A stretch of 64,000 nt of DNA from Colwellia sp. MB02u-6. Its GTDB lineage: Bacteria; Pseudomonadota; Gammaproteobacteria; Enterobacterales; Alteromonadaceae. Shown here piece by piece: positions 1 to 64,000 of this stretch. The stretch covers positions 1 through 64,000 of the forward strand of contig NZ_JACGVG010000029.1 in assembly GCF_014077095.1 (NCBI RefSeq), written 5' to 3'. The notes below the pieces were generated by a model, which worked only from the letters and a program-made list of their open reading frames with translations, was not told the origin of the DNA and did no database searches. Within the stretch, counting starts at the first letter, position 1; every line of letters begins with the position of its first letter. The position numbers were made by a program, and so were the translations under genes.

Positions 1-34
1 ATTTTTTGATTAGATTGATTTGTTTTTTTTTTTT

Positions 35-100
35 CCAGCAAGAGGAGGGATACCAGGTTACTCCTGGTGACTTGAGTTCCAGCCTTTGGTCTTCCGATCT
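35..100. other. Degraded Illumina P7/TruSeq adapter (non-genomic)
   Basis: Bases 35-58 align without gaps to the 24-base P7 flow-cell oligo (16 of 24 identical). Bases 59-66 fall where the 8-base index sits. Bases 67-100 align to the 34-base TruSeq read-2 adapter (27 of 34 identical), ending in a perfect TCTTCCGATCT. The order, spacing and lengths are exactly those of a library adapter. A 12-T run precedes it. I infer that everything before about base 101 is sequencing or assembly artefact at a contig edge. Confidence 0.85.
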
Positions 101-538
101 GTAAATAATATATAATTTTAGGAAATAAAATATAAAAAAATGAGCTATTGCACTTTAGTCTAGTAGCATATGGTACTTTATTACACTAACACATAAGGTA
201 GTGTGCAATTAATTTTAGAAAGTTTTTATAAAAGAACTTCGTGCTTTCCCCCGTATTTTGCTGTGAGTCAGACGTTAACACAATGAGCTTAAACGACGTA
301 AGACAGAAACATGCTTACTAGTAGCTTTTCATAATGTGCTAAAGAATATCGACACTTAAAATTGCTAGGTTAAAAGGGTGTGGTAAAGTTTCAGTCAAGT
401 TGTGTTTGATATTGAGTTATAAAATAATGTAGACAGAGTTAATGTAGACAAAGTGGCAAGCGACAGCTTTATTTTATCCATCAGAAAAACGGCATGAGCA
501 TTTAATAAAAAGCTTCCTCAATTTTACGCCTTAACCTA
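101..538. other. Gap before umuD, no gene seen
   Basis: AT-rich sequence with stops in all frames. I see no open frame with a ribosome binding site, no RNA gene and no clear terminator. The umuD promoter must lie at its right end, around the LexA box. Confidence 0.5.
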
Positions 539-558
539 TACTGTTTAAATGTACAGTA
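539..558 (+). promoter_or_regulatory. LexA box (SOS operator) of umuDC
   Basis: TACTGTTTAAATGTACAGTA fits the gammaproteobacterial SOS consensus CTG-N10-CAG. It is embedded in a longer inverted repeat, CTATACTGT ... ACAGTATAG (536-561). It ends 13 bases before the umuD ATG, so LexA bound here would block the promoter or transcription start. This is the standard position for SOS control of umuDC. Confidence 0.93.
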
Positions 559-571
559 TAGGTGGTGTTTT

Positions 572-985
572 ATGAAAGTTATTCCGATTTTTATTGAGGC
601 GGGTATATCCGGCTTTGAATCCCCCGCAGCTGAATATAAAGAACTCGGTTTATCGTTAGATCAACTCTTGATAGCACACCCTGATGCGACTTTCATTGGT
701 TTGGCGCAAGGCCAGTCGATGCAAGATGTTGGCATTTTTGATGGTGATTTATTGCTAGTCGATCGGAGCGAGCCAGTAAAAGATGGTGATGTTATTGTGG
801 CGAATTACAATGGCTGTTTTACTTGTAAACTTATTGATAAAAAAAACGCTAGGCTATTATCCGCATCGTTTAAGTATCAACCGGTCAGCATTACACCTGA
901 GGATGAATTTCAAATAGAGGGAGTAGTTACCCGTTCAATTCGTTTACATCGACAGCTAAGGGAGTTAAGCGCATGTATGCGTTAG
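572..985 (+). CDS. umuD: UmuD, SOS mutagenesis protein (LexA-like self-cleaving subunit of Pol V)
   Basis: UmuD is cleaved when RecA filaments form; the processed UmuD' dimer joins UmuC as DNA polymerase V for translesion synthesis. The 137-residue length matches the family. The self-cleavage region is seen near residues 13-19 (SGFESPA, like CGFPSPA in E. coli). The Ser-Lys dyad is S49 in GQSM and K86 in FTCK. The peptidase S24 fold covers most of the protein. A LexA box lies just upstream, and the last 13 bases overlap umuC, so the two genes form one translationally coupled SOS operon. The gene lies outside the island, just left of the displaced tRNA fragment. Confidence 0.95.
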   Translation: MKVIPIFIEAGISGFESPAAEYKELGLSLDQLLIAHPDATFIGLAQGQSMQDVGIFDGDLLLVDRSEPVKDGDVIVANYNGCFTCKLIDKKNARLLSASFKYQPVSITPEDEFQIEGVVTRSIRLHRQLRELSACMR

Positions 986-2229
986 TTGATGCCGTATCTT
1001 TCTACGCGTCTTGTGAGAAGGTGTTTGACCCCTCAATCAGAAATCGGCCTGTGGTCGTGCTAACAAATAACGATGGCTGTATATGTGCTGTGTGTCCAAT
1101 TGGTCGGCGTTTAGGTATACCAAAATTTAAACCCTACTTTCAAATTAAACATTTCTTAGCCAAACACCATGTGGTTGTCCGCTCGTCTAACTATGCGCTA
1201 TATGCGGATCTCAGTGACAAGATGATGCATGTTATTGGCCGTTTTTGCGATAACCAATATGTTTACTCGATTGACGAGTCTTTTCTACAATTTAAAAACT
1301 ATAACCAAATTATTAATGACTGGCATAAATACGGCCACGAAATACGACGTGCGGTTTGGCAGGAAACGCGTTTGCCAGTGGGGGTTGGCTTTGGCTCAAC
1401 GCCGACATTAGCGAAAGCCGCAAACCACGCAGCTAAAAAATTGGGGGGCTACAACGGTGTGGCAGTTGCAGATGACGTCACGTCGCGTAAAGACATATTA
1501 TCAAAAATGGCGGTGACTGACGTCTGGGGCATTGGTAGTCGATTAGGCAAGCGTTTAAATGTGTTGGGAATAAATTCCGCCTGGGATTTAGCCAACCAGT
1601 CACCTAAAACTATGCGCAGCCAATTTAGCGTTATGGTTGAACGAACGGTTAACGAGTTAAACGGTATAGTTTGTTTAAACTGGGATGAAGTTAAGCAAGC
1701 AAAAAAAGAAATATTTTCCACTAGAAGCTTTGGTCAACGGATAAATGAAGAACATCAATTAAAAGCGGCTTTAGTGAGCCATGGCGGCATTGTAGGTCGT
1801 AAGCTAAGGCAACAGCATTCGCGCGTAAAACAACTGGTTATATCCGCTGCTAGCTCGCCTCATGATGATAATTATTACCACAAATCGATAATTTATGAAT
1901 TTTTAGTGGCAACAGATAACACCCTAAATATTGCTAACGCTATATCAGCCGTTTTTGATCGTGTTTATGCCGGCGGCGTTAACTTTTATCGTTGTGGTGT
2001 GGGAGCCATTGAGCTTGAAAGTACTCAATTTCAACAAGGTGATCTGTTTTCGCTAAATGAAGAGGACCCAGAGCTGATGCGCTGTTATGACGGGATAAAT
2101 AATCGTTACGGTAATGATACTTTACAATTAGCCGTACAAGGTAAAATTGATAAGTGGCATATGCGACGTGAATTTCTTTCGCCAAGCTTTACGAGTAAGT
2201 GGCGAGATATACCTAAAATTAGCTGTTAG
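973..2229 (+). CDS. umuC: UmuC, catalytic Y-family polymerase subunit of Pol V
   Basis: Y-family error-prone DNA polymerase that copies past lesions with UmuD'2. The protein has 418 residues, typical of UmuC. The palm motif near the N-terminus reads DAVSFYASCE where the family usually has D-x-N-S-F-Y-A-S-C-E. The second metal-binding motif SIDESF is near residue 100. The helix-hairpin-helix region (VWGIGSRLGKRL) is near residue 185, followed by the little-finger domain and the family C-terminal extension. The start overlaps the end of umuD by 13 bases, which is usual for this operon. A strong bidirectional terminator follows at 2314-2343. No truncation is seen. Confidence 0.95.
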   Translation: MYALVDAVSFYASCEKVFDPSIRNRPVVVLTNNDGCICAVCPIGRRLGIPKFKPYFQIKHFLAKHHVVVRSSNYALYADLSDKMMHVIGRFCDNQYVYSIDESFLQFKNYNQIINDWHKYGHEIRRAVWQETRLPVGVGFGSTPTLAKAANHAAKKLGGYNGVAVADDVTSRKDILSKMAVTDVWGIGSRLGKRLNVLGINSAWDLANQSPKTMRSQFSVMVERTVNELNGIVCLNWDEVKQAKKEIFSTRSFGQRINEEHQLKAALVSHGGIVGRKLRQQHSRVKQLVISAASSPHDDNYYHKSIIYEFLVATDNTLNIANAISAVFDRVYAGGVNFYRCGVGAIELESTQFQQGDLFSLNEEDPELMRCYDGINNRYGNDTLQLAVQGKIDKWHMRREFLSPSFTSKWRDIPKISC

Positions 2230-2313
2230 GGTTTATCTTGGTCAATAAGCTATAAAAAATGAGTAGATAATTAATCAACTGAGTATTGCAGTGAATTAAG
2301 ATACAACAGCAAC

Positions 2314-2343
2314 AAAAAAGCCCTGTCAAGACAGGGCTTTTTT
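2314..2343. terminator. Bidirectional terminator (umuC; formerly tRNA-Pro)
   Basis: A 7-bp stem GCCCTGT/ACAGGGC (2320-2326, 2331-2337) with a CAAG loop is flanked by six A on the left and six T on the right, so it works both ways. It ends umuDC on the plus strand. On the minus strand it lies just beyond the tRNA 3' fragment, where the original tRNA-Pro terminator is expected before the island inserted. Confidence 0.85.
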
Positions 2344-2351
2344 GTTGTAAA

Positions 2352-2400
2352 TGTGGTCGGAGTAGCAAGATTCGAACTTGCGACCTCACGTCCCCCAGAC
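2352..2400 (-). repeat. Left attachment site: displaced 3' fragment of tRNA-Pro
   Basis: All 49 bases are identical to 56617-56665. Read on the minus strand it is the anticodon loop region, variable loop, T arm, acceptor 3' strand and CCA of tRNA-Pro(GGG). The D arm and 5' half are absent, and the sequence past 2400 is unrelated to the tRNA. It cannot make a tRNA by itself. It marks the left end of the island and, given its length and position, probably contains the integrase crossover site. Confidence 0.9.
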
Positions 2401-2639
2401 TCAGGGGCTGATTTTTAACTCATAAACAATTCCCATAAAGTCAGTTTAAAAACAAGAGCTTAGCGTTATTCGTTAAGTTGATGCTTTTGGACTGTTTTGC
2501 ATCTTTTTGCATTTTCCAGTGCGATATATGTGCGATGAGGTTACTTTAAACCTACGGGAAAATAATCATGTCAAAAAGTATATAACTAACTGTTAAAAAG
2601 AAAAAATACTCTGAACTTTTAAAGCTGTTCGGAGCAATA

Positions 2640-4151
2640 TTGTTTAATCCATCTCGTTTGAAAGAAGCCTCACTTTCAAGCGTACAAAACCAAATCAGAA
2701 AAAATTCAAACATCAACGAAGATGATTTAAAGCACATTATTGAAACGTGGTGGCAGGGAGGGCTGCCATATTTAACTTTAAATCAACTTCATGTATCTGG
2801 CCTCTCCATTCGACTGTATAAAAATAGGTTTAAAAAGTTGGGAAAAAACATCAAAGTTCTAAACGATGACGATCACGGCAGTGTTTATTATCGTTCACGT
2901 GATGGTAAAAATAGCAAAATGATCACAAACAAATTAGGCACTTTCTCACCAGAATCTTTTACAAATATGTTGGCGGCTGTTAAAAAAATTAAAGCGTCTA
3001 ACGAGCTAGGGATCAAGGTTTTTGAGAATCATATTACTGGCGGTACTGAAGTTGAGGCGAGTGCGGTTGAAGATTCTCTCATAACGTTAAATACATTTTT
3101 ACAGGGCGAATTCTTAGATAAAAAATTAGAAGAAAACCCTAAAACTGCCGCTAAAAAAGTCAAAGTTGTAATGCGGAACTTTCCCAAACTATTGAATTTA
3201 TTAATTAAAGATATAAATACTGAAGTTTTAAAGAAATGGTTAAAAACTAAGGAAAGAAAGTTAACACAAAGACAAATTAATGCTGCTGAAAGTCGCTGGG
3301 TGCTCAAACCATCAACCTTAAAAGAAGCTATTTGCACCATTATGTCATGTGTGCAGTTAGCTAAAGAGCAAGGCGTAATAAACGACCATGACCTATATAC
3401 GTTACCCAAGTTTAAAATGGACAATGAAATTATTCGTTATTTATCTCAAGAAGAATTAAGACTTTATCGTACAATGAATCAACGTAATGAGCGTAAGTTA
3501 AAGTTACGGAAAAGTACTATTTTACACCGCCAAGAAAGAAACTTAATAGCGCCGCCTCAGCTCAATGAATGTGCATTTGCAGATCATGTCACACCATTTA
3601 TCATTTTATTTAAAGAAACAGGAATTCGTCCTGGGACATTAATGAACTCAAAATGGACAGATGTAGATTTTGAATCTCGATTTTTTAGAATCCGAAAATC
3701 TATTGATAAAAGATCGCTCGCTAACTTTATACCTCTAAATGACTTAGCTTACGCCACATTAACCGAGTGGCGTAAGCACTATATTCATAAAAAATGCTCA
3801 AGGTTAATTGAAAATAAAGTAGATGCATGGCTGTTTCCGTCACCACAGTCACCTTCACAACAATTAACCACAATAAAAACAGCGTGGAGAAGCATCATCA
3901 AAAACGCTGAGATACATAACTTCAGGTTTTATGATCTTCGCCATGATTTTGCATCTAGGGTAATGATGCGCACGGGTAATATATATTTGGTCAGCCATCT
4001 ATTAAATCACCGTCAAATCGAAACCACAAAACGATACGCTCACCTGATGGATAACTCAAAACTATTAGCTGTACAAACTCTAGATGCGGATAGACAAACT
4101 GGCGCTTTGCCAGAATTTATGCGAAAGCGTGGGGTTATTTCGCAGGATTAA
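2640..4151 (+). CDS. Tyrosine recombinase / integrase of the island
   Basis: A 503-residue phage-type integrase; these enzymes join attP on a circular element to attB, commonly a tRNA 3' end. The C-terminal catalytic domain (about 310-485) shows the first Arg in ETGIRPGTL, the HxxR region as YDLRHDFAS, the histidine in LLNHRQ, and the catalytic Tyr in KRYAHL. The first His of HxxR is Tyr here, a substitution met in related integrases. The N-terminal part (about 90-270) is the likely arm- and core-binding region. I chose the TTG at 2640 because GGAG lies 5 bases upstream and no ATG fits. It reads inward from the left attachment site. No excisionase is recognised next to it. Confidence 0.93.
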   Translation: MFNPSRLKEASLSSVQNQIRKNSNINEDDLKHIIETWWQGGLPYLTLNQLHVSGLSIRLYKNRFKKLGKNIKVLNDDDHGSVYYRSRDGKNSKMITNKLGTFSPESFTNMLAAVKKIKASNELGIKVFENHITGGTEVEASAVEDSLITLNTFLQGEFLDKKLEENPKTAAKKVKVVMRNFPKLLNLLIKDINTEVLKKWLKTKERKLTQRQINAAESRWVLKPSTLKEAICTIMSCVQLAKEQGVINDHDLYTLPKFKMDNEIIRYLSQEELRLYRTMNQRNERKLKLRKSTILHRQERNLIAPPQLNECAFADHVTPFIILFKETGIRPGTLMNSKWTDVDFESRFFRIRKSIDKRSLANFIPLNDLAYATLTEWRKHYIHKKCSRLIENKVDAWLFPSPQSPSQQLTTIKTAWRSIIKNAEIHNFRFYDLRHDFASRVMMRTGNIYLVSHLLNHRQIETTKRYAHLMDNSKLLAVQTLDADRQTGALPEFMRKRGVISQD

Positions 4152-4212
4152 GTAAAAATTTCCCAAGCGTGTTTCTAGGTATATCTGAGGTCAACTAAAC
4201 TGAGGAAATATC

Positions 4213-4611
4213 TTGAAAAATAAATCGACTAAACAAGAAAATATTAATTGGCGCTACAAGCTGTTAAGAAAATCAAAGACCCCAACAAGGGATAAAGATT
4301 GCTTAAGGGTTTGTTGGTATTTTGATGAGGAAAGTACACAGGCTATTTATGAGTATAGGGATGAATGCAGTAGAACCACTTGTTTTGCAATAACAAATTT
4401 ATTGCAGCAAGAGCTTCCAGAATTTATGTCTAAAAAATATTTCTACCCTGATGAAAGGGCATTAGTATTTGGCTATTTTTTTGATGAAATCAGAGGTTTT
4501 ATCAAAGAAAATGTTGAAGATAATGACTTTTTTAACTTCTGCGGTGTACCCAAAGAAATATTTTTCTCTATCGAAAATCAGGATGCGCTATTAGCACTTT
4601 GCGAAAATTAA
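4213..4611 (+). CDS. Hypothetical protein downstream of the integrase
   Basis: Encodes 132 residues, charged and hydrophilic, with no signal peptide, membrane segment or motif I recognise. It is rich in aromatic and acidic residues in the second half (YFFDEIRGFI, DNDFFNFCG). The start is TTG with AGGAAA a few bases upstream, the same unusual start type as the integrase 60 bp before it, so the two may be co-transcribed. It is followed by a UUCG-loop hairpin. By position it could be an accessory gene of the mobile element, but nothing in the sequence shows a function. Confidence 0.6.
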   Translation: MKNKSTKQENINWRYKLLRKSKTPTRDKDCLRVCWYFDEESTQAIYEYRDECSRTTCFAITNLLQQELPEFMSKKYFYPDERALVFGYFFDEIRGFIKENVEDNDFFNFCGVPKEIFFSIENQDALLALCEN

Positions 4612-4624
4612 ACGTAAAACTATT

Positions 4625-4644
4625 AAGGGAACTTCGGTTCCCTT
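4625..4644 (+). terminator. UUCG-loop hairpin after the 4213-4611 gene
   Basis: Stem AAGGGAAC/GTTCCCTT, 8 bp, closed by a stable TTCG tetraloop. The following sequence is only moderately T-rich, so it may terminate weakly or protect the 3' end of the message. Confidence 0.5.
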
Positions 4645-4903
4645 ATTTATGATGAAATTAGCCGAATTGGAAAAACTTCCCTATGCACTACCTATTTATT
4701 AATGCTGCTGTAGTCTAGCGTTGAAACAATCTGCCGCTGACAGATAATTCAGCAACTTTCCGCGGTTGTCCGAGCTCCGCAACACTACTGAGCAATGTTA
4801 GTCAGTCTAACAGACCTTGTCGTTTCGATCATTCTCGGAAATGGTTATCAGAATGATATTGAGTCATTGCGACGAAATATTAATATGGTAGCGTTAAAGC
4901 AGC
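4645..4903. other. Gap between two UUCG hairpins
   Basis: No open frame of useful length. The stretch lies between the hairpins at 4625-4644 and 4904-4931. The right hairpin could end an unannotated small transcript, but I see no clear promoter and do not call an RNA gene. Confidence 0.3.
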
Positions 4904-4931
4904 AAAAATGAGGGCTTCGGCTCTCATTTTT
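4904..4931 (+). terminator. Rho-independent terminator
   Basis: A 12-bp stem, AAAAATGAGGGC paired with GCTCTCATTTTT (one G-T pair), closed by TTCG and ending in a T run. No recognised gene ends directly before it on the plus strand. Confidence 0.65.
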
Positions 4932-4995
4932 CCATATTATCCCTACCACGTTTCTAGTTAGTTGTGACTAACAACACAACAGAGGAACAAATTAA

Positions 4996-5223
4996 ATGAA
5001 CAATGATAAACATAAAATAATATTACAAGAGATTGAATTCTTGGGCAAAGTGGGGATGTTATGCGCTGTAGTTTTTGGCTTTTTTTCTTACTACGAAAGC
5101 AGTGAAGATCTATTTAATTCAGCATTGTATTTTTTTCTGCTCGGGACATTAGTACTATTTTATGTAGCGCGAGTAAAAGTAGAGGCTAAAAAAAGACTAA
5201 GGATTCAAAGAAGTAACTTTTAA
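4996..5223 (+). CDS. Small inner-membrane hypothetical protein
   Basis: Encodes 75 residues with two hydrophobic stretches (about 19-33 and 40-60) and a basic C-terminal tail (VKVEAKKRLRIQR). This predicts two membrane segments with both ends in the cytoplasm. AGAGGAA sits about 8 bases before the ATG, which makes translation credible. I do not recognise a family. It stands alone between a terminator and the convergent GH31 gene and is probably island cargo of unknown use. Confidence 0.6.
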   Translation: MNNDKHKIILQEIEFLGKVGMLCAVVFGFFSYYESSEDLFNSALYFFLLGTLVLFYVARVKVEAKKRLRIQRSNF

Positions 5224-5325
5224 ATGTGTATATAATTTTTAGTTTTACCTGCACTAGAAACATATTTGGACTTGGTCAGTCATATTTTTAAATGAACACC
5301 AGTAGGAGCCTCTCTTGCATCATCT

Positions 5326-5379
5326 AAAAAAAGGCCCTGTAACAAAAAACAATTACATCATTTTTTGTTACAGGGCCTT
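5326..5379 (-). terminator. Terminator of the GH31 gene
   Basis: A perfect 19-bp stem (5331-5349 with 5361-5379) containing GGCCCTGTAAC, with a run of A on the plus strand at 5326-5330 giving a U run on the minus strand. It lies 16 bases past the GH31 stop codon. Confidence 0.9.
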
Positions 5380-5394
5380 GTACTTAGTACTGCT

Positions 5395-8300
5395 CTATTT
5401 ATCTTGCTTTAACGTTATAACCACAGCATTAGCCCAGTTGGCACAGCTGTTGTTATTGCCCTGAGTACGTAGGCTTAATTTTTGTAAAGTACGTATATCA
5501 ATTTCGGGTTTTATCACCGTTGGCGCTTTGATTATGCCGCTGTTATATAACAGTTTATCGTCGCCAAAAATTTGGAAACTGATCTGGCCATCTACTCTAC
5601 AGCTATCATTAATACCAATATCCGCTCTAAATAGTTGAGCATTTTTTGGTAGGGTATAGTCAACATGGCTCTTGCCTCTAACACCTAAGCCTTTGCTAAA
5701 CTTTAAGCCGTTCATGTTCATGTCATCACTTTTACCTGATGTTGACGCAGCGCTATTAACGTAGATTTTACTCAAGCTTTCATCATGGTATAACCAGTTT
5801 ATATTAGATAAATAAACATTATGTTTAGATGTACCTGGCAGTAAATGCTCAATCAGTTTGAACTCACCAATAGTGGTCGGGTTAACTCGTTGTGCTTCAA
5901 ATGCTTTATAAGGTTTACTAAAAGCATCATCTTCTTTTGCTGCGGTGATCATCGGGTCGTTACCGCCAGAAGTCGATTGCTTTTGAGTGGTGAGCACTCT
6001 AAATCTGAATAATCGGCCAATGATGGGGTCGAACGTTACTTTTTGCAAACCTTTTTGTAATGCTAAAGTCCCTGTGTGGACAGGCTCGCCCCATTCTCCG
6101 TTAGTGTTCGCCATGTAAATTTCATAATCTTTTACTTGGCCATGCTCCCAATATTTATCATTGCGTGGTTGTATTTCAAAACCCGATATAACTCTTCTCT
6201 CACCAAAGGAAAGCGAAAATTCATGGGCACCTGTTTTTTGTGATTGATCTCTTACCGTTCTAAACCAAGTGTCTGGGTTGTTATCGAAGGCATTTTTAAG
6301 CGGATGACCTGGCTCTTCGTTAGGGCTATTTAAAATAACAAAACTATCGCTAGATATATTTGCGCCTAAATCAGGCATTTTAGGGTAACTGGCTGTTGTT
6401 GCTAGCGTTTTATTTACATCAATGCTTAGCTCAAATTCAAAGTCATTAAACACAGACGATTTTTCTGCTTTAATATAGACCACGCCATACTGACTATCTT
6501 TGCCGTACCACCAGCCAGATGAGCTCTGTTCTAATGCTACTTTAGTTTTTACTTGCAATAATTCTATACCATTGAGCTCTACCTGATTTGGTTTTACTCG
6601 GCTATGTACTTGCAGTTTGTAAACTCGCGCTAATTCCATGCCTTGGTATTCACCAACAACACCACCAATATTGACGCGTATATTACCCGCCGTATTTTTA
6701 GGAGCGGTGACGTTAAATTGCTGTTGGCTGAAACTGCCGTTTTTGTAAGCTCTAGTTTCACCATCATCTTCATATAAAGTAAATTCAGAATTGCCATGAG
6801 GATAGATGTCCAGGGTTAATTCGTCCTTTGGCACTTGGCCATCATATAATGACTCTGGGTACATTGGGATTATTGCCCCAGCACGCACTAATATCGGTAA
6901 TGTTTCCAGCTCCACTGGATAATCAATAAGTTTTCCTGCTTGAGGAGCCACAGTAACTTTGCCATCCCAATAGTCTATCCACAAACCTTCTGGTAGGTAT
7001 ATGTCTTTACGCCAACCTTGACTCGCAGTTTGACTACGAAAAACAGGGGCTACTAGAAAGTCTTTTCCAAGAAAAAATTGGTTTTTATATTTTTCGGTGT
7101 TGGCATTAGGATCATTCGGGTGATCCCACATTAACCCGCGTAAAATAGGGGCACCTGTTTGTTCGGCTTCTCTAGCATAGGTATACATGTAAGGCGTTAG
7201 GCGCATTTTTAGCTTTAAATAGCTACGATTGATGCTGCGATAAGGTTCTTCAAACCACCAAGGGTGCTTTCTTTCGGCTTTTGACCAACCCGACATACCC
7301 ATTAGTACAGGAGTGAAGGTTTTCCATTGTAAATCACGCGTATAGGTTTCTGGTGAACCACCAAATATGCCATCAACATCGCCAGTCGAATAAACTTGAC
7401 CAGATAAGCCAGAGCCTATTAGGGTGGAAATATGCCAGCGGATGTAATCCCAGCTACCGGATTGATCGCCAGTCCAGGTAACCGCATAACGCTGCATGCC
7501 AGCCCAACCCATAACGGTCCAAAGAAAAGGACGGCCGTCAGAGTTATCTAAAATACCTTGTGCCGCATCTTTATTCGCATCTAAGGCAAACTGATAGCCT
7601 TTACCTGTCCAGGCCACATCAAGCTTTTGTGCTCGAGTACCGGCGGTACCAACTTCCCAGCTAATTTTATCTACACCGTCTTCGGTCCATAAACCGGTTC
7701 TAAAACCGTATTTTTTTAATCCAGCAACAACTTCTGGTAGGTCGGTATAGCCACAACCGTAACCATCGTTGGGTAAAATCCATCCACCAGGCATATCGTG
7801 TTCACGGTATTTCGCGGCAACAGACAGAATAACATCTGGCGTAGTGCCCGTAGGACCATCACTCCAGCCATCAGGTACAGTACCTGGCTTTTTAATATTA
7901 TCGCCATCATTATAACAATCTGCATCGCCGTATTCTAATGCCCATCTAGGCAGTAATTCTGCTCGTCCTGTTAATTCAGTAAAGTTTGCTAAAACGTTTT
8001 TAATTGAATCACCAAAAAAGAAATAAGCATCAAAACGGTTCTCTTCGTGCGTGGTAGTAATATACTCCTGCGAACGAAAGTCATAACTACCATTAGCCCA
8101 AGTATTTCTTAATACACCATAGCCTTGAGTCGTCATATAAAATGGCGAAGGGCTAGGGCGGTCAAATTCTTCCCAGCCGCCTGAATAAGATATTTCTAGG
8201 GTTTTTCCTTTAAATTCAAATTGACCATTTTGTTGTCCGCCACCAAAAAAATGTTCAGCTGGTTTGGTACTCAAGGTTTGATAACTGTGATCCTTTGATA

Positions 8301-8712
8301 AGTCGATCGGTTTCAACTCTCGCCAAATCAAGGATTTATTATCTGACTTATATGCCTCAAATTTTAATGGGTCTTTGTAGATTCGAAGGGCTAACTGTGA
8401 TGTTTGTACTAAATGATAGCTATCATGGGTTGATAATTTGTAGTCGACGTTACCCAGCTGATAGGGCAAAACTATTTTAGCTTTATTGTTTTTTGCATCA
8501 ATTAATTGTTCATTAACACCAGCCCAAATTCTAACGACATCGTCCTTAATGAGTTCAATGGCCACGAGTTCATTATCATTTGTGGTGATTTCTATACGAT
8601 TATTTTGTTGCTTTATTGAAGCTATAGCCGCTAACTCTTTAGCATTTACTGTGCTGAAAAAAGTAGCGTAAACAGCAAGGAAGCAAAGGCATTTGGATAA
8701 CATATTTTTCAT
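5395..8712 (-). CDS. Secreted GH31 glycoside hydrolase with F5/8C and NPCBM modules
   Basis: Retaining alpha-glycosidase, probably exported. The signal peptide is about residues 1-24 counted from the ATG at 8712, chosen because AAGGA lies 5 bases before it. The GH31 barrel spans about 150-540 (numbering from the upstream ATG at 8730). Candidate catalytic Asp residues are D371 in KLDVAWTG and D422 in WTGDQ. A DUF5110-type beta domain is near 600-690, an F5/8C (CBM32-like) domain near 790-930, and an NPCBM domain near 970-1109. The tract STGDVDGIFGGSPETY resembles GH31 members active on alpha-GalNAc or alpha-Gal rather than starch. With GalNAc genes beside it I infer alpha-N-acetylgalactosaminidase or alpha-galactosidase activity; alpha-glucosidase is not excluded. 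Its own terminator follows. Confidence 0.88.
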   Translation of the reverse strand: MKNMLSKCLCFLAVYATFFSTVNAKELAAIASIKQQNNRIEITTNDNELVAIELIKDDVVRIWAGVNEQLIDAKNNKAKIVLPYQLGNVDYKLSTHDSYHLVQTSQLALRIYKDPLKFEAYKSDNKSLIWRELKPIDLSKDHSYQTLSTKPAEHFFGGGQQNGQFEFKGKTLEISYSGGWEEFDRPSPSPFYMTTQGYGVLRNTWANGSYDFRSQEYITTTHEENRFDAYFFFGDSIKNVLANFTELTGRAELLPRWALEYGDADCYNDGDNIKKPGTVPDGWSDGPTGTTPDVILSVAAKYREHDMPGGWILPNDGYGCGYTDLPEVVAGLKKYGFRTGLWTEDGVDKISWEVGTAGTRAQKLDVAWTGKGYQFALDANKDAAQGILDNSDGRPFLWTVMGWAGMQRYAVTWTGDQSGSWDYIRWHISTLIGSGLSGQVYSTGDVDGIFGGSPETYTRDLQWKTFTPVLMGMSGWSKAERKHPWWFEEPYRSINRSYLKLKMRLTPYMYTYAREAEQTGAPILRGLMWDHPNDPNANTEKYKNQFFLGKDFLVAPVFRSQTASQGWRKDIYLPEGLWIDYWDGKVTVAPQAGKLIDYPVELETLPILVRAGAIIPMYPESLYDGQVPKDELTLDIYPHGNSEFTLYEDDGETRAYKNGSFSQQQFNVTAPKNTAGNIRVNIGGVVGEYQGMELARVYKLQVHSRVKPNQVELNGIELLQVKTKVALEQSSSGWWYGKDSQYGVVYIKAEKSSVFNDFEFELSIDVNKTLATTASYPKMPDLGANISSDSFVILNSPNEEPGHPLKNAFDNNPDTWFRTVRDQSQKTGAHEFSLSFGERRVISGFEIQPRNDKYWEHGQVKDYEIYMANTNGEWGEPVHTGTLALQKGLQKVTFDPIIGRLFRFRVLTTQKQSTSGGNDPMITAAKEDDAFSKPYKAFEAQRVNPTTIGEFKLIEHLLPGTSKHNVYLSNINWLYHDESLSKIYVNSAASTSGKSDDMNMNGLKFSKGLGVRGKSHVDYTLPKNAQLFRADIGINDSCRVDGQISFQIFGDDKLLYNSGIIKAPTVIKPEIDIRTLQKLSLRTQGNNNSCANWANAVVITLKQDK

Positions 8713-8763
8713 TTTTTCCTTCTTAATCATTTTTAATGATATTTTGTGTGAAATATTTTTTCA

Positions 8764-9002
8764 GCTATCTGCGATAGCTTATTTTTCAGGCTTTTGATCT
8801 TGGTATCTCATTGGTAAAATAGCTGGCTGCAAGCGTACGCCATCATCGATTAGCTTATGTACTCGTACAGCACCAATTCAACACTGTTTCCTGTGATAAA
8901 CTCCCCGCATACCATTAAACACCAAGACAAACTTTGCCATCGAGTTCATTAAGGGTTTGCTGACAGGTCGCATCTGAATGTCCTAACATGATTTTAACGC
9001 CA
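8764..9002 (-). pseudogene. Decayed NagA/AgaA-type deacetylase fragment
   Basis: Read on the minus strand, three short segments in different frames match consecutive parts of the intact deacetylase at 29289-30479: GVKIMLGHSDATCQQT against GVKVMLGHTNANYQQT, VFNGMRGVYHR against VFNGMSGIHHR, and LIDDGVRLQPAI against VIADGVHLHPTI. The order is the same but stop codons and a frameshift separate them. Only about 80 of some 390 codons survive. It lies on the same strand as GH31 and just upstream, so an aga-type gene once stood here. Confidence 0.75.
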
Positions 9003-9168
9003 TGTTTTGGTCTTTAATCGATACCGTGGAAAGACCCTGTTTTTAGATTCAGCTAGCGACACTTACCTTGGTTAAAGATCAGTGGCACTCTGTTGTGCTC
9101 TCTTTGCTATGGTATTCATCTTCATAATGATCAAAAAATAACAATAACAATAACAACACTATATATTA

Positions 9169-9188
9169 CTTTCATTTCCTTTCATATC
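9169..9188 (-). promoter_or_regulatory. Candidate AgaR operator upstream of GH31
   Basis: Two CTTTCAT units 10 bases apart, CTTTCATTTCCTTTCATATC. The right part matches the site before agaZ (25697-25714) in 15 of 18 positions. It lies about 460 bp before the GH31 start, beyond the decayed deacetylase, so the promoter once served that gene too. Confidence 0.5.
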
Positions 9189-9601
9189 TATATTTAATGG
9201 TTTTTTATTGCTTCGGTTTTGTTTTTAGAGCTAGTTAATTTGTCTTTTGATTTTGCTTTAGCTGTTAGCGCAATTGAAATAAAAAATGATTGAAAAAACT
9301 CGTAAGTGTTTGGCTATTAATATATTTTCGGTTTGTCCGAAGATTTTCCCTTGCAAAAGCTAAAATGAATTAAAGCATAACGGAGGCGAGTGATGGGTTG
9401 AATCAGAGAGTGGACATCCATTTTTCCGCAGTTAAATCGGCTTTTATCTTTGGATTAATGGCAAAAAAGTGGCGGATAGCCAAGGCAGTAAAACAGCCTA
9501 AAAATTTGAAATAAAGCAATATATAGGCTAGGCATAACATCATTGTTCTGCCGTTTATTCGTTGTAGCGATGGCTTGCGTACCCTGCATTATCTGAACGA
9601 G

Positions 9602-9657
9602 CCATATGTTATGAGCTAAGTGTTATGAACCATATGTTATGAGCTAGGTGTTATCGA
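9602..9657. repeat. 28-bp direct tandem repeat
   Basis: Two copies (9602-9629, 9630-9657) both beginning CCATATGTTATGAGCTA and identical at 25 of 28 positions. Function unknown. Confidence 0.8.
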
Positions 9658-9809
9658 CAGCTTAGTTGTGTTAGAAAAATACGCTCGAGTCATAGTTGAA
9701 CGGTGGCTTTGCTTTGGCTCATACCGGTTTTATTTAAACCATAAATCTGGCATCGTAGTTCGTAGGTTAGTTGTTTATATGTTTTCATTGTTACATATCT
9801 TGCCGAAAA

Positions 9810-9844
9810 AAAAACGATTAGCATGTATTCAGCTAATCGTTTTT
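9810..9844 (-). terminator. Terminator of the M60-like peptidase gene
   Basis: A 13-bp stem AAAAACGATTAGC/GCTAATCGTTTTT with a 9-base loop. On the minus strand it ends in a U run. It lies about 55 bases beyond the stop codon of the peptidase gene. Confidence 0.85.
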
Positions 9845-9898
9845 TATACTTATTCAAGTTATACACTGACTATTTGAACATAATCATTAAAGGGCTAT

Positions 9899-12289
9899 TT
9901 ATTGCTCTTTGTTTATCGCAGAAATATTGATCGACGGCATAGGCAATTCCATTGCTGCTACCCGAGCAAGACTTGCTGAGGATACTGGTACACCCCAAAC
10001 GGTAAAGTGTTCGGTAAGATTATGACCGCTGATTTCGCTTAAAAATTCAAAACTTTTGTCATAACTTGCTTGATCAGATTGACAAACAGCGTCTTGAGCG
10101 TTTGTATCTAATGCTCTGAACTTACGATGAAGCTGTCGAAAAATATCCCAACCTTGATTTTCACCTGTACCCTCAAAAGCATCTTTAATTTGAATTAAAA
10201 ATATTAGTCTATCAAAGGGGTCGCTTAGATCATGAAAGTTAGCCAAAGATCCGCCCGCGGCAGCAATTTTATTAATCGCACTTGAATAACGTTTTTCAAG
10301 GCTGAGACGTGAGGTAATGTTATTTTTAGATTGAAAGTACAGTGGAAATAAATTAGTGGTCACTTCGCCACCGTAAACCATCCAGAAACATTTTTGTTGG
10401 TAGTTGTGACCGATTTCGTGCCATGTACCCCAATGTCCATCGCTGCTATTTTGTATTGCGTATGAGTTCCAACCAGGACTAGCCATGATAGGGTAGCCAG
10501 CGTGAGCAAAACCATAGGATATTTGTACATCGTCGACAATACGCGTTCTTAAGCTAGGTGCTCTATGTGGTCCAGAGGTTGCCTCTGAGTCGAATCCTGA
10601 TAAATCATGTATATCATCACGACCTGACTTGTATGCCGACATCAGCGCAGCAGGTTGGTTTACCTTAGCCATATCAGCTTTACTCATAGTAAGTGATACA
10701 TTATCGGTTTCCATCGTTCCCCAAGGCACATCTAAATCCTGCATTGCTTGCCATTGTTGATCTGTTGTTTCACCTAAAATGTAATAGGGTGCTTGTACAA
10801 CATTACCGATCTCTATATCCACTATAGCATCTATAGGTAAGGCGCCGGAATCAATAACCACAAGGCCTCCGTACTGGCTACGTAGTTCATTGAACCCGGC
10901 TTTAAGCGGTATATTCAAGTGAACATTTGAAAAACGTTCTAGATTAAACTCAGCATTACCAACGCCAAGGTTTAAAATGTCAGTGTGAAGATTGATTATC
11001 ACACTTAAGTTCTCGATAACGGCGGGATCAGCCGATTTTACATTGACTGAAATAATATCTCCTGCAGCAGCGTAAAGACCAGTGCTTTGCCAATGTTTAC
11101 GCTGTTGCCAACCTAGATGTGTTGGCTCGTAAAAATTACGATCTAAAGTAATGTTTTTACTAATTTTAGGTTCATTTGCACCAACAACCCCAGGAAAATC
11201 AATTATATTTCTTGGGTAGGGAAGTGCTTCGCTCAATGGTGTAATACGATTTAACACTCCTTTAGCTATTTCTATTTTGTTTTTTAATGCATCCTTTTTA
11301 TTGATAGGATACTGTACTTCACCACCGGTATATTCACTAATAAATTTTTCTGCATGAGAAACAATTAACCAACGTTGGTTAGCATCACCGTGAGTTGACC
11401 ATAAAATCACCGTTGAATTAGTCAAGTTTACGTCAAATGACACACCCGCTTGTGAGAAATTATCACCCTCAAAATCCCATCGTTGTTCACTACTTGCATC
11501 ACAGCTAGTCACTTTTAGACTGCCGACGTCCTGAGCAATACAAAAACCATTCGACTTATTTATCAGGCTACCATTTTTGGTATATGACCAAAGCTGTTCA
11601 TTTTTGCTTTTATCACAACTGTTCATAACTACATCATCGTCATTTGATATCCCAAGGCATAAATCAGGTTTACCTTGACTGATCAATAGCTGCTCAGTAA
11701 AAAGCTTTTCACTGTCTACTTCTTCAGAAACGAACAATTTATCGGTAATTATCCATTGCTGGTTGGCGTTACCATGTTGAGTCCATAAAATAAAGGAAAG
11801 CTCTTGCATATTGACATCAAATGCAAAGCCTTCTTGGCTGATGATCGAATTAGCGAAACTCCAAGTTTGCTCTAAGGATAAATTACAAAATTCTGGGGAT
11901 AGGGTTGCACCATCTTTGGCTCCGGCACTTTGCATACACATTTCGGTCGACACATTTTTAATGCTGCCGTCTTCAGCATTAAAGGTCCATCGCTGTTCGT
12001 CACTTTGTGCATCACATTTTGCCAATATTAATGTGTCACCCTTATCGGCAATACAATAATCAGTTGTGGCTTTACTTTGAATCATAAAATTTTCAAATGA
12101 ACCCGAAGTAGGCCCATCAGGTACAGGCTCAGGTTCAACTACAATAATACCGCTACCATTCCCTTCCCATGGCTGTGGGTTGGTTTCTTGTTCGCTGGTA
12201 TAATTATCGCCACAAGCAGCAAGTAAAATAACTAAACTCGTTAGCAATCGGTTTTTTGGTGTTACTGATTTGATATTGATTTTCATCAT
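9899..12289 (-). CDS. M60-like zinc metallopeptidase lipoprotein with two ricin-type lectin domains
   Basis: Members of the M60-like family (PF13402) cut glycoproteins, notably mucins, often next to O-glycosylated Ser/Thr. This 796-residue protein has a lipobox (LLAAC, Cys26), so it should be a surface or periplasmic lipoprotein. Two beta-trefoil lectin domains follow (about 66-187 and 200-312), each with QxW-type repeats such as NANQQW and DANQRW. The peptidase region has the gluzincin motif HEIGH at 624-628 with the third ligand E642 in YGGE. AGGG lies 8-9 bases before the ATG. It follows the nuclease-fold gene on the same strand, 173 bp apart. Lectins that bind Gal/GalNAc would fit the island. 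Activity on mucin is inferred from the family and context. Confidence 0.88.
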   Translation of the reverse strand: MMKINIKSVTPKNRLLTSLVILLAACGDNYTSEQETNPQPWEGNGSGIIVVEPEPVPDGPTSGSFENFMIQSKATTDYCIADKGDTLILAKCDAQSDEQRWTFNAEDGSIKNVSTEMCMQSAGAKDGATLSPEFCNLSLEQTWSFANSIISQEGFAFDVNMQELSFILWTQHGNANQQWIITDKLFVSEEVDSEKLFTEQLLISQGKPDLCLGISNDDDVVMNSCDKSKNEQLWSYTKNGSLINKSNGFCIAQDVGSLKVTSCDASSEQRWDFEGDNFSQAGVSFDVNLTNSTVILWSTHGDANQRWLIVSHAEKFISEYTGGEVQYPINKKDALKNKIEIAKGVLNRITPLSEALPYPRNIIDFPGVVGANEPKISKNITLDRNFYEPTHLGWQQRKHWQSTGLYAAAGDIISVNVKSADPAVIENLSVIINLHTDILNLGVGNAEFNLERFSNVHLNIPLKAGFNELRSQYGGLVVIDSGALPIDAIVDIEIGNVVQAPYYILGETTDQQWQAMQDLDVPWGTMETDNVSLTMSKADMAKVNQPAALMSAYKSGRDDIHDLSGFDSEATSGPHRAPSLRTRIVDDVQISYGFAHAGYPIMASPGWNSYAIQNSSDGHWGTWHEIGHNYQQKCFWMVYGGEVTTNLFPLYFQSKNNITSRLSLEKRYSSAINKIAAAGGSLANFHDLSDPFDRLIFLIQIKDAFEGTGENQGWDIFRQLHRKFRALDTNAQDAVCQSDQASYDKSFEFLSEISGHNLTEHFTVWGVPVSSASLARVAAMELPMPSINISAINKEQ

Positions 12290-12416
12290 TAATTTTTCCC
12301 TTTTTTACCGTTTTTACTCAATTATATTTTTCATACTATTTTATGTAGACTCAACCGAAAGCTTAATGACAAGGTGCGACATTCATAATGTTTTTTCTGT
12401 AGGAAAAATAGTAGGT

Positions 12417-12450
12417 AAATAGCTTCTATAAATATTTATAGAAGCTATTT
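12417..12450. terminator. Hairpin between the nuclease-fold and M60 genes
   Basis: A perfect 16-bp inverted repeat, AAATAGCTTCTATAAA with its complement, separated by 2 bases. The T-rich side faces the plus strand, so on the minus strand it may act as partial terminator or mRNA stabiliser between two co-directional genes. Confidence 0.5.
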
Positions 12451-12462
12451 TTATTTGAGTGA

Positions 12463-14616
12463 TTAGTTAACGCTAAACTCAGCAACTGCAATAGATTCAA
12501 AACTATCGTCAGTTAATAAGCGGATTTCATAATTTCCGCTAGACAAAGCATTATAAAAGGTATGCGAACCTTCTGTTTCACCATTAATATAAGCCCAATC
12601 CAGATTTTCCGTATTATCTGCACCTACTTCATATATAGCGATCCAGTCTTTAGTGTTGCCGGGGGCATTATTAAAGAATACTTCAACAGGTTCCTCAGCT
12701 TCATACTCACGTTTAGATGTTGCTATTACCGAACCCTCTACTACTTCGAAACCATAGGTTTCTTCGACGGTAAAACTATCGTTGTATAATAGCGCCGCAT
12801 AGTAATTGCCCGCGGGTAAATCAATGAAAGATAGAGAACCAGCAATTTCAAAGGCAGGAATATATAGTTCTTGGATAACAGGATTGTTAGCGCCTGGTGG
12901 AATCTCGGAATCCGCATCAAATATACCAACCCTATCATTACGACCACCTTGTACTGAATGGTAAGCAACAGTGACAGTTTCACCTACGGAATAAGCTGTT
13001 TTGTTGGTAGAAAATGGTGAAGGTAGCGGACCCTCTATACCGATAACATTTACCACGGCTTCAATTTCTTCCCAGGTTAATGTTTTAATGGTATCTACAC
13101 GGCCAATGTTAGACACATTATGGGTTAGACGAAGTTCAACATCGGCTCTATTTTTGTAATTAGATAGAAAGGTAGAACTGATAGTTACTGTGTATTCATC
13201 ATCAGCTTCAGGGCGGCCATTGACTCCAACAGTACCACCAATGGTGCTACCAGGCTCTTCAGTGCTAGCGGTTACATCCACCACATATTGAAAAGCAATG
13301 TTCATAAATAAACTGTCTTTAATGTTAAAGGTAACTTTTAAATTATTATTAACATCTTCCAATTTAATAATGTCTATTTCTGACGTGCTGTCTAGGGAAA
13401 CATGCTCAGTAGTGTCGGCTGGTGTCGCAATAGTAAATGTGGCCATATACCATAAGTGAGTTGAAGGGAAATCATCAATTTCATATCTGGAGGTGCCGGT
13501 ATCACTGTTAATTAATCTACCTTGGTGTTGATCCTCATATCCTGTTTGCGGATCTGGATTAGCGGGGTCTGGACTGGTAAAAAATTGTGTAGTCTTTGGA
13601 CCAATAAGCGTTGCGCTGTTTAATGTCACATCTCTAGCCGTTTGATCATAGTAAATGAAGTCAACGCGGTCACGGTCATCCAGCGCTCGGCCACACTTTG
13701 CTACTATCTTAGAAGAATCTAGCGAGCTGTCCTCTTGCCTAATTGGCCAGGTTATACCGGGGTGAGTTTCTGGGTTTGAATGTATCATGCGATACGAATC
13801 GGTATAACCGGCATCGCGAAGTAGTTTATGAGATGGGAAATCATAAACTACGCCACCGTGATCAAACATGCTTATGGTGGCATTAGCCCAGTCTAAACCA
13901 GAGGGTTCACTGAACTCGCCACCAAAAATTATCGGCGTGCCGCTGGCCTTATATTCGGCTAATACATCGACAATGTTTTGAGCCTGTTTGACTCTTAAAG
14001 CATCAGAGGTTATTTGATCTAGCTGATCAGTATTATTTATAGCAGCACAGTTGTCATAGGGGGTATTTAACTCACTGTTAATGCCCCGCGCATCTTGAGA
14101 TGTGTTTAAGGCATTACTGAGGTGATTGCCCCAAACGACGACTTGACGACCGTTGACATCTAGTACGGCACCTATTTGCGGATTACCTTGAGTATCTAAT
14201 ACTTCTAAAATTGGGTATTTTGATAAGATACCAACAGAAGACGTTGTATCCTGACCTGCCCACAGCTCCATACCTAAGGCTTTAGCAAGTCTTGCATTGG
14301 CACCCTCAGCATCTTGAGTGAAAATAATATCAGCGTTTAAGATGACTAGCTCAGCGACCGCGTTGGTAAATGCCTTGTCTGTTGCAGTTAAGCTGCTACC
14401 TAAATTAGCCGTCAATACTTTTAGTTCAGTTTCATCGTTATAAGTATTTGTAGTCGATTCAACAGGTACAACACCATGTTCAGTGTTATTTACTGATGTA
14501 ATAGGATTGGCCCAAACAGGTCCAGTATAAGGGATAGAGTCACCAGTTTTTGTACCTGATTCCTGTTTACAGCCTCCTAGTAACGCGAGGGTAATTGCTA
14601 GTGTTAGGGCTTTTTT
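12463..14616 (-). CDS. Secreted lipoprotein with exo/endonuclease-phosphatase fold, altered active site
   Basis: The start ATG at 14616 is chosen over one 45 bases upstream because AAGGTGA lies just before it and the signal peptide then begins at residue 1, with lipobox LLGGC. Residues about 65-400 have the DNase I-like fold (TANLGSS, VVWGNHLSNA, IIFGGEFSEPSGLDW, DRVDFIYY, STHLWYM). In active relatives these read QE, GDFN and SDH; here they are QD (near 102), GEFS (near 234) and STH (near 386), so catalysis is doubtful or different. Residues about 535-630 and 630-717 are two related Ig-like domains (GNTKDWIAIYEVG). The substrate is unknown: nucleic acid, phosphodiester or sphingomyelin-like. 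It is co-directional with the M60 gene. TAAATGAAAG lies upstream at 14831-14840. Confidence 0.75.
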   Translation of the reverse strand, partial: KKALTLAITLALLGGCKQESGTKTGDSIPYTGPVWANPITSVNNTEHGVVPVESTTNTYNDETELKVLTANLGSSLTATDKAFTNAVAELVILNADIIFTQDAEGANARLAKALGMELWAGQDTTSSVGILSKYPILEVLDTQGNPQIGAVLDVNGRQVVVWGNHLSNALNTSQDARGINSELNTPYDNCAAINNTDQLDQITSDALRVKQAQNIVDVLAEYKASGTPIIFGGEFSEPSGLDWANATISMFDHGGVVYDFPSHKLLRDAGYTDSYRMIHSNPETHPGITWPIRQEDSSLDSSKIVAKCGRALDDRDRVDFIYYDQTARDVTLNSATLIGPKTTQFFTSPDPANPDPQTGYEDQHQGRLINSDTGTSRYEIDDFPSTHLWYMATFTIATPADTTEHVSLDSTSEIDIIKLEDVNNNLKVTFNIKDSLFMNIAFQYVVDVTASTEEPGSTIGGTVGVNGRPEADDEYTVTISSTFLSNYKNRADVELRLTHNVSNIGRVDTIKTLTWEEIEAVVNVIGIEGPLPSPFSTNKTAYSVGETVTVAYHSVQGGRNDRVGIFDADSEIPPGANNPVIQELYIPAFEIAGSLSFIDLPAGNYYAALLYNDSFTVEETYGFEVVEGSVIATSKREYEAEEPVEVFFNNAPGNTKDWIAIYEVGADNTENLDWAYINGETEGSHTFYNALSSGNYEIRLLTDDSFESIAVAEFSVN

Positions 14617-14830
14617 CATTACTGTCACCTTTATCAGTGGTTCTATTAAGTGTTCAGACAATCAGACTATTACCTGAAAAATTTAACTTTGTTATTAGTT
14701 TATTATTTATAGCTTTTATTAGGTTTCAGTACAACGGATTTGTCTTCCGATATCTTTCAGCTGGTGTTGTATTAATAGGGTTATATAGACGTAGTCTTAT
14801 ATTTAATCCATTTAAATCATATGGTTAAAT

Positions 14831-14840
14831 TAAATGAAAG
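14831..14840. promoter_or_regulatory. Candidate AgaR half-site upstream of the nuclease-fold gene
   Basis: TAAATGAAAG, identical to part of the site before the TonB receptor (16335-16344). It lies between the end of agaR-1 and the nuclease-fold gene, about 215 bp before the latter. Confidence 0.35.
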
Positions 14841-14917
14841 GACAGTTATAAAAAACAGTTGTACAGGGAAAAAAGTCAGCATATGACCTAGTTATCAAGG
14901 GCATTGTTGATCTTTTG

Positions 14918-15679
14918 TTAAACGATAATTAATTTAACCCCTGATTGTTCTAACGCTAACACATAAGAGTCTTGGATATCAGCGTCTGTGATAAATGTTG
15001 TAACGTCTTTTAAACTACATATTTTATGAATGCCGGATTGATTGAATTTTGATGAATCTGAGACGACAATGATTTCTTTGGCGACCTTACACATTGTTTT
15101 ATTTAAAGTGGCGTCAAGTTCAAAATGTGTGGTGATATTTGAATGAAAATCAACGCCATCAGCACCAAGAATCACTTTATCGAAATGATATCGTTCAATA
15201 CTGTCTTCTGCTTGTTTTCCATAGAAAGACATGGATTTTTGTCTTAATATTCCACCGGTCATTAAAACTTCAAAGTTTTTATATTTAAGTAGATTACAAG
15301 CAACATTGATGCCATTGGTCATTACAACTAACCGTCGAAAAGTGGATAAATAATTGGCTACTTCGGCTGTTGTTGAACCAGAGTCAAGAATAATAGCTTC
15401 GCCGTCATTTATTTCGGCTGCAGCCCGTTGCGCTATTCGTTTTTTTGCTGCTGGTCTTATGATTGATTTATCAGCTATAGAATGTTCACGCGCAATTTCA
15501 CTACAGGCCATTGCTCCACCTCGGCAGCGAATAAGTAAATTATGAGAGTCAAGATATCTTAAATCAGTACGAATGGTTACTGTTGAAATGTTATATTGGG
15601 ATGCCAAGTGATGAACATTGACTTTACCCATTTCCATCACTGTTTGAATTATATCATGACGCCTTTCTTTCGTATTCAT
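14918..15679 (-). CDS. agaR: AgaR-like DeoR-family regulator 1
   Basis: DeoR-family repressors of this branch sense phosphorylated amino sugars and control GalNAc genes. The 253-residue protein has an N-terminal winged helix (about 1-60, with STVTIRTDLRYLD as recognition region) and the DeoR sensor domain with LDSGSTTAEVA, MTNGINVA, TGGILRQKSMSFYG and DSSKFNQSG, all close to E. coli AgaR as I remember it. A CTTTCATTTT element lies 82 bp upstream and suggests autoregulation. It stands divergent from the TonB receptor gene. A paralogue lies at 37760-38539. GalNAc pathway control is a strong inference from sequence and neighbours. Confidence 0.9.
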   Translation of the reverse strand: MNTKERRHDIIQTVMEMGKVNVHHLASQYNISTVTIRTDLRYLDSHNLLIRCRGGAMACSEIAREHSIADKSIIRPAAKKRIAQRAAAEINDGEAIILDSGSTTAEVANYLSTFRRLVVMTNGINVACNLLKYKNFEVLMTGGILRQKSMSFYGKQAEDSIERYHFDKVILGADGVDFHSNITTHFELDATLNKTMCKVAKEIIVVSDSSKFNQSGIHKICSLKDVTTFITDADIQDSYVLALEQSGVKLIIV

Positions 15680-15760
15680 TGTTTACCTTATTTTCTTCTA
15701 TGAGAACTTATTAACATCAAGGAATATATAGTACGATGAATTATATCATAATTTTGATTA

Positions 15761-15770
15761 CTTTCATTTT
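15761..15770 (-). promoter_or_regulatory. Candidate AgaR operator before agaR-1
   Basis: CTTTCATTTT preceded by TTTTGATTA, which resembles the TTCATAnnCTTTCAT form of the stronger sites. Distance to the agaR-1 ATG is about 80 bp. Confidence 0.4.
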
Positions 15771-16334
15771 AATTTGCTATGGGGGTAACTAGTCTCATGT
15801 ACAATACTTGAATGAGCCAATATATAGATCAAAGACATGCATGGTAGGTTACTAGATGTATTACTTATTTTTCTAGCTAAGTGTCGAAAGAGTTTTTGGT
15901 AAAAAGTTGATGAAGGACTTTTATATGTTTGTTTGAACATTGAAATAGTGTTAAATAATGATTTAAGCAATATGTAAATTATGTTTTTATTAGCATCAAC
16001 GTATAGAGTAACCCAGTTTATAACAATAAAAAGGCCACGGGTTATTTAGGATACCAATGAATATAAAAACTGAGCAAATAGCGTTGATATTTGTGATAAT
16101 TAATAACCGCACAGAGAAAATATTCACTGATTTCATTCCAAACAAATTTATACAGATGCTTATATTCTATGCTGTATTTCATTATTGAAATAGATATGGC
16201 TATTAAACCGCCTGATATTATCTGTAAAATTGATTTTTATAAAAGCTTTCGAAACGCTACTTTCGAAGCGCTATATGTCAATATGAATAAGCCTTTATTT
16301 GATAAAAAATCGCTTTATATTCATTGTTTTTATT

Positions 16335-16352
16335 TAAATGAAAGCGTATGAA
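16335..16352 (+). promoter_or_regulatory. Candidate AgaR operator before the TonB receptor
   Basis: TAAATGAAAGCGTATGAA. Its reverse complement is identical over all 18 bases to 45284-45301 upstream of the GH2-gal operon. It lies about 140 bp before the receptor ATG. Confidence 0.6.
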
Positions 16353-16492
16353 GCATAATGTGCTTGCATTTATTTTTGTTGTTGGTGATTATTATAATAA
16401 GCCGGTATCCATTATTTTAAATAATTGATACGTTGTTTTCATAGGTGGTCGCTGTTCTAAATAACAGAAAAGAATACTAGGAAGAAGAAAGT

Positions 16493-19426
16493 ATGAAAAA
16501 TTATAAGATAAAATATCTGAGTATGTTAATAAGCAGTGTCTTATGTACATCTACAGCTGCTCAAACAAGCCCTGAACAAGAAATTACTGTCATAAAAAAA
16601 CAAAATGATTCAACGGCAAAGAACCTGTTGGTTAATGCAAAGAAAAAGAACGAAGACAAAAATGAAAGCATTGATGACGTTGTAGATGACAAAACTGAAG
16701 TCATTCAAGTTTATGGCATTAGAGGCAGTTTAATTAAGTCGATAGCAATTAAGCGCCAATCAGTTAACATTGTGGATGCAATAAGTGCAGAAGATATTGG
16801 TAAATTACCTGACGTTAATATTGCTGATGCATTGTCACGGATTTCCGGTATTACCGTGAACAGAGATCCTAATACTGGCCAGGCACAATCGATTAATGTT
16901 AGGGGGTTATCAGGTGAATATAATGTTACCACCTTAAATGGCAGAAAACTGGCAACAACCAATTCAGGTCGAGATTTTCATTATGATGTACTCTCTTCAG
17001 GTATTATTTCAAGTGTCGAGGTGGCTAAATCACCTTTGGCTCATATGGCTTCAGGTGGTATTGGCGCATCAGTTGATATAAAAACAGTTCGCCCTTTAAC
17101 TAATGACGAAACAGAAATAGTCTTTAAATTTGATGATTTTTATCAAGAGTTATCAGGTAATCATAATCCTAAATTCTCTATTTATTCTAACTACAACCAT
17201 GAATCTGAATTTGGGATTGCTGCGGGCTTAATTTATTCAAAAACAGGTAACCGCGTGGATACGGTTCGTAGTGATGGTATAGGGCGTGATGGATCGCACT
17301 CTGTTCAAGGCGAAGATGGTGAATTTTATAATGTTCAAGCCGATAACTTCCTTGGCATGAACTTTCAAAATGGTACAACAGATCAAGAAAGGCTCAGTGC
17401 CAATTTGTCTTTACAATGGGTACCCGTCAGTGAATTAGACGTTACCTTGGATGTTTTATACAGTACCTTCGACCAGCGTTATCAAGGCTCTAGTATTGCA
17501 TTAAGTGCAAATCAGCCTATATACGCTAATCATGGTACTTATACCCAATTTGACATTAATGAGTTATTAACACCTCGTTGGGATCCTGCTACAGGTGAAG
17601 CGCGATTAGATGACAATGATGAGGTGGTTTATCTGGGTATTGCAGACCAGATTACTATCGATGATTTGTATCTGATTGATTTAGCCAACACGGCGCAAAA
17701 CAGAAATACTGAAACACAATCTTTTGGACTGAATGCGAGTTATGATTTTGACACAGTGACACTGGCTATTGATCTTGCACATTCTTCTGCGGTGGATAAA
17801 AACCAGGGAGATAATTACTATATTGTCACTCGTTCGGGTATTCAAGGCGCAAAATTTGATTTTCGTACCGACAACCTTATGCCTGATGTTATCTTAAGTG
17901 AAAATTTAAATGCAGCGGCTGGTTGGGGAGCGCATTACAATAGATTTAATGGTATTGGCTCTGAAGATAAAGTTGATTCCTTGAAACTTGATGGTGTGTG
18001 GCTGCTTGATACTGACTATGTAGTGGACGTCAAGTTTGGCGCGGGAGTTACTCGACAAACTAAATTCACCGACACTTATACGCCACAAGTTGGTGGAACC
18101 ACTACTTTTCGTAATGGTACTATCTTAGGCGCTCCTATTACGGATCAAACTCAGTTACTTAATAGAGGAGCCTTTAGCTTTTTAGAAATTCCAGAAGCTG
18201 TCATGAATAATGGCAATATTGATAAGTTTTTGTCTAATGAACCTGGGAATTTTCCTCGTCAATGGGCTAGCTTTGATGTAAATGATTTGCTGGATTTTTA
18301 TCGTAAAGTTAGCCCTGAAGCTGTAGCGTTAATGGAACCAATACGAGATGAGGCGCAAACATATACCATTGAAGAGTTAGTTGGGCACTTGTATCTTGAA
18401 ACAAATTTGCAGTTTGACATATACGGACAACAACTTAATCTTAACCTAGGTGGTCGTTATGTCGAAATTGATATTGACGCCGAAGGGAAAAGCCAACGAG
18501 CAGATCGAATTGCTAGGGATTTTTTGGGTAACCCGATTGATGAACATTTTGCCGATGAAACTCGCTTAATGAAAGAAGCGCATCAACACTTTTTTCTACC
18601 AAGCATGACGGTAAATTTGAAGTTATTTGATGATTATGTGGTGAAAGTAGCGGCGGCAAAAACAGTTTCTCGTCCGACATTATCAGGTATGAAACCTTAT
18701 GAGACGATTAATGCTTCATCGATCCGCGATCCAGGTTTTAACAGCATTACCCGTTCAAATCCTGCGCTGCAACCTTATAGCGCCGTTAATGTAGATGTAA
18801 GTTTCGAGTGGTATTTTTCAGAGTTAGGTGCCTTAGCACTCGGTCTGTTCTATAAAGATATTGATGGTTTTGTCCAAGATGAAGTTACTTTTGAAGAAAT
18901 AGATGGCTGGGAATTTCAAGTCACGTCACCGGTCAATAATGATCAGCATTCAAAAATAAAAGGTTTGGAAGTATTATTGCAACAGTCATTAGATGACTAT
19001 TTGCCAGAAAGTCTGCACGGTTTTGGATATTCTGCAAACTATACTTATACCGATACCGGCAATGGCGATACTAATGCCATGGGGTGGGAAGTTGGCTTTG
19101 TTGGGATGTCTAAGTCGTCTTACAACTTTCAAATCTTCTATGATATTGAAAACTTTAGCACACGTATCGCATTCCAACATCGAGATGAATACTTAAAACA
19201 AGCGGCAGGCCATGTTCTTACGCGAGACATCTATGTTCCAGAATCTGATTATGTTACTTGGAGTATGAGTTATGATTTCTCAGATTCTATTGGTATAACG
19301 GCAGCGGTTAATAACGTAACCAATGAGTCTAACAAACAAGTATCACGAGAATTATGGGGCGATAACCTGACTAATCTAAGTTTTAGCGGTCGCAATTATA
19401 ATTTTGGCTTAAAAGCTAAATTTTAA
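16493..19426 (+). CDS. TonB-dependent outer-membrane receptor (probable GalNAc-glycan importer)
   Basis: A 977-residue TonB-dependent transporter that should move oligosaccharides or glycopeptides across the outer membrane. It has a signal peptide (about 1-23), a polar linker, a TonB-box-like stretch (TEVIQVYGIRGSL, near 70), a plug domain (about 85-200, with LPDVNIADALSRISGI and INVRGLSGEYNVT), and a 22-strand barrel ending in Phe (NFGLKAKF). The plug signature is that of the large marine sugar receptors (TIGR01782-like). Start support is a purine-rich AGGAAGAAGAAAG before the ATG. It is divergent from agaR-1, carries a shared 18-bp site upstream and has its own terminator. The exact ligand is inferred from the island. 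Confidence 0.92.
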   Translation: MKNYKIKYLSMLISSVLCTSTAAQTSPEQEITVIKKQNDSTAKNLLVNAKKKNEDKNESIDDVVDDKTEVIQVYGIRGSLIKSIAIKRQSVNIVDAISAEDIGKLPDVNIADALSRISGITVNRDPNTGQAQSINVRGLSGEYNVTTLNGRKLATTNSGRDFHYDVLSSGIISSVEVAKSPLAHMASGGIGASVDIKTVRPLTNDETEIVFKFDDFYQELSGNHNPKFSIYSNYNHESEFGIAAGLIYSKTGNRVDTVRSDGIGRDGSHSVQGEDGEFYNVQADNFLGMNFQNGTTDQERLSANLSLQWVPVSELDVTLDVLYSTFDQRYQGSSIALSANQPIYANHGTYTQFDINELLTPRWDPATGEARLDDNDEVVYLGIADQITIDDLYLIDLANTAQNRNTETQSFGLNASYDFDTVTLAIDLAHSSAVDKNQGDNYYIVTRSGIQGAKFDFRTDNLMPDVILSENLNAAAGWGAHYNRFNGIGSEDKVDSLKLDGVWLLDTDYVVDVKFGAGVTRQTKFTDTYTPQVGGTTTFRNGTILGAPITDQTQLLNRGAFSFLEIPEAVMNNGNIDKFLSNEPGNFPRQWASFDVNDLLDFYRKVSPEAVALMEPIRDEAQTYTIEELVGHLYLETNLQFDIYGQQLNLNLGGRYVEIDIDAEGKSQRADRIARDFLGNPIDEHFADETRLMKEAHQHFFLPSMTVNLKLFDDYVVKVAAAKTVSRPTLSGMKPYETINASSIRDPGFNSITRSNPALQPYSAVNVDVSFEWYFSELGALALGLFYKDIDGFVQDEVTFEEIDGWEFQVTSPVNNDQHSKIKGLEVLLQQSLDDYLPESLHGFGYSANYTYTDTGNGDTNAMGWEVGFVGMSKSSYNFQIFYDIENFSTRIAFQHRDEYLKQAAGHVLTRDIYVPESDYVTWSMSYDFSDSIGITAAVNNVTNESNKQVSRELWGDNLTNLSFSGRNYNFGLKAKF

Positions 19427-19547
19427 TACGATTGTTAAACCTTTTATAGGCGCTGAGGCTAATTTATTCTCTATAAATATGTTTAATAGCTTGTTGCACA
19501 AGGATGTGCAGAGTTTTCTGTTCCTTTAAACCACCCTTATAATATTA

Positions 19548-19585
19548 ACTCAAAAAACGGCAAATAATTTTTCCGTTTTTTGAGT
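19548..19585 (+). terminator. Terminator of the TonB receptor gene
   Basis: A 13-bp stem ACTCAAAAAACGG/CCGTTTTTTGAGT with a 12-base loop, about 120 bp past the stop codon. It is symmetric enough to work on either strand. Confidence 0.75.
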
Positions 19586-21030
19586 CACTTCTACACCGGC
19601 ATAATATTTCATTTCGCTCACGGTTTTATCAATATACCCCTTTATAAAAACGTAGAATTATTGCGTTTCATTATTATTCAAATAACTTGTAGATCAGCCG
19701 CTTAATAGCGAATTTATAACTAAATTGTATATCTTAGTCTTTAGCCATATGGAGACTATATTTTTAATTTAAAGTAGAGCACTTTCAAGTCTTCGTAACG
19801 TTAAATTAGAGGATAAAGCATCCATCCTAACTTCGACCACATGTGTAATAAAATCCTTAAAATTCATAAGAGTAAATTATAACAGCCTTCAGTTATGTTG
19901 GTGTTTAATTAAAGGTCTGATCATTTTTACCTCGCTAATATCATGCTAACTTTTATTGCTATGAACCGTGAGGTTTGCTGTTATCTCATCCGGGTAATGA
20001 GCGAGTTACACCGCCTTTAATTCATCGATAAGGCTGATTCATAGGCTTGTATTTATTGTTATTGATGCACAAGGTTAATTGGCTGACCTGTGGTTTTATC
20101 TGTTAATTATGGCTCGCCAAAGGGGGGGGGGAGCACTTAATTGACAGGTGTGATAGTGACTGTTTTGGCTTCACGACAAGCTTCGGTCAGACTGTATTAG
20201 CATAAGATAAGGGCTAGATTTATCCTTGTTTACGCCACGACCAAAAGTATTCACACCCGTTTAATTACGTTTAATTACGTTTAATTACGTCTAATTCTTT
20301 GATGGTACAAAGGTCTAGCTCATTGTTTTTAAAGGATAAGCAGTGGGGTAGCTAGGGTTGTGCTGCACCGCTCTGTTAGACAGTTATTTATTTAATTTCT
20401 ATCAAAGGTGTTAGCCATGGGACATAGAAGAAAACCTCTCTATGGCCAATATTAATTATGGTAGCAACTATTGTTGTTTTATTAGCTGCTCAATATGATA
20501 TTTTAGCCGAAGATATGCCTGTACCTTTGTGTATTTACCCTATTATGTTCTATCATTGGTTTGTCGGGCATTGAGAAGGTATACAATTTCCCCTGTCGCT
20601 TATGAAAAATAATCAACCAGATAATCCCCCTAAAAATATTCAATCTACAAAGCCTGAAAGCCAGTAACGGGCAAAAGCTAATGCGGGTATTGAAAAGCTT
20701 AAAACAATTACCGCGTTAAACAGAATATATTGAAAGCCTAAAACTGTTCGAGCGACTATTAAAGCAAAGCCTGAAATTAATTTTTATTGTATTAAGAAGC
20801 ACTAAAGTTAGGGAGTATCTCCCGATTATGGCTAGTACTATCGAACCGTATCAGCGGATAGGACTGATGATAACGGTTAAAAGGCTGAAATATTCAAGAA
20901 ATATTAGGCGCTAAACGAGTATATGGTATACCGAGAATGCCAACTTATTGGCTATTAATATGCCTTCACGTAATCAGCTGACTGCACTTTGTTGCATCCG
21001 GACAGCTTGGCCAGTTTTGTTTAGGTAAAT
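19586..21030. other. Degenerate 1.4-kb gap
   Basis: No intact gene. Contains a run of ten G (20122-20131) and a 10-bp tandem repeat, GTTTAATTAC (20259-20296, almost four units). Around 20500-20600 a frame ending ISPVAYEK resembles the C-terminus of IS3-type transposases, but the match is too short to call. It looks like eroded mobile DNA between the receptor and the F5/8C gene. Confidence 0.4.
20259..20296. repeat. 10-bp tandem repeat (GTTTAATTAC)
   Basis: Almost four consecutive copies of GTTTAATTAC, the last with one substitution, in non-coding sequence. Confidence 0.85.
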
Positions 21031-21066
21031 AAAAAGGCCAATAACAGTTCATGCTATTGGCCTTTT
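21031..21066 (-). terminator. Terminator of the six-F5/8C gene
   Basis: Stem GGCCAATA/TATTGGCC (21036-21043, 21055-21062), flanked by A on the left and T on the right. It lies about 60 bases past the stop codon of the minus-strand gene. Confidence 0.8.
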
Positions 21067-21126
21067 ACTACTCTGTATGGAACATAGACCTGTCAAACAG
21101 GGCTACGTCATTGCTCTACTGAGTTT

Positions 21127-24100
21127 TTATTTTTTTGTGCTAAACTTTCTGCGTAAGCCAACAATAGACATCAAGCCAAGCAACCAGATGGAACCAAAAC
21201 TACCGCTGGATTTTTTAGGCTCTTCGATAATGAATGGTTTAGGTGCCACATCTATCGTAATGATAGCTTGGCTGGTAGCGCCGTTTATATCAGTTACACT
21301 AATGGTAAATGTATCATTTCCGGAAGTCTCAACACTAGGCATATAAGTAAAACTACCATTAGTTTCTAAAGTTAAGGTACCTTTAGTTACATCAGTCACT
21401 AGCGCGTAGCTAAGTGCATCACCAGAGGCATCTACGCTAGGCAGGCTGTCTGAAAGTTCGGTATTATATTTTGTATCGAAAGTTACATCTCTAGCTGTAT
21501 ATGGTGCAGCACTTAAGCCCTCAATCGAACATGTGGTTGATTCAGGCGTAATGACCACTTCTGGGTTTTCAGTGCCAACCGCATAGCTATGAGATATCGC
21601 TATTTCTGAGGCGGATGCAAAATTCTGCCCCGCACCTTCAGTGTATGCAATAACTTTAACATATCGGCCGGTAACGGCCTCAAAACTTACTTCTTTAGTC
21701 TCTGAGGTATATTCCCACTCACCAGCAGCTATTGGGGTACCAAAAGCACGACAGTTGTCACTGACATATATTTCATACTCAGCAATTGTACCATTCGGAT
21801 TACCAGTTCTCCCGTTATAGTCAAGTTGAGCGATATCATAGGAATTGCCTAAATCGATTAAGATCGTATGCGGAAATGGTGTTTCTTCTGGTTCCCACTG
21901 TGTGTGCCAGAAAGTACCAAGGTCACCATCAAAAGCAGCACCAATTTGACCATTAACATCACCTTCACCTACTAGCTCTTCCGAAGAAGCTACCGCCATA
22001 AAGCTTGAACTATCTAACTTAGCGGTAATACTACTTAGTAGCACTGGTGAATCAGAACTAGCAAACACTTGAATTTCTGCTGCGCCGATAAAGTCGGCTT
22101 CATTTGCCTCAGATATTATCACTAAGCGTACATATTGCGCTAACGTGCTAGTAAATACAGCAGATTTATCAAAATCATTAGCAGACCAGCTGCCATCAGT
22201 AATACTGGTATAGTTAACACCATCCTGACTTGTTAAAATTTCATAATCACCAATTTGGCCAGTATTGTTACCTCTAGGCGTGAAATCAAGTCGATTAACG
22301 TCATAAAAGCCATTTAGATTAATATCCACGGTAAATGGCATTTCAGGTAGCACATCTGTATTCCATTCAGAATGCCAAAAAGTTGCGACATCACCATCAA
22401 AAGCAGCAGCAATATGACCATTAACATCACCTTCACCCGTTAGCTCTTCAGTAGAGGCGCTGACGGTAAATAAACTACTGTCTAATAGGACCGTTGTTGC
22501 TGGTTGAGCGACAGCGTCTGATGTGAGCGAAAGCACGGCAAACTCAGCAGCACCAGCAAATGTAGCATCACTGGCTTCAGACGTTGCGGTTAAACGCACA
22601 TATTTAGCTGCTCGGCTATCAAAGCCAGATTGTTTAGCGTCATCATTACCGGCCCATGTACCCTTACTTACTTCATCATAGGTTACATCATCGCTACTTA
22701 ATGAGATAGAAAAGTCAGCAATTTGGCCTGTACCATTACCACGAGGTGTATAGTCAAAGCGCTCAACGTCATAGTAATCGCCTAAATCGATTGATACCGT
22801 ATGGGGGAAGGGCGTTTCCTGTGCATTCCATTCTGTGTGCCAGAAAGTAGTAATGTCACCATCAAATGCTGCTCCAATTTGACCATTAACGTCACCTTCA
22901 CCTGTTAGCTCTTCTGAGCTCGCTGTAACAACAAAACTGCTACTATCTAGTTTTGTTAGCGGATCTACTGGCTCTTCAGTGGGAGGCACATTACTGCTTT
23001 TAAAAACATTAAATTCTGCGGCAATCGCATAGGCATCTTGCTCTATGCCGTCAGTCGCAGCCGAGTCAATTAAGGCCGAGGTAATGAGTATTTGTACATG
23101 GCTGGCATCAACGTTAGCAAACATTGCCTCTTTAACGTCATTATCACCAAGCCAGGTGCCTGAAGCAACTGAGGTAAAAGTAACGCCATCGGTACTAACA
23201 AGTACTTCATAAGTTTCGATCGCACCAGCGAGGCGATCAACTCTAGGTAAGTAATCAAATTTATTAATATTGTAGGTGTCACCGAGTGCAATAGTATAAG
23301 TAAACGGGAAAACATTCGCGCCTTCCTGTGCTTCACTCCAATTGGTATGCCAGAAAGTATCGGCATCGCCATCGATTGCATGTAGCGCACTACCATTATT
23401 CGCGCCTTCGCCCGATAACTCTTCTGATGTTGCCGTAGCGGTAAATGCTGAGCTATCTAGTTTTTCTGAGTATATTGCTGCAGGAGCAGTACTGTATTCA
23501 TAGACATTAAATTCAGCTGCAATCGCATAGTCATCTGCTTCTACGCCGTCAGTAGCGGCCGAGTTAATGAAGGCCGAGGTAATGACTATTTGAACATAGC
23601 GAGCATTAATGGCCTCAAAAGTGGCCTCTTTTAAGTCATTATCACCAGCCCAGGTGCCTGAAGCAACAGAGGTGAAATTAATGCCATCATTACTGATGAA
23701 AAGTTCATAATCACCGATGGCACCAGCGAGGCGATCGACTCTAGGTAAGTAATCTAATTTATTGACGTTATAGTTGGTTCCAAGATCAATAGTATAAGTA
23801 AACGGGAAAACATTAGCGCCTTCTTGTGCTTCACTCCAATTGGTATGCCAGAAAGTTGCGTCATTGCCATCGATTGCATGTATTGCATTGCCATTATCCG
23901 CGCCTTCACCCGATAACTCTTCTGATGATGCCGTAGCGGTAAATGCTGAGCTATCGATTATTTTTGAATAGGTTGGAACAAATTCAGTGTCTTGGAAAAC
24001 ATTAAACTCAGCGGCAATCGCATAGCTATCCGCTTCGAGGCCATCAGTAGCAGCCGAGTCAATTAAGGCCGTGGTAATGACCAATTGCACATGGCTTGCA

Positions 24101-24525
24101 GCAACGGTAGCAAAGTTTGCCTCTTTAAGGTCATTATCACCAGCCCATGTGCCTGAAGCAACTGAGGTGAAAGTAACGCCATCGGTACTAACAAATACTT
24201 CATAAGTTTCGATCGCACCGGCTACCCGGTCAACTCTAGGTAAGTAATCAAATTTATTAATATTGTAGGTGTCACCGAGTGCAATAGTATAAGTAAACGG
24301 GAAAACATGAGCGCCTTCCTGTGCTTCACTCCAATTGGTATGCCAGAAAGTAGCGGGATTGCCATCGATTGCATGTATTGCATTGCCATTATCCGCGCCT
24401 TCACCCGATAACTCTTCTGATGTGGCTGTGGCCGTAAACAATGATTGATCTATTACTTCTGAAGACGCTAAGCAATTGGTACTGATAATTGCGGCTAGAT
24501 AAGCTATTTTAAAGTTTTTTTTCAT
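21127..24525 (-). CDS. Surface protein with six F5/8C (CBM32-like) domains and GlyGly-CTERM
   Basis: 1132 residues with no catalytic domain. After a signal peptide (about 1-20) come six F5/8 type C (discoidin/CBM32-like) domains of 150-165 residues, near 25-180, 188-345, 352-510, 520-670, 680-830 and 840-995. Each carries the core ASSEELSGEG, DG-x-TFWHT-W and a Y-P-R-type strand. A cadherin/Ig-like domain follows (about 1010-1095). The C-terminus (SGSFGSIWLLGLMSIVGLRRKF) is a GlyGly-CTERM-like signal for rhombosortase processing and surface attachment. Domains 1-3 are nearly identical, also in DNA. F5/8C modules in glycan loci often bind Gal or GalNAc, so I infer a multivalent glycan-binding surface protein. 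It faces the agaZ operon divergently. Confidence 0.88.
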   Translation of the reverse strand: MKKNFKIAYLAAIISTNCLASSEVIDQSLFTATATSEELSGEGADNGNAIHAIDGNPATFWHTNWSEAQEGAHVFPFTYTIALGDTYNINKFDYLPRVDRVAGAIETYEVFVSTDGVTFTSVASGTWAGDNDLKEANFATVAASHVQLVITTALIDSAATDGLEADSYAIAAEFNVFQDTEFVPTYSKIIDSSAFTATASSEELSGEGADNGNAIHAIDGNDATFWHTNWSEAQEGANVFPFTYTIDLGTNYNVNKLDYLPRVDRLAGAIGDYELFISNDGINFTSVASGTWAGDNDLKEATFEAINARYVQIVITSAFINSAATDGVEADDYAIAAEFNVYEYSTAPAAIYSEKLDSSAFTATATSEELSGEGANNGSALHAIDGDADTFWHTNWSEAQEGANVFPFTYTIALGDTYNINKFDYLPRVDRLAGAIETYEVLVSTDGVTFTSVASGTWLGDNDVKEAMFANVDASHVQILITSALIDSAATDGIEQDAYAIAAEFNVFKSSNVPPTEEPVDPLTKLDSSSFVVTASSEELTGEGDVNGQIGAAFDGDITTFWHTEWNAQETPFPHTVSIDLGDYYDVERFDYTPRGNGTGQIADFSISLSSDDVTYDEVSKGTWAGNDDAKQSGFDSRAAKYVRLTATSEASDATFAGAAEFAVLSLTSDAVAQPATTVLLDSSLFTVSASTEELTGEGDVNGHIAAAFDGDVATFWHSEWNTDVLPEMPFTVDINLNGFYDVNRLDFTPRGNNTGQIGDYEILTSQDGVNYTSITDGSWSANDFDKSAVFTSTLAQYVRLVIISEANEADFIGAAEIQVFASSDSPVLLSSITAKLDSSSFMAVASSEELVGEGDVNGQIGAAFDGDLGTFWHTQWEPEETPFPHTILIDLGNSYDIAQLDYNGRTGNPNGTIAEYEIYVSDNCRAFGTPIAAGEWEYTSETKEVSFEAVTGRYVKVIAYTEGAGQNFASASEIAISHSYAVGTENPEVVITPESTTCSIEGLSAAPYTARDVTFDTKYNTELSDSLPSVDASGDALSYALVTDVTKGTLTLETNGSFTYMPSVETSGNDTFTISVTDINGATSQAIITIDVAPKPFIIEEPKKSSGSFGSIWLLGLMSIVGLRRKFSTKK
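22980..24450. repeat. Three long DNA repeats of about 495-498 bp (F5/8C domains 1-3)
   Basis: The marker CGCGCCTTC recurs at 23401, 23899 and 24394, a period of 498 and 495 bp. Long stretches between are identical, far more alike than repeats 4-6. This shows recent duplication or gene conversion and makes the region prone to copy-number change and misassembly. Confidence 0.9.
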
Positions 24526-24844
24526 TTTAATTCCCTAATTAATATTGAATTTAATAAGCATCATAGAGTGGTAAATTCAATATTAAATCTGTTAATGGAT
24601 ACACAATTTAAATTCATTTAAAAACACCAAACTTCAAGTTGACTAATTTTTGGTTAAATTCTTTATAACGATAAATGTAACAGTTCGCAACAAAATGTAA
24701 TTTCAAAACCTTTCGAAAAAAAGTTAAATAAGATTAATTGGCTATATAAGTGATTAAAAACAACTGGTTAAGAGTGAAAGGTGATTAAAGTAAACTTAAG
24801 TCCTTGGAATTATTTAGCGTGTTTTAGTTGCATTATTGAAAAAT

Positions 24845-24900
24845 GTTATCGCGATAACAGACCCACTCCCTCTGGCAAACACGCCAGAGGGAGTGGGTCT
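24845..24900. other. Palindrome plus 18-bp perfect GC-rich hairpin
   Basis: GTTATCGCGATAAC (24845-24858) is a perfect 14-bp palindrome. It abuts an 18-bp perfect inverted repeat (24859-24876 and 24883-24900, core ACCCACTCCCTCTGG) with a 6-base loop. No T run follows, so a plain terminator is unlikely. It is much richer in GC than its surroundings. Confidence 0.8.
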
Positions 24901-25190
24901 ACATCGTACTAATTCAAGCACAACAAAGTTTACATCATACAGCTATTGGGAAATCTACCTAAAGTATATATTAGTCATATTCGGGGTGATCATCAGAATG
25001 ACCATTTTAAGTAAATGCTACTAAAACAAAGGATCGAGCAGTGAGAAAAAATTGCTGATAACCGTCTGATGTTTAGTTGATTCTCAATGGGCAGCTATTA
25101 AGGGTAATGATACTGCTAAAGCCCATGCTTTTAGATTAATAACTACCCAAAAGACAATATATTGTCTTTATTCAAGGCACAAGCTTTACT

Positions 25191-25421
25191 GGCACCTAGA
25201 ATGATTATGTTCGTTTAGAGGTTAGCGCTCGAATTTTCTCGGCAGATGATAATAGCAATGGCAGATTAAAATTTAGCAGCTAAAGTGATAAGCATTTTAT
25301 TGCCATTAGAAGCCGTGTTAATAGCGATAGTACATATTAAAATCAAAATCAAAATTCAAATGGACAATTTATTGTTGTTGATTACCCAGCCTATGAAAAT
25401 AAAGATAAGCGGTGTTTTTAA
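25191..25421 (+). pseudogene. Possible decayed coding remnant
   Basis: One frame reads with protein-like composition despite three or four stops, for example NDYVRLEVSARIFSADDN, HFIAIRSRVNSDST and QFIVVDYPAYENKDK. Stops are spaced like accumulated point mutations. I do not recognise the family. It could be a secreted beta-sandwich protein; chance is not excluded. Confidence 0.35.
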
Positions 25422-25696
25422 TGCCTGAAAATCAGCAGAGAATGATTAATTTGGTCACCATATTTAACTTAACGCTAAAGAAATGAGCCATCGTAATAGC
25501 TAATTTATTTATATCCTAGTCCTATTAAAAGATAGATTAACAACGAAGTAGCTAGTCCCGTAAGAGGCGGTATTCAGCTCAACAAGCAGATGAATGATGT
25601 TAGGTCATAAATTACCTAGTTTGTGTCGAATATTAGTGCCTATTGTGAAGAAGAGTTATTTATTCATGCAGAATAATAAATAACTCAACGCTTTAT

Positions 25697-25714
25697 TTCA
25701 TATACTTTCATATC
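25697..25714 (+). promoter_or_regulatory. Candidate AgaR operator before agaZ
   Basis: TTCATATACTTTCATATC shares the layout TTCATAnnCTTTCAT with the sites before the TonB receptor and GH2. It lies about 230 bp before agaZ. Confidence 0.5.
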
Positions 25715-25851
25715 GTAGTGATTAGTGAGGCGAAATGTTATGAATTGTACTATTTTGAGTACAACAGTTAAAAAAAAATTGCCTATGGCTCGAAAACAAA
25801 GGGGCTTTTGATGTTTTTATTGTTTGATATTTTTTTTGATACAAAAGTAGT

Positions 25852-25867
25852 GAAAGAATTTGAAAGG
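25852..25867 (+). promoter_or_regulatory. GAAAG direct repeat before agaZ
   Basis: GAAAGAATTTGAAAGG: two GAAAG units 10 bases apart, one helical turn, as AgaR/DeoR direct-repeat sites often show. It continues as TGAAAGGTGAT, also found at 24775-24785 before the divergent F5/8C gene. Distance to the agaZ ATG is about 75 bp, right at the promoter. Confidence 0.5.
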
Positions 25868-25942
25868 TGATATAGTTTCGGTGTGTCCAATTGCTCACGT
25901 TAGCCTTGAGCAAATTATTTTACTTATTATATGGTTGGAAAA

Positions 25943-27238
25943 ATGAAGGGTATTGCTAATATTATTCAAGAAAATTTGAACGGAAACCGAACGGGTGTCT
26001 ATGCAGTGTGTTGTGCACAACCCTTAGTGATTGAGGCGGCAATAATACAAGCCAAGCAGGATAATACTCCCTTGTTAGTTGAAGCAACGGCCAATCAGGT
26101 TAATCAATTTGGTGGTTATACTGGGATGTATCCGACAGATTTTATTCGTTTTATTCATACCATTGCCAATGAGCAAGCATTCCCAATTGAAAATATTATT
26201 TTTGGTGGTGATCATTTAGGTCCTGTTTGTTGGGTCGACGAACCAGCCGAAAGCGCGATGCAAAAAGCGAGAAACTTAATTGCCAGTTATGTCAGCGCGG
26301 GTTTTAAAAAAATACATTTAGACACCAGTATGAACTGTGCGGACGACTTGGGTGTGTTAGCGGATCAGATCATTGCTGAACGCGCCGCGGAACTTTGCCA
26401 AGTTGCCGAATTAACCGCTATACAGGTGTTTGGTTGTTCCGATCTGGTTTATGTGGTCGGTACCGAAGTACCGCCTCCGGGTGGTGCAACAGAAGAAATT
26501 AATGATCTTGAGCTGACTTCGCCTATGGAAGTTAAAGCGACAGTTGAAGTACATCGTCAAGAGTTTCATAAACGAGGCTTAACCGAGGCTTGGCAACGTG
26601 TGGTTGGTTTAGTTGTGCAACCGGGCGTTGAGTTCGACCATACCAGTATTATTGACTACGATACGAATAAGGCACAAGCCTTGAGTGAATGTATCCATCA
26701 GTATGATGGTATTGCCTTTGAAGCGCACTCAACGGATTATCAAAATCCTCAAGCTTATCAGCAATTAGTAACAGATCACTTTGCTATTTTGAAAGTGGGC
26801 CCGCAATTAACTTTTGCGATGCGAGAAGCACTGTTTGCCTTAAGCTATATTGAAGAAATTTTAGTAGACAAAGAGCAGCAATCTTATCTACGTGACATTT
26901 GTGAAGCACAAATGTTAGAAGCGCCTAAAAATTGGCAGCGATTTTATCAAGTACCAGCAAGCCAAGAATTACTTTATCGTCGTTATAGCTATAGCGATCG
27001 TATTCGTTATTACTGGAACGACGCTCACGTAAATCAGGCCGTTGACGCCTTGTTAGCGAACTTATCGGCAGTAGAAATACCGCTTCCTTTGATAAGCCAA
27101 TTTATGCCTGAACAATATCAAGCCATTAGACAGGGGCGGTTAACAGCCGATCCTAAGCAGTTAGTCTTAAATAAAATAATGCAAGTAACAGCCGTGTATG
27201 CAGATGCTTGTTATAAACAAGTATCAAATGAGGAGTGA
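25943..27238 (+). CDS. agaZ: AgaZ/KbaZ/GatZ family protein of the tagatose-phosphate branch
   Basis: The family was first described as the non-catalytic, stabilising subunit of class II tagatose-1,6-bisphosphate aldolase; work on GalNAc pathways in proteobacteria has also proposed a tagatose-6-phosphate kinase role. I take the ATG at 25943 (431 residues) instead of 25931, because the protein then begins MKGIANIIQEN like E. coli KbaZ and GGA precedes it. Family motifs are GVYAVCCAQPLVIEAA, GGDHLGP, KIHLDTSMNC and EAHSTDYQ. It is the first gene of the agaZ-agaS-agaK-agaA operon; agaS follows after 2 bases. The catalytic subunit AgaY/KbaY is absent from the window, which is odd. Confidence 0.9.
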   Translation: MKGIANIIQENLNGNRTGVYAVCCAQPLVIEAAIIQAKQDNTPLLVEATANQVNQFGGYTGMYPTDFIRFIHTIANEQAFPIENIIFGGDHLGPVCWVDEPAESAMQKARNLIASYVSAGFKKIHLDTSMNCADDLGVLADQIIAERAAELCQVAELTAIQVFGCSDLVYVVGTEVPPPGGATEEINDLELTSPMEVKATVEVHRQEFHKRGLTEAWQRVVGLVVQPGVEFDHTSIIDYDTNKAQALSECIHQYDGIAFEAHSTDYQNPQAYQQLVTDHFAILKVGPQLTFAMREALFALSYIEEILVDKEQQSYLRDICEAQMLEAPKNWQRFYQVPASQELLYRRYSYSDRIRYYWNDAHVNQAVDALLANLSAVEIPLPLISQFMPEQYQAIRQGRLTADPKQLVLNKIMQVTAVYADACYKQVSNEE

Positions 27239-27240
27239 AA

Positions 27241-28362
27241 ATGACTAAATATTTATCCATTGAAGAGGCAATACTTAAAAATAAAAAAGCCTACTGGACT
27301 GCGCGTGAAATAGAACAACAACCAAGAGTATGGGCAGAAGCACAGCAGACGGTTAATAATCATCAAACCGCGCTAAATGATTTTTTAACGCCTATTCTTT
27401 CATTGCCAAACTTACGGATTATCTTAACCGGAGCGGGTACCTCAGCTTATATTGGCGATGCAGTTGCACCGCATTTATCTGCAGTTAATGGCCGTTTATT
27501 TGAACCCATTAGTACCACTGATTTAGTGGGCAACCCGAATCAGCATTTACTAAAAAACATGCCGACCTTGTTAGTTTCTTATGGCCGCTCAGGTAATAGT
27601 CCTGAAAGTGTTTCCGCTGTAAACCTAGCTGATCAAGTCGTCAATGATTGCTATCACTTAGTTTTAACCTGTAATCCTGATGGGCAATTAGCAAAAGAAG
27701 CAAAAAATAATTGTAAGGCATATAGCTTAATCATGCCAGAAGGCACGTTAGATGAAAGCTTTGCCATGACGAGCAGTTTCTCATCAATGCTAGTATCAAC
27801 ATTATGTGTTTTTTCACCTGATGCTAAGCAACTAGCTATAGCCGTAGATTGGACAGAGTCTTTACTCACTAATAGTGTTGAATCAATTAAAGAACAAGCG
27901 AAAAATGATTGTGAACGTTTAGTCTTTTTAGGTGGTGGACCTTTATTAGGTATCGCTCGAGAAGCCGCATTAAAATGTTTAGAGCTTACTTCAGGCAAGG
28001 TATTAAGCTACTGTGAAAGCCCATTAGGGTTTCGACATGGTCCGAAATCGCTAGTGACAAATCGTACTGAAATCGTTTTACTATCTTCAAGTGATAGTTA
28101 CAGTAAAAAGTACGATACTGACTTGTGGAATGAATTGGTACGTGACGATAAGGCCTTATCTATTGTTAGATTAGACCAACAAACATTTGCTCAAGATGTT
28201 GCCTTAGATGATATATGGGCAGGACTACCTTATATTGTCTACTGCCAAATACTCTCATTTTTTAAAGCTGTTGATTTTGAAATTTCACCAGATAATCCAT
28301 GTCCAAGTGGTGAAGTGAATCGAGTTGTTCAAGGTGTTACTATTTATCCTTTAGCATCATAA
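27241..28362 (+). CDS. agaS: AgaS, galactosamine-6-phosphate deaminase/isomerase
   Basis: Turns galactosamine-6-phosphate into tagatose-6-phosphate plus ammonia in the cytoplasm. The protein has two SIS (sugar isomerase) domains; phosphate-binding motifs are seen at LTGAGTSAYIGD and SYGRSGNSPES in the first half and near ALKCLELTSGK and ESPLGFRHGPKS in the second. I start at the ATG at 27241, with AGGAG ending 5 bases before it; a GTG two codons upstream is possible but overlaps the RBS. About 373 residues, normal for AgaS. Two bases separate it from agaZ and 22 from agaK, so it is co-transcribed and probably coupled. Confidence 0.92.
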   Translation: MTKYLSIEEAILKNKKAYWTAREIEQQPRVWAEAQQTVNNHQTALNDFLTPILSLPNLRIILTGAGTSAYIGDAVAPHLSAVNGRLFEPISTTDLVGNPNQHLLKNMPTLLVSYGRSGNSPESVSAVNLADQVVNDCYHLVLTCNPDGQLAKEAKNNCKAYSLIMPEGTLDESFAMTSSFSSMLVSTLCVFSPDAKQLAIAVDWTESLLTNSVESIKEQAKNDCERLVFLGGGPLLGIAREAALKCLELTSGKVLSYCESPLGFRHGPKSLVTNRTEIVLLSSSDSYSKKYDTDLWNELVRDDKALSIVRLDQQTFAQDVALDDIWAGLPYIVYCQILSFFKAVDFEISPDNPCPSGEVNRVVQGVTIYPLAS

Positions 28363-28384
28363 TTTTTTTTGTTAGGCGGTTGAA

Positions 28385-29296
28385 ATGGCTGTGTATGGAA
28401 TAGATATTGGTGGGACAAAAATTGAAACTGCAATTTTTGATCACAACTTAAACCTTTTAAAAAGTTGGCGAATTGACACGCCAACGCAAGATTATCAAGT
28501 GTTTCTTGATACGCTGCGCCAGTTAGTTGAGCAAGCTGACGAATACACGGGTGAGCGAGGATATATTGGTATAGGTATGCCAGGGCTAATAACCCCAGCA
28601 GGTCAGTCATTATCGGCTAATGTTCCTTGTGCCAGTGGTAAATATGTCCGAGATGACCTATCAAGATCATTATCTCGCCCAATTGTACTAGAAAACGATA
28701 CCCGTTGTTTTGCTTTATCAGAAGCCGTTAGTGGCGCAGGTAAAGGCTATGACAGGGTTTTTGGTGCCATCATTGGTACCGGTGCAGCAGGCGGGTTTTG
28801 TCGCAATGGTCACCTCGATAAAACTCAACAAGGCTTTGCTGGTGAGTATGGTCATATTCCATTACCTGCCGATATTCAAGCGCAGTACCAACTTCCCGTG
28901 CTCAAGTGTGGTTGTGGTTTGATGGCCTGTGTTGAAAGTTATATTGCTGGCCCTGGCATTAGTCGCTTATATCAGCATTTCAATGGCGAACTCATCTCTC
29001 CAGAGCAATGGGTTTTACGTTTAAAACAAAACGAAGCCGCGGCACAACAAGCATTGCAATGTTATCTCGATATATTAGGTTCTACCTTTGCCAGTCTAGC
29101 TAAGTTTCTTGAGCCCGATGTGATTGTCTTGGGTGGTGGTGTTTCATTAGTGGATGAGATTGTTGAAAATTTATCACCCGCAATAGAAAAGTACTTATTT
29201 TCTGGTTTTCGCGCTCCACAGCTAAAAAGAGCCTTACATGGCGATTCAAGTGGTGTCAGAGGCGCGGCCTTATTAGGATTAAAAATTCATGACTGA
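28385..29296 (+). CDS. agaK: AgaK, ROK-family N-acetylgalactosamine kinase
   Basis: ROK kinase that should phosphorylate GalNAc at C6 after uptake, since the importers seen are not PTS systems. The 303 residues show the ATP-binding motif GIDIGGTKIE at the N-terminus, GIGMPG, the phosphate-binding IIGTGAAGGF, the substrate motif GEYGHI with the ROK zinc site beginning there and continuing CGCGLMACVE, and GGGVS near the C-terminus. ROK kinases differ in sugar choice (GlcNAc, Glc, ManNAc); the aga operon around it argues for GalNAc. It overlaps agaA by 8 bases. Confidence 0.9.
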   Translation: MAVYGIDIGGTKIETAIFDHNLNLLKSWRIDTPTQDYQVFLDTLRQLVEQADEYTGERGYIGIGMPGLITPAGQSLSANVPCASGKYVRDDLSRSLSRPIVLENDTRCFALSEAVSGAGKGYDRVFGAIIGTGAAGGFCRNGHLDKTQQGFAGEYGHIPLPADIQAQYQLPVLKCGCGLMACVESYIAGPGISRLYQHFNGELISPEQWVLRLKQNEAAAQQALQCYLDILGSTFASLAKFLEPDVIVLGGGVSLVDEIVENLSPAIEKYLFSGFRAPQLKRALHGDSSGVRGAALLGLKIHD

Positions 29297-30479
29297 ACAG
29301 CGTTATTACTTAAAAGCAAAACAAGTATTTACTGAAGCAGGTATTAAAGCCAATCATTATGTATTAGTGGATAATGGGGTAATAAAAGAAATTACCGATA
29401 TAGCTACTTTAGATATTAAGGTCATGGATTTAGGTGATAACCAGTTGCTGCCAGGCTTTATTGATATGCATATTCATGGCCGCGAAGGTTGTGATGTTAT
29501 GGACGGAAAGCTTTCATCACTTAATACCATTTCTAAATCTTTAGCTCAACATGGTGTGGTTGGTTATTTAGCAACAACAGTGACGGCAAAGTGGCAAGAC
29601 AGTTTACAAGCCTTCTCGATTATTGGTGAAGCAGCTCATGCTAGTCTGGACGGTGCCAAAGTATTAGGCGCTTACAATGAAGGTTTGTTTTTTACTGATG
29701 AACATAAAGGTGCTCACAACGAAAATTTCTTTTTACGATTAAATAAAGAGCGTATTGATGCTATTTATAAAGCAAGCCAAGGAACGCTTAAAGTAGTAGC
29801 AATGGCACCGGAATTTGAAGACTCAAAAGAAATGATCACCTATCTTGATTCTTTAGGTGTTAAAGTTATGCTCGGCCATACCAATGCCAATTACCAACAA
29901 ACCGTTGACGCGTTAGATGCGGGCGCTTGTGGTGGAGTACATGTTTTTAATGGTATGAGCGGTATTCATCATAGAGATCCTGGCTGTGCAGGTGCCGTAT
30001 TGATGAACGCCAATGCGCTCGCTGAAGTTATTGCTGATGGCGTACATTTACACCCCACTATTATGCAAATGATCTACAAACTTAAAGGCCCGAAAAAGAT
30101 GGCTTTGATCAGTGATTGTATTAATGCCGGTGGTTTTAGTGATGGTACCTATAAATTAGGTGAGTTAGATGTTTACGTTAAAGATAGCGTGGCTAGAACG
30201 GCCTCAGGTTCGTTAGCAGGTAGTACACTTACCTTAGAAAAAGCCGTTAAAAATTTGACTGAATTGGCACAAGTTCCGTTATTAGAAGCTGTGCATATGG
30301 CGAGTTTAGTTCCAGCAACCTTCCTAGGGCTTGGCGATAAATTGGGCAGCATTGCCGTGAATAAACAAGCAAGCTTTGCCATTTTAAATGAAGACCAGCA
30401 AGTACAGGCAACCATCATTGATGGCAAGGTGGTATTTGCACAGGAAAATTTTCACTCACTTGCTGCATTAATAGGCTAA
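29289..30479 (+). CDS. agaA: AgaA, N-acetylgalactosamine-6-phosphate deacetylase
   Basis: Amidohydrolase that removes acetate from GalNAc-6-phosphate, giving galactosamine-6-phosphate for AgaS. The 396 residues show the metal motif DMHIHGREGCD, the metal-binding Glu in GAYNEGLFF, metal histidines in MLGHTNA and VHVFNGMSGIHHRDPG, and the catalytic Asp in LISDCINAGG. Length and motifs are those of the NagA/AgaA family; GalNAc-6-P preference is inferred from the operon. It starts inside agaK (8-base overlap), so the pair is coupled. A decayed relative lies at 8764-9002. It is the last gene of the operon. Confidence 0.9.
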   Translation: MTEQRYYLKAKQVFTEAGIKANHYVLVDNGVIKEITDIATLDIKVMDLGDNQLLPGFIDMHIHGREGCDVMDGKLSSLNTISKSLAQHGVVGYLATTVTAKWQDSLQAFSIIGEAAHASLDGAKVLGAYNEGLFFTDEHKGAHNENFFLRLNKERIDAIYKASQGTLKVVAMAPEFEDSKEMITYLDSLGVKVMLGHTNANYQQTVDALDAGACGGVHVFNGMSGIHHRDPGCAGAVLMNANALAEVIADGVHLHPTIMQMIYKLKGPKKMALISDCINAGGFSDGTYKLGELDVYVKDSVARTASGSLAGSTLTLEKAVKNLTELAQVPLLEAVHMASLVPATFLGLGDKLGSIAVNKQASFAILNEDQQVQATIIDGKVVFAQENFHSLAALIG

Positions 30480-30647
30480 AGGGCAATTAATCGTTATTTA
30501 GCCTGAGATCTGCTTAAGCGTTCATGTTTTTAAGCTACCATTAGTCCAAATTCACTAGGTGATAATTTAATACGTGGCTTTTTTGTCTTTTAGACAATAA
30601 GCCACTATTCCTGAAATTACATTTAGCATAAAGCCTGTTTCACTTCG
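30480..30647. other. Gap after agaA with a weak hairpin
   Basis: GTGGCTT ... AAGCCAC (30574-30605) forms an interrupted hairpin about 100 bp past agaA and may end the operon, though it has no clean U run after it. Confidence 0.35.
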
Positions 30648-30920
30648 ATGTCTACTGTGCTCAACTTGAGAAATATTTTTTATGTTGTTTGTTGCAATGA
30701 ACAAGGACGCATTGTCAAAAAAATATTAAGGCGAGCACAAGTATTAGCTTTCTTTCAATGTCATTATGCATGTATTGTGGCTTCGAAGGCTTGTGCAACC
30801 TCTCATTATTGGGCAAGAGAAATAATGAAAGCTGGATATACAGTGAAGCTTACTCCACTTCAACATGTAAAAGCATTTTTAATGGGTAATAAAATTCCGA
30901 TAAGTGGAAAATCCTTGTAG
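30648..30920 (+). pseudogene. IS110-family transposase N-terminal fragment
   Basis: Ninety codons match the start of IS110-family (DEDD) transposases: NIFYVVCCNEQGRIVKK, LRRAQVLAFF, ACATSHYWAREIMKAG and TVKLTPLQHVKAFLMGNK. The usual start of the first motif and the whole catalytic C-terminal part are missing; full-length members exceed 300 residues. It is an insertion-sequence relic between the aga operon and pgi and no longer able to move. Confidence 0.88.
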
Positions 30921-31156
30921 ATCAATAAATCATCAGTAGTCTATCAGTACCGAAGTACGAGATCCCCATACAAAAAAAACCACCTAGGTCTTAAATATAA
31001 AGCTTCATACCTTATTTGATTTCTTATTTTAAAAGCATACTATTTTAAAAGTATACTTTAGGTATAATCAGGTGATTGTAATGGATTAAATTTATACCAA
31101 TAAATCTAATAAAACTAACATGTCTAAATATCGAACTATTCATTAACTTTTCGATA
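30921..31156. other. Gap between the IS110 relic and pgi
   Basis: AT-rich; a repeated TATTTTAAAAG(C/T)ATAC unit near 31030-31055. No gene or clear terminator. Confidence 0.3.
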
Positions 31157-32785
31157 CTAGCGTTCTCTATATATCTTAATTAATTCATTCGTTGAACCAT
31201 CCATATTTAATATCTCTGTAGGATTGGTTATTTTTGATAATACTTTATTACCCTGCGATTTTCCTAATTCAACACCCCATTGATCAAAAGAATTCACTTG
31301 CCAAATAACACCTTGAACAAACACTTTATGCTCATACATGGCAATTAAACTACCGAGAGCCTTAGGCGTTAACTTTTCAAATAAAAGGGTATTACTCGGT
31401 TTATTACCCTCCATCACCTTATGAGTTGACAGCTTTTGAATTTCTGATACATCACAGTTAGCTTTTTTCATCGCCGCTTTCACTTCTTCGAGACTTTGCC
31501 CTGCCATTAATGCCTGACTTTGCCCAAAACAGTTAGAAGCTAGCATATCATGGTGATTACCAATTTCATGATAGGGGAATAATGGCATCAAAAAGTCTAC
31601 AGGAATAGGGGTTTTGCTTTGATGGATGAGTTGGTGAAACGAGTGCTGACCATTGGTACCTTCACTTCCCCAAATTATTGGGCCAGTATCATAAGATAAA
31701 GACTTATTATCCAGAGAAATTGATTTACCATTACTTTCCATATCTAGTTGTTGAATGTAAGCCGGTAAACCTCGTAAATAATGATAATAGGGCAATAATA
31801 CTTGCGATTGAGCGCCATAAAAATTTCGGTACCAAATACCTAATAAAGCCAGAATAACCGGTAAGTTTTTTTCTAACGGGGCATGGGTGAAATGTTCATC
31901 CATTTCAAACGCGCCTTTTAAAAAGTCACGGTAATGTTCAAACCCTATCGCTAATGCCAAAGGTAAACCAATAGCAGACCAGACAGAGTAACGACCACCT
32001 ACCCAATCCCACATTGGAAAAATGTTTTCTTTCACAATACCTAATTTTTGCGCTGCCTCTACATTAGAAGAAACACAAGCAAAATGATATTGAACCTCTT
32101 TAGCTGCAGCGGATGCAACAAACCAATCCCGTGCGGTTAACGTATTACGTAATGTTTCTTGAGTCGTTAATGTTTTAGATGACGTTATAAACAGTGTTGT
32201 TTCAGGGTTTACTTTAGACAGCACATCGTGAATATGACAACCATCAACATTGGCAATAAAATGTACCTTTAACTGAGATTGTTGATAAGGTTTGAGTGCC
32301 TCTGACATTATCTTAGGTCCAAGAAAGGAGCCTCCAATACCGATACTTACAACATCAGTAAAAGCTTTACCTGTATAACCTACTTTTTTACCTAATGAAA
32401 TATCATTAACAAAATGTTCTAATTTAGCCAGTGTTGTTTGTATTTGTGGCATCACATCAACACCATCAACATAGACAGGTTTATTTGAAAAGTTACGTAG
32501 CGCGGTATGTAATACCGGACGGTTTTCAGTGGTATTGATAGCTGAACCGTTAAACATTTTGTCACGCTTATTCAATAAACCTGATGATTCAGCCAAATTC
32601 ATTAACAAGTGCATGCTTTCATCAGTCACACGGTTCTTAGAATAATCTAGCATTATTCCAGCCGCAGAATGAGAAAAATTATTAAAGCGATCAGTATCTT
32701 GAGTAAATAAATCACGCATTTGTACATGGATATTTTTATTATAATGATTAACGAGTGATTTCCACTCAGGGGTGCTTGGTAACAT
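31157..32785 (-). CDS. pgi: Glucose-6-phosphate isomerase
   Basis: Interconverts glucose-6-phosphate and fructose-6-phosphate in the cytoplasm. Its 542 residues match the usual length. Family signatures are seen: DWVGGRYSVWSAIGL, GSEGTNGQHSFHQLIHQ, and the C-terminal QGVIWQVNSFDQWGVELGK. In this island it would take carbon from the Leloir pathway (Gal to G1P to G6P) to glycolysis; the phosphoglucomutase step is not in the window. No CTTTCAT site is seen in front of it, unlike most island genes. It may be a second copy if the host keeps its own pgi elsewhere. Confidence 0.95.
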   Translation of the reverse strand: MLPSTPEWKSLVNHYNKNIHVQMRDLFTQDTDRFNNFSHSAAGIMLDYSKNRVTDESMHLLMNLAESSGLLNKRDKMFNGSAINTTENRPVLHTALRNFSNKPVYVDGVDVMPQIQTTLAKLEHFVNDISLGKKVGYTGKAFTDVVSIGIGGSFLGPKIMSEALKPYQQSQLKVHFIANVDGCHIHDVLSKVNPETTLFITSSKTLTTQETLRNTLTARDWFVASAAAKEVQYHFACVSSNVEAAQKLGIVKENIFPMWDWVGGRYSVWSAIGLPLALAIGFEHYRDFLKGAFEMDEHFTHAPLEKNLPVILALLGIWYRNFYGAQSQVLLPYYHYLRGLPAYIQQLDMESNGKSISLDNKSLSYDTGPIIWGSEGTNGQHSFHQLIHQSKTPIPVDFLMPLFPYHEIGNHHDMLASNCFGQSQALMAGQSLEEVKAAMKKANCDVSEIQKLSTHKVMEGNKPSNTLLFEKLTPKALGSLIAMYEHKVFVQGVIWQVNSFDQWGVELGKSQGNKVLSKITNPTEILNMDGSTNELIKIYRER

Positions 32786-33081
32786 AAAAAGTTATATCCT
32801 AATTCTGAAATTTAAGGCTATCTAATTGATTACGTTGTAGGAAAATTTAGATATGACTCGTGCTTAATATTCATGCTTACAGGCATGGATTGCATTAAGA
32901 GGATTTTATTTGTTCGTATTGACGTTTTTCAGGTAGATAATGAGGCCATTATCTACCACCATAACTTTAGTGAGCTGCAAAGCATCTATATCACCATGTT
33001 TAGAGTCACAAACAATACCTCATTAGTGAAGAGGCTATGCATGTACTCAATATTATTGTCTGGGTACATGCTTCCAATCGG
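32786..33081. other. Gap between pgi and the MFS permease
   Basis: About 300 bp, no gene with a ribosome binding site. It should hold the pgi promoter (minus strand) and the end of the permease transcript. Confidence 0.35.
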
Positions 33082-34434
33082 TTACTTACGGGTTGGCCAA
33101 TGTTTAATTTTATGTCCTTTTAAGGCATAAAAAAGAATGAAGCCATAACAAGGTAGCATGATCCAATAAGACGTTTGAGCATTGCCACTGCCTTCAGAAA
33201 GTACGCCATAAATGAGTGGAAAAATTGCGCCACCAGAAATGCCCATAATTAATAAAGCCGAACCTGAAGCGGTGTGCTTGCCCAGATTTTTTAATGCCAT
33301 AGGCCAAATGGCAGGCCAAACTAACGCGTTGGCAAAGCCGAGCAAGGCAACAAAGAGTACGGTGTTAGGAATGGCATTGACCCCAGTCCAAGCAAACAAA
33401 CTATCCCAAATATCGGTACTGCTGCTACTGGTAGTAATAATTAACAGTGAAAATAACAGCCCTAATAGTGCGGAAATAACTAATGCGGTTTCTTGACGGA
33501 TCCAGCGGGGGATAACAATCATACCAATGATATAGGCTGAAACCATAAAGGCCATAGTATAGGCGGTGAGTTCACCAAAATTTGTCACCCCTAATTGTTT
33601 GCCATATAAACCTATGGTGTCACCGGCAACAACTTCTGCACCGATATAAAAGAATAAGGTAATCACCCCAAGGATCAACTGGGGAAACTGTAAAATACTT
33701 TTCTTGTTATCATGCTCAGTACCCTCTTGTTCGTAATCAGTCGTTGGCTCAGGTAGGGGGGAGGCTTTAATTGCAATGGCTAACACGATTAGCATTACTG
33801 CCATAATGAGATAAGGGGTGATCAGTCTTGAAGAAAGCTCTTGTAGTTCGATCATTCTCTGGCCAACCTCTAAGCTTGCCAAACGCGCCTCATTAAATTG
33901 TGACATGTCAGTAAGCACGTAAGCGGTAAATACGAGGGGGGCAATAATACCCGCACTCTTATTGAGTATGCCCATCATACTAATACGCACTGCGGCGGTT
34001 TCTCTAGGCCCGATTAATACAATATAAGGGTTTGCGGCAGTTTGCAGTATGGTTAAACCTGTACCCAAGATAAACAGTGCCGTTAAAAATATGCCATATA
34101 TTTTAGTTTGCGCAGCAGGAATAAAAATTAATGCTCCCACAGCCATCACAATTAAACCTAGCACTAAGCCATTTTTATAACCGGTTCTTTTTAATACGGC
34201 AGCCATAGGTAGGGCAGTAACGGTATAGGCAATGTAAAAAACTAGTGTGACAAAATAGGCTTCAATATGGTCAAGTTCACAGGCTATTTGTAAAAACGGG
34301 ATCAATGAACCGTTCAGCCAAGTGACAAAACCGAACATGAAAAACAAACCACCTATGATAAGCATAGGTACTATGCTTGATTTAGTCGCCTGGCTCGATG
34401 TAGGTTTAGGGCGGGCAGTGACACTAGCTTCCAT
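33082..34434 (-). CDS. FGP-family MFS sugar permease (NagP/AgaP-like)
   Basis: Inner-membrane proton-coupled transporter of the fucose-galactose-GlcNAc permease branch. The 450 residues contain about 12 hydrophobic segments. Typical features are the N-terminal GGLFFMFGFVTWLNG, the segment TGLTILQTAANPYI and the C-terminal-half motif GLANALVWPAIWP. In Shewanella and related marine bacteria NagP or AgaP of this family bring in GlcNAc or GalNAc without phosphorylation, which fits the ROK kinase AgaK here. The upstream region carries five TTTC units in about 40 bp (34532-34572), probably the regulator site. GalNAc is the likely substrate; Gal or GlcNAc is possible. Confidence 0.88.
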   Translation of the reverse strand: MEASVTARPKPTSSQATKSSIVPMLIIGGLFFMFGFVTWLNGSLIPFLQIACELDHIEAYFVTLVFYIAYTVTALPMAAVLKRTGYKNGLVLGLIVMAVGALIFIPAAQTKIYGIFLTALFILGTGLTILQTAANPYIVLIGPRETAAVRISMMGILNKSAGIIAPLVFTAYVLTDMSQFNEARLASLEVGQRMIELQELSSRLITPYLIMAVMLIVLAIAIKASPLPEPTTDYEQEGTEHDNKKSILQFPQLILGVITLFFYIGAEVVAGDTIGLYGKQLGVTNFGELTAYTMAFMVSAYIIGMIVIPRWIRQETALVISALLGLLFSLLIITTSSSSTDIWDSLFAWTGVNAIPNTVLFVALLGFANALVWPAIWPMALKNLGKHTASGSALLIMGISGGAIFPLIYGVLSEGSGNAQTSYWIMLPCYGFILFYALKGHKIKHWPTRK

Positions 34435-34531
34435 TTCTCTCTCCTAAATGGTAATCGTAATAATACATATATTTTTTCTCACAGATAGCGTTGTTTTAAT
34501 TGTGCATGAATTAATTTTAATTTAATTTCAA

Positions 34532-34572
34532 CTTTCTTTCAATTGCTTTCTTTGTCTTTCAGTTCTTTTCAG
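34532..34572 (-). promoter_or_regulatory. TTTC repeat array before the MFS permease
   Basis: TTTC occurs five times in 41 bases (CTTTCTTTCAATTG, CTTTCTTTG, CTTTCAG, TTTTCAGG). E. coli AgaR is known to bind TTTC-rich repeats. It lies 98-138 bp before the permease start, so it probably covers the promoter. Confidence 0.6.
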
Positions 34573-35301
34573 GTTTTTTAACATGTTTATGTGAAAACAA
34601 CCACATTAAATTTAGTTTAATTCAATGTGGTTCGAAATGAAGCTGTTGTTATATGGCAGCCAAGCACGAAAGGTTTTTGGGTTTTTATTCATGAATACTT
34701 AATAAAAAAGGTGTTATCGCTCCAAGGTTAAAATCACCAGTTTACACTGTTAGTTGGATTTAATATTACCGTATCAATGTGTAGTTAGTGATGTGATTTT
34801 GGACAATATTAAGATAGGTTTTATAGAAAATTACCGCTAAGGAATTTGCTCATCTTGTGGTTATTGATATTAAGACCATTGAAATTAAGACCGTTAAAAT
34901 TAATGAGTGGCCTCTGGCTATGAAAAGCCGGAGCCTTGGGAAGTGTAAAACTAATAAAGCAAAGAAAATGAATATATTTTACGTTGTATTGGTAGAATAA
35001 TTTTTTCTTATTCTTACTGTAGGGCTTTATAGCGTATATCTTTTTGTGAGAATAGGGGGTATTAAAAAGATTAACGAGCAGGCTGTTCAATACAGTTTAG
35101 TATTTTTGTTGAGATATTTTATTGCTTTTATATGATTTCACTGTTGGTTTATTGGTGATATGTTTATTGTTGCTCTTTATTGACTATTCATATCGTAACC
35201 ATCTTTATTTAAATTCTTTATTTTAATTCTTTATTTTAATTATTATCTGCTCTACTTCAGTGAATTAGGTTGATGATTGTTTTCTCTAAAGATAAGTAAA
35301 A

Positions 35302-35327
35302 GAAAATGAATTGAAATCTTTTGAAAG
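35302..35327 (+). promoter_or_regulatory. GAAA repeat array before the GH109 gene
   Basis: Three units, GAAAATGAATTG, GAAATCTTTT and GAAAG, spaced 10-12 bases apart, about one helical turn. Distance to the start codon is about 95 bp. Confidence 0.45.
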
Positions 35328-35420
35328 TTGATTTCTTGTGTTTGTTGTGAGTTTGAGGTATAAATTACTTATTCAAGGTTAAGTATTAAACTAACCTATT
35401 AATAAATTTATGAGTATTAT

Positions 35421-36884
35421 ATGAAAAATTTAGACCGTCGAAATTTTCTAAAAACCGCAGCTCACTCAGCTGCCATCGTTGGCACTGCGGCAGTGGTTGG
35501 GGGTTGTGCCGCCAAGGCCGATGGTGTTGTGTTGAAGTCACAAGGTGCCTCAGTGATGGGATTAGCCATACCAAAAATGAACGTTGTTCGGGTTGGTTTT
35601 ATTGGTGTTGGTCAACGAGGCTCAGGGCATGTGAAACATTATTGTCATTTAGACGGCGTAGAAATTAAGGCAATTTGTGATACTCAGCAAAACGTTATCG
35701 ACCGCTCAGTAAAGTATGTTGTAGAACAAGGCTTTGCCAAACCCGATGTCTACACAGGCTCTGAACACGCTTATCGTGATATGCTGGCTCGCCAAGATAT
35801 CGATATTGTGATTATTGCTACCCCGTGGAAATGGCATACACCAATGTCAGTAGAAACAATGGAAAGTGGTAAGCACGCATTTGTCGAAGTACCGGCGGCG
35901 ACAACATTAGAAGAGTGTTGGCAGTTGGTGAACACTGCTGAGCGCACCCAGAAAAACTGTATGATGATGGAAAACGTTAACTACGGTCGTGAAGAATTGA
36001 TGGTATTGAACATGGTACGTCAAGGTTTATTTGGTGAACTATTACACGGTGAAGCCGCGTACATTCATGATTTACGCTGGCAAATGAAAGAACTTGACGA
36101 GAGCACAGGTTCTTGGCGTACCTATTGGCATACTAAGCGTGATGGTAATTTATATCCCACCCATGGTTTAGGCCCTGTCTCGCAATATATGAATATAAAC
36201 CGTGGTGACCGTTTTGACTATGTTAGCTCGATGAGCTCTCCGTCACTTGGTCGCAAGGCGTATACTGAACGAGAATTTCCAGCAGATCACGAACGTAACC
36301 AATTAAAATTTACTGCTGGTGATATGAATACTAGCATTATTAAAACCGTGCAAGGCCGAAGCATTATGGTACAGCACGACACCACTAGCCCGCGCCCTTA
36401 CACCCGACATAACCTTATTCAAGGCACTAACGGTACTTTTGCTGGTTTCCCCAATCGTATTGCCATAGAAAAGCGCACTCGTGAGATCCAATCGGCGTAT
36501 GATAAAGAATATCAGCAGCAAATGGATGACTGGAACGCTTCAGGTAAAAAAGGCTGGGAGCCAGCAAAATCAAGCTATCATGGCTGGGATCAAGACATGG
36601 ATAAATGGTATGAGGCCTACGATCATCCGTTGTATGTGCGCATGGGTGAGGAAGCCAAGCGTAACGGCGGTCATGGTGGTATGGACTTTTTGATGATGTA
36701 TCGCATTGTTTATTGTTTACGTAATGGAGAGGCGTTAGATCAAGATGTTTATGATGCGGCGGCATGGTCATCAATTTTCCCCCTAAGTATGGCCTCAGTT
36801 GCTGATCGCAGTAACAGTAAAAACATTCCTGACTTTACCCGTGGTGCATGGAAAACAGGTAAACCACTTGGCATTGTGAGTTAA
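35421..36884 (+). CDS. GH109 alpha-N-acetylgalactosaminidase (Gfo/Idh/MocA fold, Tat-exported)
   Basis: GH109 enzymes remove terminal alpha-GalNAc with tightly bound NAD by oxidation-elimination at C3. The 487-residue protein begins with a twin-arginine signal ([13 protein letters not shown]) ending in a possible lipobox (VVGGC), so it should be exported folded with its cofactor and perhaps lipid-anchored. The Rossmann motif is [13 protein letters not shown]. Family marks are [18 protein letters not shown], the active-site region [19 protein letters not shown], and [14 protein letters not shown] near the C-terminus. Relatives are sometimes listed as predicted oxidoreductase in GalNAc loci. 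It has a single-gene unit with its own terminator; a GAAA array lies upstream. It could act on Ser/Thr-linked GalNAc or blood-group A-like ends. Confidence 0.93.
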
Positions 36885-36912
36885 GGTATTACTGGTTTAT
36901 TTTTTTAGATTG

Positions 36913-36938
36913 GAAATGCCCACTTAAGTGGGCATTTC
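36913..36938 (+). terminator. Terminator of the GH109 gene
   Basis: A 26-bp perfect palindrome whose arm is GAAATGCCCACTT, followed by TGTTTTTT, 28 bases past the stop codon. Confidence 0.92.
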
Positions 36939-37319
36939 TGTTTTTTATAGCTCAATAATAATTTAATAGCAAAACTGCAAGAATAATGAACATGAGTAAA
37001 GTGCTTTTATATTGATTAGTGATCTTATGCCGGTTTACTCAGTAACGCTAAACTACCACAGAGCCTCATATTTAGACTAAAATTTAAAGATGAGTAACGT
37101 CAGATACAATGAATGAGTCATAATTTCACATTGCATTGAGTGAAATACACTCTACGATTTTTTAAGCTTGTCCTCTTGCGTGGCTTTCGCAATCTTGCCA
37201 GAGTGTAAAACGCATTAAAGCCATCAGTAACCTCTGAATGGCACTCCTATCTATATCAAGACTAAAATGATGTAAGTTCGGGCATTGATACAAACTTACT
37301 CTTTCAAATACTGCACATT

Positions 37320-37517
37320 ATGGGTTGTCGATTAGAAATTTGTCATTTTTCTGAACGTCTTATGTTAAAAGAACTTGAGGCAGGACACTTTGATATTGCC
37401 CTTGGCGCTAGCAAAACAGAGAAGAGATTAGAAACATTTTTATATTCCAAGCCTTACCGGGTAGCAACAAATAAACCTATCAAGATTCAGCCCAGCCCAT
37501 ATTCTTCATCTTCATAA
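37320..37517 (+). pseudogene. Fragment of a periplasmic solute-binding protein (SBP_bac_3 type)
   Basis: Within 65 codons the stretch LKELEAGHFDIALGASKTEKR followed by LETFLYSKPYR parallels the intact protein at 62858-63613, which has MDVAMGASLSEERRR and MFSEPYR at the same spacing. There is no signal peptide and no downstream part; the complete protein has 251 residues. It is a relic, not a functional gene. Confidence 0.7.
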
Positions 37518-37665
37518 TGCGCAAAAGTAATCACTATTACTCTTTCAATTAAGGTTTTATAATATTTACTAGGTTTTTATCAAAGTAAACAACCAATGGC
37601 GAGTTTTCATAGGCAGTGGCTGCCTGTGTAAGCTAAATGAAAAAGTTACTTTATTTTTTTGAAAT

Positions 37666-37729
37666 CTTGTGAAAGAAAATTTTGCTTGATAAGATCACTT
37701 GTGAAAGAACGGTTTGCTTGATAAGATCG
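37666..37729 (+). repeat. 32-bp direct tandem repeat before agaR-2, possible operator pair
   Basis: Two adjacent copies (37666-37697 and 37698-37729), 28 of 32 bases identical, each with CTTGTGAAAGAA and TTTGCTTGATAAGATC. Each contains a GAAAG unit as at the other candidate sites. The second copy ends 30 bp before the ATG, where a bound repressor would block agaR-2. Confidence 0.85.
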
Positions 37730-37759
37730 CAAGCAGAGCCTAAAATAAATTTAAAAATT

Positions 37760-38539
37760 ATGTTAACAACTATAGAAAGACGCTTGGCAATTGTTAAGAC
37801 AACTAATGATACAGGGAAGGTGGATGTCGCCGAACTTGCAAAAAAATATCTCGTATCAACCGTTACTATCCGAAATGATTTAAATAATTTAAGTGAAAAA
37901 GGGTTAGTTGTTCGATCTCGTGGTGGCGCAGTAATAAATAGTCGTATTGCTAAAGAACTGTCAGTAAAAGAGAAACATTGTGAACATTTATTAGTAAAAA
38001 AGAAACTTGCTATTGTGGCTGCTAGTTTAGTTAATGATGGTGAGTCAATTATTCTAGATTCAGGCACTACTACTGAAGAGATAGCAAAGCAGCTTCATCA
38101 TCATAAAAATTTAGTGGTTATGACCAATGGTTTGAATATTATCGCAGAGTTGGCGGCAGGTGGAGATGCTGAAATCATGAGTACTGGTGGCACATTACGT
38201 AAAAAGTCATTGTCTTTTTATGGTCGAAAAGCGGAATCAAGCTTAACAAATTTACGTTTTGATAAGGTGTTCCTTGGTGTTGATGGTATTGATGAAAAAG
38301 CAAACTTAACGACTCATTTTGAACACGAAGCCACACTAAATACTATGATGTGTAACATTTCTAAAGAAGTGATTGCGGTGACAGATTCTTCTAAATTTAA
38401 TCGTAATGGTTTTTATGTTATTAGCTCTTTGGATGCTATTGATACACTGTTAACTGACAGTAGAATCCCCCAATATTATCAAGATTATTTAGCAGAAAAA
38501 CGGATTAAGTTGATCATTGTACCGCATCCAGATGATTAA
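37760..38539 (+). CDS. AgaR-like DeoR-family regulator 2
   Basis: A second DeoR-family repressor of the AgaR type, 259 residues from the ATG at 37760. I reject the longer frame from 37682 because the extra 26 residues fall in the tandem repeat and precede the winged helix that starts MLTTIERRLAIVK. Recognition region is STVTIRNDLNNLSEKGL; sensor motifs are LDSGTTTEEIA, MTNGLNII, STGGTLRKKSLSFYG and TDSSKFNRNG. It is clearly a paralogue of the 14918-15679 product over its whole length, but its recognition helix region differs at few places, so the two may share operators. The tandem repeat right upstream suggests autoregulation. Confidence 0.9.
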   Translation: MLTTIERRLAIVKTTNDTGKVDVAELAKKYLVSTVTIRNDLNNLSEKGLVVRSRGGAVINSRIAKELSVKEKHCEHLLVKKKLAIVAASLVNDGESIILDSGTTTEEIAKQLHHHKNLVVMTNGLNIIAELAAGGDAEIMSTGGTLRKKSLSFYGRKAESSLTNLRFDKVFLGVDGIDEKANLTTHFEHEATLNTMMCNISKEVIAVTDSSKFNRNGFYVISSLDAIDTLLTDSRIPQYYQDYLAEKRIKLIIVPHPDD

Positions 38540-38786
38540 ATATTTTCTTTAACTTAACTGTCTATATTAATTTGGTTATATTTTAACACTCATCGAGAGC
38601 TAAAATATTCGCTTAGAATTAATGGCGAAAAATCAAAATTTTGAATGTTTTACTTGAAATTATTTAATCGTATTTAGCACTAATTACAGCGCTGTATAGA
38701 CATAATTCTTACAAGGTTTTGTTGAAAATAGCCTCTCTGAAGCATTAAATGAAGGGGCGAGGTTTGCTCGAAAACTGGTGCAGTGG
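38540..38786. other. Gap after agaR-2
   Basis: No gene, terminator or repeat that I can support. Confidence 0.3.
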
Positions 38787-39619
38787 TCAAGTAAAATTGG
38801 CCACGGTTTTGTAGTTTAGCCAGTATCTTAGATGTGGCTCATTTGGACTTAATCTAGCCTTGTACGTATTATGTGGCCTCGTCTGATGATAATAATTTAT
38901 GATGTAACCACTGATCGCTTGATTAGCTTGATTAAAATTTTTATTTCCTGCCATTGGGCACCCATGCTGTTCTTAAACGGCTAAATAAGTGCTCCATCTG
39001 TGTATATCAACAATCTAACGACGACTCATACTTTGCGTTACTTGGTCACGTCCAAGATGTTATCTGAACCTTCTGCTAGTGTAATGCGTCCCTTGCTTGT
39101 CTGAATTAATAAAAACACCTCTTGGTTGTCTTCGACTTTCATAAGCTATCATTAAGACTTGCATTGTTACTTCACTATCTGGCGAATTTGATAGTGCCAG
39201 ACAATAATTTTCGATTAAAAAATTAAGAACAACAGCAAGATAAGAGCAATAATTACCTGTCAAAATTTATGTTAAATCGAAACATAAATGGGTGTTTTAT
39301 CGACCACGGAAAATTGATGCTTAAGTCTGTTCGGGATCGCCAAATGCTCTTTATTTGCCTTCTTAACGTTATTTTTAGGCATTTAACCGCTTATTAATTC
39401 GCGCCCTGTCATTAGGTTTTCCGATCGGTATCGACTTAACGAATGTCCTTCATTTGTTAGCATATTAGTGATGATTATCTCACCGGATGCACAACCAATT
39501 GACGAATTAAACTCTTTATTATCAACACGTAAATTGATTTTTGTGGTGCTTAATTCGTTATCATTATTTACCGAGTATTTATAACTGCTACGGCGAAGTT
39601 TGAATACATCACAGAGCAT
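38787..39619 (-). pseudogene. Decayed IS3-family transposase (OrfB)
   Basis: On the minus strand separated pieces match IS3-family OrfB in order. The N-terminal piece (39383-39619) has CDVFKLRRSSYKY and TNEGHSLSRYRSENLM. The middle piece (39060-39263) has YLAVV, ALSNSPDSEVTMQ, AYESRRQPRGV and GTHYTSRRFR of the integrase core. The end piece reads KTVANFT before a stop at 38787-38789. Stops and frameshifts break it in several places, so it is dead. It lies between agaR-2 and the cytochrome-propeller gene. Confidence 0.88.
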
Positions 39620-40026
39620 ATTTATAGCGTGTTTTACTGCTCTGATTGCGTTTAAATAAAATCACTTAAAGTTTTGGCAGAAAAAATTTTGTGTAGTGGG
39701 AAAATTAATCAACAATATTTGGACCAAAAGAGCGCGGGTTAGGATAAGTTTCAATCATAGTGGCTGGTGTGGGAAAAGCGTAAAAATAATGATGAAGGTA
39801 CCACCATCAAATGGATATTAGATCTAGATAGGGCCGTAAAAATGAACGCGTGCGTATGCACATCTCATCCATTGATCATTAATAAGTCGAGGTACTAGTA
39901 TTTCTACCATACTTTCATAGTGTAATTAAGTGTAAGTCTTTTGCCCTTCATATTCTTATTTTTTATGGTATTATAAAAAATCAGCTAGTAACATTTATTA
40001 CTGCTCCCCTAAAGAGGCAACCCAGA
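39620..40026. other. Control region before the cytochrome-propeller gene
   Basis: No gene. ACTTTCATAG at 39911-39920, about 107 bp before the next gene, is the only candidate control site. Confidence 0.4.
39911..39920 (+). promoter_or_regulatory. Candidate AgaR half-site before the cytochrome-propeller gene
   Basis: ACTTTCATAG contains the CTTTCAT core of the other island sites, but is single and so weaker evidence. Confidence 0.3.
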
Positions 40027-43000
40027 ATGTTGATGTATCAAAAATCAAAAAAAATTGTGCTTATCTTTATTGCCTTATTAAATCTATTGCTTTTTTCCTG
40101 CTATTCATTCGCAAGTAAAGCCCCTGGCTTAACTAAGACTACTTACTTAGAGCAGGATTTATTTACACAAGTATCTTTCCCCTTAGTCGATAATACCACA
40201 GGGCTTTTCCCCCCGGATCATCCAGGTAGAAGGCATTACGGTGTAAATGTAATGACAATGCTTAATGGTTACATGGTAGGGATATTTGCGCCTGATGGTG
40301 GTGCTGGTCCAGGGGGGTGGATTGCATTAGATGTTTCCGATATAAAAAATATAACGCGTAAAACGTTAGTTTATGAACCACTAATTAACCCAGACCCTTT
40401 AGTTGCTGATGAACGTACCCACGCAACTAATACACGTACCGCTAATTTTCGTGAGTCGCACTCATTCGGACTGAGTGAAGGTAATTTAATTGCTATTCAA
40501 ACAGGCACTGGAATAGAAATTTGGGATTGGAGTGACATAGATACGCCTATCAGAAGATCAAAGTTAGCTATTTCTGGAGTCAATTTCGGTGATTATAATA
40601 ACGTATCTTGGCAGTTATTTTGGCAAGCACCTTATTTATACATTGGTCGTGGGAATTCGGGATTAACTATTGTTGATACGACTCATGTTGATGCGCCTGT
40701 TGTTATTGAAACATTTCCTACCAGTGTTTTAGGTGGTTTTAACGTAGGTCCTATTTTTGCACTCGGAAACGAGATGTATATTTCTAGTATGGAAACGACC
40801 TCGGGTTTTTCTATTTTGAACATCTCAGATCCCGTAAAACCAACGCTAGTTAAAACAGTAAAGTCGATCCCGAGAAATTATTACAGCTCTTGTTGGGATG
40901 GCGAAAAGGCTTATTTCGGCTCTCGTGCGGCATCCGGTGCGTTACATGTTTATGACACTACAGCAGAGGTGCCGACACTGATTAATAGTGCAAACACCGG
41001 GTTTGTAAATTTGTACTGTAACTTACAAGACGACAAATTGTTTCTGGGTAATCAAGAAAATATTTCGGCATTGGATGTGACTACGGTCGCTGACGGTACA
41101 ATGATGACGGTAAACGGTGAAGGCTCCTTAGATGTTCCTAGCGGTAGTGACCACGGTCAGGTATTTCCTTTTGGTAACTTAGTGTGGGTAGGTAATGATC
41201 ACGGTAATGGTAGTGGTTTTTTGGCCACTCAAATGGCACCAGACACTTATCCGCCACAATTAGGACGAACTATTCCTGAGGCTGAATCGACTCATCAGTC
41301 AATAACCAGTCGTATTGGTTTGGCTTTATCAGACAGTGTGTTAATGGAAACAGTTAACGCCAGAACTTTTGCCGTGTATTTATCGAGTGGTGATGGTACG
41401 CCTCTTGCGGGTACTTACAGTGTTAATTTAGGTTTTGTGAATTTTAGCCCTGCTGTTGATTTGTTCACTGATGAAATATACACAGTAGAGATTGAGGGGA
41501 TTGAAGATGTTATGGGTAATGCTATGCCAGCCTATACTTACCAGTTCTCTACTGGAAACATTGCTAGTCACGATATATCCATTTCAGCAGACACTGTCTC
41601 GATTGGACAGGTCACCAACTTCTCTGTATCGACGAGTGCTGTATTAGGAGGTCCGATCTCGTACTCATGGGATTACGGTGACGGGCAAAATTCAGACTCT
41701 GCTAATAATGGTAATGTTGGCCATATTTACTCAGCATCAGGTCGCTACACTGCTACGCTAACGGTAGTTGAAAATCATCTAAGCACTAAACGTTCTGTTC
41801 AAGTCACTGTATATAACCCGCATACGCCTACTGCACCAACCACGACCAGCACTATAATAGCTGCAGGCTCTGCAGTGATTGCCGTAAACGAAGATAATAA
41901 TAGCGTAACAGCCATTAATAATAATGGAAGTTTTGCGAAAATTTGGGAAACAGAGGTAGGTACTCGTCCAAGAACATTGGCTGAAGCACCCAATGGGGAT
42001 ATCTGGGTGATTAACCAAGAAAGTGACAGTATTAGTATTTTAAGCAGCAGCGGCATAGCGAAAGAAACTATCGCGCTAGATCGCGCTAGCCAGCCTTACG
42101 GTATTGTTTTTACGCCAGACGGTTATTACGCTTTAATTTCCTTACAAGGTAGTGGCGACCTACTTAAACTAAATGCAAGTACCGGCTTAGAGCTTGGGCG
42201 TGTACATGTTGGACATTCGGCTCGCGGTATCGCGGTAGATAGTTTTTCTTCTACAGCCTATACGACGATTTTTATTTCGCCTCAAGACCATGCTTTAGTT
42301 GTGCCTGTTAATATTGAAAATATGACGGTAAAGTCCCGTATTCGTTTAGACATTGATACGACAACTGTTGATGGACCAGATCGTAGTCGAGGCATTGCAA
42401 ACTACCTCAACGCCATTACTATTTCTCCAGACGGAAAACATGCAGTAGTACCCTCTAACAAGGCCAATGTAGCGCGTGGAGTTTACTTAGATAATGATAT
42501 AAATAAAGGCTTAACCTTTGAAAGCACAGTGCGGGCTATTGTGTCTGAGCTTGACTTAGACCTATTAACTGAAAACGTCAGTCGCCAACTAGACTTTGAT
42601 AATCGTGCTCAGCCTAAAGCCATTGTATACAGTGCATTTGGTGATTATATGTATATAGCGATTGAAGGGCAGAACAGTGTAGAAATTATTGATGTATACG
42701 ATAACAACCGCGCTGGAGAGCTTGAAAATACTGGTTTAGCCCCTCGTGGCCTAGTAAAAAGTGGTATTCACTTGTTTGTGCATAATTTCATGTCCCGTTC
42801 TATTACGGTTTATAAAGTTGATGATTTTGAAGCAAATCAAACCAATCCAATTTTAAAAGCCAACATCAACACGGTAAGCAATGAGGTATTGTCGGCGCGA
42901 GTATTGGCCGGTAAGAAAATATTTTACAATGCCAAAGACCCACGAATGTCAAAAGACGCTTATCTCTCTTGTGCAAGTTGTCATACCGGTGGCGACTCCG

Positions 43001-44592
43001 ATGGTCGTGTATGGGATTTTACTGACCGTGGAGAAGGACTACGTAATACCATTTCTCTTTTGGGGCGCCATGGTACAGGCCTAGGTAATGTACACTGGAC
43101 TGCAAATTTTGATGAGATTCAAGACTTTGAAAATGATATCCGTAATGGCTTCGGTGGTCGCGGTTTTATCAATGATGCTATTTTTCCTAGCGTTTCAAAC
43201 CCGTTAGGAGCTCCGAAATCTGGCTTAAGCGAGAGTTTAGATGATTTAGCCTTTTACGTACAAAGTTTGAATCAGTTTTCAGCCAGTCCGATGCGTGAAC
43301 AAAATGGCGAGTTAACTAGCGCAGCGAAAGCGGGTGAAGCTCTCTTTACTACCAACGGCTGCGTGGCTTGTCACTCAGGAGAATTTTTTACTGATAACAA
43401 GCGCCATGATGTCGGCACGATTCAGGCATCATCAGGTCAAGGTAACAGTGATTCATTAAGCGGTATTGGTTTTGATACACCGACTTTAATTGGCTTGTTT
43501 GAAACCGCTCCTTATTTCCATAATGGACAAGCGGTAACCTTGAATGATGTATTGCAAACGGGCACCGAACATACCGTTGACGCTTCTTCAGAGCGAGTGA
43601 ACTTAGTGGCTTATCTTGAGCAAATAGAGTACGCCGGCACCGTGGTGGTTGAGCCACCAGCAGTCAGCGAATACGTATACTTGAGCGATCTAACGGAATT
43701 ACCAGGGCAAGTTAATGGCTGGGGTCCGATCGAAAAAGACACAAGTAATGGTGAAGATGATGCCAATGATGGTAATGAAATCAGTATTGGCGGTACCGTG
43801 TTCCAAAAAGGCTTAGGGGTTCATGCTTATTCAGAGATAGCGTATGACATTTCAGATTTTGCCTACACCCATTTTAGCGCCATTGTCGGTTTGGATGATG
43901 AAAACAGCGCTGGCGAACTTGCGTTTGAAGTGATGGTAGATGGTATAAGTCAATTCAGCAGTGGTAACATGACCAATGCAGATGGCGGAATATATGTGAA
44001 CATCAGTGTAGAAGGCGCTAATGAAATACGCTTAATCGTCACCGATGGTGGCAATGGTATAGGCTCTGATCACGCTGATTGGGCGGATGCGAAATTGCTA
44101 CTACCAAATGAAGAGGTAAGTAACACTGTCCCCAGTGTAGATATCAGCGCGAGTGCCATCATTGCCGATGAAGGAATCAGTATTACATTTATTGGTACTT
44201 CTACAGATGCTGAAGATGGAGATCTCAGCTCATTGATTGAATGGAGTAGTGATTTAGACGGTAGCATTGCTACAGGTAGTGAAATATCAGTGAGTAACTT
44301 AACCTTAGGTACTCACACGATTAGCGCTGTTGTGACCGACCAAGATGGCCTCAGTAATAGTGCGTCAGTAGTAGTAACCATTGAAGCGTTGCAGCCACCG
44401 ACTCAAGGCAATTCAGATAGTGGTGACTCGAAGAAAGCTAGCGGCGGTTCAATAAGTTCATTGTATGTTGTCATGGTTTTTTTAATGCTTGGTTTAAGGC
44501 GTAGAAAATACTTTAATGATCTCTCAAATTGGAAAGATTTATTGATTATCATTTGTTTTTTCAATAGAAAAATAATTAGATATAACGAATAG
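40027..44592 (+). CDS. Large surface di-heme cytochrome c with beta-propellers, PKD and NPCBM domains
   Basis: 1521 residues; function unknown. In order: signal peptide (about 1-30); LVIVD-type propeller (about 40-410); Ig-like SbsA-type domain (about 415-510); PKD domain (about 515-595, WDYGDGQNSDS); YVTN-type propeller (about 605-940); a cytochrome c peroxidase/MauG-like domain with heme motifs CASCH (Cys982) and CVACH (Cys1112); an NPCBM domain (about 1190-1345); an Ig-like domain (about 1350-1440); and a GlyGly-CTERM-like end (GGSISSLYVVMVFLMLGLRRR). About 28 further residues follow that signal, which is unusual. It stands alone between two IS relics. The carbohydrate module and the setting suggest oxidation of a glycan or glycoprotein, or peroxide handling at the surface; this is inference. 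Confidence 0.85.
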   Translation: MLMYQKSKKIVLIFIALLNLLLFSCYSFASKAPGLTKTTYLEQDLFTQVSFPLVDNTTGLFPPDHPGRRHYGVNVMTMLNGYMVGIFAPDGGAGPGGWIALDVSDIKNITRKTLVYEPLINPDPLVADERTHATNTRTANFRESHSFGLSEGNLIAIQTGTGIEIWDWSDIDTPIRRSKLAISGVNFGDYNNVSWQLFWQAPYLYIGRGNSGLTIVDTTHVDAPVVIETFPTSVLGGFNVGPIFALGNEMYISSMETTSGFSILNISDPVKPTLVKTVKSIPRNYYSSCWDGEKAYFGSRAASGALHVYDTTAEVPTLINSANTGFVNLYCNLQDDKLFLGNQENISALDVTTVADGTMMTVNGEGSLDVPSGSDHGQVFPFGNLVWVGNDHGNGSGFLATQMAPDTYPPQLGRTIPEAESTHQSITSRIGLALSDSVLMETVNARTFAVYLSSGDGTPLAGTYSVNLGFVNFSPAVDLFTDEIYTVEIEGIEDVMGNAMPAYTYQFSTGNIASHDISISADTVSIGQVTNFSVSTSAVLGGPISYSWDYGDGQNSDSANNGNVGHIYSASGRYTATLTVVENHLSTKRSVQVTVYNPHTPTAPTTTSTIIAAGSAVIAVNEDNNSVTAINNNGSFAKIWETEVGTRPRTLAEAPNGDIWVINQESDSISILSSSGIAKETIALDRASQPYGIVFTPDGYYALISLQGSGDLLKLNASTGLELGRVHVGHSARGIAVDSFSSTAYTTIFISPQDHALVVPVNIENMTVKSRIRLDIDTTTVDGPDRSRGIANYLNAITISPDGKHAVVPSNKANVARGVYLDNDINKGLTFESTVRAIVSELDLDLLTENVSRQLDFDNRAQPKAIVYSAFGDYMYIAIEGQNSVEIIDVYDNNRAGELENTGLAPRGLVKSGIHLFVHNFMSRSITVYKVDDFEANQTNPILKANINTVSNEVLSARVLAGKKIFYNAKDPRMSKDAYLSCASCHTGGDSDGRVWDFTDRGEGLRNTISLLGRHGTGLGNVHWTANFDEIQDFENDIRNGFGGRGFINDAIFPSVSNPLGAPKSGLSESLDDLAFYVQSLNQFSASPMREQNGELTSAAKAGEALFTTNGCVACHSGEFFTDNKRHDVGTIQASSGQGNSDSLSGIGFDTPTLIGLFETAPYFHNGQAVTLNDVLQTGTEHTVDASSERVNLVAYLEQIEYAGTVVVEPPAVSEYVYLSDLTELPGQVNGWGPIEKDTSNGEDDANDGNEISIGGTVFQKGLGVHAYSEIAYDISDFAYTHFSAIVGLDDENSAGELAFEVMVDGISQFSSGNMTNADGGIYVNISVEGANEIRLIVTDGGNGIGSDHADWADAKLLLPNEEVSNTVPSVDISASAIIADEGISITFIGTSTDAEDGDLSSLIEWSSDLDGSIATGSEISVSNLTLGTHTISAVVTDQDGLSNSASVVVTIEALQPPTQGNSDSGDSKKASGGSISSLYVVMVFLMLGLRRRKYFNDLSNWKDLLIIICFFNRKIIRYNE

Positions 44593-44724
44593 ACAACAAA
44601 ATTATAGAATCCATCGTTCATCTGGATAGTTATAGACATGTGATCGGTGGATTCTAGTAATAACGACGAATATGGGATCCTCACCTTTTAATAAAATATC
44701 AGCTGTTGACCGCTAGCTTTAGCA

Positions 44725-44900
44725 ATGCTTATTAATGATCTAGGCTTTACTGGCCATAAACGGCATATCTACAGTCAATATTTTCAGGATAAACCTCTGA
44801 ACGACTTATTTCAGCAGGGATCAAGCCTGAGTATATCAAGGATGACGTGTTAGAACACTGTCTTGATACGCTTCATAAAAATGGCATAGAAGATTGAGAT
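44725..44900 (+). pseudogene. IS1634-type transposase remnant
   Basis: LNDLGFTGHKRHIYSQYFQ, DKPLNDLF and then, after a frameshift, GIKPEYIKDDVLEHCLDTL match the N-terminal DUF4277-type region of IS1634-family transposases. Only about 60 of more than 500 codons remain. Confidence 0.75.
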
Positions 44901-45283
44901 TCACTCTTTAGTTTATCAGCTTTTAAGCTAAAAAGACGCGTGAAATGCTGTTGTGCCTTGGCATACATGCTTTGAAATCTCCATTTTTAACCATCAATTT
45001 TTACATATCTCAAGTAGTCAATAACTTGCCATTTTTCTGCAGCAGATAGCACAGCACTAATGGTTAACAAAATAATATCGAGTAGGTTATATTTTTAAAA
45101 CGTTCAAGGTGAGGGTGCTGTAATTTAATTAACGTGTTTAAAAAAAGTAAAGGTTATTTGTGTTTAAAGGTCAATATGATGACTTGATCTGTTCAGTGCC
45201 TACTCCAATCATTACAATTTGTAATTATCTTGTCGCTAATTGAACCAAAGATGATAAATCTTTTTTTAGGATGTGTCTTGTGT

Positions 45284-45301
45284 TTCATACGCTTTCATTT
45301 A
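45284..45301 (+). promoter_or_regulatory. Candidate AgaR operator before the GH2-gal operon
   Basis: TTCATACGCTTTCATTTA, 18 of 18 identical to the reverse complement of 16335-16352 before the TonB receptor. It lies about 430 bp before the GH2 start. Confidence 0.55.
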
Positions 45302-45475
45302 TGAGTGTCAGTTATAATATTAGTTGGTGTTACAATAACCTGTTAAGTCCATGTTTTCCGGTCAAATAAACCTTTTTATTATGTTTTTAGTTTTTTTATA
45401 TATATTTATTTCTGTATTTTTATATTTAAAAGTAAGATAGTGAAAATAAAAGAAAGATAATTGATTGAGTTTTTC

Positions 45476-45484
45476 CTTTCATTT
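45476..45484 (+). promoter_or_regulatory. Second CTTTCAT motif before GH2
   Basis: CTTTCATTT, with AGAAAG 25 bases to its left. It lies about 245 bp before the GH2 start. Confidence 0.35.
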
Positions 45485-45556
45485 GTTATTATCTATATAA
45501 ATATGCGTATTTATATAGATTTTATTTGATAGATTAAATTTAATCTATCAACCTGT

Positions 45557-45699
45557 GACCATTCAAAATGCAGAAACTTGAAGATGAGTAAAATTTCAGG
45601 TGCAAGGCACTTGAGTGAGTGATGGCTGTCTATCACGATTGAGAGCAACGCCGCAGGTGAGTTTTTTTGACCATTAAAAACCTGCATCTTGAATGATCA
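45557..45699. repeat. Palindromic intergenic element (MITE-like)
   Basis: GACCATTCAAAATGCAG at 45557-45573 is the inverted copy of CTGCATCTTGAATGATC at 45683-45699 (15 of 17). They enclose about 110 bp with GAGAGCAACGCCGCAGGTGA, resembling intergenic palindromic elements I recall from marine Alteromonadales. No coding frame inside. It ends 29 bp before the GH2 start and may shape its leader. Confidence 0.55.
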
Positions 45700-45728
45700 T
45701 GGGTGTATAACCACAATATAGGAATAAC

Positions 45729-48700
45729 ATGAATAAAAGTATTTTAGCTGGCTTATTATGTAGCCTTTCACTGAGTGCTTGTGCTGACAGTACTCGGGAG
45801 CCCACTCAATCATTATCAAAAGATCTTAGTTATTATATATCTAATGAGAAAATGATTGGTGAGAACAAAGAAGCCCCACGTGCAAGTTTTACTTCTTTTA
45901 CCACTGTCGACAATGCCATTCTAAATAATCCGAATAAAGCCAAATATTACCAGTTACTTGACGGACAGTGGAAATTCAATTGGGTACATTCTCCAGCTGA
46001 AAGGCCTTTAGATTTTTTCAATCCAAGTAAAGATATCAGCGACTGGGACAACATTAAAGTGCCCAGTAATTGGGAAGTTGAAGGTTATGGTGTACCTATT
46101 TATGTGAATCATCAATATGCATTTGCTGACAAAGCCTTTCCTGTAAGTGATGAAATGGAATTTATCGATGGTTTCTACCCTAAAAATCCCGGTATAGTGC
46201 CTATGGAAAACAATCCGGTTGGTTCATATCGCCGAGATTTCACCTTAGGTGAAGCTTGGTTAGACAAAGAAATATTTCTGCAAATTGGTGGCATGAAGGC
46301 CGGCGGTTTTGTCTGGTTAAATGGAGAATATATCGGTTATTCTCAGGGGAGTAAAACGCCAGCAGAATTCAATTTAAGCAAACATGCCAAAAGTGGTAAA
46401 AACACTTTGGCGGTACAAATTTTCCGTTGGACAGATGGCTCTTATTTAGAAGACCAGGACTTTTGGGACATTAGTGGTTTTGAGCGCAGTGTTTATGTTT
46501 ACGCACAACCTAAAGTACGTATTCAAGATTTTCAGGTGACATCAATTTTAGATGGCGCGTATAAAGATGGTGAATTTGCGTTAACCTTAGATCTTCAAAA
46601 TCATTTGGCGAGTCATGCTAAAGTCAAAGTAAGCTATCAACTTCTCGATAATAATCATCAGATTGTTTTACAAGAAAGTGAAAATATCAATGCAAAACAA
46701 GGAAATACAAGCCTAGACTTTAGCGGTAGCATTGAAAATGTTCGTCAATGGAACGCAGAGCACCCTGAATTATATACTTTAGTGTTAGCTGTTGAAGATA
46801 AAAATGGCAAAATCCTAGAAGCCACATCGAGTAAAATTGGCTTTAGAAGTGTTGAAATTAAAAATGGCTTATTACTCGTTAATGGTCGTGCTATTAAATT
46901 AAAAGGCGTTAATACTCAGGAGCATAATCCGGAAACAGGCCATGTTATTTCTCGAGAGCTCATTGAACAAGATATTCGCTTATGGAAGCAAAATAATATT
47001 AATGCCGCTCGATTGAGTCATTATCCACAACCAGATATGTTTTATGAATTATGCGACCAATACGGTATTTATGTGGTTGATGAAGCGAATATTGAGTCCC
47101 ATGGTATGTACTATGGCGAACACTCATTAGCTAAAAAACCTAGCTGGAAAGCTGCTCATTTAGATCGCATGATCAGCATGGTAGAGCGTGATAAAAACCA
47201 TCCTTCCGTAATCATCTGGTCATTAGGTAATGAGGCGGGTAATGGGGTTAATTTTTATGATGGTTATAAGGCCATTAAAGCGGCTGATAAAACTAAACGC
47301 CCTGTACAATATGAGCGTCCATATAAAGATAGTGATCCTCGATATCATGATATGGATGTTAATACCGATATTATTGCCCCCCAATACCCTTCTGTTGCCA
47401 ACTTTGAAGATGTAGGTAATACAAAAACGAATAAGCCCTTCATTCCAAGTGAGTATGCACATGCTATGGGTAATAGCTCAGGCAACTTCCAAGATTATTG
47501 GGATGTGATTGAGCAACATGACAATTTGCAAGGTGGTTTTATTTGGGACTGGGTTGATCAATCTATTTGGAAAACCAATGAAAAGGGTGAGCGTTTCTAT
47601 GCGTTTGGAGGGGATTATGGTACTAAAATGCCAACCGACAATACCTTTTTAAATAATGGTATTGTCTTTCCTGACAGAACGCCACAACCCGCGTTATTTG
47701 AAGTAAAAAAAGCCCATGAATTTATCAATTTTAAAGACAGAGGCATCACTCAAGCGAATGAACAAAGAATACTGATTGAAAATTTATATGAATTTACTGA
47801 TCTTAATGATTTTAATTTTACGGTTGAAATTAAAACTGACGGTAAAGTGATACAAAGCCAAGTTTTTGATCAAGTCAGTATAGAACCACAAACAGGCCAA
47901 CTCATCCGCGTTGATCTTAACGGTATTAAACTTCAAGAAAACACTGAATATTTCATGCTTATTTCTGCCACGCTAAAGCAAGCTTGGGGTCTTTTACCTA
48001 AAGGATATGAATTAGCTCATGAGCAAATTAAGCTAGCTTCATTAAGTAAGGTAAGCAAAACCAGTATTGAACAAGGCTCAAATTTAACGGTTCACAATAG
48101 CAAACAGCGAGTGACCATTAAAAATGAAAATATGAGTGTGACCTTTAATAGTCAAACGGGCTTAATGCTTGACTATCAATATCAGGGTCAAGCATTAATC
48201 AAGACCGGACAAGGGCCAAGTATTAATTTTTGGCGAGCTCCTACAGATAATGATTTCGGCGCTCAAATGCACAAGCGTAATTTAGTATGGAAAGAAGCCA
48301 CGTTAAATGCCGAATTAGTAACATTCAGTCATAAAAAACTTTCTGAAAACCAGTACTTAGTCAGTACTGAATTTCATCTGCCTAGTGTTGAGAGTAAGTT
48401 GAAAACCAGTTATACCATTTCAGGCAATGGCATGATCAAGATAGCAAATCAGCTTGGAGCAAGTCATTCTAAAGCAGATATGCCACGTTTTGGTATGCGT
48501 ATGCAAATGCCAAAACAGTTTTCACAATTAACTTATTTTGGTCGTGGCCCATGGGAAAACTATGTTGATAGAAAAGCATCGGCCTTTATCGATCTTTATC
48601 AGTCAAGTGTCAGCGAACAGTATGTGCCATATATCCGCCCACAGGAAAATGGCTACAAAACAGGTACTCGCTGGTTGGCATTAATTGATGACAAGAAAAA

Positions 48701-49085
48701 TGGCTTATTGATCGTTAGCCAACAAGATAAACCTTTAAGCTTTAGTGCCTTGCATATGCCTAATGAAGATTTTGATGTTACGAATGGCATTACTGGCTAT
48801 CAGCATGTAGGGACAAAAAATCCACATTATAGGGAAGATGGCAAGTTAGTTGCTAACTATGGTAAGCATACCACAGATATTAAGGAACAAGATCTGGTAC
48901 AACTGAATATTGATTATGGGCAACGTGGTGTGGCCGGTGATAATAGCTGGGGGGCCAAAGCCATGGCTGAATATCAAATTAATGCTAATAACCCTCTGAG
49001 CTATCGATTTACCTTGGTGCCTTTTATTAACCATAATATTGATGCACTTATTGAGTTAAGCAAGGACGTTAAATTTAAAAAATAA
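45729..49085 (+). CDS. GH2 beta-galactosidase lipoprotein (LacZ type)
   Basis: Retaining beta-galactosidase, 1118 residues. The N-terminus (LLCSLSLSACADS) has a lipobox, so unlike E. coli LacZ it is exported and lipid-anchored. Domains in order: sugar-binding jelly roll (about 85-255, NPVGSYRRDF, GGMKAGGFVWLNG), Ig-like (about 260-370), GH2 barrel (about 375-670) with acid/base E502 in NEAGNG and nucleophile E575 in SEYAHAMGNSSG, a further Ig-like domain, and the Bgal small-chain domain (about 825-1110, INFWRAPTDNDFG, YFGRGPWENY). It starts the operon with galT, galK, the SGLT gene, galE and galM, so it frees Gal that this operon then uses. On core-1 O-glycans it would remove the beta-1,3-Gal. 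Confidence 0.95.
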   Translation: MNKSILAGLLCSLSLSACADSTREPTQSLSKDLSYYISNEKMIGENKEAPRASFTSFTTVDNAILNNPNKAKYYQLLDGQWKFNWVHSPAERPLDFFNPSKDISDWDNIKVPSNWEVEGYGVPIYVNHQYAFADKAFPVSDEMEFIDGFYPKNPGIVPMENNPVGSYRRDFTLGEAWLDKEIFLQIGGMKAGGFVWLNGEYIGYSQGSKTPAEFNLSKHAKSGKNTLAVQIFRWTDGSYLEDQDFWDISGFERSVYVYAQPKVRIQDFQVTSILDGAYKDGEFALTLDLQNHLASHAKVKVSYQLLDNNHQIVLQESENINAKQGNTSLDFSGSIENVRQWNAEHPELYTLVLAVEDKNGKILEATSSKIGFRSVEIKNGLLLVNGRAIKLKGVNTQEHNPETGHVISRELIEQDIRLWKQNNINAARLSHYPQPDMFYELCDQYGIYVVDEANIESHGMYYGEHSLAKKPSWKAAHLDRMISMVERDKNHPSVIIWSLGNEAGNGVNFYDGYKAIKAADKTKRPVQYERPYKDSDPRYHDMDVNTDIIAPQYPSVANFEDVGNTKTNKPFIPSEYAHAMGNSSGNFQDYWDVIEQHDNLQGGFIWDWVDQSIWKTNEKGERFYAFGGDYGTKMPTDNTFLNNGIVFPDRTPQPALFEVKKAHEFINFKDRGITQANEQRILIENLYEFTDLNDFNFTVEIKTDGKVIQSQVFDQVSIEPQTGQLIRVDLNGIKLQENTEYFMLISATLKQAWGLLPKGYELAHEQIKLASLSKVSKTSIEQGSNLTVHNSKQRVTIKNENMSVTFNSQTGLMLDYQYQGQALIKTGQGPSINFWRAPTDNDFGAQMHKRNLVWKEATLNAELVTFSHKKLSENQYLVSTEFHLPSVESKLKTSYTISGNGMIKIANQLGASHSKADMPRFGMRMQMPKQFSQLTYFGRGPWENYVDRKASAFIDLYQSSVSEQYVPYIRPQENGYKTGTRWLALIDDKKNGLLIVSQQDKPLSFSALHMPNEDFDVTNGITGYQHVGTKNPHYREDGKLVANYGKHTTDIKEQDLVQLNIDYGQRGVAGDNSWGAKAMAEYQINANNPLSYRFTLVPFINHNIDALIELSKDVKFKK

Positions 49086-49130
49086 TCCAGTTACATTTTG
49101 TCAGTTAGCTAGTCGAATATTCTTCTAGTT

Positions 49131-49176
49131 AATGGGAGGTAGGCATAACTATTTGCCTACCTCACTCCCTCCCATT
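49131..49176 (+). terminator. Hairpin between GH2 and galT
   Basis: Stem GAGGTAGGCA/TGCCTACCTC (49136-49145, 49154-49163). AATGGGAGG (49131-49139) can pair instead with CCTCCCATT (49168-49176), which is followed by T. It may be a partial terminator that lowers gal expression relative to GH2. Confidence 0.55.
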
Positions 49177-49202
49177 TTTCAATAATTGTGACTTATAATA
49201 TT

Positions 49203-50249
49203 ATGACTATCGAGTTTGATCCGACAGAACACCCGCATCGAAGATATAACCCTTTAATTGATGAATGGGTATTGGTTTCACCTCATCGCGCCAAACGACC
49301 TTGGCAAGGGCAAGTTGAAAAGCTTGATGAGCAAGAAAAGCCAAAGTATGACAAAGACTGTTTTTTATGTGCAGGCAATACCCGCATCAATGGTGAAAAA
49401 AATGATGACTATAAAGACACCTTTGTGTTCACCAATGATTTTGCCGCAATCAAACCAGATACGCCGAGTGTAGTCAGTGATGATCCGCTTTTTAAAATGG
49501 CCACAGAGCAAGGCGAGAGTCGAGTTATCTGTTTCTCACCAGACCATAGTAAAACCTTGCCACAGCTTTCAATAAAAGAAATTACCCATGTTATTGATAC
49601 ATGGCAGAGTCAATGTGAGGTATTAGGGAAAACGTATTCATGGGTTCAGGTTTTTGAAAATAAAGGCAGTGTCATGGGCTGTTCTAACCCACACCCTCAT
49701 GGTCAGATTTGGGCACAACAGCAATTACCAACCCTAGTAATGAAAAAGCAAAATTCGCAGTTGGCTTACTTAGCGCAACATGGCAATAATTTATTGCAAG
49801 ACTATGTTGTGAGAGAAGTTGCAAATAAAGAACGTATTGTGGTGATAAATGAAGATTGGCTGGTTGTTGTTCCTTATTGGGCCGCATGGCCATTTGAAAC
49901 TTTGCTACTACCACGCTTTGCTGTGTCACGTATAACTGAGCTCAATAAAGCGCAAAAGTTATCACTCGCTGATATTCTCCAACAAATAACCATCAAGTAT
50001 GACAATTTATTTAATTGTTCTTTTCCTTATTCCATGGGGTGGCACGGTGCACCTTTTGATGGACAACAACATGATGAATGGACTTTACATGCCAGTTTCT
50101 TTCCTCCTCTATTAAGATCGGCCACGGTGCGTAAATTTATGGTCGGTTATGAAATGATGGCTGAAGCGCAACGAGACCTTACTGCAGAGCAAGCAGCGAA
50201 GAGGCTCCGTGATTTGCCAACAACTCACTATAAGAAGAATTACTCATGA
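49203..50249 (+). CDS. galT: Galactose-1-phosphate uridylyltransferase
   Basis: Leloir enzyme: UDP-glucose plus Gal-1-P gives UDP-galactose plus Glc-1-P. I take the ATG at 49203 (348 residues), because the protein then starts [18 protein letters not shown] as E. coli GalT does; an ATG 15 bases upstream is in frame. The HIT-type active site is [12 protein letters not shown], with the nucleophilic second His. Other marks are [11 protein letters not shown] and the C-terminal [20 protein letters not shown]. The zinc-ligand region CFLCAGN is intact. It ends with a 4-base ATGA overlap with galK, hence coupling. Confidence 0.96.
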
Positions 50250-51418
50250 ACTTTCCCGTTTCAGACCCACAAGACTTTAAACAACAAGCGCTTGTGCAAA
50301 TCTTGTTTAAACAGCAATTTCAGGGCTCAGCAGCGCTAGTTTGTCATGCGCCAGGCCGAGTTAACATCATTGGTGATCATACCGATTACAATGATGGTTT
50401 TGTGCTACCAGCAGCCATTAATTACGGTACCACCATTGCAGCATCAAAACGTGAAGACAGGATAGTAAAAGTATACGCTCATGACTGTGGACAACAAATT
50501 AATGAGTTTAGTCTTGACGACATTAGCTTTGATCAAGAAATGATGTGGAGTAATTATGTTAAAGGCACATTACAAGCGTTAATGAAAAAACACCCTGAAA
50601 TTAAAGGCGCGAACCTAGTGGTCACTGGAAATGTACCACAAGGTGCTGGTTTAAGTTCATCTGCCAGTTTTGAAATAGCTATTTTAAAAGCGTTTACCCA
50701 GCTTTATCAATTAGATTTAAATGGTGTTAATGCTGCGCTTATTGGTCAGCAAGCCGAGAATGATTTTGTTGGTTGTAACTGCGGCATTATGGACCAACTT
50801 ATCTCGGCCATGGGACAGCAAGGTCATGCCATGTTACTTGATTGCAAAGACCTATCCTTTGAAGATGCGCCTATTCCAGATGATTTAACACTGTTTATTG
50901 TTAATTCAAATGTTAAACGTGGTTTGGTTGATAGTGCTTATAACTTAAGACGTCAGCAATGTGAAGCGGTGGCTAAGTACTTTGGTGTGTCTGCCCTGAG
51001 GGAAGTGACCATGAATCAGCTTACTGCTGCCGAAGAGCAAATTGAGCCAGAATTGTTCAAACGTGCTCGTCACGTTGTTAGTGAAAATGCCCGTGCGGTA
51101 GCGACATTAAAGGCGTTAAAAGCCAATGATATGGCAACAATTAGTGCCGAGATGAAGGCGTCTCATATTTCTTTGCGTGATGACTTTGAAGTTACGACCA
51201 AAGAAATGGATGGCTTGGTTGATATGATTGATAGCGTCTTAGGTGACCAGGGCGGTGTTCGTATGACCGGCGGTGGTTTTGGTGGATGTGTGGTTGCTTT
51301 AGTGCCTAATGATTTAGTGACCAAGGTAACGGATATTATCAATAGTAAATATGAGCAAGAATTTGGCTTAAGCCCCAGTATTTATCACTGTACTGCATCA
51401 CAAGGTGCATTCAGGTAA
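50246..51418 (+). CDS. galK: Galactokinase
   Basis: Phosphorylates galactose at C1 with ATP. The 390-residue GHMP kinase shows the galactokinase signature [20 protein letters not shown], the ATP-binding motif [13 protein letters not shown], and the third motif [20 protein letters not shown] holds the catalytic Asp. The start overlaps the galT stop (ATGA), as usual in gal operons. The next gene, the sodium-sugar symporter, starts 78 bp later without a terminator, so it should be in the same transcript. Confidence 0.96.
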
Positions 51419-51496
51419 TTGGCTAAATATAGCATCGAATAAAATTAAAACTCGCGCAAAAAAATAATTATAACTAAAAATTAAGGGTTACAAACG

Positions 51497-53071
51497 ATGG
51501 ACTTTACAAATAAATTGGGGACGATAGATAGCACCATTTTTATTGTCTATGTCATAGGGCTGCTGTGCCTTGCCTTATGGGTTTCTCGTAATGAGAAAAA
51601 AGAAGGTGCGAATACAGAAGATTACTTTTTAGCTAGCAAGTCACTGCCTTGGTGGGCTATAGGGGCTTCGTTAATTGCCGCAAATATTTCAGCAGAACAA
51701 ATTATTGGTATGTCAGGCTCTGGTTACGCCATTGGTTTAGCGATTGCCTCTTACGAATGGATGGCCGCCATTACCTTGGTATTAGTCGGTAAATACATGT
51801 TGCCTATTTTTTTGGAAAATAAAATATTTACCATGCCGCAATACCTTGAACAACGTTTTGATAATAAGGTAAAAACTACCATGGCTATTTTTTGGCTAGC
51901 GGTATACACCTTTGTTAACTTAACCGCGGTGTTATGGTTAGGTGGCATGGCCATTGAAACGGTAGCAGGTGTTGATTGGATGTTCGGCATGATATTTTTA
52001 GCCGTATTCTCTGTTGCTTACTCTTTATATGGCGGCTTAAAAGCGGTTGCTTTTACCGACATATTACAAGTGGTGTTATTAGTCTTTGGCGGTTTGTTAC
52101 TGAGTTATTTAGCCTTAGATGCCGTGGCTGATGGTCAAGGGTTTTTAGTCGGCTTTGGGATTCTTACCAATACAATGCCTGAGCATTTTGACATGATATT
52201 AAGTCCAGATAATGACCATTACATGAGCCTGCCAGGTATTTCTGTGCTAATTGGTGGCATGTGGGTAATGAACTTTAGTTATTGGGGTTTTAACCAGTAT
52301 ATTATTCAGCGTGCTTTAGCGGCTAAAGATTTAAAAGAAGCACAAAAAGGTATTGCTTTTGCAGCCTACCTTAAATTATTAATGCCACTTATTGTGGTAT
52401 TACCCGGCATTGCAGCGGTAGTGCTTTATCCGACATTAACTACCCCGGACCAAGCCTATCCCTCAATGATGGCATTAATGCCCGTTGGTATTAAAGGGTT
52501 AGTTTTTGCTGCATTAGTTGCCGCGATAGTGTCTTCGTTAGCGTCAATGACCAATAGTATTTCTACCATTTTTACTATGGATCTTTATTCACGTTTTAAG
52601 CCGAACGAGAGCCAACGTCACTACGTACATATTGGTCGTATTGCTGCGTTAGTTTCTTTATGTATCGCCTTAATTGTCGCTCAGCCATTATTAGGTAAAT
52701 TTGATCAAGCGTTTCAATATATCCAAGAGTTTACCGGTTTCTTTACCCCTGGCATCGTTGTTATATTTGTTATGGGTATGTTCTGGAAACGTGCAACATC
52801 AGCGGGCGCATTGTCAGCAGCTTTAGGCTCAGCAGTATTTTCGTTAGTACTTAAATTTACGTGGCCTGAGCTACCATTTATGGATCGTGTTGGCTTAGTC
52901 TTTTTACTCTGTTTAGCGCTTTGTTATGTGGTTTCCATGTTAGGCAAACCTAATACTGCCGATAGCAGTGTGAGTTTAGATCAGGTGAGCTTTGCAACAA
53001 CTAAGTCATTTAATGTCGCCGCCATAGGGGTAGTACTTATCCTTACGGCTTTGTACGCCACTTGGTGGTAA
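51497..53071 (+). CDS. SGLT-type sodium/galactose symporter
   Basis: Inner-membrane sodium:solute symporter, 524 residues, with about 14 hydrophobic segments. SSS-family features: short N-terminal helix, EDYFLASKSLPWWAIGASLIAANISAEQIIG, YSLYGGLKAVAFTDILQ, and in the middle FAALVAAIVSSLASMTNSISTIF. The QYIIQRALAAKDLKEAQKG loop is typical of sugar members such as vSGLT. Placed inside the gal operon it most likely imports galactose freed by the GH2 enzyme; glucose is possible. A terminator-like hairpin follows it, before galE. Confidence 0.92.
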   Translation: MDFTNKLGTIDSTIFIVYVIGLLCLALWVSRNEKKEGANTEDYFLASKSLPWWAIGASLIAANISAEQIIGMSGSGYAIGLAIASYEWMAAITLVLVGKYMLPIFLENKIFTMPQYLEQRFDNKVKTTMAIFWLAVYTFVNLTAVLWLGGMAIETVAGVDWMFGMIFLAVFSVAYSLYGGLKAVAFTDILQVVLLVFGGLLLSYLALDAVADGQGFLVGFGILTNTMPEHFDMILSPDNDHYMSLPGISVLIGGMWVMNFSYWGFNQYIIQRALAAKDLKEAQKGIAFAAYLKLLMPLIVVLPGIAAVVLYPTLTTPDQAYPSMMALMPVGIKGLVFAALVAAIVSSLASMTNSISTIFTMDLYSRFKPNESQRHYVHIGRIAALVSLCIALIVAQPLLGKFDQAFQYIQEFTGFFTPGIVVIFVMGMFWKRATSAGALSAALGSAVFSLVLKFTWPELPFMDRVGLVFLLCLALCYVVSMLGKPNTADSSVSLDQVSFATTKSFNVAAIGVVLILTALYATWW

Positions 53072-53097
53072 ACAAAACAAAACAAAACATAAAAAGA

Positions 53098-53121
53098 AAA
53101 AGGCCAAGTTATCGGCCTTTT
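53098..53121 (+). terminator. Hairpin between the symporter gene and galE
   Basis: Stem AAAAGGCC/GGCCTTTT with an 8-base loop, 20 bases before the galE ATG. The GGCCTTTT side looks like a terminator, so galE-galM may be expressed at lower level or from read-through. Confidence 0.65.
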
Positions 53122-53140
53122 ACGTTTCAAGGAGCAAAAA

Positions 53141-54166
53141 ATGAATGTATTAGTCACTGGAGGCGCTGGGTATATTGGCTCACATACCGTTTTATCGTTA
53201 TTAGAAAATAATTATGACGTTATCGTGTATGACAATTTAGTCAATTCAAGTATTGAGTCTATTAATAGAGTTAAGAAATTGACCGGTAAGTCAGTAACCT
53301 TTGTTGAAGGTGATATATGTGACACAGATAAACTTAACTACCTATTTATAAGGTTTCAAATAGATGCAGTTATTCACTTTGCTGCACTTAAAGCGGTTGG
53401 AGAATCGACGAAAATACCGTTAAGCTATTATCAAAATAATGTCTACGGATCTGTTTGTTTGTTAGAGGTTATGCAACAACATAATGTGCATAATTTTATT
53501 TTTAGTTCATCTGCCACGGTTTATGGTGAAGAAAATGAGGTGCCTTATGTAGAAACAATGAAATTAGGTACTCCTTCAAGCCCTTATGGTGCGAGTAAAG
53601 TCATGGTAGAGCGTGTGCTGGCTGATTTTGCACTCTCTGATAATAACTTTAGAGGCGTATCTTTACGCTACTTCAACCCTATTGGCGCACACGAAAGCGG
53701 TACAATAGGTGAAGATCCGAAAGGGATTCCCAACAACCTTTTACCTTATGTCGCCCAAGTCGCTGTAGGTAAACGTGACAACCTTGCTATCTTTGGTGAT
53801 GATTATCCAACTAAAGATGGTAGCTGCGAACGAGATTATTTACACGTGATGGATTTAGCCCAAGGCCATGTTGCAGCTTTAGATTGGTTAAATCGCCAGA
53901 GTGATTTTAGCGGTGTTGAAGCCTTTAATTTAGGCACAGGTAATGGTGTCTCAGTGTTTACAATTGTAAAGACATTCGAGCAAGTCATTAATAAAAAAGT
54001 ACCCTTTGAAGTATCCCCAAGAAGAGCGGGTGATCTACCTGCTTTCTGGGCCAACGCCAGTAAAGCCAATAAAGAGTTGAATTGGCAAGCCGATAGAAGT
54101 TTAACGCAAATGATGACTGATACTTGGCGTTGGCAGTCAAACAACCCAAATGGATATTTAGTATAA
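53141..54166 (+). CDS. galE: UDP-glucose 4-epimerase
   Basis: Interconverts UDP-galactose and UDP-glucose with bound NAD. The 341-residue short-chain dehydrogenase-like protein starts with GGAGYIGSHT (NAD binding), has the FSSSATVYG stretch with catalytic Ser and the YGASK Tyr-Lys pair. C-terminal marks are ERDYLHVMDLAQGH and NLGTGNGVSV. AAGGAG lies 6 bases before the ATG. The stop codon shares its last A with the galM start (TAATG). It may also act on UDP-GalNAc/UDP-GlcNAc; that cannot be read from the sequence here. Confidence 0.96.
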   Translation: MNVLVTGGAGYIGSHTVLSLLENNYDVIVYDNLVNSSIESINRVKKLTGKSVTFVEGDICDTDKLNYLFIRFQIDAVIHFAALKAVGESTKIPLSYYQNNVYGSVCLLEVMQQHNVHNFIFSSSATVYGEENEVPYVETMKLGTPSSPYGASKVMVERVLADFALSDNNFRGVSLRYFNPIGAHESGTIGEDPKGIPNNLLPYVAQVAVGKRDNLAIFGDDYPTKDGSCERDYLHVMDLAQGHVAALDWLNRQSDFSGVEAFNLGTGNGVSVFTIVKTFEQVINKKVPFEVSPRRAGDLPAFWANASKANKELNWQADRSLTQMMTDTWRWQSNNPNGYLV

Positions 54167-55173
54167 TGGCTACCGTGACTTCACCATTGGCAACTGAATT
54201 GGAAACAGTGGTATTAAGCAATGACTATGGCATGTCAGTCGAAATCATCAACTTTGGCGCCAGAATTAAGTCTATTAAATTTCCAGTAAATGCTAAACCA
54301 ATGGAAATGATACTGGGGTATGCTTCAGCACAAGACTACTTAACTGATGAGTTTTATTTAGGCGCAACCTGTGGCCGAGTGTGTAATCGTATTGCTGGCG
54401 GTAAGTTTGAGCTTGAGGGTCGTCAATATCAATTAACACAAAACGACGGTGATAACTGTTTACATGGCGGCGATGATAACTTTTCATTGCGGTATTGGCA
54501 AAGAGATAAACAAACACATAGCAAGAGTTCAGTCACTTTAGTATGTACATCTGTTGATGGCGACCAAGGCTTTCCGGGCACGCTAAATGTTTCGGTCACA
54601 TACCAGTTAAGTGCTGACAACAAGATCAGCATAAAATACTTAGCCAATACTGACCTAGCCACGCCAATTAATTTAACCAATCATGCTTATTTTAATTTGG
54701 CTGAAAAAGACGGCCAATCGCTCTACTTGCAAATGATGGCATCGGCATTCCTCGAAAGTGATGGCGAAAATATACCCACGGGTAATATTATTAAAGTGGC
54801 ACAGACAGATTATAACTTTAGAGAGCCTGCCTGTGTTGGTAAAAGGCAGCAACAGACTTTAGATAAGTCTATTAAAGAGAAACACGGTTATGATCATTGT
54901 TTTATTTTAGATAATGCTCCTTTTACGAAGCCTAAAGCAGTACTTACTTCGCTTAAAAATCAAATTAGTTTATCGGTATATACAGATCAGCCCGCTATTC
55001 AACTTTATACGGGTTTCTACTTGAATGATAAATTTACTGCCTATCAAGGTTTGTGTTTAGAAGCACAAAATTATACAGATGCGGAAAATAATAAAAACTT
55101 TCCCAGTAACGTATTGCAGCCAAATCAGCAATATCAGCGGGAAATCATTTATAAATTTGAATCCATAAATTAG
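54166..55173 (+). CDS. galM: Aldose 1-epimerase (mutarotase)
   Basis: Converts beta-D-galactose, the form set free by beta-galactosidase, to the alpha anomer that GalK needs. The ATG at 54166 (335 residues) is chosen because it forms a TAATG overlap with galE and the family N-terminus follows (MATVTSPLATELETVVLSN); a TTG 42 bases upstream is unlikely. Motifs: NFGARIKSI, GRVCNRIAGGKF, LHGG, LTNHAYFNL with the catalytic His, and GLCLEAQNYTDAEN with the catalytic Glu. It is the last gene of the GH2-gal operon. A weak inverted repeat, CTGAGCA/TGCTCAG (55174-55218), follows. Confidence 0.95.
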   Translation: MATVTSPLATELETVVLSNDYGMSVEIINFGARIKSIKFPVNAKPMEMILGYASAQDYLTDEFYLGATCGRVCNRIAGGKFELEGRQYQLTQNDGDNCLHGGDDNFSLRYWQRDKQTHSKSSVTLVCTSVDGDQGFPGTLNVSVTYQLSADNKISIKYLANTDLATPINLTNHAYFNLAEKDGQSLYLQMMASAFLESDGENIPTGNIIKVAQTDYNFREPACVGKRQQQTLDKSIKEKHGYDHCFILDNAPFTKPKAVLTSLKNQISLSVYTDQPAIQLYTGFYLNDKFTAYQGLCLEAQNYTDAENNKNFPSNVLQPNQQYQREIIYKFESIN

Positions 55174-56235
55174 CTGAGCAGTTATTTATTTAACTTAAGT
55201 AAACACTGAGTTGCTCAGACAATATTAATTTACATTTTTATTTAATATTCGAAATTAGTAATGGTATGTCTTCACTTTAATTGCACCTAACTAAGGGGTC
55301 TATATTGATCACTTACGTTTTAAATAACAATATAAATAGATAGATTACGACGGTTAATACTTTTGGCCCATTTACTGAGTCTACGGTCATACTTTTTTTG
55401 GTATTTGTACTTTTTAAGTCTTCTGTCATAACCAATTCGTTTATCTATGATATACACACCACCAATGCAAACAGTTTGTATTGCTTTATCTGATACACCC
55501 TGTTTTGAGTTTCTGTCCATAGATTACTCTTTTTATGCCGTTACTTTGATTATAGCTAAAGTTGAGAAAAAACAACAAAAAACACTAAGATGACAACCCG
55601 AATGCCGTAGAATGAACGTTATTTTTTAGATCAATTAAAGAGCAAAAGTCAAATATTTCTGGCCTTTTGTTTAACTGTTTTCACAACGTTAAAAACAAAC
55701 GCCCCCTATGGAAATTTGTTCGTTTACCATTGCCGTTCGCCTTGTTAGTGAAGGTTGTAGTAAGAGAAACCGTTCGGAACTAATGTCGACCCATCTTCAC
55801 TAGATCTAAAAGGCTTGCGCGGTCATATTGCTCTTTTCTAGCCCAGTTGATGCCCATAATATTTGAATTTTTCTACTCTAAGCTTCTAGCGAAGAACGGA
55901 CGTTCGCACACTTTCACGTCGATTACTGGTTTTCTGAGATAGGGGACATTCACTGACCACCAATAAAGACCATGCCAAGGAGGTCACATTTTAAATATTA
56001 TTCAAAGTCTGCCCGTACATTCAAGATGTACATATTTATCTTGTTGCGCCATGAGAGCCAAAAATTGCGTGTAATATTTTTCAATAATTTGAAAAAAAGA
56101 GTTTGCTCTGGTTTATGAGGTACCTAGCTTAAGATCTTTTCTTCTGCGATCTTTTACAAGCGACATACATCCATCAGCACTTAAGTTGCTATACAGACTA
56201 GCCTAAGCTGCTCCCTAGGCTAGTCCCCTATGCTA
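55174..56235. other. 1-kb gap at the right end of the island
   Basis: Contains one doubtful small gene (55320-55520, minus). The remainder has no open frame, IS match or RNA gene that I can support. Confidence 0.45.
55320..55520 (-). CDS. Doubtful small basic hypothetical protein
   Basis: Encodes 66 residues, strongly basic in the second half (IGYDRRLKKYKYQKKYDRRL). AAGAGTAA lies before the ATG, a weak ribosome binding site. No family recognised. The composition could suit a nucleic-acid-binding peptide, but a chance frame in AT-rich DNA is equally possible. Confidence 0.3.
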   Translation of the reverse strand: MDRNSKQGVSDKAIQTVCIGGVYIIDKRIGYDRRLKKYKYQKKYDRRLSKWAKSINRRNLSIYIVI

Positions 56236-56517
56236 TTATTTTACAATGACAGAGTTACATAAAAATTGGCTATTAGGTTTTAGCTGTTTTGGTAAACACA
56301 GTCCCTCAGGCAAATTTTTCTTTTTTAGTTTATTGAGCTGCTTACGAGCTTCTTTTTCAGACATTGGAATAAGCCCATCAGACTGTTTATATGAACAAAA
56401 TATAAATTGTTCATCCTGACTATTAAATTGAGCCTCAGGCTCCTGGCCTACAGCAATGAAACCGCATACTGTTGAACCATCTGGAACAGATTGGCCAACT
56501 TTGAGCTGAAAGGTCAC
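56236..56517 (-). CDS. Hypothetical protein at the right island end
   Basis: Encodes 93 residues with no signal peptide or membrane segment. It has a mixed beta-like N-terminal half (VGQSVPDGSTVCGFIAVG) and a basic helical middle (KEARKQLNKLKKKNLPEG). Four Cys residues are present. Being the last gene before the intact tRNA it could belong to the element's own functions, such as excision, but I see no winged-helix or excisionase motif. Start not certain: no strong ribosome binding site. Confidence 0.45.
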   Translation of the reverse strand: MTFQLKVGQSVPDGSTVCGFIAVGQEPEAQFNSQDEQFIFCSYKQSDGLIPMSEKEARKQLNKLKKKNLPEGLCLPKQLKPNSQFLCNSVIVK

Positions 56518-56577
56518 TGTTTCGCTTTGGCCTTGTTTTGGGTTGCAGGTTATAGGTTTGGTATAAAGTCAGGCAAT

Positions 56578-56601
56578 AAAAAAGCCTTGTAAAAACAAGG
56601 C
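56578..56601 (-). terminator. Island-borne terminator of tRNA-Pro
   Basis: Stem GCCTTGT/ACAAGGC (56584-56590, 56595-56601) with a U run on the minus strand, 18 bases past the tRNA 3' end. It is similar but not identical to the hairpin beyond the left repeat (2314-2343), so the island brought a replacement. Confidence 0.85.
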
Positions 56602-56616
56602 TTTAATTATTTATTG

Positions 56617-56665
56617 TGTGGTCGGAGTAGCAAGATTCGAACTTGCGACCTCACGTCCCCCAGAC
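56617..56665 (-). repeat. Right attachment site within tRNA-Pro
   Basis: 49 bases identical to 2352-2400. The repeat covers the tRNA from the anticodon loop to the CCA end plus two bases beyond. The 5' part of the tRNA, 56666-56695, is not repeated. Integration here keeps the tRNA whole. Confidence 0.9.
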
Positions 56666-56695
56666 GCGCGCGCTACCAAGCTGCGCTATACCCCG
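56619..56695 (-). tRNA. tRNA-Pro, anticodon GGG
   Basis: 77 bases with encoded CCA. The acceptor stem CGGGGTA/TACTCCG pairs with one G-T. The anticodon stem CGCGT/ACGTG encloses loop CTGGGGG, giving anticodon GGG for CCC and CCT codons. The T arm holds GTTCGAATC. It stands next to yejM, as proL does in E. coli, so it is an old chromosomal gene used as integration target. Confidence 0.96.
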
Positions 56696-56733
56696 ATTGA
56701 TAAGCTTAATGGGGATAAAAGCTTATGTGGGCT

Positions 56734-56761
56734 ATCTTAATGATTTATCGCTCGAATGCAA
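56734..56761 (-). promoter_or_regulatory. Promoter of tRNA-Pro
   Basis: On the minus strand TTGCAT, 16 bases, TAAGAT, followed by a GC-rich AGCCCAC discriminator, about 35 bases before the tRNA 5' end. This fits sigma-70 and stable-RNA promoters. Confidence 0.65.
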
Positions 56762-56795
56762 TTAAAAAACATCATCAATTGAGCTAAGCGTCTAA

Positions 56796-58517
56796 TTATT
56801 GTACGTTATCCACTTGTTCATCGAATTGTTTACTAAATTGCTTAATAAAATGAACGCCATCAATCATTAATGGAAAATCAGGTGTTGCCGTAATAGGGGC
56901 GGCCAGTTGAATAGAATAACTTTGAAAGTTACCATTTTGGTCAACAAACATCGATTTATCTTTATTAAACACCACAATGCCGTTGTCCATGGTATTAGCA
57001 ATAATACGGTCATTATTTAATTTCTTGATATCAGTACCGTTGCTATAGCTGGTTGCTTTAATATCGCAGTTTAGCCAGTTTTTAATCAGCGTAGGTTGCA
57101 TATCCATATGACTCGTGAGTTTATTAAGTGATCTATTTTTACTTGCTGGTAAAACCAGTAGCGCAGGTTTAATCGATAAACTTGTTTCTGTGGTGCTGTT
57201 ACCAATAGAGCTGATCCAAAGAATATCTTTGAGCTGCTTATCGTCTGGTTGTTTATTTTGCACTGACATTAACGCGTCTAAAAACAGTTCAAACTGATAG
57301 CTATTGTTACCTTTAAAATAAAATACGTGTAAACCTGGAGCGTAACTATTGAGTTTATCCGCAAATATCAAACTCGATATATCGGCTAGTTTTGTTACTG
57401 TTGGAAATAGTTTATCGGTCAGGGTTAACAAACCATGGGTATTAATGACCGAGGCTTCATTGTGATCTTCACCGACAATAGTCAGTGATGTAGCTAAATT
57501 TTTCTGAGCCATAATTTGAAATAGTAGCGGTTGTGCTTGCTGCTCGAACAAGGCGTTTTGGTAAATACTTGGCAAGCTATAAAACAAATTAAACCAGGCT
57601 TCTTTTGGTGACGCGTTATCAATATGATTGTCTAGCGATAGTAAACCTTGCTTGGCTCTTTGTTTTATTTTATCTAGTTGTTGAGTTTGCAATATTTGGT
57701 CTGTAATCACCATGAAAACCGATTGTTTTAATTTGGTGTCATTAAGACATTGGCCTTGATAAAGCGGGTACTGAGGTACGGCATCTGTAAAGGCAAGCGG
57801 GCTGGTGCGACGGGCAATATAATCCACTTGATCGAACATACCATATTTGGTTAATAAAGTTTTGGCCGTTGATGGATAAGACAAGGGCAATACTGTGTCT
57901 TGGCGTAGTACATCATATTCAAGGTTGGCATCAGCCCAAATATGAATAATATGACTAAAAAAGAAAAAGCTCACCAGAGGAATAACGATAAAGCGCGCAA
58001 AAATAGTTTTTTGTAATTCTTTTAGGTGTTTCCAAGCATAATTGGACGCTATTAGTTCAAACGATAATATCACCATGGTCAATACTAGGCTAACAAACCA
58101 GAATGCTCGGCTATTTTGTTGTATTTCGTTATTAATAAGGTCAAGTATGGGCGCACTTGATGAAATATTTAAATGATAGCCTAAGCGGGTATAGATAAAT
58201 GCGTCGAGCAGCAAAAGCAATAACTGGGCACTAAAAATGATAGAAGCGACCACCCGAATAAATCGGGTTCGAGGAAACAACAGGGTGATTGGAAACAAAA
58301 TGAGCACAAAACTCATAAAAGTTAAGAAAGCTATATGGCTTAACCAAGTGGTAACTAAGTAGGTTTGCCCTAACAAAGTGTCAGGCATTGCTTCACTAAA
58401 CACATAAATTGACGATAATAAGATCGCCGCAATAATATTAAAAAAAGTGAACCAGTGGCTCCAGCTGATTAACTGTAATAGTCGCTTACTATAGGGTTTT
58501 GATTCAAATGAAACCAT
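56796..58517 (-). CDS. yejM: YejM/PbgA/LapC inner-membrane protein
   Basis: In enterobacteria this protein senses periplasmic LPS and regulates LpxC degradation through LapB; it was earlier linked to cardiolipin transport. The 573 residues are close to the E. coli length (586). Five membrane segments occupy about 15-200, followed by a basic linker and a periplasmic domain of sulfatase/alkaline-phosphatase fold (about 240-570). N-terminal DUF3413 features are seen (SWSHWFTFFNIIAAILLSS, YHLNISSSAPILDLI). The C-terminal domain seems poor in metal ligands, as expected for this non-enzymatic member. Gene order with yejL and yejK is conserved; the island ends just beyond it. Confidence 0.92.
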   Translation of the reverse strand: MVSFESKPYSKRLLQLISWSHWFTFFNIIAAILLSSIYVFSEAMPDTLLGQTYLVTTWLSHIAFLTFMSFVLILFPITLLFPRTRFIRVVASIIFSAQLLLLLLDAFIYTRLGYHLNISSSAPILDLINNEIQQNSRAFWFVSLVLTMVILSFELIASNYAWKHLKELQKTIFARFIVIPLVSFFFFSHIIHIWADANLEYDVLRQDTVLPLSYPSTAKTLLTKYGMFDQVDYIARRTSPLAFTDAVPQYPLYQGQCLNDTKLKQSVFMVITDQILQTQQLDKIKQRAKQGLLSLDNHIDNASPKEAWFNLFYSLPSIYQNALFEQQAQPLLFQIMAQKNLATSLTIVGEDHNEASVINTHGLLTLTDKLFPTVTKLADISSLIFADKLNSYAPGLHVFYFKGNNSYQFELFLDALMSVQNKQPDDKQLKDILWISSIGNSTTETSLSIKPALLVLPASKNRSLNKLTSHMDMQPTLIKNWLNCDIKATSYSNGTDIKKLNNDRIIANTMDNGIVVFNKDKSMFVDQNGNFQSYSIQLAAPITATPDFPLMIDGVHFIKQFSKQFDEQVDNVQ

Positions 58518-58572
58518 TGCGTCGTTTAATTCTCTTATTATTTTTATGAATGTTGCTGATTATTTATACGTT

Positions 58573-58803
58573 TTATTTAGAATTTTGTATAGATTGTTTT
58601 AATGCATTGGTAAAATTGTTTACTATTGCCTCTCGTTCCTTTTTCGGCACATTATTTGTAATAATTTCTGTTAGGGTATTTCCTAGGCACATTAGCGCTA
58701 GATCAGGGGTTGCAGACTCGTTAACGAGTACATCAAGCAAATCTTTAATAATTTTTTCTACACGTTCGTTGGAATACTTGGATACAATAGGCATCTTATA
58801 CAC
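58573..58803 (-). CDS. yejL: YejL family protein (DUF1414)
   Basis: A 76-residue protein of the conserved YejL/DUF1414 family; function unknown. Typical stretch: [22 protein letters not shown] near the start and a small acidic-basic helical rest. It lies directly before yejM on the same strand (55 bp gap) and divergent from yejK, the same arrangement as in E. coli and Vibrio. The two probably share a transcript. No motif points to a catalytic role. Confidence 0.93.
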
Positions 58804-58872
58804 TTAATGGTAATTTAATAAACAGACTTAAGTTTATCAAATGCCCGAACAATATAATACTGACCTTTATCT

Positions 58873-59976
58873 ATGAGCTTAATAATTTCGAATATTGCAC
58901 TGCATTTTTTAACAAAAAAAGAAGAAACTGGCGAAGTTGTACTCAGGTTAGGTCCTGAGAATGTTGCAGCTAGCAGTAAAATTGAAAGTTTTGTTGATGC
59001 ACTACATAAAATATACAACAGCAAAGGCAGTAAGGCCTACGGACATTTTTCTGCTATGCCAGCCCAAGGCGACAAAGCACGATTTGTTGATATTATGGAA
59101 AGCTATCTGGGTGATTCACAAAGTTTTCATCAATTTAGTAGCCAAGCAGGAAATTTACTTAAAAATGAATTAGAAAAATATGACCTTGCAGAAACCGGCT
59201 ATTTAATTGTTTGCCATTACGAGTATATGGGTGGACGCTACTTACTAGCGGCGATAATTCCTATTTCTGAACATTATTCAGTTGATGGTGATTTACATAT
59301 TTCAGCTGATCAACACCTTGATACCAATAAGCTTCAGTTAGCGGCTCGCATCGATTTATTCGATTATCAGAATAATGCCCAAGGTAACCGTTATATTTCT
59401 TTTATTAAAGGTCGCGCGGGCAGAAAAGTGTCTGACTTTTTCTTAGATTTTTTAAGCTGTGAAGAAGGCTTAAACTCAAAAGAACAAACCCAAACCTTAG
59501 TGCAAGCGGTTGAAGATTATGTTGCGGTTAATCAATTTGACGCCAATGAAAAACAACACAGTCGTAAAGAGCTCTTAAGTTACTGCAAAGAGCAAAAAGA
59601 GTCGGCGCAAGATGTTTCATTGCAAGAAATAAGTCATGTGATTAAAACCGAAGAGAGCGGCCAAGATTTTTATAAGTTTTGCCAAGAGCAATCATACCCC
59701 ATTGAGGAGTCGTTTCCTCATGATCAAGCCGTAGTGAATAAAGTCACTAAGTATGCGGGTTATGGTAACGGTATCAGTTTAAGCTTTGAGCGTAGTCATT
59801 TTGGCCAAGATGTGGTTTATAATCCGGCCAATGAAAGTATTACCATTTATAAAGTGCCGCCAAATTTAAAAGATCAACTACTAGCGTTATTAGAAAGTAA
59901 TGCGAACCAGAGCACTAGCCAAAGCCAAGCCATAACGTCAGAGCTAAGCTCAGAAGGCTCTGAAAACGAATACTAG
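58873..59976 (+). CDS. yejK: Nucleoid-associated protein YejK/NdpA
   Basis: Nucleoid-associated protein with double-stranded DNA binding known for the family. The 367 residues are slightly longer than E. coli YejK (335); the extra part is a Ser/Gln-rich tail (about 345-367, SNANQSTSQSQA). Family marks include VLRLGPENVAAS near the N-terminus and SFIKGRAGRKVSDFFLDFL in the middle. It is divergent from yejL with 69 bp between. No regulatory site is evident. The pyrC gene follows 81 bp later on the same strand. Confidence 0.93.
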   Translation: MSLIISNIALHFLTKKEETGEVVLRLGPENVAASSKIESFVDALHKIYNSKGSKAYGHFSAMPAQGDKARFVDIMESYLGDSQSFHQFSSQAGNLLKNELEKYDLAETGYLIVCHYEYMGGRYLLAAIIPISEHYSVDGDLHISADQHLDTNKLQLAARIDLFDYQNNAQGNRYISFIKGRAGRKVSDFFLDFLSCEEGLNSKEQTQTLVQAVEDYVAVNQFDANEKQHSRKELLSYCKEQKESAQDVSLQEISHVIKTEESGQDFYKFCQEQSYPIEESFPHDQAVVNKVTKYAGYGNGISLSFERSHFGQDVVYNPANESITIYKVPPNLKDQLLALLESNANQSTSQSQAITSELSSEGSENEY

Positions 59977-60057
59977 CATTAGCTCAAGCTAATAAGTGAT
60001 AAAACATATTGTCTACTAACGGCAGTAGCACATGAATAGATTACATTAGGAAAGAAA

Positions 60058-61101
60058 ATGACTACATTAACGATTACTCGACCAGACGACTGGCATGTAC
60101 ATTTGCGCGATGGCGCGAGCTTAAGTAACACCGTTGCTGATATTAGCCGCTACTTTGGCCGTGCTATTATTATGCCAAACCTAGTACCACCGGTAACCAA
60201 TGCTGAATTAGCGCGTCAATATCATCAGCGTATTATGGCGGCAAAGCCGAGTGCACAGTTCCAACCGCTAATGGTGTTGTATTTAACCGATCAAACCAGC
60301 GCAGAAGATATTAAAGCGGCAAAAGCCTCAGGTATTGTTTATGCGGCCAAGCTTTACCCCGCAGGAGCGACAACAAATTCTTCATCTGGCGTAACTAACA
60401 TCGACAATCTTGCCCCAGTATTTGCGGCGATGGAAGCAGAGAACATGCCTTTATTGGTGCATGGTGAAGTAACCAGTCACGATATTGATATTTTTGACCG
60501 TGAAGCGGTCTTTATCGATACTATATTGCGCCCACTGGTGGCAAAACATCCAACATTAAAAATAGTGTTGGAGCATATCACCACCAAAAATGCGGTTGAT
60601 TTTGTTAAAGCAGCGGGTGACAACGTAGCCGCCACCATTACCGTTCATCATTTATTATTTAATCGTAACCACATGTTAGTGGGCGGTATTCGTCCACATT
60701 ATTATTGTTTGCCAATATTAAAACGTAATATTCATCAAGAGGCCTTAGTTGCCGCCGCGACCAGTGGCAGTGATAAATTTTTTCTAGGTACAGACTCTGC
60801 GCCGCATTCACAACATGCAAAAGAGAATGCCTGTGGTTGTGCCGGTGCTTACACCGCACATGCTGCTATCGAGTTATATGCTGAAGCATTTGAACAAGCC
60901 GGTGCGCTAGATAAGCTTGAAGGTTTTGCTAGTTTACATGGTCCTAAATTTTATAACTTACCGGTAAACACTGACAAAATAACCCTAGTTAAAGCGGCAT
61001 GGACTGTACCGGCCACCATGGCTTTTGGTAACGACGAAGTGGTGCCTATTCGCGCGAATGAAACCATTGCTTGGCAAGTTAAGTTGGAGGAGAGTTATTA
61101 A
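60058..61101 (+). CDS. pyrC: Dihydroorotase
   Basis: Third step of de novo pyrimidine synthesis: carbamoyl-aspartate to dihydroorotate. The 347 residues match class II (E. coli-type) dihydroorotase. Zinc ligands are HVHLRDG near residue 14, the carboxylated Lys in [15 protein letters not shown] in LVHGEV, H in LEHITT, and the catalytic Asp in [14 protein letters not shown] precedes the ATG. The next gene begins at the base after its stop, so they are co-transcribed. Confidence 0.96.
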
Positions 61102-61983
61102 ATGCAGTTATTTGTAAATGATTTAACCGTTATCGACTTCTCGTACTGTTGTGCGGAACGTGGCATTGTGGGCGAAAGTTGGATTGTTGATGTTTTGCTT
61201 GAGGGTAGTTTAAATGAAATGAGTATGGTGCTTGATTTTGCTGTGGTTAAAAAGCAAATTAAGGCCATTATAGATGATGCGGTTGATCATAAATTATTAT
61301 TGCCCATGCAAAATGACACCGTTAGTGTCGAAGTTTCCTCGCATCGAGCAGGTCATGAACTTGTAAATTTCAGTGCCAAGCAGGGTAGCTACTATTTACA
61401 ATCACCGAGCTGTGCATTTGCCAAAATAGATATCAAGCAAATAGACATCGCCGCGGTGAAAAATTATTTAACCGATATAATTTTGAGTCATTTACCAAAA
61501 AATGTTCAAGGTTTGACACTAAATCTACGGCCAGAAAATATTGAGGGTGCGTATTATCACTATACCCATGGTTTGAAATTGCATGACGGTAATTGTCAGC
61601 GTATCGCTCATGGTCATCGTTCAAAAATTCATATCTATAAAAATGGTCAACGCTCAGCAGCGCTTGAAGCGGCTTGGAGTTCACGTTGGCAAGATATATA
61701 TCTTGCGAGTGAAGCTGACCGCATGGCGTCAAGTGAGATAGAATTGTCAGCTACTGCGATGACTAATTTGACTCCCGATCACCAATTATTTTCTTACTTT
61801 GCGCCACAAGGTCGATTTGATATTGCCGTGCCAAGTAACATTTTAGATGTGGTTGATTGCGACTCAACGGTTGAGTTATTGGCTGACTTTATTGTGCGCC
61901 AACTTAAACAGCAAGCACCGAACGATGAATTTAAAGTAGTTGCTTTTGAAGGTGTTGCTAAAGGAGCCATTGCTAATGGCTAA
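61102..61983 (+). CDS. PTPS/QueD-like protein with two domains
   Basis: A 293-residue member of the 6-pyruvoyl-tetrahydropterin synthase-like group found in marine gammaproteobacteria; length suggests two T-fold domains (about 1-110 and 140-285). The second part shows HYTHGLKLHDGNCQRIAHGHRSKI, which has the spaced His residues of a zinc site; the first domain reads SYCCAERGIVGESW and lacks an obvious complete site. It could make a pterin or queuosine intermediate, but substrate is unknown. The ATG follows directly after the pyrC stop, with GGAGG 8 bases upstream inside pyrC. It overlaps the M23 peptidase gene by 8 bases. Confidence 0.75.
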   Translation: MQLFVNDLTVIDFSYCCAERGIVGESWIVDVLLEGSLNEMSMVLDFAVVKKQIKAIIDDAVDHKLLLPMQNDTVSVEVSSHRAGHELVNFSAKQGSYYLQSPSCAFAKIDIKQIDIAAVKNYLTDIILSHLPKNVQGLTLNLRPENIEGAYYHYTHGLKLHDGNCQRIAHGHRSKIHIYKNGQRSAALEAAWSSRWQDIYLASEADRMASSEIELSATAMTNLTPDHQLFSYFAPQGRFDIAVPSNILDVVDCDSTVELLADFIVRQLKQQAPNDEFKVVAFEGVAKGAIANG

Positions 61984-62818
61984 ACAGTATTCATTATTAT
62001 TAACACTCACCTTCATAGCTAGCTTAGTTGCCACACAAGAGCTGTCAGCAAAAACATCAACTCAAACACAGCTGAGTGAGCAGTTTTTTCAAGGGGCGTT
62101 AATTGTAGGTAAAACAGCGCCAGAAAATAAAGTCATGCTTAATGGTAAAGTGATTAAAGTCTCTTTAAACGGCGACTATGCGTTAGGCTTTAGCCGAGAT
62201 GAAAAAAATAATAGTGAACTCACCATCATTAACCCAAGTGGCGTAATAGAAAAGCAGATATTAAAACCGCTAAAACGTGAATACAACATTCAACGGGTTG
62301 AAGGTATTGCTAAAAGCATTATGAACCCTAACAAAAAGGCCAATATCCGTGTTAGGGAAGATAATAAAAAGATTAAAGCCGCTCGAAAAATTGACAGTAA
62401 CTTAATCGCGTTTGCCAAGGGATTTATTCCCCCTATTGAAGGAGTAATTACCGGTGTTTATGGTAGTCAACGTTATTATAACGGTGTGCCTAAATGGCCA
62501 CATTATGGTTTAGATTATGCGGGTGATACAGGCGACGCTGTTAAAGCGCCTGCCGATGGTACTGTGCTTATGTTTGTCTCTGATATGTTCTACTCAGGTG
62601 GCACAATGATTATAGATCATGGCCATGGTGTTAGTTCAACATTTTTGCATTTAAGCGCTTCATATGTCAGTGTTGGCGACAAAGTAAGCAAAGGACAACT
62701 GGTCGCTGCTGTGGGTGCGAGTGGAAGAGCTACAGGCCCACACTTAGATTGGCGCATAAACTGGTTTAATATGCGCTTAGATCCAGCATTAGTCTTAAAG
62801 CTCAAGCCTTTGAAATAA
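61976..62818 (+). CDS. M23 (LytM-type) peptidase, exported
   Basis: Peptidoglycan endopeptidase or divisome-type LytM factor in the periplasm. I start at the ATG at 61976 (280 residues): AAGGAG lies 11 bases before it and a signal peptide follows (about 1-27). The C-terminal LytM domain (about 150-270) shows HYGLDYAGDTG, HGHGVSSTFLHLS and GPHLDWRINW. The last motif has Asp where typical M23 enzymes have the second His of HLH; this variant may lower or change activity, or be usual in this subgroup. It overlaps the PTPS-like gene by 8 bases, so translation is coupled. Confidence 0.88.
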   Translation: MAKQYSLLLTLTFIASLVATQELSAKTSTQTQLSEQFFQGALIVGKTAPENKVMLNGKVIKVSLNGDYALGFSRDEKNNSELTIINPSGVIEKQILKPLKREYNIQRVEGIAKSIMNPNKKANIRVREDNKKIKAARKIDSNLIAFAKGFIPPIEGVITGVYGSQRYYNGVPKWPHYGLDYAGDTGDAVKAPADGTVLMFVSDMFYSGGTMIIDHGHGVSSTFLHLSASYVSVGDKVSKGQLVAAVGASGRATGPHLDWRINWFNMRLDPALVLKLKPLK

Positions 62819-62857
62819 AAGTAAAAATAATTTAGTTAAGGCATAAATTAGGTTGCT

Positions 62858-63613
62858 ATGAAAAAATTTCTCTTCTTAGTTTGTTTAATGGTAAATTTTA
62901 CTAGTTATGCCAAAGATCTTTATGTTGGATGGGAGCTTTGGTTTCCTTACCAATATCGTAATAGCCAGCAAGAGCTTGTCGGCTTAGATTTTGAAATTTT
63001 CAACACAATATTTGCCAAAGTTGGTTATACAACAGAATATACTGAATTACCCTGGAAGCGACATTTACACTATATAAAAACCGGTGAAATGGATGTTGCT
63101 ATGGGCGCGTCATTAAGCGAAGAAAGACGGCGTTACGCTATGTTTAGTGAACCTTATAGGCAAGAGACCGTGCATTTATTTGTTAGAAATGGCCAAGCTA
63201 ATAGCATTAAGTTAGGTAGATTATCAGACTTAACCAACAGCAATTACATAATTGGTATCGAAAGCGGTTATTATTACGGTGATGAATATCAAGAATTAAT
63301 GAAAACGGTTGAATTTCAAGAACATATTGTTGAAGTTGTTGATATTGAAGAGAATGTAACATTACTATTAGCTGGGCACATTGATGGTTTTTTGGTTGAT
63401 CCGGCCACTATTAAAGCCTTCTCTGACAAGTATAAAATGACTGGAGAGTTTGAAAAACATGCTTTAAGTATTTACCAGGCAGACATTCATCTTATTTTTA
63501 GCAAAAAATCAGTTAAACCTGACGTGGTTACAGCGATTAATCAGGCCATTGGTGATTTAAAAAAATCGGGTGAGTTAGATAAAATAATTAATAAATGGAA
63601 TCATCTTAATTAA
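62858..63613 (+). CDS. Periplasmic solute-binding protein, SBP_bac_3 type
   Basis: A 251-residue exported protein (signal MKKFLFLVCLMVNFTSYAKD) of the amino-acid-type substrate-binding fold, which in Alteromonadales often stands alone without a transporter. Ligand-fold marks: GWELWFPYQYRNSQQELVGLDFEI, MDVAMGASLSEERRR, MFSEPYRQE and GIESGYYYGDEY. No ABC permease or ATPase lies beside it, so it may be a sensor-like or orphan binding protein. A fragment of a relative is inside the island (37320-37517). It starts 39 bp after the M23 gene and may be in the same operon. Confidence 0.85.
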   Translation: MKKFLFLVCLMVNFTSYAKDLYVGWELWFPYQYRNSQQELVGLDFEIFNTIFAKVGYTTEYTELPWKRHLHYIKTGEMDVAMGASLSEERRRYAMFSEPYRQETVHLFVRNGQANSIKLGRLSDLTNSNYIIGIESGYYYGDEYQELMKTVEFQEHIVEVVDIEENVTLLLAGHIDGFLVDPATIKAFSDKYKMTGEFEKHALSIYQADIHLIFSKKSVKPDVVTAINQAIGDLKKSGELDKIINKWNHLN

Positions 63614-64000
63614 GTGTAAAATCACTTTTCAATATCGAGTTTTAGTACGATGAATAAATGTAAAGCCACACTTGTTGGCTGTTAAGTTAGACCGGATCAG
63701 GTAAAATAATATAAAAATCTTATTTGAGCTTTAAAGCTGACTTTAGTGAGTCGGTGTTAACTGTTTTTAAATCTTAGCTTATCTTAGGCCAGCTAACCCA
63801 ATAGACTAAATTTCACCGTTAATATTGTTTTTCCTTATTAATATCAATCTCACTAATTATCTGATCATTTTACTGGTTAAAATAACCAACTACTGCGTTA
63901 TTTATTTAATAATTAGAACAATTATTTATTAAATAAATGCCTTATATTTGGCTGTTTTTCCTGCGTATAAAGTAGGCCACCTAATTAATGAAATTGGTAT
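63614..64000. other. Right end of the window, no gene seen
   Basis: AT-rich, no open frame of useful length. A short AGCCA/TGGCT hairpin near 63663-63680 could be a weak terminator. Confidence 0.35.

Follow-up and report, generated by a model that had tools for sequence, protein, structure and literature searches.

The window, i.e., the whole 64,000-nucleotide stretch that was analysed, begins at the first base of the 217-kb contig C29 of Colwellia sp. MB02u-6. UmuD- and UmuC-type genes lie on its left flank, where 2.35 kb of chromosome is present, and a DUF3413 (YejM-like) gene lies on its right, in agreement with the umuDC and yejM borders assigned in an earlier note on this DNA. The 49-bp perfect direct repeat described there was located in the same orientation at both ends of a 54-kb segment (two matches at up to 3 mismatches; none in 100 shuffles), and its 43-bp core, at up to 3 mismatches, occurs at these two sites only in the 4.01-Mb genome. 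ARAGORN finds a single tRNA in the window, tRNA-Pro(GGG), on the minus strand, and the left repeat copy corresponds to bases 31–77 of this tRNA plus 2 bp past its end, which bears out the reading of an intact tRNA on the right and a 3′ fragment on the left.

2352–2400, minus strand: displaced tRNA-Pro 3′ fragment, the left direct repeat and distal att site (repeat search; the left flank aligns to the tRNA–umuC interval of the congener G012)
56571–56616, minus strand: island-borne terminator-like stretch adjoining the intact tRNA
56617–56665, minus strand: right direct repeat within the intact tRNA-Pro(GGG), itself at 56619–56695 (ARAGORN and repeat search)

The terminator-like stretch resembles the tRNA-Pro flank of two congeners, with 95.7% identity over 46 bp to G003 and 95.5% over 44 bp to G004.

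The recombinase end

2520–2536, minus strand: arm-type-like site ATCGCACATATATCGCA between repeat and integrase, with a near-identical copy beside tRNA-Pro in G009
2640–4151, plus strand: tyrosine recombinase (Pfam Phage_integrase, E 5e-21)
4213–4611, plus strand: 132-aa ORF 3′ of the integrase, with no significant match in Pfam or PHROGs

The integrase frame can begin at a TTG at 2640, i.e., 240 bp inside the left repeat, where the earlier note had placed it. The first ATG in the frame, at 2568, runs into an in-frame TAA (2583), and the start is uncertain. By the box names used for tyrosine recombinases, the protein keeps both Arg residues (boxes I and II), the later His and the Tyr, and the box-II His (HxxR), present in 13 of 13 aligned homologues that are only 27–37% identical to it, is a Tyr. 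Together with the in-frame TAA after the first ATG, this replacement raises the possibility that the integrase is inactive; the enzyme may now be impaired, and the present mobility of the island is doubtful. No tRNA was found at any of 13 loci around integrase homologues, within flanks of about 1.5 kb. Viral contigs scanned for the integrase yielded 7 pattern matches, none of them a relative, and tblastn against phages and plasmids returned distant integrases only (30% and 28% for the top-listed).

The arm-like motif was found at the left island end and not at the right. Since the pattern was derived from the window and G009, exact matches there are by construction; the other 20 of the 22 genome-wide matches carry 2 mismatches. 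A reversed-pattern control gave 27 matches versus 22; genome-wide, the motif by itself therefore has no evidential value, and only its position beside tRNA-Pro counts.

The Pfam scan covered 24 island ORFs (23 larger non-antisense ORFs and a 93-aa ORF near the right end) and the PHROGs scan covered 8, most other ORFs below 120 aa lying outside both. No excisionase, relaxase or conjugation genes were recognised among the 24 ORFs with Pfam, consistent with the earlier note, in which no transfer genes were seen, and transfer between cells would therefore require a helper or transduction. An integrative and conjugative element was rejected on the absence of relaxase and type IV secretion genes, and a prophage on that of phage structural genes, both among the same 24 ORFs (Pfam). 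With PHROGs at E 0.1, the 8 ORFs gave integrase matches and two weak unknowns. The ORF at 56236–56517 received no family identity from the scans.

Predicted surface enzymes and sugar pathways of the cargo

5395–8730, minus strand: GH31 with F5/8C and NPCBM domains, probable alpha-N-acetylgalactosaminidase (Pfam and solved structures)
8782–9007, minus strand: decayed nagA remnant beside GH31 (tblastn E 5e-14, two frames with stops)
9899–12289, minus strand: M60 peptidase with ricin-type lectin domains (Pfam; HEIGH motif present)
12463–14661, minus strand: 732-aa protein, relative of the EEP (endonuclease/exonuclease/phosphatase) family, via homologues
14918–15679, minus strand: AgaR-type repressor 1 (above NCBIfam AgaR cut-off)
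16493–19426, plus strand: TonB-dependent receptor (plug domain only recognised)
21127–24525, minus strand: surface protein with six F5/8C (CBM32-type) domains (Pfam)
25931–27238, plus strand: GatZ/KbaZ-like protein (Pfam E 3e-188)
27235–28362, plus strand: AgaS-like galactosamine-6-phosphate deaminase/isomerase (458 bits, below the NCBIfam cut-off of 529)
28385–29296, plus strand: ROK sugar kinase, probable GalNAc kinase (Pfam; below equivalog cut-offs)
29289–30479, plus strand: NagA/AgaA-type deacetylase (above TIGR00221 cut-off)
31157–32785, minus strand: extra phosphoglucose isomerase (Pfam)
33082–34434, minus strand: MFS sugar transporter, GluP subfamily, NagP-like (above gluP cut-off, below NagP cut-off)
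35421–36884, plus strand: GH109, probable alpha-N-acetylgalactosaminidase (Pfam; 6t2b E 3e-142, 2ixa E 2e-81)
37682–38539, plus strand: AgaR-type repressor 2 (above NCBIfam AgaR cut-off)
40027–44592, plus strand: 1521-aa surface protein with PKD, cytochrome c peroxidase-like and NPCBM domains (Pfam)
45729–49085, plus strand: GH2 beta-galactosidase (Pfam)
49188–55173, plus strand: GalT, GalK, sodium:solute symporter, GalE and GalM (Pfam)

The description of the cargo as aga/gal genes holds for the aga-type GalNAc and galactose genes, beyond which the segment carries GH31, GH109, GH2, M60, the six CBM32-type domains and the TonB receptor. Likewise, "purely catabolic" is apt for the sugar catabolism and falls short for the lectin-bearing M60 peptidase, the EEP-family relative and the cytochrome/PKD surface protein. 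The best solved matches of the GH31 protein, 6m76, 7f7r and 7f7q (E 2e-112 to 2e-111), are alpha-N-acetylgalactosaminidases, and 6m76 and 7f7r are presumably of Enterococcus origin.

The 732-aa protein has no direct Pfam match of note. All four of its homologues scanned match PF03372 (homologues of 2 further genomes being left out of that scan), and a weak profile match (E 0.008) connects it to 5cfe, an exodeoxyribonuclease. Its AlphaFold model was useless (mean pLDDT 34.8), and a scan of genome contigs gave 21 pattern matches and no relatives. Judged by eye, it is probably a lipoprotein.

AgaR, AgaS, deacetylase, kinase, KbaZ/AgaZ and transporter are present together at the family level, with AgaS, kinase and NagP below equivalog-type cut-offs, and no KbaY/AgaY-type aldolase matched Pfam among the 24 island ORFs. 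The two AgaR copies are 49% identical. An uncultured gammaproteobacterium (CAKZQF010000230, locus L108) has an intact nagA beside GH31 at the same place as the decayed remnant. Replacement of core genes was considered and rejected: the island phosphoglucose isomerase is an extra copy, one of four matches in the genome (E 1e-40), which include a 69% copy on contig C31 like that of congeners.

Insertion at tRNA-Pro and the ancestry of the cargo

The alignment to related genomes proposed in the earlier note was run, and it supports an island in tRNA-Pro between umuDC and yejM. In G012, the closest relative found (YejM 98%), the order umuC–terminator–tRNA-Pro–yejM occurs without the 54 kb, and the window flanks, joined without the 54 kb, match this site with 93% identity across 860 bp, repeat included. 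The umuC gene lies less than 400 bp from yejM in 5 of the 15 congeners in which yejM was found (G005, G010, G011, G012, G014) and likewise in G040 (locus L019), which belongs to a different genus in the family, and tRNA-Pro(GGG) adjoins yejM in 30 of 30 loci, own included. The spacing is 20.6 kb in G001, 1.5 kb in G006 and 5.2 kb in G009. No second tRNA fragment was found in these three intervals and no integrase among 10 neighbouring proteins scanned in five genomes, so these intervals are not established as islands of the same kind.

Islands integrated in tRNA genes are recognised by a duplicated tRNA 3′ end at their two borders, a recombinase at one end and an empty site in relatives. All three are found here, and a past insertion at tRNA-Pro is well supported. 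The comparison shows the end state; the recombination itself and a circular form would precede it. Tyrosine recombinases at tRNA genes can cross over in the anticodon loop. By the action of a recombinase of the left-end kind, a circular island would have entered the 3′ half of tRNA-Pro(GGG). It would have supplied its own tRNA bases 31–77, thereby leaving an intact tRNA on the right, and the old 3′ end would have been displaced leftward.

A clean empty site would also follow if the 54 kb were ancestral and had been lost from the relatives by deletion between the direct repeats. However, the KbaZ-like gene occurs in 1 of the 17 genus genomes (E 1e-10) and GH31 in 13 of 395 family genomes (E 1e-60, own included), both in none of the 16 congeners; the compact site is shared by five congeners and by G040 of another genus; and an integrase adjoins one repeat. 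Ancestral loss was rejected as highly improbable. An assembly artefact joining two tRNA-proximal contigs could be entertained, as the window's first base is also that of the contig, with a left flank of only 2.35 kb, and parts of the outer 351 bp of that flank have no match in G012. Yet both flanks match adjoining sequence in G012, a 49-bp repeat offers little overlap for a false join, and C29 is 217 kb long, so that this reading was also dismissed, as extremely improbable.

As judged by sequence comparison, the cargo is composite, of mixed ancestry: relatives of the gal module lie at other chromosomal places in congeners (82% for GalT in G009; 74% at the nucleotide level across 5.0 kb of gal genes), so the parts of the cargo differ in origin, which gives room for accretion. 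In that case a smaller integrase island would have entered tRNA-Pro first, and recombination or a second insertion would later have brought in the gal module (about 45–55 kb) and other pieces. The congeneric gal relatives, the absence of the KbaZ-like and GH31 genes from 16 congeners and of M60 from the 15 listed, the two divergent AgaR copies and the decayed second nagA speak for it, but the window holds just two tRNA copies and no transposase among the ORFs scanned (Pfam, PHROGs), and we consider accretion possible rather than probable. It is partly compatible with a 54-kb integrative island. Such islands commonly, but not necessarily, depart from their host in composition; the composition here is like that of the host, with dinucleotide distances of 31–62.5 in 11 5-kb windows, the last of which runs 0.8 kb past the island (rest of C29: mean 42, sd 14, max 78).

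A candidate O-glycoprotein pathway and its known counterparts

As far as gene families indicate, the cargo resembles a set of tools with which the sugars on mucin-like glycoproteins could be bound, cleaved and consumed. The CBM32-type and lectin domains would hold the substrate, GH2 would take off galactose, GH31 and GH109 would remove core alpha-GalNAc, and the M60 peptidase would cleave the glycopeptide; the TonB receptor, the MFS transporter and the sodium symporter would take the products in. In the order of the aga pathway, GalNAc would pass through the ROK kinase, the deacetylase, AgaS and the KbaZ-like protein, and galactose through GalM/K/T/E, with the AgaR repressors in control. No sialidase, sulfatase or fucosidase was found among the 24 island ORFs (Pfam) and, the KbaY-type aldolase being absent from the same set, the island could process capped mucin only partially.

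In Bacteroides thetaiotaomicron, the polysaccharide utilization locus (PUL) BT4240-50 serves mucin and GalNAc (PMC11992087) and shares with the island a GH2 beta-galactosidase, GH109, an M60-like peptidase, CBM32, a GalNAc kinase and an inner-membrane transporter. Because of this overlap in families, O-glycoprotein use is the best reading of the cargo; alpha-N-acetylgalactosaminidase, beta-galactosidase and M60 glycopeptidase occur together in the island by family only. In contrast to BT4240-50, the island has a TonB receptor only and no SusD-like match (Pfam, 24 ORFs), i.e., no SusC/SusD pair of the Bacteroidetes type. Its GH31 lies within the cluster, whereas the B. thetaiotaomicron GH31 BT3169 lies elsewhere (PMC11992087), and it adds the aga-type and galactose pathways, rides an integrase island and belongs to another phylum.

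Instead of animal mucin, the target could be another GalNAc/galactose-rich polymer, e.g., a polysaccharide from bacteria or algae. Among the best 80 of 224 GH31 relatives, many belong to Undibacterium, Massilia, Duganella, Lysobacter and Rheinheimera, genera found mostly in freshwater or soil, and the missing sialidase and sulfatase point the same way. However, M60 peptidase, GH109, GH2 and CBM32 match the families of the tested mucin locus, and GH31 enzymes acting on mucin GalNAc are reported too (PMC11992087), so we regard a non-mucin target as rather unlikely. Taken whole, a 54-kb integrative island with cargo for O-glycoprotein use is probably the best explanation. A bolder version is offered tentatively, as a possibility that we would not favour: a single transferable element with a nearly complete pathway for O-glycosylated animal-type protein, running from the peptidase and glycosidases at the surface, via import, to central metabolism, might make a mucus feeder in one insertion, as a counterpart of BT4240-50 assembled independently outside Bacteroides. 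If a whole niche (bind, cut, import, catabolise) moves in one tRNA-targeted insertion, a change of diet becomes testable as a one-step event, and the empty site in a close relative is a natural with/without pair.

The island class is already known, and the cargo is unusual. Outside gut Bacteroides, the locus brings GH31 and GH109 together with an M60 peptidase and the aga/gal pathways. Tyrosine-recombinase islands that target tRNA genes are, as a class, alike in the duplicated tRNA 3′ end, the integrase at one end, the empty site in relatives, the adaptive cargo and the lack of recognised transfer genes of their own. Here, in contrast, the integrase adjoins the displaced fragment rather than the intact tRNA, and its frame is longer at the N-terminus, with Tyr in place of the box-II His. 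By title or abstract, no paper describing this island was found within the library and terms searched. A Shewanella aga (GalNAc) regulon with AgaR, AgaS, deacetylase, KbaZ-like protein, kinase and transporter was reportedly described by Leyn et al. in 2012. The same components are common to the island and the E. coli aga regulon (PMC3668189). Unlike the proteobacterial aga regulon, the island joins these genes to a gal module, an M60 peptidase and enzymes that would degrade glycans at the cell surface, with two AgaR copies and no KbaY recognised. The stretches covered of loci L108–L207 (13.8 of 25 kb for L108) have no M60, gal-module or integrase match at E 1e-10. These GH31–aga clusters, of L108, Massilia, Lysobacter, Stenotrophomonas and others, have GH31 near AgaR, KbaZ, AgaS and ROK, often with NagA and GH109 too, a layout shared by many, not all, of the loci compared.

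The tRNA-Pro insertion and the site without the island

The island of about 54 kb is real and its observation in the earlier note was correct: the positions claimed for the direct repeat, the tRNA and the integrase were all confirmed, and the empty sites found in relatives strengthen the reading. The features at its ends are as follows.

2352-2400, left copy of the 49-bp direct repeat, a displaced 3' fragment of tRNA-Pro(GGG)
2520-2536, 17-bp arm-like site between the left repeat and the integrase
2586-4151, open frame of the integrase
56571-56616, terminator-like stretch
56617-56665, right copy of the repeat
56619-56695, minus strand, intact tRNA-Pro(GGG)

The repeat comprises bases 31-77 of the tRNA plus 2 bp beyond its end, and its 43-bp core has just two occurrences in the whole genome. 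Read from the tRNA, the identity between the two copies starts at the last base of the 5' anticodon stem; thus, the shared block includes the anticodon loop and all that lies 3' of it, and we take a crossover inside the anticodon loop to be the likely reading of the insertion. This anatomy is that of an ordinary tRNA genomic island.

The gene yejM was found in the own genome and in 15 of the 16 congeners, the exception being G007 (66% complete), and tRNA-Pro(GGG) adjoins it in all 30 loci fetched, own included. The umuC end lies less than 400 bp from yejM in five congeners (G005, G010, G011, G012 and G014), and the gap is about 1.5 kb in G006, 5.2 kb in G009 and 20.6 kb in G001. The best umuC match (64-65%) is at another locus in G002, G004 and G016, G003 has a 68% match about 12 kb off in a different orientation, and G008, G013 and G015 have distant matches only, the G008 contig stopping about 2 kb past the tRNA.

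The earlier note expected some related genomes to have this locus without the 54 kb, and such a site was found in G012, the closest relative found, whose YejM is 98% identical to that of the window. The left flank aligns with G012 at 93.9% over 2018 bp from position 352 onward (the match within the first 351 bp is confined to 103-196) and the right flank reaches 96.4% over 2148 bp; once the two flanks are joined without the island, identity is 93% across 860 bp, and this alignment crosses the repeat. Thus, the flank left of 2352 is the old 3' flank of the tRNA, and the terminator-like stretch arrived with the island. It shares 95.7% identity over 46 bp with the tRNA-Pro flank of G003, and similar stretches are found in G001, G002 and G004; the likeness suggests a congeneric chromosome as the previous seat of the island or as the source of its edge.

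Integrase and use of the tRNA site

An ATG at 2568, in frame with the integrase, is followed by TAA after five codons (2568-2585), and a TTG at 2640 has GGAG just upstream, so the integrase start is uncertain: translation may in truth begin at TTG 2640, or else the gene may no longer be fully functional. Matches at E 1e-40 or better occur in 13 of 394 genomes of the order, own included, with 31-38% identity over parts. In an alignment with 13 homologues, the Arg residues of box I and box II, as these parts of tyrosine recombinases are named, are kept, as are the later His and the Tyr, whereas the box-II His position is Tyr in the window integrase and His in all 13 homologues. This substitution speaks against present mobility, which appears doubtful, but not against past insertion.

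A near-identical copy of the arm-like site lies beside tRNA-Pro in G009 (C1:4073933-4073949), followed by similar ATGCAAA repeats, and a weaker copy in G001 (C1:2242533-2242549), a hint at recurrent use of this tRNA by similar elements in other species. Neither an integrase nor a second tRNA fragment was found at these two tRNA-Pro loci, and the arm-like site was not found at the right end of the window. Genome-wide, the motif is not commoner than its reversed control (22 vs. 27 with at most 2 mismatches in 17 genomes). In G009, tRNA-Pro is followed about 0.2 kb downstream by an IS1595-type transposase (18417-19301 of L085, a stretch of that genome).

Cargo genes and their predicted use

The cargo, which the earlier note called purely catabolic, is reinterpreted here as a putative set for O-glycoprotein use. 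The annotation comes from a scan of 24 island ORFs, with functions inferred from families. Among solved structures, the best relatives of the GH31 protein are 6m76, 7f7r and 7f7q, of which 7f7r and 7f7q carry the name GH31 alpha-N-acetylgalactosaminidase; for GH109 the best is 6t2b. The M60 protein carries the HEIGH motif and ricin-type lectin domains. In the protein at 21127, six F5/8C domains were recognised; they match modules from entries for galactose oxidase, hyaluronidase and sialidase, and one matched module is named family-32. AgaR (twice), NagA (once) and GluP (once) score above the curated cut-offs; AgaS, the ROK kinase and NagP score below theirs. Among the 24 ORFs there was no recognisable KbaY-type aldolase, sialidase, sulfatase or fucosidase.

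In the proposed order, galactose would be removed first and GalNAc second, followed by peptide cleavage and import. Imported GalNAc would then be phosphorylated, deacetylated, deaminated/isomerised and passed through the tagatose steps, and galactose would be handled by GalM, GalK, GalT and GalE. The Bacteroides thetaiotaomicron locus BT4240-50 is described as mucin-inducible, with GH2, GH109, M60L, CBM32, a GalNAc kinase and a transporter (PMC11992087). The window gene set overlaps that locus family by family; however, no SusD-like gene was seen in the window, which has catabolic modules in addition.

Origin of the cargo

At E 1e-60, GH31 was found in 13 of the 395 family genomes (own included), and one genus (g75) accounts for 10 of these 13. 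M60 occurs in 10 of 295 family genomes and the 732-aa EEP-family relative (12463-14661) in 7 of 295. Within the own genus, the KbaZ-like gene is present in 1 genome out of 17. Among the best 80 of 224 stretches with GH31 relatives in the named collection, the top relative (75%) is from an uncultured gammaproteobacterium (L108, CAKZQF010000230), with a row of TonB receptor, GH109, AgaR, KbaZ, AgaS, ROK, NagA, GH31 and MFS genes. There, nagA stands immediately before GH31. At the same place beside its GH31, the window keeps a piece of nagA that has decayed (8782-9007, minus strand); it also has an intact nagA 20 kb from this piece and two copies of AgaR. This would most simply be read as a merger of two aga clusters.

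Of the 17 genus genomes, 7 (own included) have GalT, with the best match, 82%, in G009, and the gal module shows 74% nucleotide identity to congeners over 5 kb, its congeneric relatives lying at loci away from tRNA-Pro. The island is thus composite, and arrival of all 54 kb in one step is plausible but unproven. The composition of the island falls within the range of the host and gives no help on its origin.

Several other stretches of the island were observed. The gene at 31157-32785, which travels with the aga genes, is one of four in the genome that resemble phosphoglucose isomerase genes. The 1521-aa protein at 40027-44592 joins PKD and NPCBM parts to one that is cytochrome c peroxidase-like, and it has a GlyGly-CTERM-like tail. 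About 1.65 kb separating the TonB receptor from the CBM32-type protein (19427-21076) holds no ORF of at least 60 aa, and short direct repeats in 14-bp steps lie between M60 and GH31 (9599-9654).
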